Assembly (NCBI RefSeq): GCF_002934445.1
Contig: NZ_PTJE01000007.1
Coordinates: 1 to 64,000, forward strand
DNA from: Nonlabens xylanidelens
GTDB taxonomy: Bacteria > Bacteroidota > Bacteroidia > Flavobacteriales > Flavobacteriaceae
Reading direction: 5' to 3'
DNA length: 64,000 nt
Made by a program: the position numbers and the translations under genes
Shown: in pieces, positions 1 to 64,000 of the stretch
How the letters are laid out: every line of letters starts with the position of its first letter
Numbering within the stretch: the first letter of the stretch is position 1
Notes under the pieces: model-generated
What the model saw: the letters and a program-made list of their open reading frames with translations, nothing else
The model's database searches: none
What the model was told of the DNA's origin: nothing

Positions 1-258
1 GATGAGCTTACCGTGTTCTTTGAGTTCCCAATCGAGATCAGAAAAATCATCTATACAACAAACCTTATCGAAAATCTTAATGGAAAAATACGTAAATACA
101 CCAAAAACAAGTTGTCCTTCACGACAGATCAAGCTGTTATGAAATCTGTATATTTGGCAATCAGAGAAGCAACTAAGAAATGGTCTATGCCAGTAAGAAA
201 CTGGGGAATCATACTTAATCAGTTCTTAACTATATATGATAAAAGGGTTCAACTCTAA
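1..258 (+). CDS. IS256-family (mutator-type) transposase, C-terminal end, cut by window edge
   Basis: The reading frame is open from base 1 and ends at TAA 256-258, so this is the last 85 codons of a longer gene. The GTG at 13 is an internal valine, not a start. The protein matches the C-terminal end of IS256-type DDE transposases as I know them: [12 protein letters not shown], then [13 protein letters not shown], then a segment ending near [11 protein letters not shown]. The conserved C-terminal catalytic Glu region would be near IENLN. A candidate terminal inverted repeat follows at 292-316. Whether the upstream part is intact cannot be seen. The family call rests on recalled motifs. Confidence 0.85.
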
Positions 259-291
259 ATATTAATTAAAGTCAAACCCAAGTTATTTTAA

Positions 292-316
292 CTTACACAC
301 TTTTCAGGATAGTGTC
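292..316 (+). repeat. Candidate right terminal inverted repeat of the IS256-type element
   Basis: About 35 bp after the transposase stop, the sequence CTTACACACTTTTCAGGATA (292-311) continues to GTGTC. Read from the outside inward it is GACACTATCCTGAAAAGTGT, the style of end seen on IS256-family elements. The matching left end and the target duplication lie outside the window, so this is a candidate only. Confidence 0.5.
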
Positions 317-575
317 TTTTTTTGGTTACATTACTCATTACTCATTACTCAATTTGATAATAGAAATATTTTGTTTTTTTTGATTTCGTTATTTTGAGTA
401 GATTACTAATCTATTCAAGAAGCTAGGATATTTTATTTCTTATTTAATGTGATTGGCTTTTGCCACTTAAGTTGTTCGGTATTTCACTTTCGCGAAAGCG
501 ATATTAAAAATTTAAACTATCAAATATTAATTTGGGGTTTATGGGTTGCTGTTATAGTTTGAGTATATATGAGCA
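317..575. other. Gene-free spacer between the IS end and the glyA terminator
   Basis: I see no supported gene here. It holds three tandem copies of a 7-bp unit, ATTACTC, at about 331-351, and a degenerate copy of the genome-wide palindrome at 487-500. The rest is A/T-rich and featureless. Confidence 0.6.
487..500. repeat. Interspersed palindrome, copy 1 (degenerate left arm)
   Basis: CTTTCGCGAAAGCG preceded by CA instead of CG. The core TTTCGCGAAA is intact. Intergenic, between the IS remnant and glyA, with no T-tract next to it. Confidence 0.85.
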
Positions 576-615
576 TAAAAAAAGCTCAAGTACGCCAGTG
601 ACGTTATTGAGCTTT
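576..615 (-). terminator. Rho-independent terminator of glyA
   Basis: The arms AAAGCTCAA (581-589) and TTGAGCTTT (607-615) form a 9-bp stem with a 17-nt loop. Read on the minus strand, the stem is followed by a run of Ts (the A-run at 576-583). It lies about 60 bp past the glyA stop. Confidence 0.75.
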
Positions 616-676
616 GATTTACTACGATCATAATGCGAGCATTGCTTTTAATAATCGATGGAAAAATATTTTTTTA

Positions 677-1948
677 CTAAGCTTTGAATAATGGTAATCC
701 TTCAGTTAGGGTGTATACTTCGTCTTCTAGTTTAGATAAATTATCTGGATTACCTGTTAAACAACGATCTATTAGATCAACGATAGTTTTCATACTATCT
801 TCTTTTAGACCTCTAGTCGTTATTGCTGCTGTACCAATACGAATTCCACTGGTTACAAATGGAGACTCTGTATCAAAAGGAACCATGTTTTTGTTTACAG
901 TGATGTGTATTTGTCCTAGTAATGCCTCAGCTTCTTTACCGTTAATGTTTTTATTTCTTAGGTCTATAAGCATCATGTGATTATCTGTACCACCTGAAAT
1001 AATATCATAACCTCTAGCAACAAATTCTGCTGCCATAACTTCTGCATTTTTCTTTACTTGAACCATGTAGTGTAAGAAATCTTCTGAAAGTGCCTCTTTA
1101 AACGCTACTGCTTTCGCTGCTATAATGTGTTCTAAAGGTCCACCTTGATTACCTGGAAATACCCCACTGTTTAGTAAGCTAGACATTTTCTTTAAGTTTC
1201 CATTTTTTAATTTCTGACCGAATGGATTTTCAAAATCTTTACCCATTATAATCATTCCTCCTCTAGGACCTCTCAAAGTTTTATGTGTAGTAGTTGTGCA
1301 AATGTGTGCATGAACTACTGCGTCCATCATGATTCCTTTGGCGATAAGACCTGCAGGATGTGCAATGTCTGCCATAAGAATTGCACCTACTTTGTCTGCG
1401 ATATCTCTAAACCTTTTATAATCTATTTCTCTACTATAAGCTGAAGCACCAGCGATAATTAGTTTAGGCTGTTCTTTTACAGCTATTTCTTCTATTTTAT
1501 CGTAGTCTAATCTACCAGTTTCTTTTTCAACACCGTAAAAGGCGTTTTTGTAGAGTTTACCTGAAAAGTTAACTGGTGAACCATGTGTTAGGTGACCTCC
1601 ATGAGATAGATCAAAACCTAGAATTTTATCTCCAGGATTCAAACAGGCATGATATACAGCTGTGTTAGCCTGGCTACCAGAGTGTGGTTGCACATTTATA
1701 TATTCTGCATTAAATAATTCTTTAGCTCTGTCGATAGCGATATTCTCTATTTCATCGACTACCTCGCATCCTCCATAATATCTTTTTCCAGGATATCCTT
1801 CGGCATATTTGTTAGTTAAAATAGAACCTGCAGCAGCAAGTACATCATCACTTACATAGTTTTCACTAGCAATTAATTCGATACCTTTTGTTTGACGGAT
1901 TCTCTCATCTTCAATCAAGTTAAAGATTTCATTATCGTTGTAAGCCAT
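677..1948 (-). CDS. glyA: Serine hydroxymethyltransferase
   Basis: GlyA is a cytosolic PLP enzyme converting serine plus tetrahydrofolate to glycine plus 5,10-methylene-THF, the main one-carbon supply. At 423 residues it has the usual bacterial length. The PLP lysine is K223 in [14 protein letters not shown]. Other family landmarks are [11 protein letters not shown] near the N-terminus, [13 protein letters not shown], and [10 protein letters not shown]. The start was placed at ATG 1946-1948 (MAYNDNEIF). A longer open frame to 1990 adds residues unlike the family and runs over the promoter at 1965-1994. The gene is divergent from fumarylacetoacetase. A terminator follows at 576-615. Confidence 0.97.
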
Positions 1949-1964
1949 TTTAAATATTTTGTTA

Positions 1965-1994
1965 CAAAAATAAGCTACATATGCTATCAACCAA
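1965..1994 (-). promoter_or_regulatory. Bacteroidota-type promoter of glyA (-7 TATTTTTG, -33 TTG)
   Basis: On the minus strand TATTTTTG (complement of 1965-1972) fits the TAnnTTTG -7 element. A TTG at 1992-1994 lies 19 bp upstream, the usual spacing to the -33 element. The -7 box is 16 bp before the chosen ATG, which supports that start. Confidence 0.7.
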
Positions 1995-2005
1995 TTCTTA
2001 TATAA

Positions 2006-2013
2006 TATATTTG
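2006..2013 (+). promoter_or_regulatory. Candidate -7 element for fumarylacetoacetase
   Basis: TATATTTG matches TAnnTTTG exactly and lies 33 bp before the ATG at 2047. I see no clear -33 TTG at the right distance. It sits only 12 bp from the divergent glyA -33 element, so the two promoters share one short control region. Confidence 0.5.
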
Positions 2014-2046
2014 AATACTACTTTTTAACAAGAAATCAAGATACAG

Positions 2047-3336
2047 ATGCCTAATAAAACAAATGACCCAAAGAGAAGTTCATGGATAGGATATAATAGA
2101 GATACTCATTTCCCTATTCAAAATATACCATTCGGCGTTTTCCTTACTAGGGATAACGTTATTACTATAGGTACTAGAATAGGCGATTATGCCATAGATC
2201 TAGGTGCATTGCAGGAGATGGGTTACTTTGAGAGTGTGCCATTAACTGACGATATGTTTATGCAGGACACACTTAATGATTTTATTTCTGACGGGAAGAA
2301 AACGTGGCGTCTTGTGCGCAATAGAATAGGTGATATCTTTGATAAAGAAAATTCTGAATTACGTGATAATAAATCTGATAGAGACCGTATAATCTTTCCT
2401 ATCGACGAAGTGGAGATGCAGTTACCTGTTTTAATAGGTGATTATACTGATTTCTATAGTAGTAAAGAGCATGCTACAAATGTAGGTACAATGTTTAGAG
2501 ATCCTGATAATGCTCTTTTACCAAATTGGTTACACATGCCAGTAGCTTATCATGGTAGATCCAGTTCTGTTATACCTTCTAATATTTCTATACACCGACC
2601 ACAAGGTCAGACTATGCCAGCAGGGTCAGAGCAACCAGTATTTGGTCCATCTAAATTAGTAGACTTTGAATTAGAAATGGCATTCATTACAACAGATGCT
2701 AATAATTTAGGACATCCAGTGCCTGTTAATGAGGCAGAGGATTATATTTTTGGTATGGTTATTCTTAACGACTGGAGCGCAAGAGATATTCAAAAGTGGG
2801 AATATGTGCCACTAGGACCATTTTTAGCAAAAAACTTTGCGAGTTCTATCTCTCCATGGATTGTAACGTTAGATGCATTAGAGCCTTTTAGAACTAATAG
2901 TCCTAAACGCGAGAAACCAGTTTTAGATTATCTAGATTCAAAAGAAGATAGCAGTTTTGATATTAATCTAGAGGTAGATATTACACCACAACAAGGAACA
3001 CCTACCACAGTCTGTAAATCAAACTTTAAACATCTTTATTGGAATATTTCACAACAACTAGCGCATCATACGGTAAACGGTTGTTCTGTTAATAGTGGTG
3101 ATTTAATGGGAAGCGGTACTATTTCAGGACCTACTAAGGATTCTTATGGTTCAATGTTAGAATTAAGCTGGAGAGGTGAAAAGCCTATCCAACTTAATGA
3201 TGGTACAGAGCGTAAATTCATTCAAGATTATGATACCGTTACCATGAGAGGTTACTGTCATAAAGGAGAACTACGTATAGGGTTTGGAGAAGTATCTAAT
3301 ACTCTTCTACCTATTTATGAGCCTAAGAAAAAGTAA
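2047..3336 (+). CDS. fah: Fumarylacetoacetase
   Basis: This hydrolyses fumarylacetoacetate to fumarate and acetoacetate, the last step of tyrosine/phenylalanine (homogentisate) breakdown. It is 429 residues, the length of animal-type FAH. An N-terminal SH3-like domain (about 1-120) precedes the catalytic FAH fold. D135 and H142 in DYTDFYSSKEHATNVG correspond to the metal Asp and catalytic His of mouse FAH (D126, H133). Also visible are VAYHGRSSS, FELEMAF and ILNDWSARDIQKWEYVPLGP. The stop codon abuts the ATG of the next lipoprotein gene. No other homogentisate-pathway gene is adjacent. Confidence 0.96.
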   Translation: MPNKTNDPKRSSWIGYNRDTHFPIQNIPFGVFLTRDNVITIGTRIGDYAIDLGALQEMGYFESVPLTDDMFMQDTLNDFISDGKKTWRLVRNRIGDIFDKENSELRDNKSDRDRIIFPIDEVEMQLPVLIGDYTDFYSSKEHATNVGTMFRDPDNALLPNWLHMPVAYHGRSSSVIPSNISIHRPQGQTMPAGSEQPVFGPSKLVDFELEMAFITTDANNLGHPVPVNEAEDYIFGMVILNDWSARDIQKWEYVPLGPFLAKNFASSISPWIVTLDALEPFRTNSPKREKPVLDYLDSKEDSSFDINLEVDITPQQGTPTTVCKSNFKHLYWNISQQLAHHTVNGCSVNSGDLMGSGTISGPTKDSYGSMLELSWRGEKPIQLNDGTERKFIQDYDTVTMRGYCHKGELRIGFGEVSNTLLPIYEPKKK

Positions 3337-4521
3337 ATGAAAAAAACTATAATTTACCTTCTGTTTACTGTCTTAATTATCTCGTGTAGTAGTTTAAAAG
3401 AAACAGAAACTGCTTTAAACCAAGGTAACTATGACCAAGCGATAGATATCGCTGTTAATAAATTAATAGAAGGTAAAACAGCCAAAAGAAATCAAGAATA
3501 CATACCTCTTTTAAAGCAAGCCTATATGAAGGCAGTTGCTCAGGACCAAATTTTATTACAAAGGTGGCAGTTAGATAATAATCCTGCTGTACTAGAATCT
3601 ATATATGAAACCTATGTAGGTATGGATCAACGACAGGATAAGATAAAACCTTTGTTGCCTTTAACCTTGATAAAAGAGAATGAAACAGTTGATTTTGACT
3701 TTGAAAATTACAATGCTAATATAATTGCATCTAAAAATGACCTTTCTGATTATTTACTTATTAATTCAAAAACGGCTCTGAGAACTGCAAATACTATAGA
3801 AGCAAGAAGTGTCTATAATGATTTGATTTATTTAGAAAAGATCAACCCTAATTTTAAAGATACTCGTGATTTAATGAAAAAAGCCCTAGAGAAAGGAACT
3901 CATTACATTATGGTAAATCTTAAAAATCAGTCACAAACAGTATTGCCACAATTGCTAGAAGAAGAATTACTTAATTTTTCTACCTATGGTATTAACGATC
4001 AGTGGACTCAATATCATAACAACGAGATAGTAGAGTTGGATTATGATTATGACATAGATATAATTATAGACCGCATTGTGATGTCTCCAGAACAAGTTTC
4101 TAAAAAAGAGTTGCATAAAGAAAGACTCGTACAAGATGGCTATATCTATGAATATGATGCTAATGGCAACGTTAAAAAGGACAGTTTAGGTAACGATATA
4201 AAAAGAGATAAATTTGTCACCATTAAGGCTAGCGTCGTTCAAAATACGCAATTTAAAGAATCAAACGTTAATGCAGTTGTTCAGTTAATTGATAATAGAA
4301 CATCGCAAACAGTAGATCGTTTTCCTGTAGCTAGTAACTTTATTTTCACCTATATCTATGGTTCTGTTTATGGGGATAGAAGAGCTCTTGATGCAAATTA
4401 TCTAGAAACTTTGAATCCTAGATCTGTGAACTTTCCGACAGATGAGCAAATGATTTACGACACCGGTGAAGACCTAAAGTATAAAATAAAACAGATTCTA
4501 AATAATCTTAATTATAATTAG
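3337..4521 (+). CDS. Lipoprotein of unknown function, coupled to fah
   Basis: The 394-residue product begins with a lipoprotein signal peptide; the lipobox is LIISC with the modified Cys at residue 17, so it is predicted to be membrane-anchored in the envelope. The N-terminal third is alpha-helical and TPR-like (for example ETALNQGNYDQAIDIAVN). The rest is mixed and contains FIYTYIYGSVYGDRRALD-like aromatic segments (about residues 335-350). The ATG follows the fah stop with no gap, so the two are probably translated from one mRNA. I do not recognise a named family. It is likely a conserved flavobacterial protein. Confidence 0.8.
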   Translation: MKKTIIYLLFTVLIISCSSLKETETALNQGNYDQAIDIAVNKLIEGKTAKRNQEYIPLLKQAYMKAVAQDQILLQRWQLDNNPAVLESIYETYVGMDQRQDKIKPLLPLTLIKENETVDFDFENYNANIIASKNDLSDYLLINSKTALRTANTIEARSVYNDLIYLEKINPNFKDTRDLMKKALEKGTHYIMVNLKNQSQTVLPQLLEEELLNFSTYGINDQWTQYHNNEIVELDYDYDIDIIIDRIVMSPEQVSKKELHKERLVQDGYIYEYDANGNVKKDSLGNDIKRDKFVTIKASVVQNTQFKESNVNAVVQLIDNRTSQTVDRFPVASNFIFTYIYGSVYGDRRALDANYLETLNPRSVNFPTDEQMIYDTGEDLKYKIKQILNNLNYN

Positions 4522-4528
4522 ATGGTGT

Positions 4529-4552
4529 GTTTCGCTTTCGCGAAAGCGAAAC
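4529..4552. repeat. Interspersed palindrome, copy 2 (longest, 24-bp perfect)
   Basis: The core CGCTTTCGCGAAAGCG at 4533-4548 is extended symmetrically to 24 bp (GTTT on the left, AAAC on the right). It is intergenic, 8-31 bp after the lipoprotein stop. It could form a hairpin but no U-tract follows. Confidence 0.95.
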
Positions 4553-4609
4553 ATGCATTAAGATCCTACTTACTTTAAAATCTTAGGATTTATTTCACAG
4601 TTCAACTCC

Positions 4610-4617
4610 TATATTTG
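4610..4617 (+). promoter_or_regulatory. Candidate -7 element for bshC
   Basis: TATATTTG is an exact TAnnTTTG match, 16 bp before the ATG at 4634. No convincing -33 TTG is seen. Confidence 0.45.
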
Positions 4618-4633
4618 AGGAGACTATAAATCT

Positions 4634-6232
4634 ATGAGTTCAAAACACCAATCTTACACGTCTATTAGATATTTTTCAGATTTAATGTCTGATTATCTCG
4701 ATCAAAAAGAACATGTAAAACCTTTATATCATCGATTTCCAAAATTAGACAATTTTAGAGATCAGATAGTTGAGAAAAAAAAGGAATGGGATCCACTACA
4801 GAATAGAAGAGAAGTCTTGCAAGACGTACTTGTGTCGCAGTACGAGAGTATAGAAGATAAAGATAAAACGCAATTAAACATTAATTTGCTGGGTAAACAA
4901 CATACGTTTACCGTAACTACTGGGCACCAGCTCAATTTATTTACAGGACCATTATATTTTTTATATAAAATAATATCTACCATTAATTTATGTAAAACAC
5001 TATCACATAAATATCCAGAGTATAATTTTGTTCCGGTATACTGGATGGCAACTGAAGATCATGATTTTGAAGAGATTCAATATTTTAATTACGGTGATAA
5101 AAAGGTAGTTTATAACCGTGATTCTTATGGTGGTGTAGGAAGGCTTTCTACAGATGGTCTAGAAGATGTTCTAGAAGTTTTTAAAAAACTGTTAGGTAAA
5201 CATGATAATGCTCAAAAAGTAATAAGTCTTTTTGAAAAAGGGTATTTAAATAATTCTAACCTTGCAAATGCGACTAGAGTAATAGCGCATGAATTATTTA
5301 AAGAAGATGGCCTCGTAATTCTAGATGCAGATGATAGCAAATTAAAAGCACTTGCAATTCCTTATTTTAAAGAAGAATTAATCTCCCAGACTAGTTTTAA
5401 GGAGGTGAGTCATACCTTAGATAGCTGGCCACATGAATATAAAGTACAAGTTAATCCTCGAGAGATTAATTTATTCTACTTAACTGATTTTTATCGCAAA
5501 CGTATAATAGAAAAAGATGGTTCTTATTCTATAGACGATACAGATATTAGATTTACAAAAGAAGAGATTCTTAAAGAATTACAAGATCATCCAGAAAGAT
5601 TTTCACCTAATGTTATTATGAGGCCACTTTATCAAGAAGTGGTGCTTCCTAATTTGTGTTATATAGGTGGTGGTGGTGAGATGGCATACTGGTTAGAATT
5701 GAAGCAGTATTTTAATTCACAACAAGTAACATTCCCTATACTACTCATGCGCAACTCTGCTTTATTAGTTACCTCGAAGCAATTAGATAAAGTAAACAGG
5801 TTAAAATTAGAGATCTGGGATTTATTTAAAGAAGATCATGAGTTAACGACGCTCTTAACTAATAAAATAAGCGACATAGAGATAGATTTTACTACTCAAA
5901 AAGAACATCTTAAAAAGCAGTTTGAAGAACTTTTTAAAATTGCAAGTTTAACAGAGCAGTCTTTTGAAAATGCGGTAAAGGCTCAAGAGCATAAGCAAAT
6001 TAAAGGTCTAGAACATCTAGAGTCTAGACTGCTCAAAGCGCAAAAGAGAAAACTTAAAGATCATTTAGATAGAGCACTGGAGCTTAAAAAAGAGTTGTTT
6101 CCTAATGATAGTCTACAAGAAAGGCAAACTAACTTTTCATTATTTTATCAAGAATACGGGCCTTCTTTTATTTCTAAAATTAAAGAAAGTCTAGATCCTC
6201 TAGATCAGAGATTTAGTGTCATAGAATTGTGA
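4634..6232 (+). CDS. bshC: Bacillithiol biosynthesis cysteine-adding enzyme BshC
   Basis: BshC adds cysteine to glucosaminyl-malate, the last step of bacillithiol synthesis, giving the low-molecular-weight thiol used instead of glutathione. The 532-residue length is typical. The signature TTGHQLNLFTGPLYFLYK (about residues 96-114) is followed by PVYWMATEDHDFEEI, and a long coiled-coil lies at about 405-490, as in the B. subtilis enzyme. No bshA or bshB is in the window. The gene has its own candidate -7 element and is followed by guaA after about 100 bp. Confidence 0.95.
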   Translation: MSSKHQSYTSIRYFSDLMSDYLDQKEHVKPLYHRFPKLDNFRDQIVEKKKEWDPLQNRREVLQDVLVSQYESIEDKDKTQLNINLLGKQHTFTVTTGHQLNLFTGPLYFLYKIISTINLCKTLSHKYPEYNFVPVYWMATEDHDFEEIQYFNYGDKKVVYNRDSYGGVGRLSTDGLEDVLEVFKKLLGKHDNAQKVISLFEKGYLNNSNLANATRVIAHELFKEDGLVILDADDSKLKALAIPYFKEELISQTSFKEVSHTLDSWPHEYKVQVNPREINLFYLTDFYRKRIIEKDGSYSIDDTDIRFTKEEILKELQDHPERFSPNVIMRPLYQEVVLPNLCYIGGGGEMAYWLELKQYFNSQQVTFPILLMRNSALLVTSKQLDKVNRLKLEIWDLFKEDHELTTLLTNKISDIEIDFTTQKEHLKKQFEELFKIASLTEQSFENAVKAQEHKQIKGLEHLESRLLKAQKRKLKDHLDRALELKKELFPNDSLQERQTNFSLFYQEYGPSFISKIKESLDPLDQRFSVIEL

Positions 6233-6324
6233 CAGTCTAGAAAGCTAATAAGAGACCTGATTTTTCTTTTGAAAACACGTTAACAAAAGTGTGTCATATC
6301 CTTAAACTTTAGATATTAAAAAAG

Positions 6325-6332
6325 TAAATTTG
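6325..6332 (+). promoter_or_regulatory. -7 element of guaA, three bases before the start codon
   Basis: TAAATTTG is an exact TAnnTTTG match and ends 3 nt before ATG 6336. Transcription would begin at or within a few bases of the ATG, so the mRNA is probably leaderless or nearly so. The TTG inside this box also looks like an in-frame start codon (6330) but is better explained as promoter. Confidence 0.6.
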
Positions 6333-6335
6333 CTC

Positions 6336-7868
6336 ATGCAACACAACAAGATATTAATATTAGATTTTGGATCGCAATACACACAATTAATTGCGCGCAG
6401 AGTAAGAGAATTAAACATCTATTCTGAAATCCACCCTTTCAACAAAGTTCCTACAGATTTAGATCAGTATAAAGCTATCATTCTTTCCGGCAGTCCTATG
6501 TCTGTAAGATCGGAAGACGCTTTTCATGTAGATCTTAATGAAATAAGAGGTAAGAAGCCTCTTCTGGGAGTTTGTTATGGCGCGCAGTATTTAGCACATT
6601 TTCATGGAGGTGAAGTAGGTGCGTCTAGCACTAGAGAATATGGTCGTGCAAATTTATCTTTTGTAGAAAATGATTTGTTCTTAGAAGGTATAGAAGCTGG
6701 TAGTCAAGTATGGATGAGTCATAGTGATACTATTAAGCAATTGCCAGAAAACGGTATGTTACTCGCTAGTACTCATGACGTGAAAAATGCAGCCTATAAA
6801 ATACAAGGTGAATCTACCTATGCGATACAGTTTCATCCAGAGGTATATCATTCTACAGATGGTAAGCAGCTGTTAGAGAATTTCTTAATAAAGATTGCAA
6901 ACGTCACACCAGACTGGACTCCAGATAGTTTTGTTGAAGAAACTGTAGATCAATTACAAAAACAAATCGGAGAAGATCGTGTGGTTTTAGGTCTTTCTGG
7001 AGGAGTAGATTCTTCGGTTGCAGCGATGTTATTGCACAAAGCGATAGGTAAAAACCTCTACTGTATTTTTGTAAATAATGGATTATTGCGTAAAGATGAG
7101 TACACTCAAGTCTTAAAGCAATATGAAGGTATGGGACTTAACGTAAAAGGAGTAGACGCTTCGGCACGATTTATGGTTGCCCTTAAAGGATTAAGTGATC
7201 CAGAATTAAAACGTAAAGCAATAGGACGTGTATTTATAGAAGTTTTTGATGATGAGGCACACGAGGTTAAAAATGTAACCTGGCTCGCACAAGGTACTAT
7301 CTATCCAGATGTGATAGAAAGTGTAAGTGCAACCGGTGGGCCTAGTGCGACTATAAAATCACATCACAATGTTGGTGGATTACCAGACTTCATGAAGCTT
7401 AAAATTGTAGAACCTTTAAAAGCACTATTTAAAGATGAAGTACGTAGAGTAGGTAAATCTATGGGTATGGCTGCAGAGCTTTTAGGTAGACATCCATTTC
7501 CTGGACCAGGGCTAGCTATTAGAATTCTAGGAGATATCACACCAGAAAAAGTAAGTATACTTCAAGAAGTTGATGCTGTTTTTATAAATAATTTAAAAAA
7601 ATGGGATTTATACGATAAGGTATGGCAAGCCGGCGCTATTTTATTACCAGTAAATAGTGTAGGAGTAATGGGAGATGAGCGTACTTATGAAAAGTGTGTC
7701 GCTTTAAGAGCGGTAGAAAGTACAGACGGTATGACTGCAGACTGGGTAAACTTACCTTATGAGTTTTTGCAGGCAACTAGTAATGAAATAATAAATAAAG
7801 TTAAAGGCGTTAATAGAGTGGTGTATGACATCAGTTCAAAGCCGCCAGCAACTATAGAATGGGAATAA
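6336..7868 (+). CDS. guaA: GMP synthase (glutamine-hydrolysing)
   Basis: GuaA converts XMP to GMP using ATP and glutamine. From ATG 6336 it is 510 residues. The N-terminal class I glutamine amidotransferase has Cys80 in [10 protein letters not shown] and the His/Glu pair in [10 protein letters not shown]. The ATP pyrophosphatase P-loop is [14 protein letters not shown] (about 220-233). The C-terminal dimerisation domain ends in [11 protein letters not shown]. An upstream TTG at 6330 is in frame but forms part of the TAAATTTG promoter element. The next gene starts 7 bp after the stop. Confidence 0.98.
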
Positions 7869-7875
7869 AAACAAG

Positions 7876-9834
7876 ATGAAAAATATATTTATAATAATTT
7901 GTTTGTGTTTCGCTTTCGCGAAAGCGGATGCCGCATTCATGCAAAATTACAAACAACATACGGTAGAGCAAGGAGAGACTATTTATACCCTTACTCAAAA
8001 GTATAAAGTAACTTCTGAGCAATTATTAGAGCTTAATCCTGATTTAAAGTCGGGATTAAAGTATGGTCAGGTACTTTTAATACCAGCTCAAAATACCGTA
8101 CTTACTCAAAGAAGATTAGAAAAGTATAAAAAGCACAGAGTAAGACGCAAAGAGACGCTTTATAGCCTTTCAAAAAAATATAATATCACAGAGTTAGATA
8201 TTAAGGAGGCAAATAAAGAGTTGTATTCAAATCCTTTAAGAAAAGGAGATAAAATACAAATACCAATTTTTGAAGAGGTAGAGCTTTCTGTTCAAGATTC
8301 AGAACCTAAGGAACCTGTTTTAGACCCTACAAACTTACCAGATGGTAAGTATTTAGTAAAGCCTAGTGAAGGAATGTATGGTATTGCCACAAAACATGGT
8401 ATCAAGGCTAAGGAGCTTTTAGAGCTTAATCCTGATGTTAAAGATTTACGTCCTGGAATGATTTTAAATGTGCCTAAAGGAATTACTGTTGATGCAGATT
8501 CAATGCCGGAACAAGTAATTTCTGATTCTAAAAATGAGCAACCGTTAATGGTAGAGTATACTATACCTAAAAAGATGGGTATGTATTCATTAAAGAAGCT
8601 GTCTGGTATAAGTGAGGATTCTTTACTAGCTCTTAATCCACAATTAAAAGATGGACTTAAAGAAGGTATGAAAGTGACTATTCCTAATCCGGATTATGGA
8701 AAAGAAGTAGTCGTGAAATCAAGTGTAAATACCACAGCTAGATTGATAGATAGTTTGAGGAATTTTAAAAGACAGCGCATTGCTGTTATGCTACCATTTT
8801 CAATTCATAAGACAGACGGAAACGCAAACCGAGATCTTTTAAAAGCAGATAGAACTATGCGCATTGCTTTGGATTTTTACAGCGGTGTAAAAATAGCTGT
8901 GGACAGTGCAAATGCGTTAGGTATCCCTGTAGATTATGATGTCTATGATACTCAAAAGAGCCTACAGACTACTAAGAACATTCTTAATGCGACTGATTTT
9001 GCTGATTATAATGCAGTTTTAGGACCACTTAGTTCTGATAACGTTGTGGAAACGGCAAAGGAAATAAAGCGTATTGATGTTCCTGTTATATCACCTCTAA
9101 CTAATACTAATGTAAAACTGTATCGCAATTTATTTCAGGCTAGACCTAGTAATGACATACTCAAACAGCAGTTTAAAGATTTTATAGTAGCGTACTCTAA
9201 AGGAAAACATGTAATTATCGTTACAGATAATAATAATCCTAAATTGAGAAATGAATTCACTTCTATATTACCATCAGCAAATGTGTTAGTGCCTAATTCA
9301 AAAAAGAATTACATTTTCAGCATTAACTATATTAAAGAACTTCAAGCAGATGTTGAGAATGTAGTTATACTGGCAGTAGATAATGTTGGTTTTATTACTG
9401 ATGCCATCACAAATTATTCGGCAAAAGCAGAATCGCATAAGATAACGATGTTCGGTTTAGATAATTTTGAAGAAATGGATTTGCCTAATGCAAAGTTGGC
9501 ACAATTAAACTTTGTGTATCCTAGTATGTATAAAGAAAGTGAAGAGGATAATTCTTTTATAAAAAAGTATTATTCTACACATAGTATCACGCCTAATTCT
9601 TATGCGGTAAGAGGTTTTGATGTTACTCTGGATCTTATTTTAAGACAGGCTAGCTCTTCAGACCTTTATGAAAGCGCAATGAGAAATGGAAGAACTGTTA
9701 TGACAGAGAATAAGTTTGATTATTCTAAAAAGTCATCTTCTGGTTTTTATAATGAGGCGATGTATATCTTGCAGTATCAAGAAGATCTAAGCATCAAAGA
9801 ATTAGATATTAATACTATTACTAATAAAGAGTAA
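7876..9834 (+). CDS. Secreted protein with four LysM domains and a periplasmic-binding-protein-like domain
   Basis: 652 residues. A signal peptide (about 1-19) is followed by four LysM peptidoglycan-binding repeats at about 27-70, 87-131, 158-200 and 227-270, each ending in a P-rich 'G..L.IP' motif. From about 300 on there is a type 1 periplasmic-binding fold (IAVMLPFSIHKTD, then NAVLGPLSSDNVVETA and SYAVRGFDVTLDL). It probably sits in the periplasm bound to peptidoglycan. By analogy with LpoA-like binding folds it might regulate wall synthesis, which is inference. Residues 13-17 (AFAKA), next to the signal cleavage site, are encoded by a copy of the interspersed palindrome. It follows guaA by 7 bp. 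Confidence 0.85.
   Translation: MKNIFIIICLCFAFAKADAAFMQNYKQHTVEQGETIYTLTQKYKVTSEQLLELNPDLKSGLKYGQVLLIPAQNTVLTQRRLEKYKKHRVRRKETLYSLSKKYNITELDIKEANKELYSNPLRKGDKIQIPIFEEVELSVQDSEPKEPVLDPTNLPDGKYLVKPSEGMYGIATKHGIKAKELLELNPDVKDLRPGMILNVPKGITVDADSMPEQVISDSKNEQPLMVEYTIPKKMGMYSLKKLSGISEDSLLALNPQLKDGLKEGMKVTIPNPDYGKEVVVKSSVNTTARLIDSLRNFKRQRIAVMLPFSIHKTDGNANRDLLKADRTMRIALDFYSGVKIAVDSANALGIPVDYDVYDTQKSLQTTKNILNATDFADYNAVLGPLSSDNVVETAKEIKRIDVPVISPLTNTNVKLYRNLFQARPSNDILKQQFKDFIVAYSKGKHVIIVTDNNNPKLRNEFTSILPSANVLVPNSKKNYIFSINYIKELQADVENVVILAVDNVGFITDAITNYSAKAESHKITMFGLDNFEEMDLPNAKLAQLNFVYPSMYKESEEDNSFIKKYYSTHSITPNSYAVRGFDVTLDLILRQASSSDLYESAMRNGRTVMTENKFDYSKKSSSGFYNEAMYILQYQEDLSIKELDINTITNKE
7911..7926. repeat. 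Interspersed palindrome, copy 3 (inside signal peptide)
   Basis: Perfect CGCTTTCGCGAAAGCG within the LysM-protein gene, read as ..A-F-A-K-A. It supplies the end of the signal peptide, just before the A-D-A type cleavage site. Confidence 0.97.
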
Positions 9835-9836
9835 CT

Positions 9837-10238
9837 ATGACTTCTACTGTAGAGTATAAAGGTAATTTAAGATGTGAATCTACACATCTTAAAAGTGGTA
9901 ATTCATTCTTAACAGATGCGCCTGTAGATAATCAAGGTAAAGGAGAGGCTTTCTCTCCTACAGATACAGTTGCTACTGGTCTAGCTAGTTGTATGCTTAC
10001 TGTAATGGGCATTAAAGCTGCTGATATGGGGATAGAACTTTCTGGTAGTAAAGCACAGGTTACTAAGATCATGGATGCTAATCCACGACGTATTTCTCAA
10101 ATAGATGTAGTGCTAGATATGAAGGGTGGTTGTGATAAAAGAGCGCAATTAATTCTTGAACGCGTCGGGAATACTTGCCCAGTGCACAATAGTCTACATC
10201 CAGATATTGTTAAGAATATTACTTTTAACTGGAGCTAA
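9837..10238 (+). CDS. OsmC/Ohr-family protein (peroxide/hydroperoxide defence)
   Basis: 133 residues, the normal OsmC size. The two family cysteines are present: one in GLASCMLTVMGI (about residue 52) and one in GNTCPVHNSLHP (about residue 113). In OsmC/Ohr proteins these form a thiol peroxidase centre that reduces organic hydroperoxides, so a cytosolic antioxidant role is likely. The preceding gene ends at 9834 and the following ATG abuts the stop, so it is in an operon with the LysM protein and the DUF922-like protein. Whether it is OsmC or the YhfA-like branch is unclear. Confidence 0.9.
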   Translation: MTSTVEYKGNLRCESTHLKSGNSFLTDAPVDNQGKGEAFSPTDTVATGLASCMLTVMGIKAADMGIELSGSKAQVTKIMDANPRRISQIDVVLDMKGGCDKRAQLILERVGNTCPVHNSLHPDIVKNITFNWS

Positions 10239-10778
10239 ATGAAGATTTTGTTCTCTTGTATCCTCCTTATATTATCATTTAATTTTAATGATGATCCAAG
10301 AGAACGATTTTCTTATCAAGAACACTCTCAATTAACTTGGCAAGATTTTAAAGGAGTACCGCCTCAGGGAGCTCATCATTTTGCGAGTGTTAATTGTGGT
10401 ATGGGATATAGTTTTTCTTCTAAAAGTATAGATGGTGATTTAAAGGTAGATGTACAGGTTACTAGTTATTTTTATCCTCAATTAAGTTGGAAAAAAAACA
10501 TCAATGAAAGTAACGCTGCATTACTTGCCCATGAGCAATTGCACTGGGATATATCAGAGTTATATGCGCGTAAATTAAGAGCGGCTTTTACAAAATACGT
10601 TCCTCAAAAAAATCCTAAAAAGGAAATTGATTTCATTTTTAGGAAGTTTGAAAAAGATCGTCAGCAACTACAGTCTAAATATGATGGAGAGACTAACCAT
10701 GGATTAATAAAAGATGCTCAAGAAATCTGGTCCATAAAAATTAAGGAAGAACTCTTTAAAACTAGTGCAGAGTCTTAG
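10239..10778 (+). CDS. DUF922-like putative zinc-protease-like secreted protein
   Basis: 179 residues with a hydrophobic N-terminal signal (MKILFSCILLILSF). The central motif LLAHEQLHWDISELYARKLR has an HE..H arrangement like zincin metalloproteases and matches what I recall of DUF922 (HEQ.H). TWQDFKGVPP near residue 35 is also typical of that family. Activity is unproven. It starts directly at the OsmC stop and ends convergently with the lipoprotein at 10784-11299 with a 5-bp gap. I see no classic terminator hairpin there. Confidence 0.75.
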   Translation: MKILFSCILLILSFNFNDDPRERFSYQEHSQLTWQDFKGVPPQGAHHFASVNCGMGYSFSSKSIDGDLKVDVQVTSYFYPQLSWKKNINESNAALLAHEQLHWDISELYARKLRAAFTKYVPQKNPKKEIDFIFRKFEKDRQQLQSKYDGETNHGLIKDAQEIWSIKIKEELFKTSAES

Positions 10779-10783
10779 GTTTC

Positions 10784-11299
10784 TTATAGTTCAAAAGATT
10801 CCTTAATAGAAGTGACTACTTGCGGCACTTCTTCTACCATAAAGTCTAAAGCCAATTCATATTTTTTATCGTCTTTAGAAATTTTAAGATGACCCTTTTT
10901 TACTTTATAAATTCCTGTTGCTCCTCTACAAAAGCATAGTCTGTTATAACTGACTTTGGCGTTACCTAAGAACTGATCTGTTAGATCTAAATCTGTAATA
11001 TTCTCGTCTATTTCTATAAAAACTATTTCAGAATAATTATCATCACTAATTTCAGGATTTGTATTTCTCTTGTATTCATATTTTAAAACCACTTTACCAT
11101 CTGCAGGTTTTAATTCGTGGTAAGTGTTTTTAAACTCATCTTCTAGAATTAAAAGCTCTTTATTTTTAAGTACTTCAAAAGAACAGGTTCCGTCAATAGG
11201 GCATGATATTTTTTGATCAGATTTTGTGGTGATTTGCTGATTAGATTTACAGGATGAAATCAATAATATCATTGCAATTAGAAGCGTGTATTTATACAT
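10784..11299 (-). CDS. Small lipoprotein of unknown function
   Basis: 171 residues. The signal peptide ends in a lipobox, LISSC (Cys at about 17), so it is an envelope lipoprotein. Further cysteines lie in SCPIDGTCSFE and LCFCRG, which could form disulfides or bind metal. The remainder is predicted mostly beta. No family recognised. Convergent with the DUF922-like gene. Confidence 0.75.
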   Translation of the reverse strand: MYKYTLLIAMILLISSCKSNQQITTKSDQKISCPIDGTCSFEVLKNKELLILEDEFKNTYHELKPADGKVVLKYEYKRNTNPEISDDNYSEIVFIEIDENITDLDLTDQFLGNAKVSYNRLCFCRGATGIYKVKKGHLKISKDDKKYELALDFMVEEVPQVVTSIKESFEL

Positions 11300-11351
11300 G
11301 TAAGATGTTTTTAATAAAGTTTAAAAATAGATAATTATTTTTTGTTTAGTT

Positions 11352-11368
11352 ACGCTTTCGCGAAAGCA
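11352..11368. repeat. Interspersed palindrome, copy 4
   Basis: ACGCTTTCGCGAAAGCA: 14-bp core GCTTTCGCGAAAGC at 11354-11367. Intergenic, in the divergent region between the small lipoprotein and the metalloprotease. Confidence 0.95.
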
Positions 11369-11450
11369 TAATTATAAATTAATAGTTAGACTGTTGGTAA
11401 CACAAAATTGTGATCATTTTCCCTTATTATTGTTTCTTAAAATTCAAAGC

Positions 11451-14180
11451 ATGTTTAAAAATTACAAGTTATGGATGACAGCACTTCTATTTATAATTGG
11501 TGCAATGTTACCATCAACAGCTCAAAAAAGCAAAAGTACTTGGTCACAAGTAACTGAATCTGATCTCGCATCAGAGGTACAGTGGACTAGAAAAACAGAT
11601 CCAACAGTAGCCTCTTATTATAGAATTGATCTTTCAGCCCTTAAAGCTCAATTACAAAACGCACCACAAAGAGGTGTAGATTCAAACCTGTCTACGGTAA
11701 TTATAGAATATCCTACCACTAATGGAATAGAGTTTTTTAGAGTAAAAGAGGCAAGTGTAATGGCTCCTGAGTTACAGGCTGAGTATGCAGATTTTAGATC
11801 TTATGTAGGTCAAAGTGTAAAAGATGCAGATAGTCAAGTTAGATTTTCTATTACCTCTCAGGGTTTTCATGGAATGATGTTTTCTCCTAGATTAGGTACT
11901 CAATTTGTAGATTCCTATTCTTTTGATAATTCATCTGTTGTAGTTTATAAGAAAAGTGATTTAATTAATCATGGTGATCACTGGGAATGTCATGTTGAGG
12001 ACACATATGACCTGAATCAAAGATTTATTGGTCCAGAGCATACTTTTGATGTTAAAAATGCAAACGATGGTTTGTTAAGAGATTTTAGATTAGCTATCTC
12101 TACCACTGTAGAGTATTCTCAATTTCATTGGCTTAGAGCTGGTGTGGTATCAACCGACCCTATTCTAGCTAAAAGAAATGCTGTTGTAGCGGCTATTATA
12201 GTTACTATGACTCGTAATAACTTTATTTATGAGAGAGATTTAAGTGTAACGATGACTCTTGTTGCGAATAATACGGCGTTAATTTCGATAGATTCAGATA
12301 ATTTCTCAAATAGTTCTCCAGGTGCCATTTTAGGAGAAAATCAAGCTGCTATAGATGCTATTATCGGTTTTGGTAATTATGATATAGGTCATATTTTCTC
12401 TACAGGTGGTGGTGGGCTAGCTTCACTAGCGTCTCCATGTACGAATAGAAAAGCGCAAGGTGTAACAGGTAGTGCTGCACCTGTGGGTGATCCTTTTGAT
12501 ATTGATTTTGTAGCTCATGAATTAGGTCATCAAATGGGTGCTCCACATTCATTTAACGGTGATGCAGCAAATTGTGCTGGAGGAAATAGATCTGCAAATA
12601 ATGCTTTTGAACCAGGTAGTGGTTCTACAATAATGGCATACGCTGGTATCTGTCCACCGCAGAACATTCAAAACAATAGTGATGCATATTTTCATCAAGG
12701 TAGTTTGAATAGTATTTTTAATAATATATCGTCTGGTTTAGGTACTTGTGCTCAGACAACTTTAACAGGTAATTCAGCTCCTGTTGCTATAGCAGACAGT
12801 GATTATGTGATTCCTAGAAGTACTCCATATAAATTAGTTGGTAATTCTACTGATGCAGACGGTACTTCTACACATACTTATACATGGGAACAAAATGATT
12901 TAAGTACTATTACTGGTTTACCTCAAGAAACAAATGCAACAGGCCCTATGGTGAGATCATTTGAAGGTACTTCTGATAAAGTAAGATATATCCCTAGATT
13001 AGAAGAGTTGCTAGTTAATGGAGGAAGTTCTACAGTATGGGAGAAACTATCCTCTGTTAGTCGCGTGCAAACATTTGATTTAACGGTTAGAGATAATGAT
13101 ACTCGAGGTGGTCAGACAAATAGCGATGAAATGATAGTACAAGTAGATGCAAATGCAGGACCTTTCCGTGTTACTTCTCAAAATTTAGGAGGCATTGTTT
13201 GGTTACCTAATACAGTTGAAAATATTACATGGGATGTAGCTGGTACAGATGCAAATACTATCAATACTGCAAATGTCAATATACTTCTTTCTACTGATGG
13301 AGGTTTAAATTTTGATACAGTACTAGCATCAAATGTGCCTAATACAGGTTCTTATGCGTTAACTGTACCTTCAGGAATCGTTTCTCCAAGTTGTAGAATA
13401 ATGATAGAGGGCGCTGGTAGTATTTTCTTTGCTTTAAATACTAGAGAGTTTAATATAAATGCAGATGTTCAAATTACTTGTACAACTTACCAATCAGGAA
13501 GTTTGAATTCTGCAATTCCAGATAATAATAGAGTAGGTGTATTGTCTACTTTAAATGTTCCTCTTACAGATAATATAGAAAGTATAAAGTTAGGTGTTGA
13601 TATTTCACATACTTACATACAAGATTTGATTTTTTCAATTACAGACCCTTCAGGTCGTAATCAAGCTGTTGCATGGAATAGAGAGTGTGCTAATCAAAAT
13701 GATGTAGCTGCTACATTTGAAGATGGTGGAGCGACTATACTTTGTAGACAGCCTACTGTAGGTAATTTTGCTCCTTCTGAATCTTTTTCAGTATTTAATG
13801 GAGTTGCAGCAAATGGAGATTGGACATTGCGTGTATCTGATAACGGAGATGCAGATTTAGGTACATTGAACAGTTGGTCCTTAGAAGTATGTGTGCAAAA
13901 CATTACTCCATTGAGTAATGAGTCATTTGAATTAGATAATTTGTCTATATACCCTAACCCTAATAATGGTAACTTTAATGTATTGTTTGATAACGCATCA
14001 AGTAATAATGTAGGTGTTACCGTATTTGATTTAAGTGGTAGATCTGTATTTAAAAGATCTTATGAGACTTCAAATAGTTTCAATCAAAATATTAATTTAG
14101 GTGCTGTATCTGCTGGTATGTATTTAGTAAACATAGTAGATGGAAATCGTACAGTTACTCAAAAGATAGTAGTAGATTAA
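11451..14180 (+). CDS. Secreted reprolysin-like (M12B-type) metalloprotease with T9SS sorting domain
   Basis: 909 residues from ATG 11451 (MFKNYKLWMTALLF, a good signal peptide). An open frame back to 11394 adds unlikely residues. A propeptide-like region (to about 200) precedes the metalloprotease domain with zinc motif VAHELGHQMGAPHSF (about 353-367). Ig/fibronectin-like segments follow. A P/Homo-B (proprotein-convertase) domain lies at about 690-810 (for example GDWTLRVSDNG). The C-terminal type A T9SS sorting domain begins at LSIYPNPNNGNF and ends in VTQKIVVD. It is predicted to be exported and released or attached at the cell surface, degrading extracellular protein. A terminator follows. 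Confidence 0.92.
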   Translation: MFKNYKLWMTALLFIIGAMLPSTAQKSKSTWSQVTESDLASEVQWTRKTDPTVASYYRIDLSALKAQLQNAPQRGVDSNLSTVIIEYPTTNGIEFFRVKEASVMAPELQAEYADFRSYVGQSVKDADSQVRFSITSQGFHGMMFSPRLGTQFVDSYSFDNSSVVVYKKSDLINHGDHWECHVEDTYDLNQRFIGPEHTFDVKNANDGLLRDFRLAISTTVEYSQFHWLRAGVVSTDPILAKRNAVVAAIIVTMTRNNFIYERDLSVTMTLVANNTALISIDSDNFSNSSPGAILGENQAAIDAIIGFGNYDIGHIFSTGGGGLASLASPCTNRKAQGVTGSAAPVGDPFDIDFVAHELGHQMGAPHSFNGDAANCAGGNRSANNAFEPGSGSTIMAYAGICPPQNIQNNSDAYFHQGSLNSIFNNISSGLGTCAQTTLTGNSAPVAIADSDYVIPRSTPYKLVGNSTDADGTSTHTYTWEQNDLSTITGLPQETNATGPMVRSFEGTSDKVRYIPRLEELLVNGGSSTVWEKLSSVSRVQTFDLTVRDNDTRGGQTNSDEMIVQVDANAGPFRVTSQNLGGIVWLPNTVENITWDVAGTDANTINTANVNILLSTDGGLNFDTVLASNVPNTGSYALTVPSGIVSPSCRIMIEGAGSIFFALNTREFNINADVQITCTTYQSGSLNSAIPDNNRVGVLSTLNVPLTDNIESIKLGVDISHTYIQDLIFSITDPSGRNQAVAWNRECANQNDVAATFEDGGATILCRQPTVGNFAPSESFSVFNGVAANGDWTLRVSDNGDADLGTLNSWSLEVCVQNITPLSNESFELDNLSIYPNPNNGNFNVLFDNASSNNVGVTVFDLSGRSVFKRSYETSNSFNQNINLGAVSAGMYLVNIVDGNRTVTQKIVVD

Positions 14181-14201
14181 TCTCTATTAATTTTATATAA
14201 T

Positions 14202-14230
14202 AAAAAGCCAGCAAGTAATTGCTGGTTTTT
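14202..14230 (+). terminator. Terminator after the T9SS metalloprotease
   Basis: CCAGCA (14208-14213) pairs with TGCTGG (14220-14225), flanked by A- and T-runs that extend the stem and supply the U-tract. Confidence 0.8.
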
Positions 14231-14289
14231 GTTGTTTTAAGCTTTTCAATTTAAGATTAAAAGTTCTCGTTTCTCTTCTTCAAAATACC

Positions 14290-14297
14290 TACTTTTG
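14290..14297 (+). promoter_or_regulatory. Candidate -7 element of pyrG
   Basis: TACTTTTG is an exact TAnnTTTG match, 31 bp before the pyrG ATG. No clear -33 TTG. Confidence 0.55.
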
Positions 14298-14319
14298 CAG
14301 CTGTTTTTAAAACTCTTAA

Positions 14320-15951
<1,632 letters not shown>

Positions 15952-15955
15952 GTTT

Positions 15956-15971
15956 CGCTTTCGCGAAAGCG
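15956..15971. repeat. Interspersed palindrome, copy 5
   Basis: Perfect CGCTTTCGCGAAAGCG, 4 bp after the pyrG stop, in the spacer before yidC. No T-tract, so it is not a standard terminator. Confidence 0.97.
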
Positions 15972-16008
15972 AGAACAATATCCATTTTAAATACCAAGTA
16001 AATTAATC

Positions 16009-16020
16009 GCCCTAACGGGC
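16009..16020 (+). other. Small GC hairpin just before the yidC start
   Basis: GCCC-TAAC-GGGC forms a 4-bp GC stem ending 6 nt before the yidC ATG. Such a stem at the ribosome-binding position could affect translation initiation. This is inference, as nothing else in the sequence tests it. Confidence 0.35.
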
Positions 16021-16026
16021 AAAAGT

Positions 16027-17841
16027 ATGGAAGAGAAAAAGACGGACTGGAAAAGTATGCTAGGATTAGCCCTAATTTTTGGGATAGTTGTATTTATGCT
16101 TTTCAGAAACCAAGAAGACCAGCAAGAAACAGAAGATGCATCACAAACGAGTGAAGTTGTTTCAAATTCAAACCAGCCAGTTACATTAAATGATACAGCG
16201 CTAACACCAGGAGGTTCTAAAGGTGAAGTGCTAGAGTTTAATAACAATTTAGTTGATTTTAAAATCAATACTAAAGGAGCTTTAATTGATGAAGCATTAT
16301 TAAAAAGTTTCAAAACTTATGACTCTTTACCGGTATACCTAGTTAAAGGCGGTGATCATCAATTTGATCTAGAATTCATGACTAAAGATGGACGTAAAGT
16401 ACATACTAAGGACATGGTTTTTACACCTAAAACTTCACAAAATGGAGCAAATAAGGTTTTAAGTCTTACAGCTAGTCCAGCAAGTGGTGCATTTATAGAA
16501 TTTAGATATGAGTTACAGCCAGACGATTATATGATGGATTTCAACATCCGTTCTCAAGGTCTAGCGCAAGTAGCAAATACATCTGAAGAAGTTGCTCTTA
16601 ACTGGGAATTACAAGCATACCGTCGTTCAAAAAGTATTACTACAGAGAGTCGTTATACAGAGATTAAATTTGAATACGATGGAGGTAGTGATGACTATAC
16701 TGGTCAAGGAGAAAATGCTGATGAAGAGGCAGAAGATATTACCTACATCGCTTACAAAGAACATTTCTTTTCTTCTATATTGTTAACAGACACTCCATTT
16801 AAAAGTGGTGTTTTAGAATCTTATAACAATACCAGTGAAGATGACGAGCAAAATGAGCTAACTAAGAAATTTACTTCTAAAGTACAGTTAGATTATTCTG
16901 GTGGTGAGCTAGCTTACAATATGGACTGGTATTTTGGTCCTACAGATTTTGAAATCTTAGATGGATATGATCGCAATCTTGACGAAGTAGTAGATCTAGG
17001 ATGGGGAATTTTTGGTTTTATTAATGAATGGGCGATAAGACCGTTATTTACATTCTTAAGTAGTTCTGATGGATTAGGTATTCCTTATGGACTTGCTATT
17101 ATACTACTTACTATTTGTGTAAGACTGGTATTATCTCCAGTATTATATAAGAGTTATTTAACTCAGGCAAAGATGAAAATTCTACGTCCAGAATTAAATA
17201 GAATTGCAGAAAAGTACAAGGATAATGCAATGAAAAAGCAGCAGGAAACCATGAAGGTTCAAAGTGAGGCAGGTGCCAGCCCATTGAGTGGTTGTTTACC
17301 AGCATTGTTACAAATGCCTGTATTCTTTGCACTCTTTAAGTTTTTCCCTACAGCATTTGAATTAAGACAGAAAAGTTTCCTTTGGGCAGATGATTTATCT
17401 AGTTATGATGTTATCTATCAATTCCCAGAAGGTTTTAAAATACCATTCTACGGTGATCACGTGAGTCTATTTCCTATTCTTGCTTCTATTTCTATCTTCT
17501 TCTATATGAAGATGACTACTGGGCAAAATATGCAAGCAGCACAACAACCAGGTATGCCTAACATGAAGTTTATCATGTATCTATCTCCATTGTTCATGCT
17601 GGTATTCTTTAATAAATATGCAAGTGGACTATCATTGTATTACTTTATCTCTAACTTAATTACCATCGGTATTATGTTAGTGATTAAGCATGTAATCATT
17701 GATAAGGATAAAGTTCTTGCTAAAATTGAAAAAGCAAAAGCTAAGCCTAAGAAAAAGAAAGGTCGTTTTGCAAGTAAGATGTCAGAGATTATGGAGCAAG
17801 CACAAGCACAACAAGAAGAACAGAAGAAAGGTAAGAAGTAA
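16027..17841 (+). CDS. yidC: Membrane protein insertase YidC
   Basis: YidC inserts and folds inner-membrane proteins, alone or with SecYEG. It is 604 residues. An N-terminal transmembrane helix (LGLALIFGIVVFMLF) is followed by a large periplasmic domain (about 40-330). The conserved insertase core runs from about 345 to 560 (IRPLFTFL, YGLAIILLTICVRLVLSP, SGCLPALLQMPVFFALF). The Lys-rich tail is typical of the Bacteroidota form. A strong terminator follows at 17862-17894. Confidence 0.96.
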   Translation: MEEKKTDWKSMLGLALIFGIVVFMLFRNQEDQQETEDASQTSEVVSNSNQPVTLNDTALTPGGSKGEVLEFNNNLVDFKINTKGALIDEALLKSFKTYDSLPVYLVKGGDHQFDLEFMTKDGRKVHTKDMVFTPKTSQNGANKVLSLTASPASGAFIEFRYELQPDDYMMDFNIRSQGLAQVANTSEEVALNWELQAYRRSKSITTESRYTEIKFEYDGGSDDYTGQGENADEEAEDITYIAYKEHFFSSILLTDTPFKSGVLESYNNTSEDDEQNELTKKFTSKVQLDYSGGELAYNMDWYFGPTDFEILDGYDRNLDEVVDLGWGIFGFINEWAIRPLFTFLSSSDGLGIPYGLAIILLTICVRLVLSPVLYKSYLTQAKMKILRPELNRIAEKYKDNAMKKQQETMKVQSEAGASPLSGCLPALLQMPVFFALFKFFPTAFELRQKSFLWADDLSSYDVIYQFPEGFKIPFYGDHVSLFPILASISIFFYMKMTTGQNMQAAQQPGMPNMKFIMYLSPLFMLVFFNKYASGLSLYYFISNLITIGIMLVIKHVIIDKDKVLAKIEKAKAKPKKKKGRFASKMSEIMEQAQAQQEEQKKGKK

Positions 17842-17861
17842 TTCTTATAAAATTATATTTT

Positions 17862-17894
17862 AAAAACCTCCATCTTTTAGATGGAGGTTTTTTT
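17862..17894 (+). terminator. Strong terminator after yidC
   Basis: A perfect 14-bp stem (17862-17875 with 17879-17892), 3-nt loop, and a T-run to 17894. The GC-rich part is ACCTCCATC / GATGGAGGT. Confidence 0.92.
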
Positions 17895-18021
17895 ATGATT
17901 ATAAAATTATGTTTGATTTATTAAACTGCAGCTTTGAGTTATTCTAATACTTATTATTGCTTTATGATTCAGGTTGTTATAGTTTTATCTTAAAAGAATC
18001 CATTGAGTAAAAACTCCTTTT

Positions 18022-18066
18022 AAATAAGAAATCCCTTAACGTAGAGCGTTAAGGGATTTCTTATTT
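18022..18066. terminator. Long perfect hairpin between yidC and uvrA (uvrA terminator)
   Basis: The arms 18022-18041 and 18047-18066 are perfectly complementary over 20 bp with a 5-nt loop. A- and T-rich ends make it usable in both directions. It lies 17 bp past the uvrA stop, so it mainly ends uvrA. Confidence 0.9.
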
Positions 18067-18082
18067 TTAATATCTAATAAAT

Positions 18083-20914
18083 TTAAACGAGCTCCTTCTT
18101 CAAGAACCTAGCAGTATGACTCGTTTTATGTTTAGCAACTTGTTCTGGTGTACCTTTTGCAACTATGGTACCACCGCCACGACCGCCTTCTGGACCTACA
18201 TCTATTAGGTAATCACATATTTTAATAACGTCCATGTTGTGCTCTATCACTAGGACTGTATTTCCTTTTTCAACTAACTCGTTAAGCACACCCATAAGTA
18301 CACGCACGTCTTCAAAATGAAGTCCTGTAGTAGGTTCGTCCAGTATGTAAAATGTGTTACCAGTATCTCTTTTAGAAAGCTCGCTGGCTAGTTTAATACG
18401 TTGTGCTTCACCACCAGATAGGGTAGTAGATTGTTGTCCTAAAGTAATGTAACCTAAACCTACATCTTTTATAGTCTTTACCTTTCGGTATATTTTAGGA
18501 ATAGCCTCAAAGAAATCAGTAGCCTCTGTAATGGTCATGTTAAGAACATCGCTTATAGATTTACCTTTGTAGCGTATTTCTAGAGTTTCTCTATTAAAAC
18601 GTTTTCCTTGACAGGTTTCACAAGTTACATAAACGTCGGGAAGAAAATTCATCTCAATGACTCTTAAACCACCACCTTTACAGGTTTCACAACGTCCACC
18701 GGTTACATTAAAACTAAAACGACCAGGTTTATAACCTCGTATTAAGGATTCAGGTGTTTTAGCAAATAAAGACCTTATCTCGTCAAAGGTTTTAGTATAC
18801 GTCGCAGGATTAGATCGTGGTGTTCTACCTATAGGGCTTTGATTAATATCAATCACTTTATCACAATTATCTAGTCCCTTGATGCTTTTATAAGGCATCG
18901 GTACTTTAACTCCATTAAAGAAATGCGCATTCATAATAGGATATAGCGTCTCATTTATAAGAGTAGATTTACCACTTCCTGAAACACCAGTTACACCTAT
19001 CATCTGGCCTAGAGGTAGGTCTATAGAAACATCTTTTAGGTTATTTCCAGTACAACCTTTAAGCGATATTTTTTTACCATTTCCTTTACGACGTTTTTTA
19101 GGTACGGCTATTTCTCTTTTACCGTTGAGATATTGAGCTGTTAACGTGTCGTGTTTTAAAATCTCCTGCGGTGAGCCTTCACTTATAATTTCACCACCAT
19201 ATTTTCCTGCTCGAGGACCTATATCTATGACATGATCTGCTCGTTCGATCATATCCTTATCATGTTCTACCACGATAACAGAATTTCCTGTATCTCGCAG
19301 GGCAACTAGAGAATTAATAAGTTTCTCATTATCACGCTGGTGCAATCCTATACTCGGCTCATCTAGAATGTATAAAACTCCTACTAACTGAGAACCTATT
19401 TGAGTGGCCAGTCGTATACGTTGTGCTTCACCACCAGAAAGTGTTTTGGCACTTCTGTTTAGTGATAAATAATCGAGACCTACATCTAGTAAAAACTGTA
19501 ATCGTTCTCTTATTTCTTTAAGTAATTCAGTAGCTATTTGTTCTTGCTTTCGCGAAAGCGTGCCATTTAAAGATTCAAACCATTCTACCAGCTGGACGAT
19601 ATCCATTTGAGCCAGTTGAGCAATATTCTTCTCGTTAACACGGAAATAAAGACTTTCTTTACGCAATCTTGATCCTTCACAATTAGGGCAGGTCACGTTA
19701 TCCATGAATTCTTTTGCCCAACGTTGTAAACTAGTACTGTCGTTATTGTTATAGGTTTGCTCTATGAAGTTTGCAAGCCCTTCAAAATCTATTTTATAAC
19801 TGCGTTTAACACCTAAGTTCTTGCTATCTACCTCTAGACTTTCTTTGCCACCATAAAGAATCATTTCTATGGCTGCTGCAGGTATTTTATCTAGCGGATC
19901 TGTTAGTTTAAAATCAAACTTTTGGGCAATTAATTCTAGCTGTTTATAAATCCAGTTCTTTTTATTGTCAGGATATGGGGCAAGACCACCTTTAGTAATA
20001 GAAAGACTGCGGTCTGGTATGATTTTGTTTTCATTTACCTGATAGAGTGTACCTATACCATTACATTTAGGACAGGCACCTTTAGGACTGTTAAAAGAAA
20101 AGTTATTAGGTTCTGGCTCAGGATATGAGATTCCAGTCTCTGGGCACATTAATGTACGAGAGAAAAAACGACCTTCTTTTTCACCATGTGGTACAATCAT
20201 CGTGATGTCGTTACCATGGTACATCGCAGTTTTAATAGACTCGTCTAGCCTTTTAATATCTTCTTCAGTGTCGCCTACTTGTAATCTATCGATTACTATT
20301 TCAATGTCGTGGACCTTATAACGGTCCAGTTTCATACCCTTAGTAATATCTACTATGACATTATCACATCGTACTTTTACAAACCCTTGTTTTGCTATTT
20401 GTTCAAAGAGTTCTCTATAGTGACCTTTTCTACCTCTTATGGTAGGTGCAAGTATGTTAATGCGCTGGCCTTTATATTCTTCTATAATAAGATCGCGTAT
20501 TTGCTCATCGCTATAACTTACCATTTTCTTACCTGTGTTGTAAGAATAGGCGTCGCTAGCACGAGCATATAGTAATCTTAAAAAATCATAGATCTCTGTA
20601 ATAGTACCGACTGTACTTCGTGGACTTTTACTCGTTGTCTTTTGTTCTATGGCTATAACAGGAGAGAGTCCATCTATTTTATCTACATCGGGACGTTCTA
20701 GACCGCCTAGAAACTGTCTCGCATATGCGCTGAAGGTTTCTATGTAACGTCGTTGACCTTCGGCATAGATAGTGTCAAAAGCTAGCGATGATTTACCAGA
20801 ACCAGAGAGACCAGTTATAACCACAAGTTTCTCTCTAGGAATATTTACATCGATGTCCTTTAAATTATGAACACGAGCTCCTTTTACTTCAATAATTTCG
20901 TCAGTGTACGCCAT
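18083..20914 (-). CDS. uvrA: Excinuclease ABC subunit A
   Basis: UvrA recognises DNA damage with UvrB in nucleotide excision repair. From ATG 20912-20914 (MAYTDEI) it has 943 residues. A TTG 12 bp upstream is in frame but less likely. Visible are Walker [15 protein letters not shown] and [15 protein letters not shown], two ABC signatures LSGGEAQRI, and zinc-finger cysteines in [11 protein letters not shown] and in [17 protein letters not shown] palindrome copy (19546-19559) encodes TLSRK in the loop just before the conserved [12 protein letters not shown] helix, a position where E. coli UvrA varies. Confidence 0.98.
19546..19560. repeat. Interspersed palindrome, copy 6 (inside uvrA)
   Basis: GCTTTCGCGAAAGCG. 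In the uvrA frame (minus strand) it reads T-L-S-R-K, between conserved blocks of the protein. Confidence 0.96.
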
Positions 20915-21210
20915 AGTATATTGCAATCTTGCGAAGTTAATTCTAATGCATCAGAAATAGAATTAAAGCTTACTTAAAATGCTGTGGAGAGTTGGGTTTT
21001 TATACTTCTCTAATTTAAGACTATTTATTTATTCATATCCATTTGAATAGAGACACTTGACCTTTATTCAATTCCGATAAGTTTAGTTTTAGAGTAGGTT
21101 GCGTGTTTTTTATGTTATGAAATCATTCTTATAAAAATAATATAGATAAAATAAGTGTATTTCACTAAATGTAAAGTATATTTGTCATTATAATAAAAAT
21201 ACTTTACGTT
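20915..21210. other. A/T-rich intergenic region between uvrA and the membrane-protein/XRE operon
   Basis: The region is divergent. It should hold promoters for uvrA and for the operon starting at 21211. A TA..TTTG-like sequence ends about 25 bp before 21211, but I could not assign it confidently. No gene is seen. Confidence 0.4.
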
Positions 21211-21657
21211 ATGAGGAATTCTGTTTTGAATAAATTTTGTGAATTTGAAAAGAAAGGCGGCGTATTTCCTTTGCTGCCTACTTCTTTTAAATGGATAGGA
21301 GTAGGTATTTCAATTAGCGCAATCATTGGTATGTTGATAGTCTATTATCAAGGCGGTGAGTTGAGATTGTTTTATAAAGACCTGTGTATGCATCTTGTTC
21401 TAATTGGCTTGTTCATTTTAGCACTGTCTCGAGATAAACATGAAGATGAGCGTACAAATCAGTTACGTTATAGAGCATTTGCATTTGCCTTTGTGTTGGG
21501 TACGGGAATGTTATTGATACTGCCTTTTATTAATATTATACTAAACAGTTTTTATAAGGATATTCTAGAATGGGAATATCAAAGTTTCTTTTTTATCATG
21601 TCGTCCTATTTATTTTATTATTTGATGTATTTCAACATTTTTAAAAAGCAATTGTAA
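21211..21657 (+). CDS. Four-helix membrane protein, first of a tandem paralogue pair
   Basis: 148 residues with about four transmembrane segments (near 26-44, 58-73, 88-110, 122-143). The cytoplasmic-loop motif RDKHEDERTNQLRYRAFAFAF resembles the DER...LR.KA loop of small DUF2178-type membrane proteins encoded beside XRE regulators. The stop overlaps the next ATG by one base. The second gene encodes a clear relative of the same topology. Function unknown. A sensor or partner for the XRE protein downstream is inference. Confidence 0.75.
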   Translation: MRNSVLNKFCEFEKKGGVFPLLPTSFKWIGVGISISAIIGMLIVYYQGGELRLFYKDLCMHLVLIGLFILALSRDKHEDERTNQLRYRAFAFAFVLGTGMLLILPFINIILNSFYKDILEWEYQSFFFIMSSYLFYYLMYFNIFKKQL

Positions 21658-22091
21658 TGAACGATAAACAATTAGATAAAGTAAGAAAAGGAGATTTTTT
21701 ATTATTACCGCATTACATGAAATGGGTAGCAGTATTTCCTGTTTTATGTGGAATAGTATTATTCTTTTTCAAAGAATACCAACACTTTCTAAATGAAGAA
21801 GTTGCAACCGGTATGGCTGGCCATTTAATTCTTTTAGGTTTTCTATTCATTATAATTAGTAGAGATAAATTTCCAGATGAGCGATTGCTCAATTTACGTC
21901 ACAAAGCAATGGCTTATGCTTTTATGTATGGTATGATTCTAGTTATTGTCACACCATTTTTAAACTTTTTGTTAAGTAGTTTATTTCGTTCTGGATCTCA
22001 GCTAGATTTTATGGATTATGGGATGCTTTCTATTTTTCTTTTCCAGATCATGTATTTGATAAATTACTGGCGTTTTAAACAAGAATTATAA
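21657..22091 (+). CDS. Four-helix membrane protein, second of the tandem paralogue pair
   Basis: 144 residues. The layout is the same as the preceding protein: N-terminal PHYMKWVAVFPVL against TSFKWIGVGISI, then RDKFPDERLLNLRHKAMAYAF against RDKHEDERTNQLRYRAFAFAF, and a C-terminal Tyr/Phe-rich helix. The pair probably arose by duplication and may form a heterodimer (inference). One-base start/stop overlaps on both sides show tight translational coupling with the flanking genes. Confidence 0.75.
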   Translation: MNDKQLDKVRKGDFLLLPHYMKWVAVFPVLCGIVLFFFKEYQHFLNEEVATGMAGHLILLGFLFIIISRDKFPDERLLNLRHKAMAYAFMYGMILVIVTPFLNFLLSSLFRSGSQLDFMDYGMLSIFLFQIMYLINYWRFKQEL

Positions 22092-22291
22092 TGAAAAACA
22101 CCATCCATGTGCAGCGCGCCATCCATAAAATGACCCAAGCAGATCTTTCTGAAGCAATAGGAGTTTCTAGACAGACTATAAATTCTATAGAAAAAAATCG
22201 ATACGTGCCATCTACTGTATTGGCATTAAAAATTGCGAGAACGTTTAAGGTTTCTGTAGAAGAGTTATTTGAGTTAGAAGAACAGGATTAA
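22091..22291 (+). CDS. Small XRE-family helix-turn-helix regulator
   Basis: 66 residues, almost entirely one HTH_3 domain: AIHKMTQADLSEAIGVSRQTINSIEKNRYVPSTVLALKIARTF, ending VEELFELEEQD. This matches the small YgzD/YozG-type regulators often encoded with membrane proteins. It overlaps the upstream gene by one base, so it is the third gene of the operon. The likely target is its own promoter. The tandem repeats directly downstream (22391-22775) are another possible binding array. Confidence 0.92.
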   Translation: MKNTIHVQRAIHKMTQADLSEAIGVSRQTINSIEKNRYVPSTVLALKIARTFKVSVEELFELEEQD

Positions 22292-22390
22292 TTCTTAGTT
22301 ATGGAATTATCTCTCTAAGCCTCAACTCTTAATCTTCCCTCAAGGGAACATGGTAAAATCAGAGTTTTATGATCTTTTTGTTGAAAATCA

Positions 22391-22775
22391 ATAAATTGGT
22401 TTTTCCTTAAGTGAAATGTACGCGATTGTTTAGGGTTAAAAAACGAGATGAATAAATAAATCAAAAATCAGATATCGTTAATTTCTAATCGTTAATTAAT
22501 TTTTCATTTAGGGAAATGTCTACAAGTCAATGGCTATTTTATTAGGCTGAAAAAACAAGTAAAATGAGATGATTAAATAAATCAAAAATCAGATATCGTT
22601 AATTTCTAATCGTTAATTAATTTTTCATCTAAGGAAATGTCCACAAGTCAGTGTCTGTTTGTATAGAATTTAAGAAACGAATGAAACGAGAGGAGTAAAT
22701 AAATCAAAAATTAGATATCGTTAATTTCCAATCGTTGATCAATTTTTCCTTGAAGTAAATCTCCACACGATAAAG
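22391..22775. repeat. About 121-bp tandem repeat array, three copies plus a partial copy
   Basis: Units begin at about 22445, 22566 and 22688 (period 121-122 bp). A truncated leading half lies at 22391-22444. The best-conserved part includes TAAATCAAAAATCAGATATC, then CGTTAATTTCTAATCGTTAA, then TTTTTC and a GGAAATGTC-like block. Inside each unit TCGTTAATT occurs twice, 14 bp apart (degenerate in the third copy). Unit 3 is the most diverged and fades out at about 22775. No ORF runs through. The array fills the gap between the XRE operon and the next gene. Confidence 0.85.
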
Positions 22776-22819
22776 GGTGTTTTGCACATGAGTTGATTTT
22801 TTTATTAGTAATTAACAAA

Positions 22820-23527
22820 TCAAGGAATCACCTTTATATCTGTAACAGGTATTGTAATTCCTAAAATACTACGCTTTTGTGCTAGAGGAAAATCACCAGC
22901 TGTCATTTCCCAATCACTCCATTTTGCTTCTAGACCATCTAGAGGCAGGATGCTTACCCACATTTTAAACGATGTAGGGCGATAGTTTTCATCTACTTCC
23001 CATAAATAAGCATCTCCAGGAGTAGTACCTCCCGAATTGTATGTTACTAATAGTTTTTCCTTACCATCTTCAGTTATAAGCTGTCTAGTTGTACCTATAT
23101 CTAAAATTTTATGTGGTGCCACTACCCAAAAACTATCATTATTAAAGTTTTTTGCTGCATATGCTATAGCATTATCTTTTTCTTGTCCTTCAATACGTTT
23201 ACCGTCTTTAAATGCAAAACTAATTTTAGGATATTGCGTTTGATATGAAACTCTATAATCATCCCAGTAAACATCTACTAGATTTTGCTGTACTTTCCAT
23301 TCATATCTATTCACTCCTCTAAAAGTCCAGTGAATTTCACGAGCTTCTGTAAACTGTTTATGGTCTATGGCATCAAGAATTTTAAAAGCTAGATCATCAG
23401 CCGGTTTGCCTGATGTTCCTTGAGGTACATCTTCATTATAAATAAGTTTGAGCGTTATAACGGCAATAAGTACGATTGCTAGAATAGCTAAAATACTTTT
23501 TAATAAAAAACGAAATATCTTTTTCAA
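22820..23527 (-). CDS. Membrane-anchored envelope protein of unknown function (TTG start)
   Basis: 235 residues. An N-terminal hydrophobic helix (LLKSILAILAIVLIAVITL) acts as anchor or uncleaved signal, and the rest would be periplasmic. The start is TTG at 23527 (TTG AAA AAG ATA), since no ATG lies in frame before the helix. A -7 element (TATCTTTG) is 26 bp upstream. The C-terminal part is Trp-rich (for example AKWSDWEMTAGDFPLAQKR). No family recognised. It is divergent from the gene at 23592. Confidence 0.75.
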   Translation of the reverse strand: MKKIFRFLLKSILAILAIVLIAVITLKLIYNEDVPQGTSGKPADDLAFKILDAIDHKQFTEAREIHWTFRGVNRYEWKVQQNLVDVYWDDYRVSYQTQYPKISFAFKDGKRIEGQEKDNAIAYAAKNFNNDSFWVVAPHKILDIGTTRQLITEDGKEKLLVTYNSGGTTPGDAYLWEVDENYRPTSFKMWVSILPLDGLEAKWSDWEMTAGDFPLAQKRSILGITIPVTDIKVIP

Positions 23528-23553
23528 ATCGGGATTAATTTATCAATTTAGGG

Positions 23554-23561
23554 CAAAGATA
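23554..23561 (-). promoter_or_regulatory. -7 element for the gene ending at 22820
   Basis: TATCTTTG on the minus strand, an exact TAnnTTTG match 26 bp before the TTG start. This supports TTG rather than a further upstream start. Confidence 0.5.
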
Positions 23562-23591
23562 AACTTAGAAAAACTTAGATAAATATATTAT

Positions 23592-24116
23592 ATGAAATTA
23601 TTAGGAATAGGATCAAGAATCAATCATGCCGTGTATGGCTTTGGAGTAGTGACTAACGTTACTGCGACTATGTATTGGGTAACCTTTCAGAAAGATGGAT
23701 TAGAAACCATACCTCTAGATACAGATTTTGAGGTGATAGAAGCTTGTGAGGACGACGTTGATACCGTAAGTTTCTATGATGTTGAGAAGTCACTACGTGA
23801 AATCCTAGAAAGATTCAGCGATGTGAGTCAGGTAGTAGCACTAGCTGATAAATATAAAAATGGTACTATGATTCTAAGACCTGCAGATTCTAATCTCGCA
23901 GACAAAGAAATACCTATCAATACCTTTTGGCACAAGATAGTTATGTTGCGCGACCGTTTAAGAGTTATGGAGCAAAAGATAAATAGTTCTAAAGATCTGG
24001 ACGACCAGCTTAAGATAGATTTACAGCAATACATTACTCGTATTTATGGTAGCCTTACTACTTTTAACGTGCTATTTGCTAGCAAAGACCAGCAGTTTAA
24101 AGGTAGCGGTAAGTAA
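23592..24116 (+). CDS. Conserved hypothetical cytosolic protein with SH3/KOW-like N-terminus
   Basis: 174 residues with no signal peptide. The first 50 residues (IGSRINHAVYGFGVVTNV, then YWVTFQKDGLETIPL) look like a small beta-barrel of the KOW/Tudor/SH3 kind, as at the C-terminus of some helicases. The remainder is helical, with KIVMLRDRLRVMEQKINSSK suggesting a coiled coil. I do not recognise a named family. A nucleic-acid or protein-binding role is a guess. It ends with a strong bidirectional terminator shared with ppa. Confidence 0.7.
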   Translation: MKLLGIGSRINHAVYGFGVVTNVTATMYWVTFQKDGLETIPLDTDFEVIEACEDDVDTVSFYDVEKSLREILERFSDVSQVVALADKYKNGTMILRPADSNLADKEIPINTFWHKIVMLRDRLRVMEQKINSSKDLDDQLKIDLQQYITRIYGSLTTFNVLFASKDQQFKGSGK

Positions 24117-24262
24117 TATCACAGAAATTTGCGTTAGCAAATTATCAGGTATCTGCCAGTATTTTTACTAAAATTATTTAAATAGTCTCTGTCTCTAATA
24201 ATAGTTAGGAATTTCAGTTCTACACTGCGATTAGAGATGTTAATTCAAAATTCTCTAAACTA

Positions 24263-24305
24263 AAAATCCTCAATGAAAACAAAGTTTTCATTGAGGATTT
24301 TTTTA
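24263..24305. terminator. Bidirectional terminator between the 23592 gene and ppa
   Basis: The arms 24263-24281 and 24285-24303 form a perfect 19-bp stem with a 3-nt loop, with A-run and T-run on the two sides. It serves both converging genes. Confidence 0.93.
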
Positions 24306-24323
24306 AATTCAATTAGTAACTAA

Positions 24324-24863
24324 TTACTTAGTACCGAATTTTTTCTTGTAATCTTCAATAGACTGGTTTACTATTTCTAGTGCCTTTTCACGGCCTTGAA
24401 ATTCGTCTACGCTTACTTCTTTGTTTTCTAATTTTTTATAGTCTTGGAAGAAATTGCGCATTTCTTTTTTCCAAAATTCAGGAAGTTCCTCGATGTCATT
24501 AAAGTGAGCAACAGACATATCGTTTGCAGCAACAGCGATAATTTTATCATCCATTTCACCACCGTCTAGCATTTGCATAACACCTATAACTTTACATTCT
24601 ACAAGACACATAGGTACAATCTCGATTTGAGAAAGAACTAATATATCTAGTGGGTCGTTATCATCACAATAAGTTTGTGGAATAAAACCGTAGTTAGTAG
24701 GATAATACATAGAAGAGTAGATCACACGGTCTAGAATTAACATTCCAGATTCCTTATCTAACTCATATTTTGCTCTTGTATTCTTAGGGATTTCTATAAT
24801 TCCAGTTACATTTCCTGGTGCATCTGCTCCGTAACTTACGTCGTGCCAAGCGTGTTTAGTCAT
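24324..24863 (-). CDS. ppa: Inorganic pyrophosphatase
   Basis: A cytosolic family I enzyme that hydrolyses PPi to phosphate and pulls biosynthetic reactions forward. From ATG 24861-24863 (MTKHAWHD) it has 179 residues. The open frame extends to 24926, but that extension covers the promoter and a palindrome copy. Signature residues: [23 protein letters not shown], containing the metal-binding Asp cluster. [22 protein letters not shown] follows, also typical. The -7 element at 24886-24893 supports the shorter start. Confidence 0.96.
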
Positions 24864-24885
24864 TTTCTTGTTTTTTGAACGGCTG

Positions 24886-24893
24886 CAAAAATA
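24886..24893 (-). promoter_or_regulatory. -7 element of ppa, with a palindrome copy over its -33 region
   Basis: TATTTTTG on the minus strand, an exact TAnnTTTG match 22 bp before the ATG. The expected -33 position (about 24911-24916) falls inside palindrome copy 7. Confidence 0.6.
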
Positions 24894-24903
24894 GTGTTCG
24901 TTA

Positions 24904-24919
24904 CGCTTTCGCGAAAGCG
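24904..24919. repeat. Interspersed palindrome, copy 7 (in the ppa promoter)
   Basis: Perfect CGCTTTCGCGAAAGCG upstream of ppa, occupying the place where a -33 element should be. Confidence 0.97.
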
Positions 24920-25062
24920 AAAACACATTAACTTATCGTAAAATACGTACTTTTAAGTAAGTAAAGTCTAAAATTGTTCCTCAAATCGTGTATTTAACAC
25001 AAACCAATGTTAAATACAGATAGATTATTCGGTTTTATCTGTTTGTACTTTACTTTTAAAAA

Positions 25063-26220
25063 ATGGCACAAGAAAGACTAGGTTTTAAATTTGAATTCTA
25101 TAATGAAAAGGAAAAAGATCCTTTTGATAAGTTATTCGGTATCTTTAAAGAGTTAATAACTCATACATCTGGAGATTTTGATGAGGCGATAGAATGGTTA
25201 AGAGAGCTGGATAAAGAATACAAGCTTACCACACCAGAATATACGATTGAAGATTTTATAGAAGATCTTAAAGCACGCGGTTACATCAAAGAAGAATTTG
25301 ACCCTAACGACGAAAATAGAGAAGGAGAAGAAGAAGAAGGTGATGGTGATAGACCAGGACGTTTTTCTATTACTGCAAAGACAGAACAGTTATTGCGTAA
25401 ACATGCGCTAGACCAGATCTTTGGTAATATGCGTAAAGGTGCTAGCGGTAACCATAAATCTGGTAAGCTAGGACAAGGCGATGAGCACAGTGGTGATTAC
25501 CGTCCTTATAGATTTGGTGATGGTCTGGATAGTATATCTATGACAGAGAGTTTGCGCAACGCACAGATCAACCATGGGATGGGTAATTTTAATCTGACAG
25601 AAGATGATCTAGTTGTAGAAGACTCGCAGTTTAAAGCACAAATGAGTACGGTGCTTATGATTGATATCTCGCATTCTATGATTCTTTATGGAGAAGATAG
25701 AATCACACCTGCAAAAAAGGTAGCCATGGCACTGGCAGAGTTAATAACGACTAGATACCCTAAGGACACGCTCGATATTATTGTTTTTGGTAACGATTCA
25801 TGGCCTATTAAAATAGCAGATCTTCCTTATCTTAAAGTAGGACCTTATCATACCAATACGGTGGCAGGTTTACAACTAGCCATGGATATTTTAAGAAGAA
25901 AACGTAATACGAATAAACAGATCTTTATGATTACAGATGGTAAGCCTAGTTGCTTGCGATTAAAAGATGGTACGTATTATAAAAACTCAAATGGACTAGA
26001 TGAATACATTGTAGAGAAATGTTATACCATGGCGGCGCAAGCGAGAAGGTTGCATATTCCTATAACTACGTTCATGATTGCAAATGATCCTTACTTACAG
26101 AGATTTGTAGATCAATTTACAGAGGCTAATCAAGGAAAAGCATTCTTCACAGGATTACAAGGTCTAGGTGAGATGATTTTTACCGATTATGAAGCTAATA
26201 GAAAAAAGAGGTTGCGATAG
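25063..26220 (+). CDS. VWA-domain protein (CoxE/MoxR-partner-like)
   Basis: 385 residues, no signal peptide. The N-terminal helical part (1-100) ends in an acidic stretch near residues 84-96. A von Willebrand A domain begins at about 195 with the MIDAS motif DISHSM, continued by TNTVAGLQLAMDIL and FMITDGKPS. Such cytosolic VWA proteins normally work with a MoxR-type AAA ATPase (established for the family). No such ATPase is encoded nearby, so the partner must lie elsewhere. It ends 9 bp from the convergent small lipoprotein, with no hairpin between. Confidence 0.85.
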   Translation: MAQERLGFKFEFYNEKEKDPFDKLFGIFKELITHTSGDFDEAIEWLRELDKEYKLTTPEYTIEDFIEDLKARGYIKEEFDPNDENREGEEEEGDGDRPGRFSITAKTEQLLRKHALDQIFGNMRKGASGNHKSGKLGQGDEHSGDYRPYRFGDGLDSISMTESLRNAQINHGMGNFNLTEDDLVVEDSQFKAQMSTVLMIDISHSMILYGEDRITPAKKVAMALAELITTRYPKDTLDIIVFGNDSWPIKIADLPYLKVGPYHTNTVAGLQLAMDILRRKRNTNKQIFMITDGKPSCLRLKDGTYYKNSNGLDEYIVEKCYTMAAQARRLHIPITTFMIANDPYLQRFVDQFTEANQGKAFFTGLQGLGEMIFTDYEANRKKRLR

Positions 26221-26229
26221 TTTTAAATG

Positions 26230-26565
26230 TTAATAATAAGAACTACAATAATGTGTGAATCTATATTCTAATTCAGAATAAGGTGATGTAGCATAATAAA
26301 TGCCGAAAGAATATCCGAGATAAGTTTTTGCTTTAGATGCTCTCCATCGTTCTTCATTATATTCAATATCATTTCCTTCTGAATCAGTAATCATTATTTT
26401 GTTTTGATATTTTCCATCTAGATATACTTCTGGATCTACTATTGATTGCCTACATTGAGTACCGTTAGCCTGATTGTAACTGCTGAGACCTGCAGCTAGC
26501 TCTGCACAAGAATTAGAAAGAATAAGAATAAAGATAGAGAATGAATAAATAATAAAACGTTTCAT
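26230..26565 (-). CDS. Small lipoprotein of unknown function
   Basis: 111 residues. The signal peptide ends in the lipobox LSNSC (Cys at about 20). The mature part is about 90 residues and Tyr-rich at the C-terminus (FGIYYATSPYSELEYRF). No family recognised. A/T-rich codon use and short length make it the least certain of the small genes here, but the lipobox supports it. Confidence 0.65.
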   Translation of the reverse strand: MKRFIIYSFSIFILILSNSCAELAAGLSSYNQANGTQCRQSIVDPEVYLDGKYQNKIMITDSEGNDIEYNEERWRASKAKTYLGYSFGIYYATSPYSELEYRFTHYCSSYY

Positions 26566-26694
26566 ATATAATATAGTAAAATTAGGTAATGTAAAATTAG
26601 ATAATAGTATATTATCATATTATACCCTTTATAGGGTATTTTTATTCTAAATCATTATATTTTAATAAAAAGGTGATAAACAAAAGCATTTTTA

Positions 26695-26702
26695 TATATT
26701 TG
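26695..26702 (+). promoter_or_regulatory. -7 element for the outer-membrane beta-barrel gene
   Basis: TATATTTG, an exact TAnnTTTG match 25 bp before the ATG at 26728. Confidence 0.55.
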
Positions 26703-26727
26703 AACTAATCATTCCAAAAACTAACAA

Positions 26728-27318
26728 ATGAAATCTATTTATTTTTCTTTAATCGCTTTGTTTCTAGCAACTTTTACAGCAACAGCCCAAGATGTAACCT
26801 ATGGTGTTATAGGTGGTGTGAATTTTTCAAAAATAGACAACCTAGGTGGTAGTGGTTTTGAAGATAATAGAACTGGTTTTCATATAGGTGGAGTAGTAGA
26901 GCTACCATTTGCAGATAAATGGTCTTATGAAGGTAGTTTACTTTATTCTGTAGAAGGTGAAGAATTTCCAAACAGCTTAGGTACTGATACTGATGTAAAA
27001 TTACAATACATCAACGTACCATTACAGTTCAAATATTATGCATTTAATAACTTTAGTGTTCATTTTGGTCCACAAATAGGTTTCCTTCTTAAAGGAGAGG
27101 CTACTATAGATGACGGTGATGCAGTAGAATTAGAAGATACAGTTAATACTAACTTTGCTGGTACAGCAGGTTTCGGTTATGACTTAAAAGAATACAACCT
27201 TTACTTTAAAGGTACTTTTACTTACGGATTTTCTGACATATTTGATAATGAGTCAGACGGTAGTGATAGAAGTCAGTTACCAGGAACTGTACATTTATCT
27301 GTAGGATATAAATTCTAG
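26728..27318 (+). CDS. Outer-membrane beta-barrel protein (PorT/OmpX-like)
   Basis: 196 residues. A signal peptide (cut after TATAQ, about residue 20) is followed by alternating hydrophobic strands typical of a small 8-strand barrel: VTYGVIGGVNFSKID, GFHIGGVVELPF, then a C-terminal strand ending VHLSVGYKF with a terminal Phe. This fits the outer-membrane-beta-barrel family common in Bacteroidota. Ligand or role unknown. Monocistronic, with its own -7 element and terminator. Confidence 0.85.
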   Translation: MKSIYFSLIALFLATFTATAQDVTYGVIGGVNFSKIDNLGGSGFEDNRTGFHIGGVVELPFADKWSYEGSLLYSVEGEEFPNSLGTDTDVKLQYINVPLQFKYYAFNNFSVHFGPQIGFLLKGEATIDDGDAVELEDTVNTNFAGTAGFGYDLKEYNLYFKGTFTYGFSDIFDNESDGSDRSQLPGTVHLSVGYKF

Positions 27319-27342
27319 AATATTTGATTAACATATTAGAGT

Positions 27343-27375
27343 AAAAAAAAATGCGGCCATAGGCCGCATTTTTTT
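27343..27375 (+). terminator. Terminator after the beta-barrel gene
   Basis: ATGCGGCC / GGCCGCAT stem (27351-27358 with 27362-27369) with ATA loop, extended by A- and T-runs. Confidence 0.92.
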
Positions 27376-27413
27376 GCTTTATCGTAAATAGTAGCAACTA
27401 ATAAAACCACATC

Positions 27414-27821
27414 ATGAAGAAATTCTTATTACTATTAATAGCCATTCCATTTTTATCCCTAACCACTATCAATGATAGAGATCAGTTTATAGGTAAGTGG
27501 ATAGATGAAAAAGAAAAGGGTTTTATAGAATTTGATAAAGAGGGTTATGTGATGCTAGGTAGTCTCGATGATCCTTATGGAGGTAAAGATTTTGTAATAA
27601 ATGGAAAAAGAGTAAGCATGACTTACCAGATTTTTGAAGAGACCACTCCTATACAATTAGACATTATATTAACTGAATTTGAATCAGGAAAACAAAAAAA
27701 GATGCTCTGTATTGCTCAATTTATTAGTGATGATAAGATGAGACTACAAATGGATGTGACTGGTAATAGACCAACAGAGTTCAATGAGGAAAAACAAGTT
27801 TACTTTAATAGAGAATTGTAA
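27414..27821 (+). CDS. Small secreted lipocalin-like protein of unknown function
   Basis: 135 residues. Signal peptide MKKFLLLLIAIPFLSLTT. The mature protein begins with DQFIGKWIDEKEKGFIEFDKEG, the 'GKW' opening of lipocalin-like domains, and continues as predicted beta strands. Function unknown. A bidirectional hairpin follows. Confidence 0.7.
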   Translation: MKKFLLLLIAIPFLSLTTINDRDQFIGKWIDEKEKGFIEFDKEGYVMLGSLDDPYGGKDFVINGKRVSMTYQIFEETTPIQLDIILTEFESGKQKKMLCIAQFISDDKMRLQMDVTGNRPTEFNEEKQVYFNREL

Positions 27822-27856
27822 ATAGTGTAGGTAGCTAGAAAGGTTATTAAATTAAT

Positions 27857-27900
27857 AAAGCTCGTTTCTAAGTAATAGATAAACGAGCTTTACTGTTTTT
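27857..27900. terminator. Hairpin between converging genes (27414 gene and ECF membrane partner)
   Basis: AAAGCTCGTTT (27857-27867) pairs perfectly with AAACGAGCTTT (27881-27891), 13-nt loop, with a short T-run at 27896-27900 on the plus side. Confidence 0.75.
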
Positions 27901-27917
27901 CAGAACTTAATGATGGG

Positions 27918-28559
27918 TTATACCTCCATACGTTTCAACTCATTATAATTGCGTTTTAACTTACGTAATAATATTCCATAAATTAATTGATAAATAAGAT
28001 ACATAATGACACACATTACTAAAAACATAACAAATGTTAGACCTAAGAAAGTGGCATAAAAGGCAGTTTCATGACCTATGAAATTAGGCGAATTTAATAC
28101 TTCGGATATCCTAGGGTCGTTAGGAATAATCAGCACCGCGCCTATCATTCCTACTACCATCATATAAACCAGGTTGTACCATATGTACCACTTCATAGTG
28201 CGCCTGGTCTTGAGTATTCTATTCATTAAACTTCTAGTAGGCTGCGATGTAGAGATGTTTTTATAATTTTTATAAAATAGAAATATAAAAAATACAATCA
28301 CTACATAGTGGACTATCATAGAACCATAGTAAAACGGTTTTCCTATTAATTCTACAGTATTGTTCTCTTCATTTCCAAAATGGGAGAATAGGCCTAAGAC
28401 TATAAATAGCGCAAACTCAATTATAGCGATAATAAACAACCATTTTACAATACTGCTTGATTTTCTAGCTAATAAACCACCTAATTGTTCTTTAGAAAAT
28501 TGAGGGGCATTACCGGTTTGCGACTGCCAGTTTTGTTTAAGTATATCTAGTTGATCCAT
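27918..28559 (-). CDS. Polytopic membrane protein, probable partner of the ECF sigma factor
   Basis: 213 residues. A short cytoplasmic N-terminus (MDQLDILKQNWQSQ) is followed by about four transmembrane segments (near 40-60, 78-98, 122-145, 168-195) and a basic C-terminal tail (LRKLKRNYNELKRM). It starts 4 bp after the ECF sigma gene, the usual place of an anti-sigma factor. The N-terminal 'LKQ.WQ' segment is common in such Bacteroidota proteins. No zinc-anti-sigma HXXXCXXC motif is visible, so the anti-sigma role is inferred from position. Confidence 0.75.
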   Translation of the reverse strand: MDQLDILKQNWQSQTGNAPQFSKEQLGGLLARKSSSIVKWLFIIAIIEFALFIVLGLFSHFGNEENNTVELIGKPFYYGSMIVHYVVIVFFIFLFYKNYKNISTSQPTRSLMNRILKTRRTMKWYIWYNLVYMMVVGMIGAVLIIPNDPRISEVLNSPNFIGHETAFYATFLGLTFVMFLVMCVIMYLIYQLIYGILLRKLKRNYNELKRMEV

Positions 28560-28563
28560 GATT

Positions 28564-29058
28564 TTATGGATTTATAATGTTAGTTAATTTCGTTTTAATC
28601 CTGTTCATCTTCACCCTTGCATTTACTTCAGAGATTCCCATTGTTTCGGCTATTTCTCTGTAATTTTTATCTTCTAGATATAGAAAAACCAGTGCTTTTT
28701 CTATATCATTTAATTGTTTTACCGCGCCGTACAGTAAAGTAAGTTGCTCCATTTGCTCATCATCTTCTGGTCTGTCAGCGATTTTAAATTGGACAGAATC
28801 ATAATCCTGTGTCTTCACCCTACGTGTAGACTTGCGATATAATGTTATAGCTGTGTTCAACGCAACTCTATACATCCAGGTGCTGAATTTAGCATCACCT
28901 CTAAATTTAGGATAGGCACGCCACAGCTGTATGGTTACTTCCTGAAACAGGTCGTTGTGCGCATCTTGATCATTAGTATATAGTCTACATATTTTGTGGA
29001 CTATATTCTGATTCTCTTCTAGCTGTTTAACAAATTCTTCTTCGAGTTTTTTACTCAC
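28564..29058 (-). CDS. ECF-type RNA polymerase sigma factor (GTG start)
   Basis: 164 residues, read from GTG at 29058. Region 2 is NDLFQEVTIQLWRAYPKFRG followed by FSTWMYRVALNTAI. Region 4 is the C-terminal helix-turn-helix (LEDKNYREIAETMGISEVN). It directs RNA polymerase to a stress- or envelope-type regulon that cannot be predicted here. It is the first gene of a two-gene operon with the membrane protein. Upstream on the minus strand, ATTGTAACG followed by TTTT could belong to an autoregulated ECF promoter (weak inference). Confidence 0.93.
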   Translation of the reverse strand: MSKKLEEEFVKQLEENQNIVHKICRLYTNDQDAHNDLFQEVTIQLWRAYPKFRGDAKFSTWMYRVALNTAITLYRKSTRRVKTQDYDSVQFKIADRPEDDEQMEQLTLLYGAVKQLNDIEKALVFLYLEDKNYREIAETMGISEVNARVKMNRIKTKLTNIINP

Positions 29059-29157
29059 TTTTAATTGGCTTGGTTACTTAATAAGTCCTTTCTTTTTTTA
29101 AAACGTTACAATTATAGAAAAGAATGTTAATCAAAGGATAAATCACTCTTTCTAAAT

Positions 29158-29165
29158 TATCTTTG
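29158..29165 (+). promoter_or_regulatory. -7 element of the NADH dehydrogenase gene
   Basis: TATCTTTG, an exact TAnnTTTG match 15 bp before ATG 29181. Its TTG (29163) is in frame and could be mistaken for a start codon. Confidence 0.6.
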
Positions 29166-29180
29166 TTAAAACTTCATAAG

Positions 29181-30476
29181 ATGAATATTCCACAGTCAGA
29201 TTTACCACGAGTAATTGTTGTGGGCGGTGGTTTTGGTGGTGTTACGCTTTCGCGAAAGCTAACCAAACAAAATTTTCAAGTCGTACTTATAGACCGTCAT
29301 AATTATCACAATTTTCAACCATTAATGTATCAGGTGGCCACTAGTGGTTTAGAACCTGATTCTATAGCATTCCCATTGCGAGGGCTGGTGGAGGATAGGA
29401 AGAATTTCTTATTTAGATTAGGTGAAGTAAATTCCATAGATCCTGATAAGAAAATAGTATGCAGTTCTATAGGTGATGTAAGTTATGATTACCTGGTAAT
29501 TGCAACTGGAACAAAAACAAATTTCTTTGGTAATAAAGATCTAGAAGAAGCTTCTTTACAAATGAAGAGTGTGCCACAAGCGCTCAACATAAGAAGTTAT
29601 ATGCTGCAAAATCTAGAAAAAGCAACATTAACTAATGATGTAGAAGAGCAAAAGAAATTAATGCGCATCGTGCTTTCTGGTGCAGGACCTACTGGTGTAG
29701 AACTAGCTGGTGCTTTTGCAGAATTTAAGAAAGGAGTACTCAAGAATGATTATCCAGACCTCAATCCAGAGTTAATGGAAATTCATTTGTTAGATGGCTC
29801 AGATCGTGTGCTAGCCAGTATGAGTAAAAAAGCATCGCAAAAAGCTGAGAAATACCTAAGAAAGTTAGGAGTGCAAATTCATCTCAATGTATTGGTTAAG
29901 AATTATGAAAATGAAACCGTTCTTACTAATACAGATCTTCAAATAGTTGCATATACTTTTATATGGAGCGCTGGAGTAATAGGTAATCCTATTAAAGGAC
30001 TGCGAGAAGAAAGCGTGGATGAGCGTTCACAACGTTTTCTAGTAGATAAAATGAATCGAGTAGAAGGTTATGAAGGTATTTTTGCAATAGGAGATATTGC
30101 ATTAATGAAAACCGAAGAATTCCCTAAAGGACATCCACAAGTTGCGCAACCAGCAATACAACAAGGTAAATTGCTAGTAAAAAACTTTAAACGCTTAATA
30201 AATAACCAGCCATTAAAGGAGTTTTCTTACCTCGATAAAGGTAGCATGGCAACCATAGGTAGAAATAAAGCCGTGGCAGACGTGAAAAACTTTACCCTAG
30301 GCGGTTTTCTTGCATGGATTACTTGGTTAGGAGTTCACTTATACTTCTTAGTAGGTGTAAGAAATAGGTTAGTAGTGTTTCTCAATTGGATTTATAACTA
30401 TTTCAATTTTGATAGAGCTGCAAGAGTAATAATAAGACCTTACCAAAAGAAAAAAATAAATAGTAAACTGAAGTAA
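29181..30476 (+). CDS. ndh: Type II NADH:quinone oxidoreductase (NDH-2)
   Basis: 431 residues from ATG 29181. The N-terminal FAD Rossmann motif is RVIVVGGGFGGVTLSRKL, the second NAD(P)H-binding motif is IVLSGAGPTGVELAGAF (about 160-180), and the FAD motif GIFAIGDIALM follows. The C-terminal amphipathic region (about 365-400, LGGFLAWITWLGVHLYFLVG) attaches it to the inner face of the membrane. It passes electrons from NADH to menaquinone without pumping protons. The TLSRK segment right after the glycine loop is encoded by a palindrome copy, replacing the usual A-A-R-K-L. Confidence 0.94.
   Translation: MNIPQSDLPRVIVVGGGFGGVTLSRKLTKQNFQVVLIDRHNYHNFQPLMYQVATSGLEPDSIAFPLRGLVEDRKNFLFRLGEVNSIDPDKKIVCSSIGDVSYDYLVIATGTKTNFFGNKDLEEASLQMKSVPQALNIRSYMLQNLEKATLTNDVEEQKKLMRIVLSGAGPTGVELAGAFAEFKKGVLKNDYPDLNPELMEIHLLDGSDRVLASMSKKASQKAEKYLRKLGVQIHLNVLVKNYENETVLTNTDLQIVAYTFIWSAGVIGNPIKGLREESVDERSQRFLVDKMNRVEGYEGIFAIGDIALMKTEEFPKGHPQVAQPAIQQGKLLVKNFKRLINNQPLKEFSYLDKGSMATIGRNKAVADVKNFTLGGFLAWITWLGVHLYFLVGVRNRLVVFLNWIYNYFNFDRAARVIIRPYQKKKINSKLK
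29245..29259. repeat. Interspersed palindrome, copy 8 (inside ndh)
   Basis: CGCTTTCGCGAAAGC, encoding T-L-S-R-K in the helix after the FAD-binding glycine loop. Confidence 0.96.
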
Positions 30477-30574
30477 TAGTCACTGATAGATGTACATTAT
30501 CTTTTCATAGTCACTTTTTGTATTTATATCAACTTTTGAATGATAAAGGTGGTACATTAATACAAAAACACACC

Positions 30575-30603
30575 TTGTTTAAGCCTTGTTTTTGGTATCT
30601 TTG
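30575..30603 (+). promoter_or_regulatory. Promoter of lpd (-33 TTG, -7 TATCTTTG)
   Basis: TATCTTTG at 30596-30603 matches TAnnTTTG. TTG at 30575-30577 is 18 bp upstream. The -7 box lies 33 bp before the ATG. Confidence 0.7.
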
Positions 30604-30636
30604 ATATACTTTAATGTATAATAAAACCCAACTCTT

Positions 30637-32037
30637 ATGAGTACGTACGATGTAGCAATAATAGGTTCTGGACCTGGTGGCTATGTAGCCGCAATACGCT
30701 GTGCACAACTAGGCATGAAAACTGCCATTATAGAAAAGTATAATACCTTAGGTGGTACATGTCTTAATGTAGGTTGTATCCCTTCAAAGGCACTTCTAGA
30801 TTCTTCTCACCATTATGACGATGCTATGAAGCATTTTTCTGACCATGGTATCGAGATTCCTGGAGATATAAAGATCAACTTTGAGAAGATGATCGCTCGT
30901 AAAAAGAAAGTTGTAGACCAGACATGTGATGGTGTACAATTCTTGATGAAGAAAAACGAGATCGATGTGTTTACAGGTATGGGATCTTTTGTAGATGCTA
31001 CACACATAAAAATAGATGGTGAGACGTCACAGACGATAGAAGCAAAACATACTATTATCGCTACAGGTTCAAAACCTGCGACATTACCATTTATCACACT
31101 AGATAAAGAAAGAGTAATCACTTCTACAGAAGCGCTAGTTCTTAAAGAAATTCCTAAACACATGATCGTAATAGGTGGTGGTGTTATAGGTCTAGAATTA
31201 GGACAGGTTTATAAAAGACTAGGTGCTGCGGTTACTGTTATAGAATATGCAGACCGTATCACACCAGCGATGGATAAAGTGCTTTCTAAAGAATTAATGA
31301 AGGTTCTTAAAAAGCAAAAAATTAAATTCAATTTATCTCATGCGGTTAATAAAGTAGAGCGCAATGGCGATACAGTTACTGTAACTGCAAAAAACAAAAA
31401 AGGAGAAGAAGTTACCTTTGAAGGTGATTACTGTCTAGTTTCTGTAGGTAGACGTCCTTATACTGATAAATTAAACGCTACTGCTGCAGGAGTTAAAATT
31501 AACGGGCGTGGACAGGTAGAAGTAAATGAGCATTTACAGACTAACGTTTCTAACATTTATGCTATAGGTGACGTAGTGCGTGGTACCATGTTAGCTCATA
31601 AAGCTGAAGAAGAAGGAACTTTTGTAGCAGAAACTATTGCAGGTCAAAAACCACACATTAACTATAACTTAATTCCTAATGTAGTTTATACATGGCCAGA
31701 AGTAGCTAGTGTAGGTAAAACAGAAGAAGAATTAAAAGAAGCTGGTGTAGAATATAAAGCAGGATCATTCCCTATGCGTGCATTAGGTAGATCTCGTGCC
31801 TCTGGAGATATCGACGGATTAGTAAAAATCCTTGCAGATAAAACTACAGACGAAGTTCTAGGAGTACACATGATAGGTGCAAGAGCGGCAGATTTAATTG
31901 CCGAAGGAGTTACTGCAATGGAATTTAGAGCCAGTGCCGAAGATATAGCTAGAATGTCACATGCACATCCTACTTATTCTGAAGCTGTTAAGGAAGCAGC
32001 GCTTGCTGCAACTGACGATAGAGCTCTACACATGTAG
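30637..32037 (+). CDS. lpd: Dihydrolipoyl dehydrogenase
   Basis: E3 subunit of pyruvate and 2-oxoglutarate dehydrogenase complexes; it reoxidises lipoamide with NAD. 466 residues. FAD loop AIIGSGPGGYVAAIR, redox disulfide C42/C47 in GGTCLNVGCIPSK, NAD-binding IGGGVIGLELGQVY (about 178-190), and C-terminal active-site base in HAHPTYSEAV. Monocistronic, with a clear promoter and a terminator. The E1 and E2 genes are elsewhere. Confidence 0.97.
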   Translation: MSTYDVAIIGSGPGGYVAAIRCAQLGMKTAIIEKYNTLGGTCLNVGCIPSKALLDSSHHYDDAMKHFSDHGIEIPGDIKINFEKMIARKKKVVDQTCDGVQFLMKKNEIDVFTGMGSFVDATHIKIDGETSQTIEAKHTIIATGSKPATLPFITLDKERVITSTEALVLKEIPKHMIVIGGGVIGLELGQVYKRLGAAVTVIEYADRITPAMDKVLSKELMKVLKKQKIKFNLSHAVNKVERNGDTVTVTAKNKKGEEVTFEGDYCLVSVGRRPYTDKLNATAAGVKINGRGQVEVNEHLQTNVSNIYAIGDVVRGTMLAHKAEEEGTFVAETIAGQKPHINYNLIPNVVYTWPEVASVGKTEEELKEAGVEYKAGSFPMRALGRSRASGDIDGLVKILADKTTDEVLGVHMIGARAADLIAEGVTAMEFRASAEDIARMSHAHPTYSEAVKEAALAATDDRALHM

Positions 32038-32060
32038 ATTTAAAAACATTGTTTTTATTT

Positions 32061-32091
32061 AAGCCGGTTCTTTATGAATCGGCTTTTTTTT
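32061..32091 (+). terminator. Terminator of lpd
   Basis: AAGCCGGTTC pairs with GAATCGGCTT (one G-T pair), followed by eight Ts. Confidence 0.9.
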
Positions 32092-32164
32092 GGTCTATTA
32101 ACATTTCATTAGCAAACTCTTTAAGATCTAGTTACGTATTTAGTACAACTAACTTAACAGATTT

Positions 32165-34414
32165 ATGAAAATTATTTTTTCTTATTCCGCTTTCGCGAAA
32201 GCGGTATTATTTATTGCCTTTTTCTTTTCTACACAGTTTATTGCTGCCCATACAATTACTGGTTTTATTAAAGATATTAATGGACAACCATTAAAAGATG
32301 TTTATGTTTTAAATGTAAAATCTGGTACACACACACATTCAAATGCCAAAGGCTTTTTTACCATAGACAATGTGGAGCAGGAAGAAGAGCTGAGATTTTC
32401 TCATATAGGTTATGAGGCGAGTTCTATCGTGGTAACTAACCATAAAGATATTTTACAAATTACATTGAGTCCATCTTCTTTAAATCTAGATGCGATTACT
32501 ATAAGTAACGATGTAGAGACACTTAATGTACTAGCAAATGTAGATTTACAAATCAATCCTGTAACGTCTTCTCAAGAAATCCTGAGAACAGTTCCTGGAC
32601 TATTTATAGGACAACATGCTGGTGGTGGTAAAGCAGAGCAAATTTTTCTAAGAGGTTTTGATATAGATCACGGTACAGATATCGCTATTAATGTAGATGG
32701 TATGCCGGTAAATATGGTGTCTCATGCACATGGACAAGGATATGCAGACCTTCATTTTCTTATACCAGAAACTATCAATAACATTTCTTATGGAGTAGGT
32801 AATTATGATGAGAGCGTAGGTAACTTTGCTACCGCAGGACACGTAGATTTTAAAACTAAAAGTTATCTAGACGAGAGCAAAATAAGTGTAGAGATAGGTG
32901 ATTTTAACCACCAGCGTTATTTAGGTCTGGTACAATTGGTTGATAATGCTCATACGACAGCTTATGTTGCTACAGAGTATTTAACCTTTGATGGACCGTA
33001 TGATAGCCCACAAAATTTTGATAGAATCAACCTATTTGGAAAATTACACCATACTACAGATTCAGGAAATAGACTAAGTTTAAGTTTATCTCATTTTGAT
33101 AGTGAGTGGGACGCGAGTGGACAGATACCACAACGTGCTGTAGATAGTGGTTTAATAGACCGTTTTGGTTCTATAGACGACACAGAAGGTGGTTCTACAT
33201 CTAGAACTAACGTGGTACTTAATTATGACATGGACATAAGTGATAAAGAACAGTTAGAAACTACCATGTTTTATTCTCATTATGATTTTCTATTGTATTC
33301 AAATTTTACATTCTTCTTAGAAGATCCTATAAATGGAGATCAGATACAGCAGCAAGAATCTCGTGACTTAGCTGGTTTTAAAACTAAATATTCTTATGAA
33401 ACTCAACTAGGTGCAAATGACCTAAGTCTTATAGCAGGTTTTGGTTTAAGAAATGATAGAACTGATGCATCAGGATTATCAAGAACTTTAAATAGAAGAA
33501 CAACGCTTGAAAATATACAATTAGGTGATATCAATGAAACCAATTCTTCACTCTTTGTGGGTGCAGAATTATCGGTAAATAAATTGTTAATAGATGCAGG
33601 ATTAAGATTAGAGCGATTCAAATTTGTCTATAAAGATGCTTTAACAGAAACTTTTGATACACAGTCACAAACTGCTACAGCATTATTGCCTAAATTGAAT
33701 TTTAATTATGAGGTAAGTGATAATGTAAAAGTTTACTTGCACAATGGGGTAGGAATGCACAGTAATGATACTAGAGTAGTATTAGAAAATGGAGCAGATG
33801 ATATTTTACCTAAATCATATGGATCTGATCTAGGTACTGTATGGAAAGCTAGTGATAACCTAGTGGTTAATGGAGCGTTGTGGTACCTGTTTTTAGAACA
33901 AGAATTTGTCTATGTAGGTGATGCAGGTATTGTAGAGCCTAGTGGTGAGACAGAGCGTTATGGTTTTGACCTAGGTGTAAAATACCAGCTTACAGACTTC
34001 TTGTTTTTAGATACTAATCTTAATTATGCACACGCTAGGGCGATTAATGAGCCAGACGGCGCAGATTATATACCACTAGCACCAGAATTTACTTCTACAG
34101 GTGGTATCAGTCTTAAAGATTATAAAAGATTTAATGCTGGATTGCGTTATCGTTATATAGGTGATAGAGCAGCAAATGAAGATAACAGCATCGTTGCAGA
34201 GGGCTATTTTGTAGCAGACTTTAATGTCAACTATGACCTTACTGATAACCTAAGACTAGGTATGGCTGTACAGAATCTATTTGATGTAGAGTGGAATGAA
34301 ACACAGTTTGCAACAGAATCTAGACTTGCTAGCGAGGCACAATCTGTAGAAGAGATTCATTTCACACCAGGAACACCTTTCTTTTTAAGGGGTAGTATAC
34401 AATATCGTTTCTAA
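32165..34414 (+). CDS. TonB-dependent outer-membrane receptor
   Basis: 749 residues. A signal peptide precedes a carboxypeptidase-regulatory-like (CarbopepD_reg_2) domain at about 29-105 (ITGFIKDINGQPLKDVYVLN). The plug (about 120-230) contains EILRTVPGLFIGQHAGGGKA, FLRGFDIDHGTDIAINVDG and the His-rich MVSHAHGQGYADLHF. The beta-barrel fills the rest and ends FFLRGSIQYRF. It imports a bulky or metal-bound ligand using TonB energy. The His-rich plug may hint at a metal substrate, which is inference. Residues 9-13 of the signal peptide (AFAKA) come from a palindrome copy. Confidence 0.92.
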   Translation: MKIIFSYSAFAKAVLFIAFFFSTQFIAAHTITGFIKDINGQPLKDVYVLNVKSGTHTHSNAKGFFTIDNVEQEEELRFSHIGYEASSIVVTNHKDILQITLSPSSLNLDAITISNDVETLNVLANVDLQINPVTSSQEILRTVPGLFIGQHAGGGKAEQIFLRGFDIDHGTDIAINVDGMPVNMVSHAHGQGYADLHFLIPETINNISYGVGNYDESVGNFATAGHVDFKTKSYLDESKISVEIGDFNHQRYLGLVQLVDNAHTTAYVATEYLTFDGPYDSPQNFDRINLFGKLHHTTDSGNRLSLSLSHFDSEWDASGQIPQRAVDSGLIDRFGSIDDTEGGSTSRTNVVLNYDMDISDKEQLETTMFYSHYDFLLYSNFTFFLEDPINGDQIQQQESRDLAGFKTKYSYETQLGANDLSLIAGFGLRNDRTDASGLSRTLNRRTTLENIQLGDINETNSSLFVGAELSVNKLLIDAGLRLERFKFVYKDALTETFDTQSQTATALLPKLNFNYEVSDNVKVYLHNGVGMHSNDTRVVLENGADDILPKSYGSDLGTVWKASDNLVVNGALWYLFLEQEFVYVGDAGIVEPSGETERYGFDLGVKYQLTDFLFLDTNLNYAHARAINEPDGADYIPLAPEFTSTGGISLKDYKRFNAGLRYRYIGDRAANEDNSIVAEGYFVADFNVNYDLTDNLRLGMAVQNLFDVEWNETQFATESRLASEAQSVEEIHFTPGTPFFLRGSIQYRF
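32187..32204. repeat. Interspersed palindrome, copy 9 (inside the TonB receptor signal peptide)
   Basis: CCGCTTTCGCGAAAGCGG, an 18-bp perfect palindrome encoding S-A-F-A-K-A-V just before the hydrophobic core of the signal peptide. Confidence 0.97.
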
Positions 34415-34441
34415 GAATATCTAAAATATTTCAAATTAAGT

Positions 34442-34471
34442 AAAAGCTATTTCTGTAAGAAATAGCTTTTT
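34442..34471 (+). terminator. Terminator of the TonB receptor gene
   Basis: Perfect 13-bp stem (34442-34454 with 34458-34470), GTA loop, T-run at the end. Confidence 0.9.
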
Positions 34472-34488
34472 GCTTTCTCTACAACTCT

Positions 34489-34496
34489 TACCTTTG
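34489..34496 (+). promoter_or_regulatory. -7 element of pabB, 7 bp before the start codon
   Basis: TACCTTTG, an exact TAnnTTTG match. With the ATG at 34504, transcription should start at or next to the start codon, so the mRNA is likely leaderless. Confidence 0.6.
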
Positions 34497-34503
34497 TTAG
34501 ATC

Positions 34504-35820
34504 ATGAAACAAAGAGAACTCCATCGTTTTGCCTTAGAAGATGCTGCTATTTTTAAAAAGAAATTGCTGTCGTTTTTTAAATCAGAAAAACACCTCGTTT
34601 ATCTAGAAAGCAATCAGGGTAATCTTAAACATGATACTTATGAAACACTTATAGGTGTAGGTGCTATAGATAGTATAACTTGTAAAACAGGAAAGGCATT
34701 TGAACAGTTAGCTGCTTTTAAGAGAGAATATAAAGACTGGATGTTCGGTTTTCTAGGTTATGACCTTAAAAATGAATTAGAATATCTGAAAACAGAAAAA
34801 CAAGACCTTCTAGAGTTTCCAGATTTAAGCTTTTTTGTACCAGAATTAGTTTTTGAGATTTCTCCAAATGAGCTAAAATTACATTCTTTTATTACCTCAC
34901 AACCTGCGGCGCAAAAACTAATCTCAAAGATAGAAACTCATTCACTTACTTCGTTTAAAAAAGTAATAAGACCAGTGCCTTTAAAAGCTAGAGATACTAA
35001 AGAAGATTATTTAAATAAAGCGCATACTTTTTTAGATCACATACGTAGAGGTGATATTTATGAAGCAAATTTTTGCACTCAGTTTTATGCACAAGAGGTA
35101 GAGCTAGATACTCAAAAAGCATTTCATGAATTAAATCAAATAAGCGAGCCACCATTTGCTGTTTATGCTAGATTTAATGAGCACTATGCGATATGTGCCA
35201 GCCCAGAACGTTATTTAAAGAAAACAGATAGGCAGTTGGTTTCTCAACCCATTAAAGGGACCGCAAGAAGGTCTGCTCATCTTGTTGAAGATGAAAAGCT
35301 AAAGGAATTGCTTTTTCACGATCCTAAAGAACGATCAGAAAATGTAATGATCGTAGATCTAGTACGCAATGATCTTTCTAAAACTGCTGTAAAAGGCAGT
35401 GTGCAAGTAGAAGAGCTTTTTGGAATGTACGCCTTTAAGCAAGTACATCAAATGATAAGTACAGTAGTGTCGCAACTAGATAGTAAATATGATTCTATAG
35501 ATGCTATAACCAGTACATTTCCCATGGGTAGTATGACCGGAGCGCCTAAAATAAGTGCTATGGAAATCATTGAACAAAATGAATCTTTTAAACGAGGACT
35601 GTACAGTGGCGCAATAGGCTACTTTACACCTCAAGACGATTTTGATTTTAACGTGGTTATACGCACTATTTTATATAATGAAAAATCCAAATCATTATCC
35701 TTTTCTGTAGGCAGCGCCATAACAGCAGCTGCAGTACCAGAAAAAGAATATGAAGAATGTTTTTTAAAAGCCAAAGCATTAATAGAAGTACTAGCGCTAC
35801 AAGGCGTGTACTTTGATTAA
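34504..35820 (+). CDS. pabB: Aminodeoxychorismate synthase component I (chorismate-binding)
   Basis: 438 residues. The C-terminal chorismate-binding domain includes RRGDIYEANFCTQF, QPIKGTARR (about 248), ENVMIVDLVRNDLS and FPMGSMTGAPK. PIKGT, with Lys where anthranilate synthase TrpE has PIAGT, is the known mark of PabB, so the product is 4-amino-4-deoxychorismate for folate synthesis. No amidotransferase pabA or lyase pabC gene is adjacent. tilS follows after 9 bp. Confidence 0.93.
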   Translation: MKQRELHRFALEDAAIFKKKLLSFFKSEKHLVYLESNQGNLKHDTYETLIGVGAIDSITCKTGKAFEQLAAFKREYKDWMFGFLGYDLKNELEYLKTEKQDLLEFPDLSFFVPELVFEISPNELKLHSFITSQPAAQKLISKIETHSLTSFKKVIRPVPLKARDTKEDYLNKAHTFLDHIRRGDIYEANFCTQFYAQEVELDTQKAFHELNQISEPPFAVYARFNEHYAICASPERYLKKTDRQLVSQPIKGTARRSAHLVEDEKLKELLFHDPKERSENVMIVDLVRNDLSKTAVKGSVQVEELFGMYAFKQVHQMISTVVSQLDSKYDSIDAITSTFPMGSMTGAPKISAMEIIEQNESFKRGLYSGAIGYFTPQDDFDFNVVIRTILYNEKSKSLSFSVGSAITAAAVPEKEYEECFLKAKALIEVLALQGVYFD

Positions 35821-35829
35821 ATTTGTACC

Positions 35830-37158
35830 ATGCTAGCAGCGTTTAAAAATCATATACAAATCCATTTTCCAGAATTTTTTACAACATCTATTGCCGTTGC
35901 AATAAGTGGTGGAAAAGACAGTACGGTTTTAGCTCATTTGCTACATCAATTGGACTTAAATTTTGAACTCATTCACTGTAATTTCCATTTAAGAGATTCA
36001 GAAAGTGATGGAGATCAGTTTTTTGTAGAAGAAATGGCTGCAAATTTGGAGCGTAAACTACATGTGTTACATTTTAATACATCGCAAGTAGCTCAAGATA
36101 GAAATATATCTATTCAAATGGCTGCTAGAGACTTAAGGTACGATGCTTTTGATAAAATCGCTGTAGATAAGAAGTTCCAGCATATTCTAGTGGCACACCA
36201 TCTAGATGATCAATTAGAGACATTTTTAATTAATCTAGGACGCGGCGCGGGACTGCATGGACTTACAGGGATAAGAGAGCGCAATGGTTTTATCTCTAGA
36301 CCTTTATTGCCTTTTTCTAGAGAGCAGATAAATGATTATGCTACACATAACCGTATAGCGTGGCGTGAGGACAGTAGTAATAGCTCTACTAAATATTTAC
36401 GCAATAAATTAAGACACGATGTAATTCCTTTACTTCATGATGCGTTACCACATCTCGAGGGTAATTTTTCTAGTACTTTGAGCTATCTAAAAAACTCAGA
36501 AATGATGCAAGATGTTGAGGTGGCACGCTTTCGCGAAAGTGGAACTAAAACAGTCTCAGGTAACCTAGAAATTAATATCGAGTTATTAAAAGAGACTTTA
36601 AAACCAGATGCTTATCTTTTTGAACTTCTAAAAGACTATCGTTTTAATATACAGGACGCGGTAAAACTCTTAGATTCAGAGAATGGGAAAACGATTAAAT
36701 CTGGTGAGATGAGGTTGGTAAAAGATCGTGATGTTTTAATTCTTTCTGAGGCAAATGATATCAATGAAGTGTACATAGAAATTGATGAAACAACTACAGC
36801 TGTTACGATCACGGAGGTCTGTTTAGAAATAAAGCATATAGAGAATGACGATTTACTTACTTATGTGAAGAATAATAGTAGTAAGAATAAATTATTTATA
36901 GACACTAGTAAGTTAATAATGCCGTTAATATTAAGAACATGGCAGCACGGAGACCGCATGCAGCCATATGGAATGAAAGGAAGTAAGTTAATAAGTGATT
37001 TATTAACGGATAGTAAAATCTCTTCTTTAAAACGAGAAAAAGCCTTAGTATTGACAAGTGGTAACGACCTTATATGGCTGGTAGGAAAAAGAGCCAGTCA
37101 ACACCATACGATAACGAGTAGAACACAATCCATTATAGAAATAACAATAAAACTATGA
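35830..37158 (+). CDS. tilS: tRNA(Ile)-lysidine synthase
   Basis: TilS attaches lysine to C34 of the CAU-anticodon tRNA-Ile so that it reads AUA. 442 residues. PP-loop SGGKDSTVL at 26-34, catalytic block LVAHHLDDQLETFLINLGRG (about 118-137), and a C-terminal RNA-binding domain starting near WQHGDRMQPYGMKG. A degenerate palindrome copy encodes ARFRES in the linker (about 232-237) between domains. The stop overlaps the next ATG by 4 bp, so tilS and the DsbD-like gene are translationally coupled. Confidence 0.96.
   Translation: MLAAFKNHIQIHFPEFFTTSIAVAISGGKDSTVLAHLLHQLDLNFELIHCNFHLRDSESDGDQFFVEEMAANLERKLHVLHFNTSQVAQDRNISIQMAARDLRYDAFDKIAVDKKFQHILVAHHLDDQLETFLINLGRGAGLHGLTGIRERNGFISRPLLPFSREQINDYATHNRIAWREDSSNSSTKYLRNKLRHDVIPLLHDALPHLEGNFSSTLSYLKNSEMMQDVEVARFRESGTKTVSGNLEINIELLKETLKPDAYLFELLKDYRFNIQDAVKLLDSENGKTIKSGEMRLVKDRDVLILSEANDINEVYIEIDETTTAVTITEVCLEIKHIENDDLLTYVKNNSSKNKLFIDTSKLIMPLILRTWQHGDRMQPYGMKGSKLISDLLTDSKISSLKREKALVLTSGNDLIWLVGKRASQHHTITSRTQSIIEITIKL
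36526..36540. repeat. Interspersed palindrome, copy 10 (inside tilS, last base changed)
   Basis: CGCTTTCGCGAAAGT, read as A-R-F-R-E-S, the third possible frame. The final arm is degenerate (T instead of C). Confidence 0.9.
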
Positions 37159-39230
37159 GAAAACTTCTCTTTGCTTTAATAGCTTTAGTTTCTTTACAAT
37201 TAACGGCCCAAGAAGATCCTGTTTCATGGTCTGGTGAGGTAATAAAGTTGACAGATAATGAATATGAATTAATTACAACTGCCACCATGGAACCTGGCTG
37301 GCACATTAATTCTCAAGTTATATTGCCAGAAGAGAATTCTGGTCCTATACCTACCAGCATTAGTTTCTATGATGTAGAAGGTAAAATAGAATTGATAGGA
37401 GAGAATAAAGAAACAGGATCTTACACTGCTTATTCTGATATATGGGAATTTAATGTATATGAATTTACTGATATAGCTGTTTTTAAACAGAAGATAAAGG
37501 TTTTAGATTCAGATCTAGAATATATAATTGCAAGTGCTTTTTATCAAACTTGTGATGATGAGATGTGTTTGCGTCCTACAGATAAAGGCGTGAGTTTTAA
37601 AATAAAACCTGATGCAGTAATACCTGCAGGAGCATTTGATATTATAGAAAAATATCTTGATGATGATAAAGAACCTATAGTTGCTGGTGCGCCAGACGCA
37701 TCTTCTATTAAGGAGAAAAAAAATCATGAAAATCTTGCGACAGATACTGAAAAGGTAAAAGAAGAAGAAACTAAAAAAAAAAATAACGAAGAATTAAAAG
37801 ATGATACTCAGGGAGAAGATGAAGACCGTAGTCTTTGGGGTATTTTTATAGTTGCATTTCTTTCTGGCTTTGCAGCGCTTCTTACACCGTGCGTGTTTCC
37901 TATGATACCGCTTACGGTTAGTTTCTTTACTAAACAAAGTGCTAATAGAGCAAAAGGGATTTCAAATGCTATTTTATACGGCATTTTTATAATCGTTATT
38001 TACGTTTTGTTGGGTACCGTGGTGACAGCTATTTTTGGTTCAGAGTCCCTGAATCAATTAAGTACTAATGTGTATTTTAACATCGCATTTTTTTTGATTT
38101 TAGTGGTGTTTGCAGCTTCTTTCCTAGGAGCTTTTGAAATTACATTACCACAGTCTTGGGCTAATAAGGCAGATGAGAAAGCTAGCAAGGGTGGGATAGC
38201 TGGTATCTTTTTCATGGCTCTAGCTTTAGCAATCGTATCTTTTTCTTGTACAGGACCTATTGTAGGTTCTCTAATTGTTGAAGCAGCTTCTAAAGGTGGA
38301 TTAGCTCCTGTAATAGGAATGTTCGGTTTTTCACTTGCGATAGCCTTACCGTTTGCATTATTCGCTATTTTTCCAGGATGGATGAATTCCTTGCCTAAAT
38401 CAGGCGGCTGGTTAAATACGGTAAAAGTTGTTTTAGGATTTTTAGAATTAGCATTAGCATTTAAATTTTTATCTGCTGCTGATTTAGTTTTTCAAACTCA
38501 CATTATTGAGCGTGAAGTCTTCTTAGCGGTATGGATAGCGATTTTTGGAGGTCTTTCTTTATATCTTTTAGGTAAAATAAGAATGCCGCATGATGGTCCA
38601 GATAGTAGTATATCTGTAGGTAGATTGTTTTTAGGACTGGTTGTTATGACTTTTACAATTTATTTAATTCCTGGTTTATGGGGAGCACCATTAAAATTAA
38701 TTTCAGGATTCCCGCCACCACTAAATTATGCTGAATCTCCATATGGAGTAGGCTATACAAAGCTAGAGACAAATGAAGAAGTGCCTGAAGGTGCGCATCT
38801 AGCTGTTCATGATATTATTGCATTCCATGATTATAACGAAGGTCTAGCTTATTCAAAAAAGGTAAATAAACCTATTTTGGTTGATTTTACAGGTTGGGCT
38901 TGTGTGAACTGTCGTAAGATGGAGGAGCGAGTGTGGAGTGATCCATTAATACTTAATATGCTCAAAAATGATTTTATTTTGATTTCCTTATATGTAGATG
39001 ATAAAAATAAATTACCTGAAGAGGAGCAATACATTTCTGAAATTACTGGTAAGAAAGTTAGAACGATAGGCGACAAATGGATGGAATTTCAAAAGAATAA
39101 CTATGAAACTGCTGCACAACCGTTATATGTTTTAAAAGATAAAGATGGTAATGATATAGATAAGCCCATCGCATATACCCCAGATGTTGAAGAATATGCA
39201 GCGTGGTTAAAGAAAGGCTTAAAAAAATAA
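37155..39230 (+). CDS. DsbD-like thiol:disulfide interchange protein (DsbD-alpha, CcdA core, thioredoxin)
   Basis: 691 residues. A signal peptide is followed by an N-terminal DsbD-alpha-type domain (about 22-160, with Cys in FYQTCDDEMCLRP), then a charged linker. An eight-helix CcdA-type membrane core lies at about 222-500 (LTPCVFPMIPLTV and SFSCTGPIVG carry the reactive cysteines). The C-terminal thioredoxin domain has GWACVNCRKME (CxxC near 582-585). It carries electrons from cytosolic thioredoxin to periplasmic proteins and cytochrome c maturation. Overlaps tilS by 4 bp. A terminator follows. Confidence 0.93.
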   Translation: MRKLLFALIALVSLQLTAQEDPVSWSGEVIKLTDNEYELITTATMEPGWHINSQVILPEENSGPIPTSISFYDVEGKIELIGENKETGSYTAYSDIWEFNVYEFTDIAVFKQKIKVLDSDLEYIIASAFYQTCDDEMCLRPTDKGVSFKIKPDAVIPAGAFDIIEKYLDDDKEPIVAGAPDASSIKEKKNHENLATDTEKVKEEETKKKNNEELKDDTQGEDEDRSLWGIFIVAFLSGFAALLTPCVFPMIPLTVSFFTKQSANRAKGISNAILYGIFIIVIYVLLGTVVTAIFGSESLNQLSTNVYFNIAFFLILVVFAASFLGAFEITLPQSWANKADEKASKGGIAGIFFMALALAIVSFSCTGPIVGSLIVEAASKGGLAPVIGMFGFSLAIALPFALFAIFPGWMNSLPKSGGWLNTVKVVLGFLELALAFKFLSAADLVFQTHIIEREVFLAVWIAIFGGLSLYLLGKIRMPHDGPDSSISVGRLFLGLVVMTFTIYLIPGLWGAPLKLISGFPPPLNYAESPYGVGYTKLETNEEVPEGAHLAVHDIIAFHDYNEGLAYSKKVNKPILVDFTGWACVNCRKMEERVWSDPLILNMLKNDFILISLYVDDKNKLPEEEQYISEITGKKVRTIGDKWMEFQKNNYETAAQPLYVLKDKDGNDIDKPIAYTPDVEEYAAWLKKGLKK

Positions 39231-39253
39231 TTTAATAACCTTAAAAAAATCTT

Positions 39254-39285
39254 AAAAACCGATTCAATTTTGAATCGGTTTTTTT
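39254..39285 (+). terminator. Terminator of the DsbD-like gene
   Basis: 13-bp stem around CCGATTCA / TGAATCGG with ATTT loop and a T-run. Confidence 0.92.
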
Positions 39286-39317
39286 GTTAGAGTATCTTTA
39301 TGGTTCAATATATATTT

Positions 39318-41135
39318 ATGAAACAAATAATAGTTATAGTAGCGCTGGTGCTGCTTATTTCTTGTAAAGAAGGAGGAAAAGATACCGCTTTTGTAAAAGC
39401 AAATAGTACAGAAAAAGCTGCCCAATTTAATGACTGGCTAGCGGTTCAATTTCAGGAAGATTTATCTCGTGATCCACAGATGCAAACTTCTATGGGAAGC
39501 AAAGAGAATTATGGAAAGTGGACAGATATATCATCAGACCACGAGCTAGAATCTAAGAAGATAGCAGAAAGAAGGTTAGCTTATTTAAGAGATTCTATTC
39601 ATAAAGAAGGACTTACCGGCCAGGATCGATTGAGTTATGATTTATATTATCAAAAGCAGAAACAAGGAATCGCAAACTTTGATTACAGATTATATACTTA
39701 TCCAGTAAATCAAATGCACGGAATGCAGTCTGAAATCCCTGCGTTTTTAATAAATCAACACAGAATAGATAACGTTTCGGATGCTAAGGCGTATATATCT
39801 AGATTAAAAGGAATCCAGCCACTTTTTGAGCAACTATCTGAGAACTTAAAGTTAAGAGAGTATAATGGTATTATGATGCCACGCTTTGTGTTTCATCATG
39901 TACTAAAGGACAGTAGAAATGTTATAGATGGCTATCCGTTTAACGATAGTAAAAATAACAGCACGTTAATGGAAGATTTTTTAAATAAGATTTCTAAATT
40001 AAAGCTGTCTTCAGAAGAGAGAAAACAACTAGAAGAAGAAGCTGTACTGGCACTTCAAAACGAAGTAGAATCAGGTTATAAAACATTAATAGCGACTTTA
40101 GAAAATCAGCAACAAAGAGCAACTTTGGAAGATGGTGTATGGAAATTTCCTAAAGGTGATGAGTTTTATGAATATGCTTTACAACAAACTACGACCACTG
40201 ATATGACAGCAGATGAAATTCATAAATTAGGTCTTTCTGAAGTGGCGCGTATACATGGAGAAATGGAAGAAATTATGAAGAAAGTGAATTTTGATGGTTC
40301 CCTTCATGATTTTTTCAAGTTTATGAGAGAAGATGAGCAGTTTTATTATAGTGATGATGCTTCTGGAAAAGCAGAGTATCTTAAAGAAGCTACTGCTATC
40401 ATAGAAGATATGAAAGGAGATCTGGACCAGTTGTTTATTACGAAGCCCAAAGCAGATATTAAGGTAAAAGCTGTAGAGGCTTTCCGTGAGGCAAGTGCAG
40501 GAAAAGCATTCTATCAACAGCCAGCTATCGATGGAAGTAGGCCAGGAACTTATTATGCTAATTTATATAAAATGAAAGCAATGCCTAGTTATCAGATGGA
40601 AGCTTTAGCTTACCATGAAGGTATACCAGGGCATCACATGCAAATTGCTATTGCGCAAGAATTAGAAGGAATACCAGATTTTAGAAAACATAGTTTCTAT
40701 ACGGCTTATGTAGAAGGTTGGGGGCTTTATTCTGAATTGATACCTAAGGAAATAGGAAAGTATGAAGATCCTTATAGTGATTTTGGTAGATTAGCTATGG
40801 AGTTGTGGAGGGCTTGTAGACTTGTTGTCGACACAGGAATCCATACCAAAAAATGGAGTAGGGATGATGGGATTAAATATTATGTAATTAATACTCCTAA
40901 TGCAGAGATAGATGCTGTGAAGATGGTGGAACGCCATATAGTTATGCCGTCTCAGGCGACTGCTTATAAAGTTGGTATGAATAAGATTTTAGACTTAAGA
41001 AAAATGGCGAAGGCTGAGCTGGGTGATGATTTTGACATCAAGGAGTTTCATGATGTAATTCTTACTAGTGGAGCATTACCATTAACTGTATTAGAAAAAC
41101 AAGTAAAAGCATACATACAGAGTAAAAAGCAGTAA
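39318..41135 (+). CDS. DUF885-family lipoprotein (putative metallopeptidase)
   Basis: 605 residues from ATG 39318. An upstream ATG at 39300 would add six residues before the signal peptide. Lipobox VLLISC (Cys about 16) anchors it in the envelope. The DUF885 signature YHEGIPGHHMQIAIAQEL (about 431-448) contains an HE..G.HH metal-binding pattern, followed by SFYTAYVEGWGLYSE. DUF885 proteins are thought to be peptidases, but the substrate is unknown. Likely monocistronic. Confidence 0.9.
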   Translation: MKQIIVIVALVLLISCKEGGKDTAFVKANSTEKAAQFNDWLAVQFQEDLSRDPQMQTSMGSKENYGKWTDISSDHELESKKIAERRLAYLRDSIHKEGLTGQDRLSYDLYYQKQKQGIANFDYRLYTYPVNQMHGMQSEIPAFLINQHRIDNVSDAKAYISRLKGIQPLFEQLSENLKLREYNGIMMPRFVFHHVLKDSRNVIDGYPFNDSKNNSTLMEDFLNKISKLKLSSEERKQLEEEAVLALQNEVESGYKTLIATLENQQQRATLEDGVWKFPKGDEFYEYALQQTTTTDMTADEIHKLGLSEVARIHGEMEEIMKKVNFDGSLHDFFKFMREDEQFYYSDDASGKAEYLKEATAIIEDMKGDLDQLFITKPKADIKVKAVEAFREASAGKAFYQQPAIDGSRPGTYYANLYKMKAMPSYQMEALAYHEGIPGHHMQIAIAQELEGIPDFRKHSFYTAYVEGWGLYSELIPKEIGKYEDPYSDFGRLAMELWRACRLVVDTGIHTKKWSRDDGIKYYVINTPNAEIDAVKMVERHIVMPSQATAYKVGMNKILDLRKMAKAELGDDFDIKEFHDVILTSGALPLTVLEKQVKAYIQSKKQ

Positions 41136-41160
41136 TGGCTTTTGTATAGATTACATGGTT

Positions 41161-41193
41161 AAAAGGTTATCGTTTGCTCGGTAACCTTTTTTT
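41161..41193 (+). terminator. Terminator of the DUF885 gene
   Basis: AAAAGGTTATCG pairs with CGGTAACCTTTT (one G-T pair) and continues in a T-run. Confidence 0.85.
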
Positions 41194-41374
41194 ATATGTT
41201 AAATATAGGTTGTTAAATTCTTATTTAAAGAAGGTAAATATGAGAAGTTGATAATCTGCTTGGTACCGAGTTAACTGGTTCAATGAGAAGAATAGCTTGA
41301 TAGACTTATAATTTATCCTTATGAAGTGATGACAAGATGCCTTGATAAGATGATTTGTGTAGCTATTTGAATTC

Positions 41375-41405
41375 GATAGATAGGTAGATAGGTAGGTAGA
41401 TGATA
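41375..41405. repeat. Imperfect GATA/GGTA tetranucleotide repeat
   Basis: GATA and GGTA units alternate over about 31 bp, 80 bp before the (AGTA)n tract and possibly of the same origin. Confidence 0.75.
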
Positions 41406-41487
41406 TATCTTATTCTAGTTTAAGAATTGGTATTGGCTATGTTGATGTTATGGGGTGTCTGTTATAGCTATGTTTAACATATTAATC

Positions 41488-41563
<76 letters not shown>

Positions 41564-41619
41564 GATTGATATTTAGCTATATAGAACCTTGATAATTCAA
41601 TGGCTATTTTAAAATTAGA

Positions 41620-41652
41620 CATAAAAAAAGAGCCGCAATTTGCGGCTCTTTT
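41620..41652 (-). terminator. Terminator of the OmpA-family gene
   Basis: AAAAGAGCCGCA / TGCGGCTCTTTT 12-bp stem (41626-41637 with 41641-41652), 3-nt loop. The A-run on the plus strand is the U-tract for minus-strand transcripts. Confidence 0.93.
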
Positions 41653-41676
41653 AAATTTAATATGACTTGAGTGATA

Positions 41677-42975
41677 TTAGTTAACTCTAAAAGTAACTCT
41701 TCTTACTAATTGTCTAGCTTCAGCACTGTTCTTATCAACAGATGCATCTTCACCGTCACCATTATGGCTTAAACGACTTGCGTCGATACCAGCAGCAGTT
41801 AATACATCGTTAACCATCTTAGCACGACGCTCAGATAGGTTTTTGTTATAAGCAGGACTTCCTATCTCATCAGCAAAACCTGTAAGAGTAGCAGTTGCAC
41901 TTGGGTTATCTTTCATGTATTGAACGATAGTATTAATAGCTCCTAAAGAGAAAGTAGCTGGCTTAGTACTATTAAACTTGAAATATACATTTACATAACC
42001 TTCATTGATTAATTGCTTCACAAGGTTCTTATTGTTACCATTAGCACCGTTGTTACCAGCGATTGCAGTTTGTAAGTCAGAAGGTGTAGCAAAACGAGAA
42101 TCTAAAGCGCTTTCCATATCATCTGGAATACCGTTTTTGTTCAAGTCAATTGCACGACCCTTACTGTCTACACGTACACCACTTTCAGTATTGTTGTCTC
42201 TATCTAAATAGTTTGGTACACCATCTTGGTCATCATCACCATTTTCTTGAGCCATTTTCTCCATTTTAGCAGCGATGTCTTCAACTTTAGCGTTGATTGG
42301 GCTTTCAGCAAAATCAGCTGGAGTATCTCCAGATCCTAAGTATAAAGTAATACCAACAGATGCGTTAACAAGAAAACCGTCAAAACCTCTTAACGTACCT
42401 CTATCAACACCATCAAATGTTAAGTCTTGTCTTACGTGACCTAAAATAGAAAGATCTCCGAATAATGCTAAACTATTAGTTAACTTAATTTGTGGAGTAA
42501 CACCTGCTTGAAAGTTAAGCATGTGATCCGTGCCAGTTTCTACAGGCTCTGAACCTTTAAGGAAAGAAACTCCCATACCACCATGCAGTAATAAACCAAA
42601 ACGTTGTGTCCATTCTCTTGCTCCTAACACCTCTGCAGCATTAACAACACCTTCTAGTGTAAATCTGTAATAGTCAGATTGGAAATCTACACTTTCCTTA
42701 TCTCCTTCTATATTGTCATAACCAAAGTCAGCATTTATACCAAATTTGTTATTGAACATATATCTAACACCTAAGTCTACTTGATAAAGAGACGGTGTAT
42801 TAGTAAATACACCACTAGATACTGGTCTAACTGGCTTGTTAACACCAGCTCCGAAGTCTATCGCCCAATGTTTAAGGTCTGGTCCGTTTGATACAGATTC
42901 TACTTCTTCTGTAGTCTGAGCAGTAGAGGTTAAAAACCCTAGTGCTATAAATGATAATGTAACTAATTTTTTCAT
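41677..42975 (-). CDS. OmpA-family outer-membrane protein
   Basis: 432 residues. Signal peptide (MKKLVTLSFIALGFLTSTAQ), then an N-terminal beta-barrel (about 35-225). A thrombospondin-type-3-like calcium-binding stretch follows (DDDQDGVPNYLDRDNN, about 247-262). The C-terminal OmpA peptidoglycan-binding domain (about 325-432) has FADEIGSPAYNKNLSERRAK, matching the conserved D..G....N..LS..RA pattern. It ties the outer membrane to the wall. A -7 element is at 43001-43008 and a terminator at 41620. Confidence 0.95.
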   Translation of the reverse strand: MKKLVTLSFIALGFLTSTAQTTEEVESVSNGPDLKHWAIDFGAGVNKPVRPVSSGVFTNTPSLYQVDLGVRYMFNNKFGINADFGYDNIEGDKESVDFQSDYYRFTLEGVVNAAEVLGAREWTQRFGLLLHGGMGVSFLKGSEPVETGTDHMLNFQAGVTPQIKLTNSLALFGDLSILGHVRQDLTFDGVDRGTLRGFDGFLVNASVGITLYLGSGDTPADFAESPINAKVEDIAAKMEKMAQENGDDDQDGVPNYLDRDNNTESGVRVDSKGRAIDLNKNGIPDDMESALDSRFATPSDLQTAIAGNNGANGNNKNLVKQLINEGYVNVYFKFNSTKPATFSLGAINTIVQYMKDNPSATATLTGFADEIGSPAYNKNLSERRAKMVNDVLTAAGIDASRLSHNGDGEDASVDKNSAEARQLVRRVTFRVN

Positions 42976-43000
42976 AAGTATTTTAACTTGCTTTCAAATG

Positions 43001-43008
43001 CAAATATA
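43001..43008 (-). promoter_or_regulatory. -7 element of the OmpA-family gene
   Basis: TATATTTG on the minus strand, an exact TAnnTTTG match 25 bp before the ATG. Confidence 0.6.
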
Positions 43009-43188
43009 TAAATATATTGAAAACACCATTGGTTTAAAGTTTTAAATTTTTGTAAAATTAAAGTATTTTTTAAATGAGGTTGATTGTGTTGACTACACTA
43101 TCGAGTAATTATGATGTGTTTTAATTGTGTATGGATATATTACTATTCGTTAAAAGATGTTTGTAGATTTGTTGTTTATGTTGATTTT

Positions 43189-43200
43189 GCTTTCGCGAAA
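43189..43200. repeat. Interspersed palindrome, copy 11 (degenerate right arm)
   Basis: GCTTTCGCGAAA followed by ACG instead of GCG. Intergenic, 33 bp upstream of rfbB. Confidence 0.85.
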
Positions 43201-43233
43201 ACGAAACTGTTATAAGATTATACTTTAAATTAT

Positions 43234-44277
43234 ATGGGTGAAAAAATATTGATTACTGGTGGTGCTGGGTTTATAGGGTCGCATGTGGCACGTTTATTTG
43301 TAAATAAATATCCTCAATATGAGGTTTATAATCTTGATGCGCTTACCTATGCTGGGAATCTGGAAAGTCTTACAGATTTAGAAGAAGCTGCTAATTATCA
43401 TTTTCTTAAACTTGATATAACGCACGAGGTGGAGTTGGATAAAGTTTTTGAAGAATTAAGATTTGATAGTGTTATTCATCTAGCTGCAGAGTCTCATGTA
43501 GATCGTTCTATTAAAGATCCTTTATCCTTTGCAAAAACTAATATAATAGGAACTCTTAATTTACTAGAGTCCTACAAAAAGCACAAAACAGATTCTGATG
43601 GTGTTTTTTATCACATAAGCACCGATGAAGTATATGGTTCTCTCGGTGCAACTGGTTTGTTTACTGAAGAAACTTCTTACGATCCTAATTCTCCATATTC
43701 TGCCTCAAAGGCTAGTTCAGATCATTTTGTTCGAGCTTATGGAGAGACCTATAAATTACCTATTGTCATCTCTAATTGTTCTAATAATTACGGTTCTTTT
43801 CAGTTTCCTGAAAAATTAATTCCTTTATTCATAAACAATATCATAGAAGAAAAGCCTTTACCTGTTTATGGAGATGGTAATTACACTAGGGATTGGCTGT
43901 TTGTAGAAGATCATGCCAGAGCTATTGATGTTATTTTTCATAATGGTAAAAAAGGCGAGACTTATAATATAGGAGGTCATAACGAATGGAAAAATATTGA
44001 TTTAGTAAAGTTGCTTTGTAAGAAGATGGACGAGGCTTTGAGCAACGAGGTGGGTGAAAGTGAAAAGCTTATTACTTTTGTAAAGGATAGGCCGGGACAT
44101 GATTTGCGCTATGCTATAGATGCGACTAAAATAAGTAAAGAACTCAATTGGGTGCCATCACTTGATTTTGAAGAAGGATTAGAACGCACCATTAACTGGT
44201 ATCTAAATAACGATAAGTGGTTAAAGAACATCACGACTGGAGCATATCAAGATTATTATAAAAACCAATACCAATAA
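43234..44277 (+). CDS. rfbB: dTDP-glucose 4,6-dehydratase
   Basis: Turns dTDP-glucose into dTDP-4-keto-6-deoxyglucose. 347 residues. NAD loop TGGAGFIGSHV, then ISTDEVYGSLG with the catalytic Asp-Glu pair, and the YSASK Tyr/Lys motif near 156-160. First gene of the sugar locus, 2 bp ahead of rfbA. No rfbC or rfbD is present, so this locus would not make rhamnose by itself. The keto sugar probably feeds the downstream aminotransferase (inference). Confidence 0.95.
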   Translation: MGEKILITGGAGFIGSHVARLFVNKYPQYEVYNLDALTYAGNLESLTDLEEAANYHFLKLDITHEVELDKVFEELRFDSVIHLAAESHVDRSIKDPLSFAKTNIIGTLNLLESYKKHKTDSDGVFYHISTDEVYGSLGATGLFTEETSYDPNSPYSASKASSDHFVRAYGETYKLPIVISNCSNNYGSFQFPEKLIPLFINNIIEEKPLPVYGDGNYTRDWLFVEDHARAIDVIFHNGKKGETYNIGGHNEWKNIDLVKLLCKKMDEALSNEVGESEKLITFVKDRPGHDLRYAIDATKISKELNWVPSLDFEEGLERTINWYLNNDKWLKNITTGAYQDYYKNQYQ

Positions 44278-44279
44278 TT

Positions 44280-45161
44280 ATGAAAGGAATTATTCTAGCA
44301 GGTGGATCTGGTACACGATTGCATCCATTAACCCTAGTGGTCAGTAAACAATTGTTACCTATTTATGATAAGCCTATGGTGTACTATCCACTGTCTGTTC
44401 TTATGCAGGCAGGGATTAAGGAAGTTCTATTAATTTCTACCCCTAGTGATATTCATAATTTTGAACGCTTATTAGGTGATGGTAGTAAGTTTGGTATACG
44501 AATAGAATATAAGGTACAGCCTAGTCCTGATGGACTTGCACAAGCTTTTATATTAGGAGCAGATTTTATAGGTGATGATTCTGTAGCACTAGTGCTAGGA
44601 GATAATATTTTTCATGGTGCCGGTTTTTCTGATTTATTAGAACGCGCAGTTCAAAAAGTAGAGAAGGATCATGTGGCAGTTGTTTTTGGTAACTATGTAA
44701 AAGATCCTGAGCGTTATGGTGTAGCGACCTTTAATAAGCAAGGAAATGTAAGGAGTATCGAGGAGAAACCAGAGAACCCCAACTCTAACTATGCAGTTGT
44801 CGGACTTTATTTTTATCCTAATTCAGTTATAAAAATAGCTAAAGGACTTCAGCCATCTAAAAGAGGAGAGCTAGAGATCACTGCCGTAAATCAGTATTAC
44901 TTAAAAGAAGAATGTCTTGATATGCAAATTTTAAGCCGTGGTTTTGCTTGGTTAGATACTGGTACTCATGAGGCTTTGACAGAAGCGACAGAGTTTGTTA
45001 AAGCTGTAGAAAAAAGAACAGGGCTCAAAATTTCTTGCTTAGAAGAAATAGCGTTAATGCAAAAATGGATATCCCCAGAAGAATTGCAATTGCAGGTTAA
45101 AGATTTGAAAGGAGATTACTATGATTATATAAAGCAAGTGGTTTTACGTATTAAAAAATAG
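44280..45161 (+). CDS. rfbA: Glucose-1-phosphate thymidylyltransferase
   Basis: Makes dTDP-glucose from dTTP and glucose-1-phosphate, the substrate of RfbB. 293 residues. Nucleotide-binding loop LAGGSGTRLHPLT, then KQLLPIYDKPMVYYPLS, LGDNIFHG (metal Asp) and GFAWLDTGTHEAL. Operon with rfbB (2-bp gap). Followed by about 120 bp before the dehydrogenase gene. Confidence 0.97.
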   Translation: MKGIILAGGSGTRLHPLTLVVSKQLLPIYDKPMVYYPLSVLMQAGIKEVLLISTPSDIHNFERLLGDGSKFGIRIEYKVQPSPDGLAQAFILGADFIGDDSVALVLGDNIFHGAGFSDLLERAVQKVEKDHVAVVFGNYVKDPERYGVATFNKQGNVRSIEEKPENPNSNYAVVGLYFYPNSVIKIAKGLQPSKRGELEITAVNQYYLKEECLDMQILSRGFAWLDTGTHEALTEATEFVKAVEKRTGLKISCLEEIALMQKWISPEELQLQVKDLKGDYYDYIKQVVLRIKK

Positions 45162-45212
45162 AATAAGTGTCATATTTCTATGATCTATCCGATAGGAGTA
45201 ATAAAAACAAAT

Positions 45213-45220
45213 TACTTTTG
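45213..45220 (+). promoter_or_regulatory. Candidate -7 element for the UDP-glucose dehydrogenase gene
   Basis: TACTTTTG, an exact TAnnTTTG match 64 bp before the ATG, in a 123-bp gap. It suggests a promoter internal to the locus. Confidence 0.45.
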
Positions 45221-45284
45221 TTTATCGGTTGTAGGTTTAGGAGATGGAAATCGATTTTTGACAAAAGATCCTTAAGTAAAGAAA

Positions 45285-46685
45285 ATGATTATGAAAGTAA
45301 GTAATATATGTTGTATTGGGGCTGGTTATGTAGGAGGTCCTACTATGACTATGATAGCCGCAAAGTGTCCTCATATAAAAGTAAACGTAGTAGATATTAA
45401 TCAAAAGAGAATTGATTCTTGGAACGATCCTGATGTTAATAATATTCCTATTTATGAACCTGGATTATCAGACCTTGTTAAAAAGACTCGTGGTGAGAAT
45501 TTATTCTTTACTACAGATGTAAATCAAGCAATTCTTGATGCAGATATGATATTTATCTCTGTGAATACTCCCACAAAAACATATGGTGTAGGAAAAGGGA
45601 TGGCTGCAGATTTGAAATACATCGAGTTGTGTGCTAGGCAAATTGCCGAGGTAGCGACTTCAGATAAAATAATAGTTGAAAAATCTACTTTGCCTGTTAG
45701 AACAGCTGAAGCATTGAGAAGTATTCTAGATAATACAGGTAATGGGGTTCATTTTGATATATTGTCTAATCCTGAGTTTCTTGCAGAGGGAACCGCGGTG
45801 AGTGATTTATTGAATCCAGACAGAGTTCTTATAGGGGCTGAGAATACAGAGAAAGGTAAGAAAGCACAACAGGCTTTGGTTGATGTGTATTCAAATTGGG
45901 TGTCTCAAGAAAGAATATTGACAACAAACGTATGGTCTTCAGAATTATCTAAGCTTACTGCAAATGCTTTTTTAGCTCAACGTGTCAGTAGTATAAATGC
46001 ACTGTCCGAATTATGCGAAGTAACTGAGGCGGATGTTAATGAAGTCGCTCGTGCTATTGGGACAGATTCCCGTATAGGTGCTAAATTCTTGCAATCTTCT
46101 GTAGGTTTTGGAGGTTCTTGCTTTCAGAAAGACATTTTAAATTTAGTTTATATCGCTCAAACTTATGGACTGCAAGAGGTTGCAGATTATTGGGAACAAG
46201 TGATAATAATGAATGATCATCAAAAAAGGCGATTTGCAAAGAAAATTGTTAAGACGCTTTTTAATACAGTTTCAGGAAAAAAGATCACTCTTTTAGGGTG
46301 GGCGTTCAAAAAAGATACAAATGATACTCGTGAGTCTGCCGCTATCTATGTTGCAGATTATTTATTGAATGAGCAGGCTGAAGTTACGGTTTATGATCCT
46401 AAGGTGACCAGCGAGCAAATTTACAGCGACCTTAATTATTTAGGGACTAGAAGCGATGAGGAGAATAGAAGGTTGCTTAAAGTAGAGAGCGGCCCTATGA
46501 AAGCTGTGGAAAACGCTCACGCAACAGCTGTTTTAACAGAATGGGACGAGTTTGTGCAATATGATTGGAAAGATATTTATGAGCGCATGCTTAAGCCAGC
46601 ATTTTTGTTTGATGGCCGTATGCTTCTAGATCATGAAAAAATGAAGCAAATAGGTTTTGATGTTTATACTATAGGAAAAGGTTAA
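45285..46685 (+). CDS. ugd: UDP-glucose 6-dehydrogenase, animal-like form
   Basis: Oxidises UDP-glucose to UDP-glucuronate. 466 residues. NAD loop [16 protein letters not shown], catalytic Cys in [15 protein letters not shown] (about 265-280), and [16 protein letters not shown]. Length and motifs ([24 protein letters not shown]) are like animal UGDH rather than the ~390-430-residue bacterial Ugd I would expect. A second ATG at 45291 could also be the start. Probably provides glucuronate for the polysaccharide. Confidence 0.93.
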
Positions 46686-46764
46686 GGTTAAAGTGTTTAG
46701 TTTGAAAATGTGATATGGTAACACTATCTTAAAGGTCGTAGCATATTTCTCTTGAAAAACTTAG

Positions 46765-46772
46765 TATATTTG
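46765..46772 (+). promoter_or_regulatory. -7 element for the UDP-GlcNAc epimerase gene
   Basis: TATATTTG, an exact TAnnTTTG match 57 bp before ATG 46830. The leader is A-rich. Confidence 0.5.
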
Positions 46773-46829
46773 CAAATTGAAAAAAAATAACATTAATTTC
46801 TTTAAAAGAGATTAAAATAAGGGGTTTAC

Positions 46830-47798
46830 ATGAAATTTAAAATACTAATTACTGGTGCTGCAGGGTTTATAGGTAGTAATCTTTGTGAATATTTTGTTGG
46901 GAAAGGACACGATGTGTTAGGTCTTGATAACCTTGCTACAGGTCATATGAGTAATATAGAACCTCTTCAAGAAAAAGATAATTTTTCTTTTTTAAAAGGA
47001 GATATACGTGATCTAGACACTTGTCATAAGGCAGTTTCAGGTAGAGATTATGTATTACACCAAGCAGCTTTAGGTAGTGTACCTAGATCGATTAAAGACC
47101 CTGTAACTTCTAATGATGTTAATGTAGGCGGCTTTTTAAATATGCTGGTAGCTTGTAAAGATGCAGGTGTCAAAAAAATGGTTTATGCTGCGAGTTCTTC
47201 TACTTATGGAGACTCTAAAAGTATGCCTAAGGTAGAAGAAGTGATAGGAAAACCATTATCTCCCTATGCAATCACAAAATATGTGAATGAGCTCTATGCA
47301 GATGTATTTTATAAAACCTACGGTTTAAATACTATAGGTTTAAGGTATTTTAATGTCTTTGGTCGCAAACAAGATCCTAATGGTGCTTATGCTGCTGTGA
47401 TTCCCCTTTTTACTAAGCAATTAATGAATAAACAATCTCCTACAATTAATGGAGATGGCACCTATTCTAGAGACTTTACGTACATTGATAATGTAATTCA
47501 AGCAAATGAAAAAGCGATGCTTGCAGATCATCCTGAAGCGGTAAATACCGTTTTTAACGTTGCTTATGGGGATCGTACTGATCTTAATATGTTGATCGAT
47601 TTATTAAAACAGTCGTTATCTAAGCATGACAAAACTATTTTAGACGTAGATACTATTTATGGTCCTTTAAGAGCAGGAGATGTACCTCATTCTTTGGCTT
47701 CTATTGATAAAGCAAAAAGATTATTAGGTTATCAACCTCAATTTAATTTGAAGGCTGGACTAGATGAAGCAGTAGAATGGTACTGGTCTAATCTGTAA
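46830..47798 (+). CDS. wbpP: UDP-N-acetylglucosamine 4-epimerase (WbpP/TviC-type)
   Basis: 322 residues, short-chain dehydrogenase fold. NAD loop ITGAAGFIGSNL, then GSVPRSIKDP (typical of the GlcNAc-preferring epimerases), the SSSTYGDS motif and SPYAITKY with Tyr/Lys. It likely interconverts UDP-GlcNAc and UDP-GalNAc. The next gene is the matching 6-dehydrogenase, so together they should give a UDP-HexNAc uronic acid. The choice of WbpP over Gne or GalE is by motif and neighbour. Confidence 0.88.
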   Translation: MKFKILITGAAGFIGSNLCEYFVGKGHDVLGLDNLATGHMSNIEPLQEKDNFSFLKGDIRDLDTCHKAVSGRDYVLHQAALGSVPRSIKDPVTSNDVNVGGFLNMLVACKDAGVKKMVYAASSSTYGDSKSMPKVEEVIGKPLSPYAITKYVNELYADVFYKTYGLNTIGLRYFNVFGRKQDPNGAYAAVIPLFTKQLMNKQSPTINGDGTYSRDFTYIDNVIQANEKAMLADHPEAVNTVFNVAYGDRTDLNMLIDLLKQSLSKHDKTILDVDTIYGPLRAGDVPHSLASIDKAKRLLGYQPQFNLKAGLDEAVEWYWSNL

Positions 47799-47808
47799 TT
47801 ATTAATAC

Positions 47809-47823
47809 CGCTTTCGCGAAAGC
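47809..47823. repeat. Interspersed palindrome, copy 12
   Basis: CGCTTTCGCGAAAGC between the epimerase and dehydrogenase genes, 11 bp after the stop. It is the last copy before the 9.5-kb palindrome-free segment. Confidence 0.96.
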
Positions 47824-47844
47824 AAAACAATCAACCAAGTTATC

Positions 47845-49122
47845 ATGAGAAAAAAAATAACTATAATAGGTTTAGGATATGTAGGTTTACCTCTAGCTAG
47901 ACTTTTTGCAACTAAATATAATGTAATAGGTTTTGATATCAATAAACCAAGAGTTGCAGAGTTAAATACTGGTGTAGACAGCACACTAGAAGTAGAAAAT
48001 GAAGTACTTACCGCAGTACTTAAAAAAGATAAAAGCGATGAGAATGGCTTGTATTGTACTGCAAATAGTGAAGATATAGCTGACTCAAATGTGTATATAG
48101 TTACGGTGCCTACACCTGTAGATAAGAATAACCGTCCTATACTTACACCGCTTTATAAAGCAAGTGAAACAGTAGGTAGAGTCTTAAAAAAAGGAGACAT
48201 AGTAGTATATGAATCTACCGTTTATCCTGGTGCGACAGAGGAAGAATGTGTGCCGGTTCTAGAAAAAGTAAGTGGCCTTAAATTCAATGTAGACTTTTTT
48301 GTAGGGTATTCTCCAGAGCGTATTAATCCAGGCGATAAGAAGCATACCGTAGAAAAAATTCTAAAAGTAACTTCTGGTAGCAATCCAGAAATAGGAGTTG
48401 AAGTAGATGCGCTTTACAAAGATGTTATTACTGCAGGAACACATCTTGCACCTACCATTAAGGTAGCTGAAGCTGCTAAAGTGATTGAAAACTCTCAAAG
48501 AGATATTAATATCGCTTTTGTAAACGAACTAGCAAAAATATTTAATCGTTTAGAAATTAATACAAGTGATGTTCTTGCTGCTGCAAGCACAAAATGGAAT
48601 TTCCTTCCTTTTTCACCAGGTTTAGTAGGTGGTCATTGTATAGGTGTAGATCCCTATTACCTAGCTCAAAAAGCACAAGAAGTAGGCTATCACCCAGAAA
48701 TTATTCTTGCAGGTAGAAGAATGAATGACGGTATGGGGAGTTATGTTGCTGGTGAGGTAGTTAAATTGATGCTTTCTAAGGATATTAAAGTAAAGAATGC
48801 TAAAGCATTAGTATTAGGAATTACATTCAAAGAAAACTGCCCAGATGTAAGAAATACAAAGGTTATTGATGTGATATCTAACCTTAAAGAATATGGTATA
48901 GATGTGACTATTTATGATCCACTAGCAAACCCTGACGAAGTAGAGCGTGAATATGGGGTGCGTAATTTGACATCATTAGACGATACAACCTATGATTCTA
49001 TCATCCTTGCAGTTGCTCATAAAGAGTTTTTAGAACTTCCTTTAGATAGTTTGTCAAAAGAAGTTGCCGCTATTTACGATGTGAAAGGTATATTAGGAGA
49101 TAAGGCAGATAAGAGATTGTAA
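47845..49122 (+). CDS. wbpO: UDP-N-acetyl-hexosamine 6-dehydrogenase (WbpO/TviB-type)
   Basis: 425 residues. NAD loop ITIIGLGYVGLPLARLF, then VPTPVDKNNRPILTPL, YSPERINPGD and the catalytic Cys in LVGGHCIGVDPYY. These motifs place it in the UDP-GalNAc/GlcNAc dehydrogenase group rather than UDP-Glc dehydrogenase. With the preceding epimerase it should make UDP-GalNAc-uronate. It follows after about 46 bp, with a palindrome copy in the gap. Confidence 0.92.
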   Translation: MRKKITIIGLGYVGLPLARLFATKYNVIGFDINKPRVAELNTGVDSTLEVENEVLTAVLKKDKSDENGLYCTANSEDIADSNVYIVTVPTPVDKNNRPILTPLYKASETVGRVLKKGDIVVYESTVYPGATEEECVPVLEKVSGLKFNVDFFVGYSPERINPGDKKHTVEKILKVTSGSNPEIGVEVDALYKDVITAGTHLAPTIKVAEAAKVIENSQRDINIAFVNELAKIFNRLEINTSDVLAAASTKWNFLPFSPGLVGGHCIGVDPYYLAQKAQEVGYHPEIILAGRRMNDGMGSYVAGEVVKLMLSKDIKVKNAKALVLGITFKENCPDVRNTKVIDVISNLKEYGIDVTIYDPLANPDEVEREYGVRNLTSLDDTTYDSIILAVAHKEFLELPLDSLSKEVAAIYDVKGILGDKADKRL

Positions 49123-49158
49123 GTGTATTTTTTATTTTAATCTATTCAATTACTCATT

Positions 49159-50568
49159 TTGCCACAAAACGACTCAAAACCTAAAGTTAATTTATTAACA
49201 AATACCTTAGTTTATTCTATTGGTAATTTTGGTTCTAAAATACTTTCTTTTCTTTTAATTCCTTTTTTCTCTTTCTTCCTTACAAAAGAAGAATTAGGAA
49301 CATATGACTTATTACTTACAACGATTTTTCTATTAGTACCTATTTCTACATTTCAAATTTCTGATGCTTTATATAGGTGGCTTATTGGTAATGATAAAAA
49401 TATTAATAAGAGAAAATACATAGGTAATGCTATAGGTCTTCTAGTATTTTCTCTTGGTAGTATTATCTCTTTAATTTATATAACAAATATTTTCATAAAT
49501 GTATATTACATACATTTATTTGTGACAATGCTAATATTATCTTGTGTATATCCGTTTTATCAACAAATTTTAAGAGGTATAGGTAACATTAAGGCTTATG
49601 CCTTTTCAGGTATACTTCATAGTTTTTTTTTAGTGCTATTTAACGTAGCGAGTATATTCATTTTTGATGATAAAATATTTGGTATACTATCCTCTTCAAT
49701 TTTAGCTTATGTTCTAGTAATTGCTTTGTTGCAATTTAAATTTAATGTGATTTCTTTCCAATATTTTCAATTAAAATGGAATTTAGAAAAAAAAGAAATG
49801 CTTATTTATAGCTTACCTTTAATGTTAAATGCCTTAAGTTGGTGGGTTATTAATGCTTCAGATAGATATTTGATATTAAAGTATTTGAGTCTGTCTGAGA
49901 ATGGTATCTATGCTATTTCGTCTAGATTTCCAGCTATTGTAATTTTATTGAATAGCATATTCATGCTAGCATGGCAAGATAAAGCGTTGAGTACTGATGA
50001 GAGTGAGGTTGTTGATTATCAGAAGATTTTTAAGAATTTTTTAATCTTTGAATTGAGTCTTGTTGCTTTTCTAATTAGTATTTCACCTTTGTTGATAAGT
50101 TTGGTTGTAGATGAAGCTTTTGAGTCTTCTTGGAGATATATGATTGTCTTGTATGTAGCTACTATTTTCTCTGCCTTATCCGCATTTATCGGAGCAGGCT
50201 ATTTAAGACAAAAAAAAACTAATCGAGTCTTCTTCACAAGTTTGATTGGTGCCGTTTTTAATATATTTGTAATTATCTTGACTATTGAAAATTTAGGCTT
50301 GTATGCACCAGCACTTGGCTCTTTTATAGGTTTTCTAGTTATATTTATAATTAGATTTTATGATATGAAAAAAGAATTTAAATTGAATTTTAAGGTTGTA
50401 ATATTTTTCTTTTTAAGCGTCTATTTTCTATCAACTATTTTAATAACGTTGTTTTTAGAAAATAGCTACGTAAATTTTTCTATGATATTTATTTCGGCTT
50501 CAATATTTTTGATTTTGAATAAAAAAATTATTTTTAAAACATTAAACTTTGTAAAATCTAAAATATGA
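49159..50568 (+). CDS. Wzx-like polysaccharide flippase (TTG start)
   Basis: 469 residues with about 12-14 predicted transmembrane helices (polysaccharide-biosynthesis / MATE-like fold). The N-terminus NTLVYSIGNFGSKILSFLLI is typical of RfbX/Wzx proteins. It flips the undecaprenyl-linked repeat unit across the inner membrane. The only usable upstream start is TTG 49159, since no ATG precedes the first helix. The gene is markedly A/T-rich (base 50521-50580 has 6 G/C of 60). Its end overlaps the next ATG by 4 bp. Confidence 0.88.
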   Translation: MPQNDSKPKVNLLTNTLVYSIGNFGSKILSFLLIPFFSFFLTKEELGTYDLLLTTIFLLVPISTFQISDALYRWLIGNDKNINKRKYIGNAIGLLVFSLGSIISLIYITNIFINVYYIHLFVTMLILSCVYPFYQQILRGIGNIKAYAFSGILHSFFLVLFNVASIFIFDDKIFGILSSSILAYVLVIALLQFKFNVISFQYFQLKWNLEKKEMLIYSLPLMLNALSWWVINASDRYLILKYLSLSENGIYAISSRFPAIVILLNSIFMLAWQDKALSTDESEVVDYQKIFKNFLIFELSLVAFLISISPLLISLVVDEAFESSWRYMIVLYVATIFSALSAFIGAGYLRQKKTNRVFFTSLIGAVFNIFVIILTIENLGLYAPALGSFIGFLVIFIIRFYDMKKEFKLNFKVVIFFFLSVYFLSTILITLFLENSYVNFSMIFISASIFLILNKKIIFKTLNFVKSKI

Positions 50569-51560
50569 ATGATAATATTTCTTTTATTAACAATCAAAAA
50601 AAACTTTTAAATGATACTCTTTCAAATATCATTAATAATGATTTCATCCTGTTAGATGTACCTAATCATAGGAATATCGGTGATACTTTAATATGGCAAG
50701 GTGAGTTAATCTTTTTTAAAAACTTAAAGTATAAGTTACTTGATCAATATAATCGAAATACTTTTAATAATCGTAAAATTAAATCTGATAAAGATGTAAT
50801 TATTCTTCACGGCGGAGGTAACTTCGGTGATATTTATCATAGCAGTCAAGGGTTTAAATTAGATATTATAAATAAATTCAAGAATAATAGGATTGTTATA
50901 ATGCCGCAAACTGTTTTTTATAATGATAATAAAAATTTAATCTCAGATATGAAGCAAATGTCTCAACATAAAGATTTACATATTTGTGTAAGAGATCAAG
51001 TTTCTTTTGATTTACTAAGTAAACTTTTTGATGTTAATAGAATTTACTTATTACCTGACATGGCGTTTTTTATAAATTTAGATGAATTTATCTCAAATAA
51101 TAAAAAAGGCAAAAATCTAGTTTTAAATAGAACCGATGCAGAATCAACGAGTATAGATCACAAAGAGTTACCTTTTACCAAGATTGAAAACGAAGTTGTC
51201 TATTCTGATTGGCCTACATACAATAGTAAAAATAAGACAATAAACACTATGTCTAATTATGTAGAAGCTTTTGAAGGTAAGGTTACGAAGGTGTTAAAGA
51301 ATGTTCCGGGGTCAAGTATTATAATGGATAATGCTTTTGGATTAAAATCGACGAAAAATATAGACAAGTATATCAATTCTGGAATTACTTTTTTGAATGA
51401 GTTTGACGAGATTGCCACCACGAGATTGCATGGTGCTATTTTAAGTATTTTACTAAATAAAAAAGTATTTTTATTTGATAATTTTTATGGTAAAAACAAG
51501 AATTATTATAATACTTGGTTAAAAGAATATAAAAATGTAATTCTAACTACTGATAACTAA
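50565..51560 (+). CDS. Polysaccharide pyruvyl transferase-family protein
   Basis: 331 residues, cytosolic. Family landmarks: DVPNHRNIGDTLIWQGE, ILHGGGNFGDIYH, IVIMPQTVFYND and, near the C-terminus, EIATTRLHGAIL. Such enzymes add a pyruvate ketal to a sugar of the repeat unit and give it a negative charge. It overlaps both neighbours (4 bp and 1 bp), so it is in the acquired-looking operon core. Confidence 0.9.
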   Translation: MNDNISFINNQKKLLNDTLSNIINNDFILLDVPNHRNIGDTLIWQGELIFFKNLKYKLLDQYNRNTFNNRKIKSDKDVIILHGGGNFGDIYHSSQGFKLDIINKFKNNRIVIMPQTVFYNDNKNLISDMKQMSQHKDLHICVRDQVSFDLLSKLFDVNRIYLLPDMAFFINLDEFISNNKKGKNLVLNRTDAESTSIDHKELPFTKIENEVVYSDWPTYNSKNKTINTMSNYVEAFEGKVTKVLKNVPGSSIIMDNAFGLKSTKNIDKYINSGITFLNEFDEIATTRLHGAILSILLNKKVFLFDNFYGKNKNYYNTWLKEYKNVILTTDN

Positions 51561-52582
51561 TGAGTTTAATATCAGTGATTTTACCTGCTTATAATGCAGA
51601 AAAGTACTTAGCTCAGGCAATAGATAGTATTCTTAATCAGACATGTTTATATTTCGAACTTATAATAATTAATGATGGTTCGACGGATCGAACTGAAATG
51701 ATCATTCAATCTTATTCTGATAATAGAATAAAGTATTATAATAATGAAATTAACTTAGGTCTCATAGGTACTCTTAACCGAGGATTAGAATTGGCAAAAG
51801 GAAAGTATATAGCGAGAATGGATGCTGATGATATCTCGTTTTTAGATAGATTTCATAAACAATTTGATTTTTTGGAAAATAATGAAGATTATGTAATTTG
51901 TAGTTCTTCTAGAATTGAGTTTTATCAAGACAATACTAAAAAACACATAACATTTCTACCAGAAACGAATGAAGAGATTACTATAGCTAAGCATTTTAGT
52001 ACACCTTTTACTCATCCTGCCGTTATGATGAGAAATAGTGTAATTAAATTATATAAACTACAATATCTAAACGATTATAAATATTCTGAAGATTATGAAT
52101 TCTGGATAAGACTTTTAGAATACGGCAAAGGTTATAATTTTGTCAAGCCTTTAATAAGTTATAGAATAGTTCAGGAAGGTCAAACTTCTACTGGCGTTAA
52201 GAATAAAGTTCAGAGAGAATTGATTATTAAAGCAATTCAAAAAAAAGCTTTGCTGCTTTCAAATATTGATTTAATGGATAAGGATTTGGATTTTTTGTTC
52301 CAATTATCATTGTCTGATAGAATTAAAAAAATTGATTTAGATTACTTTGATTTTGGTTTTATTATTTCTTTTTTTAGAAATATACAAATTGAATTTAAGG
52401 ACAAATTATATATTGAATCATCAATTGTAAATTATGTTTTAGGTTTACGGTATCTTAAAATAATTATTTTTAATAGAAGAAGGCTTAAATTCTTTATAAT
52501 GGTCAGATTAATTTTTGACAAATTATTTATTTATGGAATACTTTCCATTATTCGTAATTATTATAATTATTATAAAAGATGA
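51560..52582 (+). CDS. Family 2 glycosyltransferase
   Basis: 340 residues. GT-A fold signs: ISVILPAYNAEKYLAQAIDS, IINDGSTDRTE and the metal-binding ARMDADDIS. HPAVMMRNSVI and YSEDYEFWIRL follow. It transfers one sugar of the repeat unit; donor and linkage are unknown. Overlaps the preceding and following genes by 1 and 4 bp. Confidence 0.93.
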   Translation: MSLISVILPAYNAEKYLAQAIDSILNQTCLYFELIIINDGSTDRTEMIIQSYSDNRIKYYNNEINLGLIGTLNRGLELAKGKYIARMDADDISFLDRFHKQFDFLENNEDYVICSSSRIEFYQDNTKKHITFLPETNEEITIAKHFSTPFTHPAVMMRNSVIKLYKLQYLNDYKYSEDYEFWIRLLEYGKGYNFVKPLISYRIVQEGQTSTGVKNKVQRELIIKAIQKKALLLSNIDLMDKDLDFLFQLSLSDRIKKIDLDYFDFGFIISFFRNIQIEFKDKLYIESSIVNYVLGLRYLKIIIFNRRRLKFFIMVRLIFDKLFIYGILSIIRNYYNYYKR

Positions 52583-53607
52583 TTTTCTTTATACTGTTTG
52601 CCGCCATAATTTTACTGTTTTCACAACATAGATCTATTTTATTTTTATTTTTATTTTTTGTTATATTATTCTTATTAGCTGGCTATAGAGATGTAACTGT
52701 TGGTACAGATACGTTTAGATATTTAGAACATTATCAACGCATACAAAATGAGTTGAATGTATGGAGGTTAGAGTATTTATGGATTAAGGTCATGGAATTA
52801 GTATCTTTCTTTAATGGTACATTTGCAAACCTATTGCTGGTAACACATTTGATTATACTAATACCATTGTTTTTTGTTTTTGTCAAAGCTAGTAGATACC
52901 CCATACTTAGTTTGTTTTTCTATGTAACATTTTACTATTATTTCTATTCTCTAAATATAATGCGACAATCGGTTGCGGTTTCTTTGATTCTTCTGGCGTT
53001 TTATGTATTTTATTCTAATTTTAAATTGAAGTGGCTTTACACTGTTTTAATAGTTACGGGAGCTGTTTTATTTCATAATTCTGCGTTAATTTTTATTCTA
53101 GCAATTTTTATGAAATACTTTCTTGAGAAGTATGAGGGTTATTTGATTACTATTCTTGTAGGAAGCATTTTATTAGGATTAGTTTTTTTTAATAGTTTTT
53201 TAAATTATTTATCTTTGGATAAATATGAATATGTATCAAATGAGTCTGAGGCGTTTTCAATATCAGTAGTATCTATTTTAAGCAGCTTAGTTATTAATGT
53301 TATAGTTATTTTAATTAGAAACATTATCGTAAAGAAAACATATTGGTATTATTTATTTATTGCTTCGGTAGTTTTATCAAATCTATTGATCATAACGCCT
53401 TATGGTAATAGATTAGTAATGTTTTTAGGAATTACTAAACTTATATTATTTGCAAATCTAATTGATAATAATAATTTAATAAAGAAACAAAGGTCTTTAT
53501 GGATGGTATCTATGGTTGCTTATTCATTATTTTATTTTATTTTAGTTCTAGGAAATGGTGGGGTTTTACCGTATTCTAGTAGTTTTTTAAATCTTTATTT
53601 TAGCTGA
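52579..53607 (+). CDS. EpsG/Wzy-like repeat-unit polymerase
   Basis: 342 residues, about ten transmembrane helices. GYRDVTVGTDTFRYLEHYQ after the first helices and NIMRQSVAVSLILLAF, then LFHNSALIF, match the EpsG family. It probably joins repeat units on the outer face of the inner membrane (the Wzy role). Very A/T-rich. Coupled to the genes on both sides by overlap. Confidence 0.88.
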   Translation: MIFFILFAAIILLFSQHRSILFLFLFFVILFLLAGYRDVTVGTDTFRYLEHYQRIQNELNVWRLEYLWIKVMELVSFFNGTFANLLLVTHLIILIPLFFVFVKASRYPILSLFFYVTFYYYFYSLNIMRQSVAVSLILLAFYVFYSNFKLKWLYTVLIVTGAVLFHNSALIFILAIFMKYFLEKYEGYLITILVGSILLGLVFFNSFLNYLSLDKYEYVSNESEAFSISVVSILSSLVINVIVILIRNIIVKKTYWYYLFIASVVLSNLLIITPYGNRLVMFLGITKLILFANLIDNNNLIKKQRSLWMVSMVAYSLFYFILVLGNGGVLPYSSSFLNLYFS

Positions 53608-54686
53608 TGAAAGTACTTCATGTAATTAATTCTATGACTAAGGCCGGAGCAGAAATGCTTCTAGTTTCTAGTCTTTCTTGGTATGGTATTAAAAACAAAG
53701 TTGAAGTAGATGTGCTTATTCTTACGTCGTCAGACAATAGATTAGAGAAATTGATTGAAAGTTTTCCTAATGTGAAATTGATTAAAAATAAAGATTATTC
53801 TCTATATAATCCGATGTTGATTTTATATTTAAGAAGATATTGCAAAAGATATGATGTTGTTCATGCACATTTATTTCCTACTCTTTATTGGGTAGTGTTA
53901 GCAAATTATTTTAATAAAGTTAAAATTGTTTTTACAGAGCACAGTACTGATAATACAAGAAGAAAATACTTTCTATTAAAAATTATTGATAGATTTATTT
54001 ACGGTAGGCTCAATAAAATAATTTGTATCTCTAACGCTGTTTTCAAAAATCTTATTAAACATCTAGGGGCAAAATTTAAAGCTAAAACATCAATTATCTT
54101 CAATGGTGTTGATGTAGAAAAAATAGTTGATTATGAAACTGCAACTAGAAATGAATTAGGGTTAGATAAAGAAGCAGTAATACTTGTTCAAATAGCTAAT
54201 TTTCGAAAGGCAAAAAACCAACAAGTATTACTGGAAGCACTTTGTTTGTTGCCGAAAAAGTTTAATGTTATTTTTATAGGAGAAGGTCCACGTCTAGAAA
54301 TTTTAAGACAAGAATCCAAAAGATTAGGTGTAGAGCAACAAGTTTTGTTCCTAGGTGCACTAGATAATCCTATACCTATATTAAAGTTAGCTGATATTAA
54401 AATTGTAGCTTCTAATTATGAAGGTTTTGGAATTGCGGCCGTAGAAGCTATGGCTAACGGCATTCCAGTGATTGCATCAAATGTAGATGGGTTAAATGAA
54501 GTGGTTTCTGATTCTGGATTGTTGTTTGATAATACATCTCAAGATCTAACGGCTTGTATAAATAAAATAATTGATGATAGATCATTGTATGACTTACTAG
54601 TAAAGCGTGGATTGGATAGAGCTAAATTTTTTAGTATTAAAAATATGGTAGAGTCTAATAAAAAAATTTATTTTGAGATAGTATGA
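53607..54686 (+). CDS. Family 4 glycosyltransferase
   Basis: 359 residues, GT-B fold. N-terminal VLHVINSMTKAGAEMLL and DVVHAHLFPTLYW. C-terminal IIFNGVDVEKI, then VQIANFRKAKNQQVLLEAL, FIGEGPRLE and the EX7E-type block NYEGFGIAAVEAMANGIPVIAS. It adds one sugar of the repeat unit, donor unknown. One-base overlap with the polymerase gene. Confidence 0.93.
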   Translation: MKVLHVINSMTKAGAEMLLVSSLSWYGIKNKVEVDVLILTSSDNRLEKLIESFPNVKLIKNKDYSLYNPMLILYLRRYCKRYDVVHAHLFPTLYWVVLANYFNKVKIVFTEHSTDNTRRKYFLLKIIDRFIYGRLNKIICISNAVFKNLIKHLGAKFKAKTSIIFNGVDVEKIVDYETATRNELGLDKEAVILVQIANFRKAKNQQVLLEALCLLPKKFNVIFIGEGPRLEILRQESKRLGVEQQVLFLGALDNPIPILKLADIKIVASNYEGFGIAAVEAMANGIPVIASNVDGLNEVVSDSGLLFDNTSQDLTACINKIIDDRSLYDLLVKRGLDRAKFFSIKNMVESNKKIYFEIV

Positions 54687-55792
54687 TGAAGGTTTTGGTT
54701 GTTTTTTTTCTAATATTTTTTATTTCTTCTTGTAATCGGGAATTTTCTAAAGATTTGCAGATGCCAATGCATTTTGATGAAATAAGAGATAATTGGAATA
54801 ATAGAGAATTTGAAAATATTGTTAAAGAGTATAATCCAGTTGAAGTCTCCGATTATTTGCCAATTGGTCACCTTAAAGATGGGTCAGTTGATTACACAGA
54901 GTTTGTTAATAGAGCATTAAAGTTAAATAGTTCTGTAATCTTTCCTGATTTTCCTATTCTAATTAATCATACTGGCTGCAAATTGAAAAGCAATCAAAAT
55001 TTAATTTTCAGGAAAGAAAGTTTGTTGATCCTTTCACCCAATAATAAAAAAGCGTACGCTATTCTTGACTTAAAAAATATTGAGAATGTTAATATCTTTA
55101 ACCCATCACTTCAAGGAGATAGATTTCAACATTCAGGTGCTGGAGAATGGGGTATGGGAATAAGTATTAAATCTGCAAAAAATATTCTTATTTCAAATCC
55201 AACTATTAGAGACTGCTGGGGCGATGGTATTTATGTAGGCACTTACAATGGTGGTAATAGTTCTCAAAATATACAAATCAAAAATGGAGTGATAGATAGA
55301 AATAGACGCAACGGTATTTCTGTAATTAATATAGATGGACTCAATATTCAAGGTACTTTAATTAAAAACACATATGGAATAGCACCTCAATCTGCAATTC
55401 AAATTGAACCTAACAACAACAACGACAAGTTAAAAAATATTAAAATCAAGGATGTTATTACTGTGGATAACAAATTTGCAGGAATATTTATAAATACAAC
55501 TAGACTTCAGGGAGCCGTTGACTCAATTGGAATTGAAATTTTTGATTTTAAAAATTATAATTCAAAATTTGGTATAGGTTATGTGTCATTGGATAAAATT
55601 TCAACAAAAGGATTAAAGGGAGTTTTGGGTATAGATGGATTTGTAAATACGAATTCAACACAAGCGTTTCATAGTTCAAAAATAGCTAATAATGATATCG
55701 TTCAAATCCATATTAAAGTTTCCGATTCCGTAACCTTACAGAGTGTGAGCGCTTTAGAAAGTATCGAAAACTTAAGAATTAATACTAATTAA
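54683..55792 (+). CDS. Right-handed beta-helix lipoprotein within the polysaccharide operon
   Basis: 369 residues. Signal peptide with lipobox FISSC (Cys about 17). The mature part from about 90 is a parallel beta-helix (pectate-lyase-like) with Asn-rich turns: SIKSAKNILISNPTIRDC, WGDGIYVGTYNGG, NGVIDRNRRNGISVINIDG. Such folds bind or cut acidic polysaccharide. Because it is coded inside the operon (4-bp overlap with the GT4 gene), it may trim, bind or anchor the same polymer. This is inference. Confidence 0.82.
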   Translation: MMKVLVVFFLIFFISSCNREFSKDLQMPMHFDEIRDNWNNREFENIVKEYNPVEVSDYLPIGHLKDGSVDYTEFVNRALKLNSSVIFPDFPILINHTGCKLKSNQNLIFRKESLLILSPNNKKAYAILDLKNIENVNIFNPSLQGDRFQHSGAGEWGMGISIKSAKNILISNPTIRDCWGDGIYVGTYNGGNSSQNIQIKNGVIDRNRRNGISVINIDGLNIQGTLIKNTYGIAPQSAIQIEPNNNNDKLKNIKIKDVITVDNKFAGIFINTTRLQGAVDSIGIEIFDFKNYNSKFGIGYVSLDKISTKGLKGVLGIDGFVNTNSTQAFHSSKIANNDIVQIHIKVSDSVTLQSVSALESIENLRINTN

Positions 55793-56075
55793 TTATAGGA
55801 ATAGGTTTATTAACTTTTATTAGTTCTTTTGTAAAACCTAGAAGATCACTTCGTTTTAATCTTATTTTTGGAATGAATACATGAAGTATTGATTATTCAA
55901 GTTCTAATTAATAAAGAACCTCCATATAGATTTATATTTACAATTTTAAGAAATAGTTTTTAAGTAATCCATGAAAATTATTTAACAATAAATAAGCATA
56001 TTATAATTTTACTACTGATTTATTTTTTAATAATAATAAAGTAGTTTATAGAACTTAATATTTTAAGAAAATTTG
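55793..56075. other. A/T-rich gap inside the polysaccharide locus
   Basis: A gene-free 283 bp that breaks the run of overlapping genes. No hairpin terminator or clear TAnnTTTG box is visible. It may mark the join between the acquired block and the older part of the locus. Confidence 0.4.
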
Positions 56076-57212
56076 ATGAACACAAAACCTAAAATACTCT
56101 ATGTTGTGAACGTAGACTGGTTCTTTATATCTCACCGACTATGTATTGCTGAACAAGCTATTCAAAATGGTTGGGATGTTATCGTTGCAGCAGAAGATAG
56201 TGGTAGGAGTAAAGAAATTACCGCAAGTGGAATTGAATTTATACCTTTTCCATTCTCTAGGTCTGGAACAAACCCTTTGGTAGAGTTGCAGTTACTAATG
56301 AGATTTAGAAAGCTGTATAAGAATGTAGCACCTGACGTAGTACATCACATTACTTTAAAACCAGTTATTTATGGCTCTCTCGCAGCTAAGTTCACCAAAA
56401 TCCCAGCGGTAGTTAACGCTGTCAGTGGTTTAGGTTATAATTTTACTGGAGATAATCAAGGAGCAGTAGCTAAGATTATGCTCAAACTTATGAAGGTTGG
56501 TTTTAAACATAAAAACATAGGTTTTATCTTTCAAAATAAAGACGATCGTTCAGAACTTAGAGATTTAGGAGTTTTGAATGAAAAAAATAAAATATTCTAC
56601 ATTAAGGGTTCTGGAGTGAATTTAAAGAAATTCAATCATACAGCACTGCCTGTAGGAGATAGGGTTATTATCTTATTTCCTGTAAGAATGTTATGGGATA
56701 AAGGAGTTGCAGAGCTTAGAGCAGCAACTGATTTGTTGAAAGAAAAATATAGTAATAAAATTCAATTTATTTTATCTGGTCTCGCAGATAATGATAACAA
56801 AGCTGGAGTAAGCTCTACCTATCTTAAAGATTGGGAAGATGGTGAGTATGTTAAGTGGATAGGATATCAAAAGGATATGGTGGCTGTCTATAAAAATAGT
56901 CATGTTGTAATTTTACCTTCTTATAGAGAAGGAATGCCTAAAACTTTGATTGAAGCTTGCGCCATAGGAAGAGCAATTGTTACAACAGATGCTATAGGTT
57001 GTAGAGAGTGTGTTGACGAGGCTGTTAATGGATTTAAGGTACCTGTCAAATCTACTAAGGAATTAGCAAATGCTATCGAAAGACTTATCCTTAACCCAGA
57101 ATTAATGACGCAAATGGGAATTGCTTCAAGAAAAAAAGCCGAATTAGAATTTGATCAATTAAATGTGATTAAAAAACACTTTGAAATCTATCAAGAACTT
57201 CATGAATCATAA
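56076..57212 (+). CDS. Family 4 glycosyltransferase (PglA-like)
   Basis: 378 residues from ATG 56076. An in-frame TTG at 56073 directly precedes it. GT-B fold: ILYVVNVDWFFISHRL, PDVVHHITLKPVIYGSLAAK, SGLGYNF, then GSGVNLKKF and SYREGMPKTLIEACAIGRAIV. It resembles the PglA/WbpX-type enzymes that act early on undecaprenyl-linked amino sugars. Overlaps the epimerase gene by 11 bp. Confidence 0.9.
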   Translation: MNTKPKILYVVNVDWFFISHRLCIAEQAIQNGWDVIVAAEDSGRSKEITASGIEFIPFPFSRSGTNPLVELQLLMRFRKLYKNVAPDVVHHITLKPVIYGSLAAKFTKIPAVVNAVSGLGYNFTGDNQGAVAKIMLKLMKVGFKHKNIGFIFQNKDDRSELRDLGVLNEKNKIFYIKGSGVNLKKFNHTALPVGDRVIILFPVRMLWDKGVAELRAATDLLKEKYSNKIQFILSGLADNDNKAGVSSTYLKDWEDGEYVKWIGYQKDMVAVYKNSHVVILPSYREGMPKTLIEACAIGRAIVTTDAIGCRECVDEAVNGFKVPVKSTKELANAIERLILNPELMTQMGIASRKKAELEFDQLNVIKKHFEIYQELHES

Positions 57213-58134
57213 AATTATTATATCTGGCGCAACAGGTTTCGTAGGTAAAAATTTAGTTCCCTTTTTAGAGAATAAAAACTGGTCTGTTACTCCGCTTTCG
57301 CGAAAGCGAGAACAGAATAATACATCATTGAACTATGAGAATTTAACTGTAGATGATTTTAATGCTGCCTATGCATTCATTCACCTTGCGGGAAAAGCAC
57401 ATGATTTAAAGAAAACTTCTCTAGATGATGAATATTACGAAGTAAATACAGAGCTTACTAAGAGCTTATTTGACTTATTTTTACAGTCCGACTCTAAAGT
57501 GTTTATATATTTTAGCTCGGTAAAAGCAGTTGCAGATGAAGTAAAAGGAACCTTAAAAGAGGATCATCCTTATGAGCCAGGAACCGTTTACGGTAAATCA
57601 AAAGCACTCGCTGAACAGTATTTATTGAGTAAGACCATACCGTCAGATAAAAAATTATACATCCTTAGGCCTTGTATGATTCATGGTCCAGGTAATAAAG
57701 GAAATTTAAATTTATTGTATAAAGTAGTTTCTAAGGGAATTCCATATCCACTAGCATCTTTTGATAATAAGAGATCTTTTGTTTCTGTTACCACTATTAC
57801 TGAGGTAATAGAGAATTTGTTAACTAGACTACCTAATTCTGACGTATTTAATATGGCAGACGATTATTCAATTTCTACCAATGAATTAATAAAAGTAATG
57901 GCTATAGCAATTGATAAGAAACCTAAATTGATTTCTATAAATTCTACTTTCATAAAATGGATGGCTAGTGTAGGTACTTTATTGAGATTACCTTTTAATA
58001 AAGAACGATTACAAAAGCTGACAGAATCATATGAAGTAAGTAATAAAAAGATGAAGACTGTTTTAAAAATTGATACACCTTTTGATACTAAATACGGTTT
58101 AACAACTACTATACAATCTTTTAAAACTATATAA
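57202..58134 (+). CDS. NAD-dependent epimerase/dehydratase (WcaG/WbpV-like)
   Basis: 310 residues from ATG 57202. An in-frame TTG at 57181 lies deep in the preceding gene. NAD loop ISGATGFVGKNL, then FIHLAGKAHD, YFSSVKAVADE and YGKSKALAEQYL with Tyr/Lys. It acts on a nucleotide sugar, possibly UDP-GlcNAc/QuiNAc-type as for WbpV, which is often paired with WbpL as here. A palindrome copy encodes PLSRKRE at residues 31-37, in a variable loop. Confidence 0.88.
   Translation: MNHKIIISGATGFVGKNLVPFLENKNWSVTPLSRKREQNNTSLNYENLTVDDFNAAYAFIHLAGKAHDLKKTSLDDEYYEVNTELTKSLFDLFLQSDSKVFIYFSSVKAVADEVKGTLKEDHPYEPGTVYGKSKALAEQYLLSKTIPSDKKLYILRPCMIHGPGNKGNLNLLYKVVSKGIPYPLASFDNKRSFVSVTTITEVIENLLTRLPNSDVFNMADDYSISTNELIKVMAIAIDKKPKLISINSTFIKWMASVGTLLRLPFNKERLQKLTESYEVSNKKMKTVLKIDTPFDTKYGLTTTIQSFKTI
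57293..57308. repeat. Interspersed palindrome, copy 13 (inside the WbpV-like gene)
   Basis: Perfect CGCTTTCGCGAAAGCG read as P-L-S-R-K-R, just after the first beta strands of the Rossmann fold. It is the first copy after the 9.5-kb gap. Confidence 0.97.
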
Positions 58135-59096
58135 TGATCTATATTCTCGTTTTTATAGTATTAGCTATACTATCTTTTATTTATTATAAGCTAGCAGATA
58201 GATTTAATATAATCGATAAGCCTAACCACAGAAGTTCACATACTCAAATTACAATTAGAGGAGGCGGAATTATCTTTTATATAGCTTTAGTTATATATTT
58301 TATCACTAGTGGTTTTTTGTACCCTTATTTATTTATAGGAACAACGATTATAGCTTTAGTTAGTTTTGTCGATGATTTAAAACCACTACCACCATCGGTT
58401 AGGCTACCTGTACAATTTATCGCTGCAGCCATGGCTATCTATCAAGTGAGTATTGATTTTCCAGTTTTATCCCTGATTTTATTACTTATAGTAGGAGTAG
58501 GCTTTATAAATGCCTATAATTTTATGGATGGGATCAATGCTTTAACGGGAGTTTACTCGATAATAATTGTTGGTTTTTTGTATTTCTTCAATAGTAAAGA
58601 GATTTCGTTTGTTGATCCTGATTTGTTAATGTATCTATTATTTTCTTTAGTTATTTTCGGATATTATAACTTTAGAAAAAAGGCACTTTTTTTCTCGGGA
58701 GATGTAGGGAGTATTTCTATAGCAGTTATTATGCTTTTTCTAGTGTATAAATTTTATGTAGTCTTAAACGCACCAGTAGCTTTATTGTTAGTGGCAGTAT
58801 ATGGAGTGGATAGTGTTCTCACTATCGTGAGAAGAATTAAAATGAAAGAAAAAATATCTGAAGCGCACAGACACCATTTATATCAGATGTTTGTAGATTC
58901 AAAAAAGTATTCTCATATAAAAACATCTTTGATTTACGGTGGTACTCAACTATTATGTTGCGTGATTGTTTATTATACTTATTCCTTAGAGATGTGGACT
59001 CAAATATTAATAACACTAACGACATTAGTTTTCCTTGCTTTAAGCTATTTTTTACTGGTGCGTTATTTTTTAAACTTACGATCGAGAACTATTTAA
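58134..59096 (+). CDS. Undecaprenyl-phosphate sugar-1-P transferase (WecA/WbpL-type)
   Basis: 320 residues, about ten transmembrane helices. MraY/WecA family marks: DKPNHRSSH, VSFVDDLKPLPPSVRL (Asp pair), NFMDGINAL, FSGDVGSI and the cytoplasmic AHRHHLYQ motif. It attaches the first sugar phosphate to undecaprenyl phosphate and so starts the repeat unit. One-base overlap with the epimerase gene. Confidence 0.93.
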   Translation: MIYILVFIVLAILSFIYYKLADRFNIIDKPNHRSSHTQITIRGGGIIFYIALVIYFITSGFLYPYLFIGTTIIALVSFVDDLKPLPPSVRLPVQFIAAAMAIYQVSIDFPVLSLILLLIVGVGFINAYNFMDGINALTGVYSIIIVGFLYFFNSKEISFVDPDLLMYLLFSLVIFGYYNFRKKALFFSGDVGSISIAVIMLFLVYKFYVVLNAPVALLLVAVYGVDSVLTIVRRIKMKEKISEAHRHHLYQMFVDSKKYSHIKTSLIYGGTQLLCCVIVYYTYSLEMWTQILITLTTLVFLALSYFLLVRYFLNLRSRTI

Positions 59097-59100
59097 CTTC

Positions 59101-60234
59101 ATGAAAAAACGCATTCATTTATCGCCACCTGTTTATGAACAGGGCGTTGCACTTCCGATGTCTATAGACGGTGGTGTTTATGAAGCTATTAATAAAGATA
59201 TATTAACTTTTGAAAATAGGATTAAAGAATATTTAAATACAGATAAAGAGGTTGTTGCGTTAAATTCAGGTACCTCGTCCATTCATATGGCGTTAATTCT
59301 TGCAGGTGTTCAAAAAGGCGATGTAGTTTTTTGCCAGTCTATGACTTTTGTAGCTTCTGCAAATCCTATTTTATATCAAGGTGCTGTACCTGTGTTTGTT
59401 GATAGTGAAGTAGGTACATGGAATATGTCTCTTGAATTTTTAAAAGAAGCATTTTATGAATGTTGTAAAAAAGGAAAGACCCCTAAGGCAATAATAGTAA
59501 CTAGTTTATATGGAATTTCTAGTAATATGGATGCTATTCTCGCTTTCGCGAAAGCGAAACAAATACCAATTATAGAAGATAGTGCAGAGGCTCTAGGCGG
59601 TAGTTATCAAGGACAAAAATTATCAACCATAGGTGATTATGGTATTCTATCTTTTAATTTGAATAAAATTGTAACTACTGCTGGTGGTGGAATATTGGTG
59701 GTAAAAACGATAGAAGAAAAAGAAAAGGCTATATCTCTAGCAACCCAAGCTAAGGAAAACTTGAATTATTATCACCATGAAACAGTAGGATACAATTACA
59801 GGATAGGTCATTTAAACGCAGGATTAGGGATAGTTCAGTTAAAAAAAATAGGAAGTAACCTGAAAAGTAAAAAAGTTAATTTTCATTTTTATAGTTCTCT
59901 TTTTGAAGATATTGATGGTGTTATTTTGCATAAAGAGCCAAGTGATGATTTTGTATCTAACCACTGGTTAAGTGCTATTCTAGTAGACGCATCAAAAACA
60001 GGTGGTATCACTAGAGAAGATATAAGACTCGCTCTAGAAAAGGATAACATAGAATCTAGACCCTTATGGAAGCCTATGCACATGCAACCACTTTATAAGG
60101 ACTATCCTTATTATGGTAATAAAGTTTGTGAAACTTTATTTGAAAATGGATTGTGCTTGCCGTCTGGTTCTAATTTAACTGATGCAGATAGAGATAGAAT
60201 CTCTGTTTCCATAAAGACTTTATTCAGCAAATAA
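59101..60234 (+). CDS. DegT/DnrJ/EryC1-family sugar aminotransferase
   Basis: 377 residues, PLP enzyme. VVALNSGTSSIHMAL (phosphate-binding), IIEDSAEALGGSYQG (Asp for the PLP ring), SFNLNKIVTTAGGG (PLP Lys near 200). It aminates a 4-keto nucleotide sugar, possibly the RfbB product. The first 40 residues are unusual for the family: the GNE and APLG segments I expect are replaced by QGVALPMSIDGGVYEAINKD. A palindrome copy encodes AFAKA (about 149-153). Confidence 0.92.
   Translation: MKKRIHLSPPVYEQGVALPMSIDGGVYEAINKDILTFENRIKEYLNTDKEVVALNSGTSSIHMALILAGVQKGDVVFCQSMTFVASANPILYQGAVPVFVDSEVGTWNMSLEFLKEAFYECCKKGKTPKAIIVTSLYGISSNMDAILAFAKAKQIPIIEDSAEALGGSYQGQKLSTIGDYGILSFNLNKIVTTAGGGILVVKTIEEKEKAISLATQAKENLNYYHHETVGYNYRIGHLNAGLGIVQLKKIGSNLKSKKVNFHFYSSLFEDIDGVILHKEPSDDFVSNHWLSAILVDASKTGGITREDIRLALEKDNIESRPLWKPMHMQPLYKDYPYYGNKVCETLFENGLCLPSGSNLTDADRDRISVSIKTLFSK
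59541..59556. repeat. Interspersed palindrome, copy 14 (inside the aminotransferase gene)
   Basis: Perfect CGCTTTCGCGAAAGCG (TCGC left, GAAA right), read as L-A-F-A-K-A-K in the helix before the PLP Asp motif. Confidence 0.97.
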
Positions 60235-60262
60235 AACGCTTATATTTTTTACATATGAATAT

Positions 60263-60292
60263 AGCCGGTGTTTCAAAACACCGGCTGTATTG
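60263..60292 (+). terminator. Terminator at the end of the polysaccharide locus
   Basis: AGCCGGTGTTT pairs with AAACACCGGCT (60263-60273 with 60276-60286). The following T content is weak (TGTATTGCTTTT), so efficiency is uncertain. Confidence 0.65.
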
Positions 60293-60467
60293 CTTTTACG
60301 TCGGATCAATAGTTAAAAGCATCTTTTTGTACGACAAAGAGATGTTGCTATATAGATTCTTGATCCATTTTTTTTGCAGGCATATTTCATATCTTAACGA
60401 AGAGTTAATCTAAGTAAATTCCTATAAAAAGATAATGGAATTACTTTTACGACCTTAAATAAATATT

Positions 60468-63400
60468 ATGAAAAAAATATTACTATTAGTGGCGTTTATC
60501 GTATCAAATCTGACGATTGCGCAAACTGTTTTAAATCAAGGCGATTTGGCTTTGATAGGTTTAGATACCAATGATGAAGTTTTTTCATTTGTATCATTGG
60601 TTGATATGCTCCCAGGTACGGAAATATATTTTACTGATGAAGAATTCGGAGGAACTACTTTTTCTACAAATGAAGGTACAGTTTTGTATACTGTGCCGAG
60701 TACAGGTTATATTGCAGGAACAGTCATTATAGGAGATAGTAACGGAACGGAGGTTAATTTCTCGTCAACTTCTGATGGTGCCATGGTTTTAGGTAATAGT
60801 GGTGATGGTGTAACAGCCTATCAGGGTACTTTATCATCTCCAACTATGATTTTATTTGCTATTGGAGAAGATAGTGGAGATATTGGTAACTTTTATTCTG
60901 GACCGCAATTGTTAATTGGAGCAGATAATGGAGATTACCAAGGTGTTAGATCTGGTGATTCGGTTACATTATTTCAATTATTTCAAGACGCAGCTAATTA
61001 TAACACAAACGGTAACTCGTTAGGTGGATTAAATAGTACTTCGCTAACGATTAATAATGGCCCGGCAACGACATCACTGCAGTTTGATCCTAACTCTTTA
61101 ACGGTAAATGAAGATGCTGGTACTGTAGATCTTACGGTTTCTATTTCTAATGAGTCTACAAGTAATGCTACCACGGCAGATGTTGTTCTTACATCTGGTA
61201 CGGCTAGTAGTATCAATAACTATACTGCTCAATCCGTTACATTTCCTGCAGGTAGTTCAATGAATCAAATCGTGACGGTAACGGTTACTGATGATATGAT
61301 TGAAGAACTAGATAAAGATTTTACTTTTGAGATTCAAAATATAGTGGGTGGCGATATGGCTGCTACTGGTACAAATAATACATTTACACTAACCGTATTA
61401 GAAGATGATATTGCACCTATTTCTTTACCTTATACAGAGAGTTTTGATGATTGTGCTGATAATAAATGGGTCGCTTTTGATCAAGCTGGTGATGATGTAT
61501 GGGTTTGTAGTTCTGGAGCTTATACTATGAATGGTTTTGGTGGTACGGAAGATATAGATTGGTTAATTACAGAAGTACCAGTTGATTTTCCTACGGCGGC
61601 AAGTCTTAATCAAATAGAGGTAACCACTTCAGAGCGTTATGGTAATGCTACAAATGAAGCAGGAGAATTCTTATTGAGATATTCTACAGATTATGATGGA
61701 TCGGGAGATCCAACTATGGCTACTTGGACAGAACTAGTTTTTGATCCTAATAATACTTCTTCAAGTAATTCAGCTTCTGCATCTTCTACAACAATGGTTG
61801 ATGCTTCTGCTATTCAAGGTCAGGCTTATATAGCATTTTTATATGATAACACAGGATTAGGTGCTGAAGAATGGGTAGTGGAAGAAATAGAGATTACTAC
61901 CTTACCAGCCAGTGCAAATCTTGCACCTTCAATAGCAAATATCTCAAATAGTCCAGTTGCTCCAACTTCTACAGATGTGGTGACGGTAAATGTAGATGTT
62001 ACTGATGCAGATGGTTTGAATAGTGTAGAACTGCAATATGGTTTTGCTTCTGGTGTTTATGATCAGACTCCTGTAGCTATGGTATTGTCTAGTGGTGATA
62101 CTTATCAAGCAAATATCCCAGCGCAATTAGATGGGACAACTGTGTATTATCAAATAGTTGCTATAGATGCAAACGCTTCACCAGAAACAGCAACTAGTAC
62201 AGAGCAGAATTACATAGTTTTAGATCCGCAACTTCAAGGTCTTCAAATAGATGTTGTAGATACAGCTTATTTAATTGATTTTGATAATACGGTTGCAAAT
62301 GTGAATAACGGACCTTTTGATGGTTCAGGATTTGTAACTGTACCTTCAGTTGGACAACTAGATGCAGATGCTTTTGCAATAAATGGTTTACAAGATGCGA
62401 CAACTGACTTCGGAGATGAGCAGTCAGGCAATGATTTCGGAAAAGGAGTTTCTGACGGTGGCGTTTCAAGTGGTGGTATATATGCATTTGAAGTAGCTGC
62501 AGGAGATTATGCATTAGGAGTGCAACCTACAGGTAGTGACTTTACACCTGGTACTATCTTCTTTCAGTTTACTAACAACACGGGAGCTGTAGTTACCGAT
62601 TTATCTGTAGCTTATGATTTTTATGTTTTTGATAATGAGAATAGAGCAAATGATTTTAGATTTTCTCATGGTTCAGATACATCTTCTCTTACTGAGGTGA
62701 CTGATGCGGCACTTTCTTCAATGCTAGGGCAAGATGCGATTGAAGAATGGAAACGCAATGCAGTAGCAATGGATCTAACAGGTTTGAATATAGCCGCAGG
62801 CGATACTTATGTGTTAGCATGGTCTTCTGCAGATAGTGGAAGTAATTCTTCTGATGAGATAGCGTTAGATAATATCCAGTTAATTGCAAATCCTTCTAGT
62901 CAAAAAATCGCTCTAAGTGGATTTTTAGAATCATTAACTTTATTAGGTGATGTGAATTTGAACAATACGACTGAATTGAATGGTTTCTTAAAATTAGTTT
63001 CAGGAGATTTAGCAACAAATGATAATTTGACTCTGAAATCTATTGATAGTAAAAGCGCTGTAGTAAGAGAGGTGATCGCTGGTACAGTAACTGGAGACGT
63101 AAAAGTAGAGCAGTTTTATCCAGCTCAAAGAGCGTTTAGATTTATAGGTTCTTCTGTGGATATGACAGGAAGTGTTTATGATAATTGGCAGCAAGCTGGC
63201 CTAAATGTAGATGATGCAGGTTATATAGCAGGAAATGGTACACATATTACAGGTGGATCAATGGCTGACGGTTTTGATGTGTCTGGTTCTAATAATCCAT
63301 CTGCATTTAGCTTTAATGAAGATACACAGCTTTGGGAAAGTACTTCTGCTACAAATTCTACTAGTTTAACTGCAGGTGATGCTATACGTGTATTAATTAG

Positions 63401-64000
63401 AGGAGATCGCAGTGTTTCTTTAACAACAGCTGGTGCTTTACCATCTAGTACTACATTGATCTCTAACGGATCTTTGTCTTTGGGAGATTTTACAACATCA
63501 AATTTATCCACTACAGAAGGTGGTTTTAACTTTGTAGGTAATCCATACCAAGCACAAGTGAATTTAAATAGCGTTTTAAATGATGCTGCTACAGAGGATA
63601 TCGATGTAAGTGAATATTATGCTTGGGATCCAACTATTGGGGCTAGAGGTGCTTATGTGACTCATAATTTTGTACTAGGAAATAGTAATGCAACATCTGA
63701 AGTTAGTGAGTTCGTACAACCAGGTCAGGCATTTTTTGTTACTACTGCCGAAGATGGAAGTAATGCTGCTGCACTTGCACCAAGTATTACTTTTAAAGAA
63801 TCTTATAAGTCAACAAGCTTTGAAACGACTAATACCTATCGTAATTCTAATGTAAATGAGCAGATATCTGTTTCTCTATATACAGATCAAGAATTGGCTT
63901 CAGGTAAAGCTAGAGATGGTGTTTTAATATCATTTAATTTGAATGCATCTAGTGCAGTTAGTGCAAACGGTGCTGTAAAACTTCAGAATCCTGATGAGAA
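60468..64000 (+). CDS. Large secreted multi-domain surface protein, 3' end outside window
   Basis: Open from ATG 60468 to the last base (1,177 codons, no stop). Signal peptide MKKILLLVAFIVSNLTIAQT. A beta domain containing GTEIYFTDEEFGG lies at about 25-195. A Calx-beta domain (SVTFPAGSSMNQIVTVTVTD) lies at about 200-305. A choice-of-anchor-type domain (LPYTESFDDCADNKW) starts near 320. An Ig-like domain (VVTVNVDVTDADGLNSVELQ) is at about 505-580. A second carbohydrate-binding-like domain follows (FDFYVFDNENRANDFRFSHG-type). The domain mix resembles T9SS cargo; the sorting signal would be downstream. It probably acts in adhesion or polymer binding. Upstream TACTTTTA (60442-60449) is one base off a -7 element. 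Confidence 0.85.
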   Translation, partial: MKKILLLVAFIVSNLTIAQTVLNQGDLALIGLDTNDEVFSFVSLVDMLPGTEIYFTDEEFGGTTFSTNEGTVLYTVPSTGYIAGTVIIGDSNGTEVNFSSTSDGAMVLGNSGDGVTAYQGTLSSPTMILFAIGEDSGDIGNFYSGPQLLIGADNGDYQGVRSGDSVTLFQLFQDAANYNTNGNSLGGLNSTSLTINNGPATTSLQFDPNSLTVNEDAGTVDLTVSISNESTSNATTADVVLTSGTASSINNYTAQSVTFPAGSSMNQIVTVTVTDDMIEELDKDFTFEIQNIVGGDMAATGTNNTFTLTVLEDDIAPISLPYTESFDDCADNKWVAFDQAGDDVWVCSSGAYTMNGFGGTEDIDWLITEVPVDFPTAASLNQIEVTTSERYGNATNEAGEFLLRYSTDYDGSGDPTMATWTELVFDPNNTSSSNSASASSTTMVDASAIQGQAYIAFLYDNTGLGAEEWVVEEIEITTLPASANLAPSIANISNSPVAPTSTDVVTVNVDVTDADGLNSVELQYGFASGVYDQTPVAMVLSSGDTYQANIPAQLDGTTVYYQIVAIDANASPETATSTEQNYIVLDPQLQGLQIDVVDTAYLIDFDNTVANVNNGPFDGSGFVTVPSVGQLDADAFAINGLQDATTDFGDEQSGNDFGKGVSDGGVSSGGIYAFEVAAGDYALGVQPTGSDFTPGTIFFQFTNNTGAVVTDLSVAYDFYVFDNENRANDFRFSHGSDTSSLTEVTDAALSSMLGQDAIEEWKRNAVAMDLTGLNIAAGDTYVLAWSSADSGSNSSDEIALDNIQLIANPSSQKIALSGFLESLTLLGDVNLNNTTELNGFLKLVSGDLATNDNLTLKSIDSKSAVVREVIAGTVTGDVKVEQFYPAQRAFRFIGSSVDMTGSVYDNWQQAGLNVDDAGYIAGNGTHITGGSMADGFDVSGSNNPSAFSFNEDTQLWESTSATNSTSLTAGDAIRVLIRGDRSVSLTTAGALPSSTTLISNGSLSLGDFTTSNLSTTEGGFNFVGNPYQAQVNLNSVLNDAATEDIDVSEYYAWDPTIGARGAYVTHNFVLGNSNATSEVSEFVQPGQAFFVTTAEDGSNAAALAPSITFKESYKSTSFETTNTYRNSNVNEQISVSLYTDQELASGKARDGVLISFNLNASSAVSANGAVKLQNPDE

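What the first reader, a model, noticed from the sequence alone, without database searches (positions are those of the whole stretch)
487..59556. A 16-bp palindrome, CGCTTTCGCGAAAGCG, repeated 14 times across 64 kb
Fourteen copies (eleven with an intact 14-bp core GCTTTCGCGAAAGC, three degenerate) lie at about 487, 4531, 7911, 11354, 15956, 19546, 24904, 29245, 32187, 36526, 43189, 47809, 57293 and 59541. In A/T-rich DNA (about 35% G+C assumed) a rough hand estimate gives less than 0.001 such 14-mers expected in a window this size. I noticed no TCGCGA outside these copies. They are not terminators (no T-tract, half in genes) and not linked to one gene class. The nearest known parallels are HIP1 in cyanobacteria and DNA uptake sequences. 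This could be a site for a nucleoid, segregation, repair, uptake or methylation system.
Basis: partly seen in the sequence, partly recalled or inferred. Interest (0 to 1): 0.88.

Follow-up and report, generated by a model that had tools for sequence, protein, structure and literature searches.

The report
Genome-wide 16-bp palindrome in marine flavobacteria
A perfectly symmetrical 14-16 letter DNA word occurs hundreds of times, fairly evenly spread, across the chromosomes of two genera of marine bacteria and one genome of a third, is kept in place by selection even inside genes, and looks like the landing site of a still unidentified protein.

Summary
The window (a Nonlabens chromosome) holds 14 copies of GCTTTCGCGAAAGC, 11 exact and 3 with one mismatch. 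Its genome holds 664 exact copies; the reversed control gives 0. All 23 Nonlabens and 18 Dokdonia genomes searched are rich (288-905 copies), as is the one genome of a third genus (408). The other 233 genera of the family sampled have 0-19. Copies show no origin-terminus gradient and repel each other (0 of 87 gaps under 1 kb; 17 expected). About half lie in genes, in all frames. In the genes examined they arose by point substitution, not insertion (UvrA E/D to R). Many stay in place long: 5 of 8 Dokdonia-G190 ortholog pairs share the position. The site is a roughly 50-bp dyad without hairpin covariation, as expected for a dimeric protein on duplex DNA. Terminators, parS/Noc, a TCGCGA methylase signature and repeat insertion are not supported. 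Best reading: binding site of an unidentified chromosome-organising protein (0.42). Main rival: a DNA uptake signal (0.27).

The parts
486..499 (.). copy 1, ACTTTCGCGAAAGC (1 mismatch), spacer between convergent genes
4528..4553 (.). copy 2, perfect 26-bp palindrome TGTTTCGCTTTCGCGAAAGCGAAACA; 14-mer at 4534-4547, about 12 bp after a stop codon
7912..7925 (.). copy 3, exact, in signal-peptide-like N-terminus (AFAKA, codon 13) of the 7876-9834 ORF; kept at or next to this place in 6 of 6 other Nonlabens loci that cover it
11354..11367 (.). copy 4, exact, between divergent genes; not present in the alignable spacer of the near relative L049
15957..15970 (.). copy 5, exact, 6 bp after the pyrG stop codon; 16-mer present in 5 of 6 other Nonlabens loci (missing in L050)
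19546..19559 (.). copy 6, exact, inside uvrA (TLSRKQ, codon 456); in relatives LSEKQ/LSDKQ/LTDKQ and others, no indel
24905..24918 (.). copy 7, exact, between divergent genes or at the very 5' end of the 24324-24926 ORF
29246..29259 (.). copy 8, exact, codon 28 of the 29163-30476 ORF (TLSRK)
32189..32202 (.). copy 9, exact, N-terminus of the 32165-34414 ORF (AFAKA)
36527..36540 (.). copy 10, 1 mismatch, inside a TilS-like ORF (RFRES)
43189..43202 (.). copy 11, 1 mismatch, between divergent genes
47810..47823 (.). copy 12, exact, about 11 bp after a stop codon
57294..57307 (.). copy 13, exact, N-terminal part of the 57181-58134 ORF (PLSRK)
59542..59555 (.). copy 14, exact, inside a DegT-type aminotransferase ORF (AFAKA, codon 148); aligns with two solved homologs without a gap at the site

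Best explanation
GCTTTCGCGAAAGC with its G/T-rich left and A/C-rich right arms (about 50 bp in all) is the duplex-DNA binding site of a symmetric, probably dimeric, sequence-specific protein that occupies the whole chromosome of Nonlabens, Dokdonia and one further genus about every 4-8 kb. The benefit of a site depends on how far the next one is, so selection keeps at least one per few kb and gains little from a second one close by. The likely job is chromosome organisation or maintenance (bridging, domain boundaries or compaction). Shown: genome-wide number, spacing, symmetry, lack of hairpin covariation, origin by substitution in the genes examined, long-term conservation of many positions. 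Inferred: a protein reader, its dimeric form, and the architectural role.
For: No gradient along two single-contig chromosomes: 1-5 exact per 20 kb in 23 stretches of G190, 3-8 in 20 stretches of G314; Spearman with distance from the parS pair -0.10 (P 0.66) and -0.13 (P 0.59), and counts are under-dispersed, variance/mean 0.53 and 0.34. Neighbour repulsion: 88 consecutive exact sites have CV 0.445 against 0.98 +/- 0.10 simulated, shortest gap 1268 bp; G190, 0 gaps under 1 kb of 99, 12.5 expected. Strict maintenance: exact to one-mismatch copies 88:12 in the own sample and 106:6 in G314. Positions kept: 16-mer in 6 of 7 Nonlabens pyrG-yidC spacers, invariant in the 6 that I aligned although the spacers align poorly; N-terminal site of the 7876 ORF kept at 45-59% protein identity; 5 of 8 Dokdonia-G190 ortholog pairs share the site at the same codon. 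Protein residue overridden in UvrA, E/D to R. Symmetric flank preferences out to about +/-26 in intergenic and coding copies alike, with arm pairing equal to the independence expectation in Nonlabens (n=170), Dokdonia (122) and G190 (80): read as two half-sites in duplex DNA, not as a stem.
Against: No reader protein identified, so the role is inferred from pattern alone. Low-G+C, presumably recent DNA has few sites, so the chromosome tolerates long site-free stretches (9.5 kb in the window). Regularity is not universal: the listed part of G476 has CV 0.92, not different from random (P 0.25), although short gaps are still rare, 5 against 18.3. Positions turn over: near relative L049 lacks the 11354 copy, L050 lacks the pyrG one, Nonlabens and Dokdonia share 0 of 9 in-ORF positions. 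Even spacing has also been claimed for uptake sequences (passage in PMC1939737). Copies in other genera persist without a known reader.
Confidence: 0.42

Rival explanations
1. It is a DNA uptake (mate-recognition) sequence: a surface receptor of a pilus-independent natural transformation system prefers DNA with the palindrome, and biased uptake plus recombination has spread it by drive.
For: Copies lie about half in ORFs, are enriched in spacers and lie nearer the stop than the next start in 49 of 67 codirectional spacers, arise by substitution, are rare in low-G+C DNA, absent from two related Nonlabens phages, and occur in transferable-looking metal-efflux genes of other genera. Neighbour repulsion of roughly a fragment length fits. 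ComEC is in 18 of 18 genomes.
Against: Known uptake sequences are not palindromes (PMC1939737, passage). Near-miss copies are few: one-mismatch per exact copy 0.06 in G314 and 0.14 in the own sample (0.36 in G190) against about 2.0 in excess of chance for the A. pleuropneumoniae uptake sequence (438 exact, 947 one-mismatch, 86 expected; PMC1939737 table passage). No type IV pilus/T2SS ATPase (PF00437) above cut-off in 16 of 18 genomes, 6 of the 8 rich ones among them. ComEC is equally present in motif-poor genera, so it does not discriminate.
Confidence: 0.27
2. It is a stop or loading mark for DNA-end processing and repair (a duplex, two-way analogue of Chi): an end-resecting enzyme is halted at the protein-bound palindrome, limiting loss to a few kb and marking self DNA.
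For: Density about one per 4.4-4.9 kb (738 or 664 in 3.28 Mb) is like E. coli Chi (1008 in 4.64 Mb, PMC1939737 table passage). Absent from two related phages, present in some viral contigs of unknown host at up to 3 per fetched stretch of 15 kb or less. Flanks are G/T-rich 5' and A/C-rich 3'.
Against: Chi is asymmetric and read on one strand. Here single half-sites are not enriched in the own genome (CGAAAGC outside the motif 9, 24.1 expected), and the asymmetric half-sites of G190 show no clear strand bias by replichore (13/8 and 8/6). No nuclease was tied to the motif; none was searched for.
Confidence: 0.12
3. A HIP1-like by-product of DNA methylation or mismatch repair acting on an inner word such as TCGCGA.
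For: Palindromic and iterated genome-wide, like HIP1.
Against: The inner hexamer is hardly enriched by itself (32 outside the motif, 24.1 expected). PF01555 methylases occur in 5 of 18 genomes, rich and poor alike, and not in the own genome. Other methylase families were not tested.
Confidence: 0.06
4. A transcription signal: terminator, promoter element or the operator of a global regulator.
For: Codirectional spacer copies lie at a median of 30 bp after the stop and 86 bp before the next start; two of four copies folded as RNA are unusually stable hairpins; one of the six copies in the first 20 kb meets a terminator pattern.
Against: About half lie inside ORFs in all three frames; density is lowest between convergent genes (0.92 per kb against 1.51 and 1.31); no T-tract (the 3' flank is A/C rich); the other two of four copies folded show no unusual stability. 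The Bacteroidetes SOS motifs are different (GGA-N5-TCC, CTAA-N5-TTAG; PMC8565304 passages).
Confidence: 0.05

Closest known systems
HIP1 (GCGATCGC) of cyanobacteria
   Same: short perfect palindrome, iterated genome-wide, in and out of genes, lineage-specific
   Different: 14-16 bp core with about 50-bp extended dyad; inner hexamer hardly enriched; sparser (one per 4-8 kb); neighbours repel; no methylase link found
DNA uptake sequences of Neisseriaceae and Pasteurellaceae (DUS/USS)
   Same: hundreds of copies, about half in genes, spacer-enriched, depleted in foreign-looking DNA, even spacing reported, flanking base preferences (last point recalled)
   Different: perfect dyad symmetry; few near-miss copies; no pilus ATPase in most rich genomes tested; uptake untested
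parS/ParB and Noc-binding sites
   Same: 14-16 bp palindromes read by a dimer (recalled)
   Different: parS-like pair present separately; hundreds of sites with no origin or terminus bias; no extra ParB family protein in rich genomes
matS/MatP and SlmA-binding sites
   Same: palindromic chromosome-organising sites scattered over the chromosome (recalled)
   Different: no macrodomain or terminus pattern; ten times or more as many copies (their numbers recalled)
Chi sites
   Same: similar density, presumed self mark
   Different: Chi is asymmetric, oriented and read as single strand
REP/RAYT elements and MITEs
   Same: hundreds of short palindromes (recalled)
   Different: copies arose by substitution without insertion where examined; no element around the site; even spacing

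Membership tests
HIP1-type iterated palindrome | perfect palindrome over-represented genome-wide | tested here: met
   664 exact copies, 0 for the reversed control
HIP1-type iterated palindrome | inner methylase word over-represented or modified | tested here: not met
   TCGCGA outside the motif 32, 24.1 expected; modification itself not testable here
DNA uptake sequence | promotes uptake of DNA carrying it | not testable with these tools
   needs a transformation assay
DNA uptake sequence | genome-wide excess, spacer-enriched, depleted in foreign DNA | tested here: met
DNA uptake sequence | non-palindromic, with a large cloud of one-mismatch copies | tested here: not met
   G190 comes nearer (21 one-mismatch to 59 exact)
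DNA uptake sequence | type IV pilus machinery in carriers | tested here: not met
   PF00437 above cut-off in 2 of 18 genomes, G000 and G309, not in G010, G242, G206, G301, G314, G190; only this one pilus family was tested
parS/Noc | few sites biased to the origin (parS) or absent near the terminus (Noc; recalled) | tested here: not met
   no gradient
parS/Noc | extra ParB-family protein in carriers | tested here: not met
   one PF02195 hit in 7 of 8 rich genomes, two in G309; 1-3 in the 10 poor ones
intrinsic terminator | hairpin followed by T-tract, at gene ends, enriched between convergent genes | tested here: not met
   1 of the 6 copies in window 1-20000 meets the terminator pattern
REP/MITE | copies spread by insertion of an element | tested here: not met
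   no gap at the site in 22 aligned UvrA rows, chosen from 30, nor in the two aminotransferase alignments shown; only these two genes are informative
Chi | asymmetric, oriented with replication | tested here: not met
   palindromic; G190 asymmetric half-sites 13/8 and 8/6 by replichore and strand

The most novel reading that the evidence does not exclude
A previously undescribed chromosome-wide marking system of a clade of marine Bacteroidetes: one dimeric protein reads hundreds of evenly spaced 14-16-bp palindromes and thereby divides or ties the chromosome into 4-8 kb units, with selection strong enough to change conserved protein residues. No nucleoid protein that I can recall has so many high-specificity sites placed by distance rather than by gene or macrodomain.
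Probability: 0.35. Interest if true: 0.92.

Novelty: new variant of a known kind. Interest (0 to 1): 0.82.

Why it matters
Bacteroidetes lack many of the well-known chromosome-organising systems (recalled). A site with hundreds of copies per chromosome in all 42 genomes of these genera searched, precise enough to allow a clean pull-down, makes the search for its reader a one-experiment question in cultured marine strains. Whichever answer comes out (nucleoid organisation, DNA exchange, or end protection), it would add a system that the papers searched here do not report for this phylum, and the motif may already serve as a fingerprint of DNA transferred out of these genera.

Tried and rejected
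Avoidance of the half-site CTTTCG outside the motif looked striking (35 against 129.6), but it is explained by pentamer composition (37.3 expected at maximal order) and by a general CGAA depletion in low-G+C Nonlabens; kept only as a side observation. A cluster of sites at the origin in motif-poor genera was considered (parS-like); those clusters that I annotated turned out to lie mostly in metal-efflux-type genes and look horizontally acquired (inferred). Hairpin or cruciform selection was rejected by the pairing test. Other dialects: in loci L054-L062 no other 12-bp palindrome occurs more than once, apart from one pair in L062. G190 could not be named. The UvrA tree supports a clade of the rich genera with motif-poor G087 and G144 only weakly (82/76), so one origin with losses is not settled against several gains. 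An earlier count said that the parS-like pair is in all 18 genomes; on recount it is in 14 of 18, and the report uses that.
Full report
WHAT IS THERE. The window holds 14 copies of GCTTTCGCGAAAGC with at most 2 mismatches, 11 of them exact and 3 with one mismatch; 100 shuffles give a mean of 0.07. The full 16-mer is intact in 7 of 14, and one copy is a perfect 26-bp palindrome. The window's own genome (3,276,842 bases, 21 contigs) has 738 copies with up to one mismatch and 0 of the reversed control, 664 of them exact. The closest named relatives of the window's pyrG are Nonlabens (96% uncultured Nonlabens sp., 91% N. xiamenensis, 88% N. ulvanivorans), so I call this genus (g1) Nonlabens.

WHO HAS IT. 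In 299 genomes of 236 genera of the family, exact copies are numerous only in three genera: g1 (664, 578, 609), g190 (408) and g206 (857); 56 other genomes have 1-19 and 238 have none. All 23 genomes of g1 searched are rich, 288-857, and all 18 of g206, 369-905 (the 23 genomes of other families of the order in that call have 0). Only one genome of g190 is held. A phylum sample of 148 genomes (the own one included) has no other rich genome; the highest is 4. G314 of g206 is 3,293,944 bases long, the length printed for Dokdonia donghaensis DSW-1 (PMC4974333, passages seen), so I call g206 Dokdonia. The UvrA tree of 30 genomes puts the rich genera with motif-poor G087 (5 copies; its length is that of Croceibacter atlanticus as I recall) and G144 (9 copies) in one clade, weakly supported (82/76). 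The core is the same in hosts of about 33-45% G+C.

SCATTERED COPIES ELSEWHERE. In several motif-poor genomes the copies sit together. I fetched 18 stretches from 14 such genomes and ran 10 of the motif-bearing proteins, from 7 of these genomes, against Pfam: 4 are RND pump and/or outer membrane efflux proteins, 1 a P-type ATPase, 1 DsbD-like, 1 has a guanylate cyclase domain, 2 are DUFs and 1 has no family. A 405-aa ORF with two copies 933 bp apart recurs in G101, G087, G215 and G078 (only the G078 one was run against Pfam, an outer membrane efflux protein); a site pair 933 bp apart is also in G160. I infer transfer of such genes from motif-rich donors.

SPACING AND PLACE. The first 88 exact sites listed for contig C1 have mean spacing 4,502, CV 0.445 and minimum 1,268; none of 20,000 random placements has so low a CV. 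Other spacing tests: own C1 and C2 stretches CV 0.36-0.49; G314, 67 sites, CV 0.61; G309 0.54 and 0.59, and G190, 13 sites, 0.61 (P 0.07; all); G190, 100 sites, CV 0.68 with 0 gaps under 1 kb against 12.5 expected; G477, 13 sites, CV 0.34; but G476, 94 sites, CV 0.92, not different from random (P 0.25), with 5 short gaps against 18.3. Density does not vary with distance from the parS-like pair, taken as a mark of the origin (inferred): Spearman -0.10 (P 0.66) over 23 stretches of G190 and -0.13 (P 0.59) over 20 of G314; counts per stretch are less variable than Poisson (variance/mean 0.53 and 0.34). In the 464-kb own sample (106 sites with up to 2 mismatches) 52 lie in ORFs, in all frames (27, 13 and 12 in the frames read AFAKA, LSRK and RFRES in exact copies), and 54 in spacers, which are 11% of the sequence. 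G314 gives 54 and 58 for up to one mismatch. In the two samples together the spacers hold 1.51 sites per kb between codirectional genes, 1.31 between divergent and 0.92 between convergent genes, and 49 of 67 codirectional ones lie nearer the stop than the start. ORFs were called naively, so these splits are approximate.

EXTENDED SITE. Aligning 168 Nonlabens sites, base preferences, pooled over the two arms, reach out to about 26 bp: T at -10, -11, -14, -17, -20 (A on the right), C depleted from -11 to -26 (0.02-0.12 against 0.17; G on the right), and weaker T excess near -37/-38. The two arms looked at apart show the mirror image, and the same holds for intergenic (70) and in-ORF (63) copies of the own genome. 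Dokdonia keeps T at -10, -11, -14 and the C depletion but differs at -9 and -17; in G190 the flanks are weaker. Across the axis, bases pair no more often than independence predicts in Nonlabens, Dokdonia and G190. This is what two identical half-sites of a dimeric protein on duplex DNA would give, not selection for a stem. G190 has more one-sided copies: 35 of 153 half-sites are not part of a perfect 14-bp palindrome, against 9 of 185 in the own sample.

HOW COPIES ARISE AND LAST. In uvrA I aligned 22 of the 30 proteins: the site is present in the three g1 genomes; the 19 others have a same-length sequence with no gap there, with LSEK/LSDK/LTDK or other residues, so an acidic or other residue became Arg; N. 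xiamenensis L050 has the site too. Two solved aminotransferase homologs align across the AFAKA site of the 59101 ORF without a gap. For the TilS-like ORF the alignments end before the site or are poor there and are uninformative. The pyrG-yidC site is in 6 of 7 Nonlabens loci (absent in L050), and in the six aligned the 16-mer is invariant while the spacer is otherwise hard to align. The N-terminal site of the 7876 ORF is kept in orthologs of 45-87% identity in five loci and lies in front of the called ORF in a sixth, L064. Positions also turn over: the near relative L049 has three of the four window sites it covers and lacks the 11354 copy in an alignable spacer. Between genera: Dokdonia-G190, 5 of 8 ortholog pairs with an in-ORF site share it at the same place (within 2 codons; protein identity 40-81%); Nonlabens-Dokdonia 0 of 9; Nonlabens-G190 1 of 15 (pairs limited to the stretches in hand).

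STRICTNESS AND FOREIGN DNA. Copies with 0/1/2/3 mismatches: own sample 88/12/6/13 (expected 0.0006/0.031/0.71 for 0-2); G314 106/6/12/19; G190 59/21/26/45. One-mismatch per exact copy is 0.14, 0.06 and 0.36. From the table passage of PMC1939737 I computed, in excess of chance, about 2.0 for an uptake sequence of A. pleuropneumoniae, 0.30 for a HIP1 decamer and 5.2 for Chi; by this measure the motif is nearest HIP1. Sites are rare in low-G+C bins: own below 31% G+C 3 sites in 40 kb, elsewhere 97 in 424 kb; Dokdonia below 35% 4 in 54 kb, elsewhere 108 in 346 kb. Two Nonlabens phages have no copy with up to 2 mismatches in 70.7 kb; about 15 would be expected at host density, but they are near relatives and count as one lineage.

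TESTS OF KNOWN SYSTEMS. Searching a recalled parS consensus with up to 2 mismatches gives 2-6 matches per genome, with the reversed control at 0-4, so single matches mean little; but a pair about 1.9 kb apart stands out in 8 of 8 rich and 6 of 10 poor genomes (exact consensus in the three Nonlabens), and ParB_N proteins do not mark the rich genomes. Pilus/T2SS ATPase is above cut-off in 2 of 18 genomes, ComEC in 18 of 18, PF01555 methylases in 5 of 18. TCGCGA outside the motif is near chance (32 against 24.1). RNA folding of four copies gives two with unusual stability and two without. Terminator scan of window 1-20000: one of 16 hits overlaps one of the six copies there (15953-15968).

LITERATURE. 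Searches: the 14-mer, 12-mer and 10-mer core anywhere in 5.39 million open texts (10 papers, all with the 10-mer only, by their titles none on this); shorter parts (160 papers, 30 listed, none by title on this); Nonlabens or Dokdonia with palindrom (7 and 5 papers, by title and abstract start none on this; passages of one, PMC3478194, seen); further combinations. Seen: passages of PMC1939737, PMC4390886, PMC4974333, PMC8565304, and passages, outline and section 13 of PMC5217627, a motif scan of 569 genomes whose section on novel motifs does not list this one; its supplement was not seen. Most subscription papers are not in the library.

VERDICT. A real, strongly selected, lineage-specific, chromosome-wide site whose reader is unknown. 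Chromosome organisation is my first choice because of symmetry, strictness, uniform cover and repulsion; DNA uptake is the best rival.

Noticed in passing
window and L129-L148, outside the motif: The tetramer CGAA/TTCG is depleted in low-G+C Nonlabens (0.41-0.50 of the maximal-order expectation; 0.74-1.00 in nine single loci of other Bacteroidetes), though the motif itself contains it twice.
   Followed up: partly
L031, L033, L034, L036 and G160:C1:311231-312177: A 405-aa ORF (outer-membrane efflux protein where tested) or, in G160, a site pair of the same spacing carries two motif copies exactly 933 bp apart in several genera that otherwise nearly lack the motif; it looks like a travelling metal-resistance module.
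   Followed up: partly
L149, L150 (G206); L035, L036, L180 (G087): CATG is strongly avoided (0.14 and 0.07 of expectation), as seen with restriction-modification systems.
   Followed up: no
window 48000-56000: Low-G+C (27-29%) stretch with polysaccharide-type genes and no copy; longest gap in the window, 9.5 kb.
   Followed up: partly
G000:C1:557961-559869 and parallels in 13 other genomes: A pair of parS-like sites about 1.9 kb apart in 14 of 18 genomes; exact canonical consensus in the three Nonlabens, TGTTCCACGTGGAACA-like variants in many others.
   Followed up: no
G000:C8:126205-127296 and G309:C28:5179-6300: A type II secretion/pilus ATPase match of nearly full length in only these 2 of 18 flavobacterial genomes.
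   Followed up: no
flanks of the sites in L208, L220, L234, L239, L264, L275, L280, L287: Low-G+C viral contigs share nearly the same sequence around a single copy of the 14-mer; probably a chance match in a conserved gene of one virus group.
   Followed up: no
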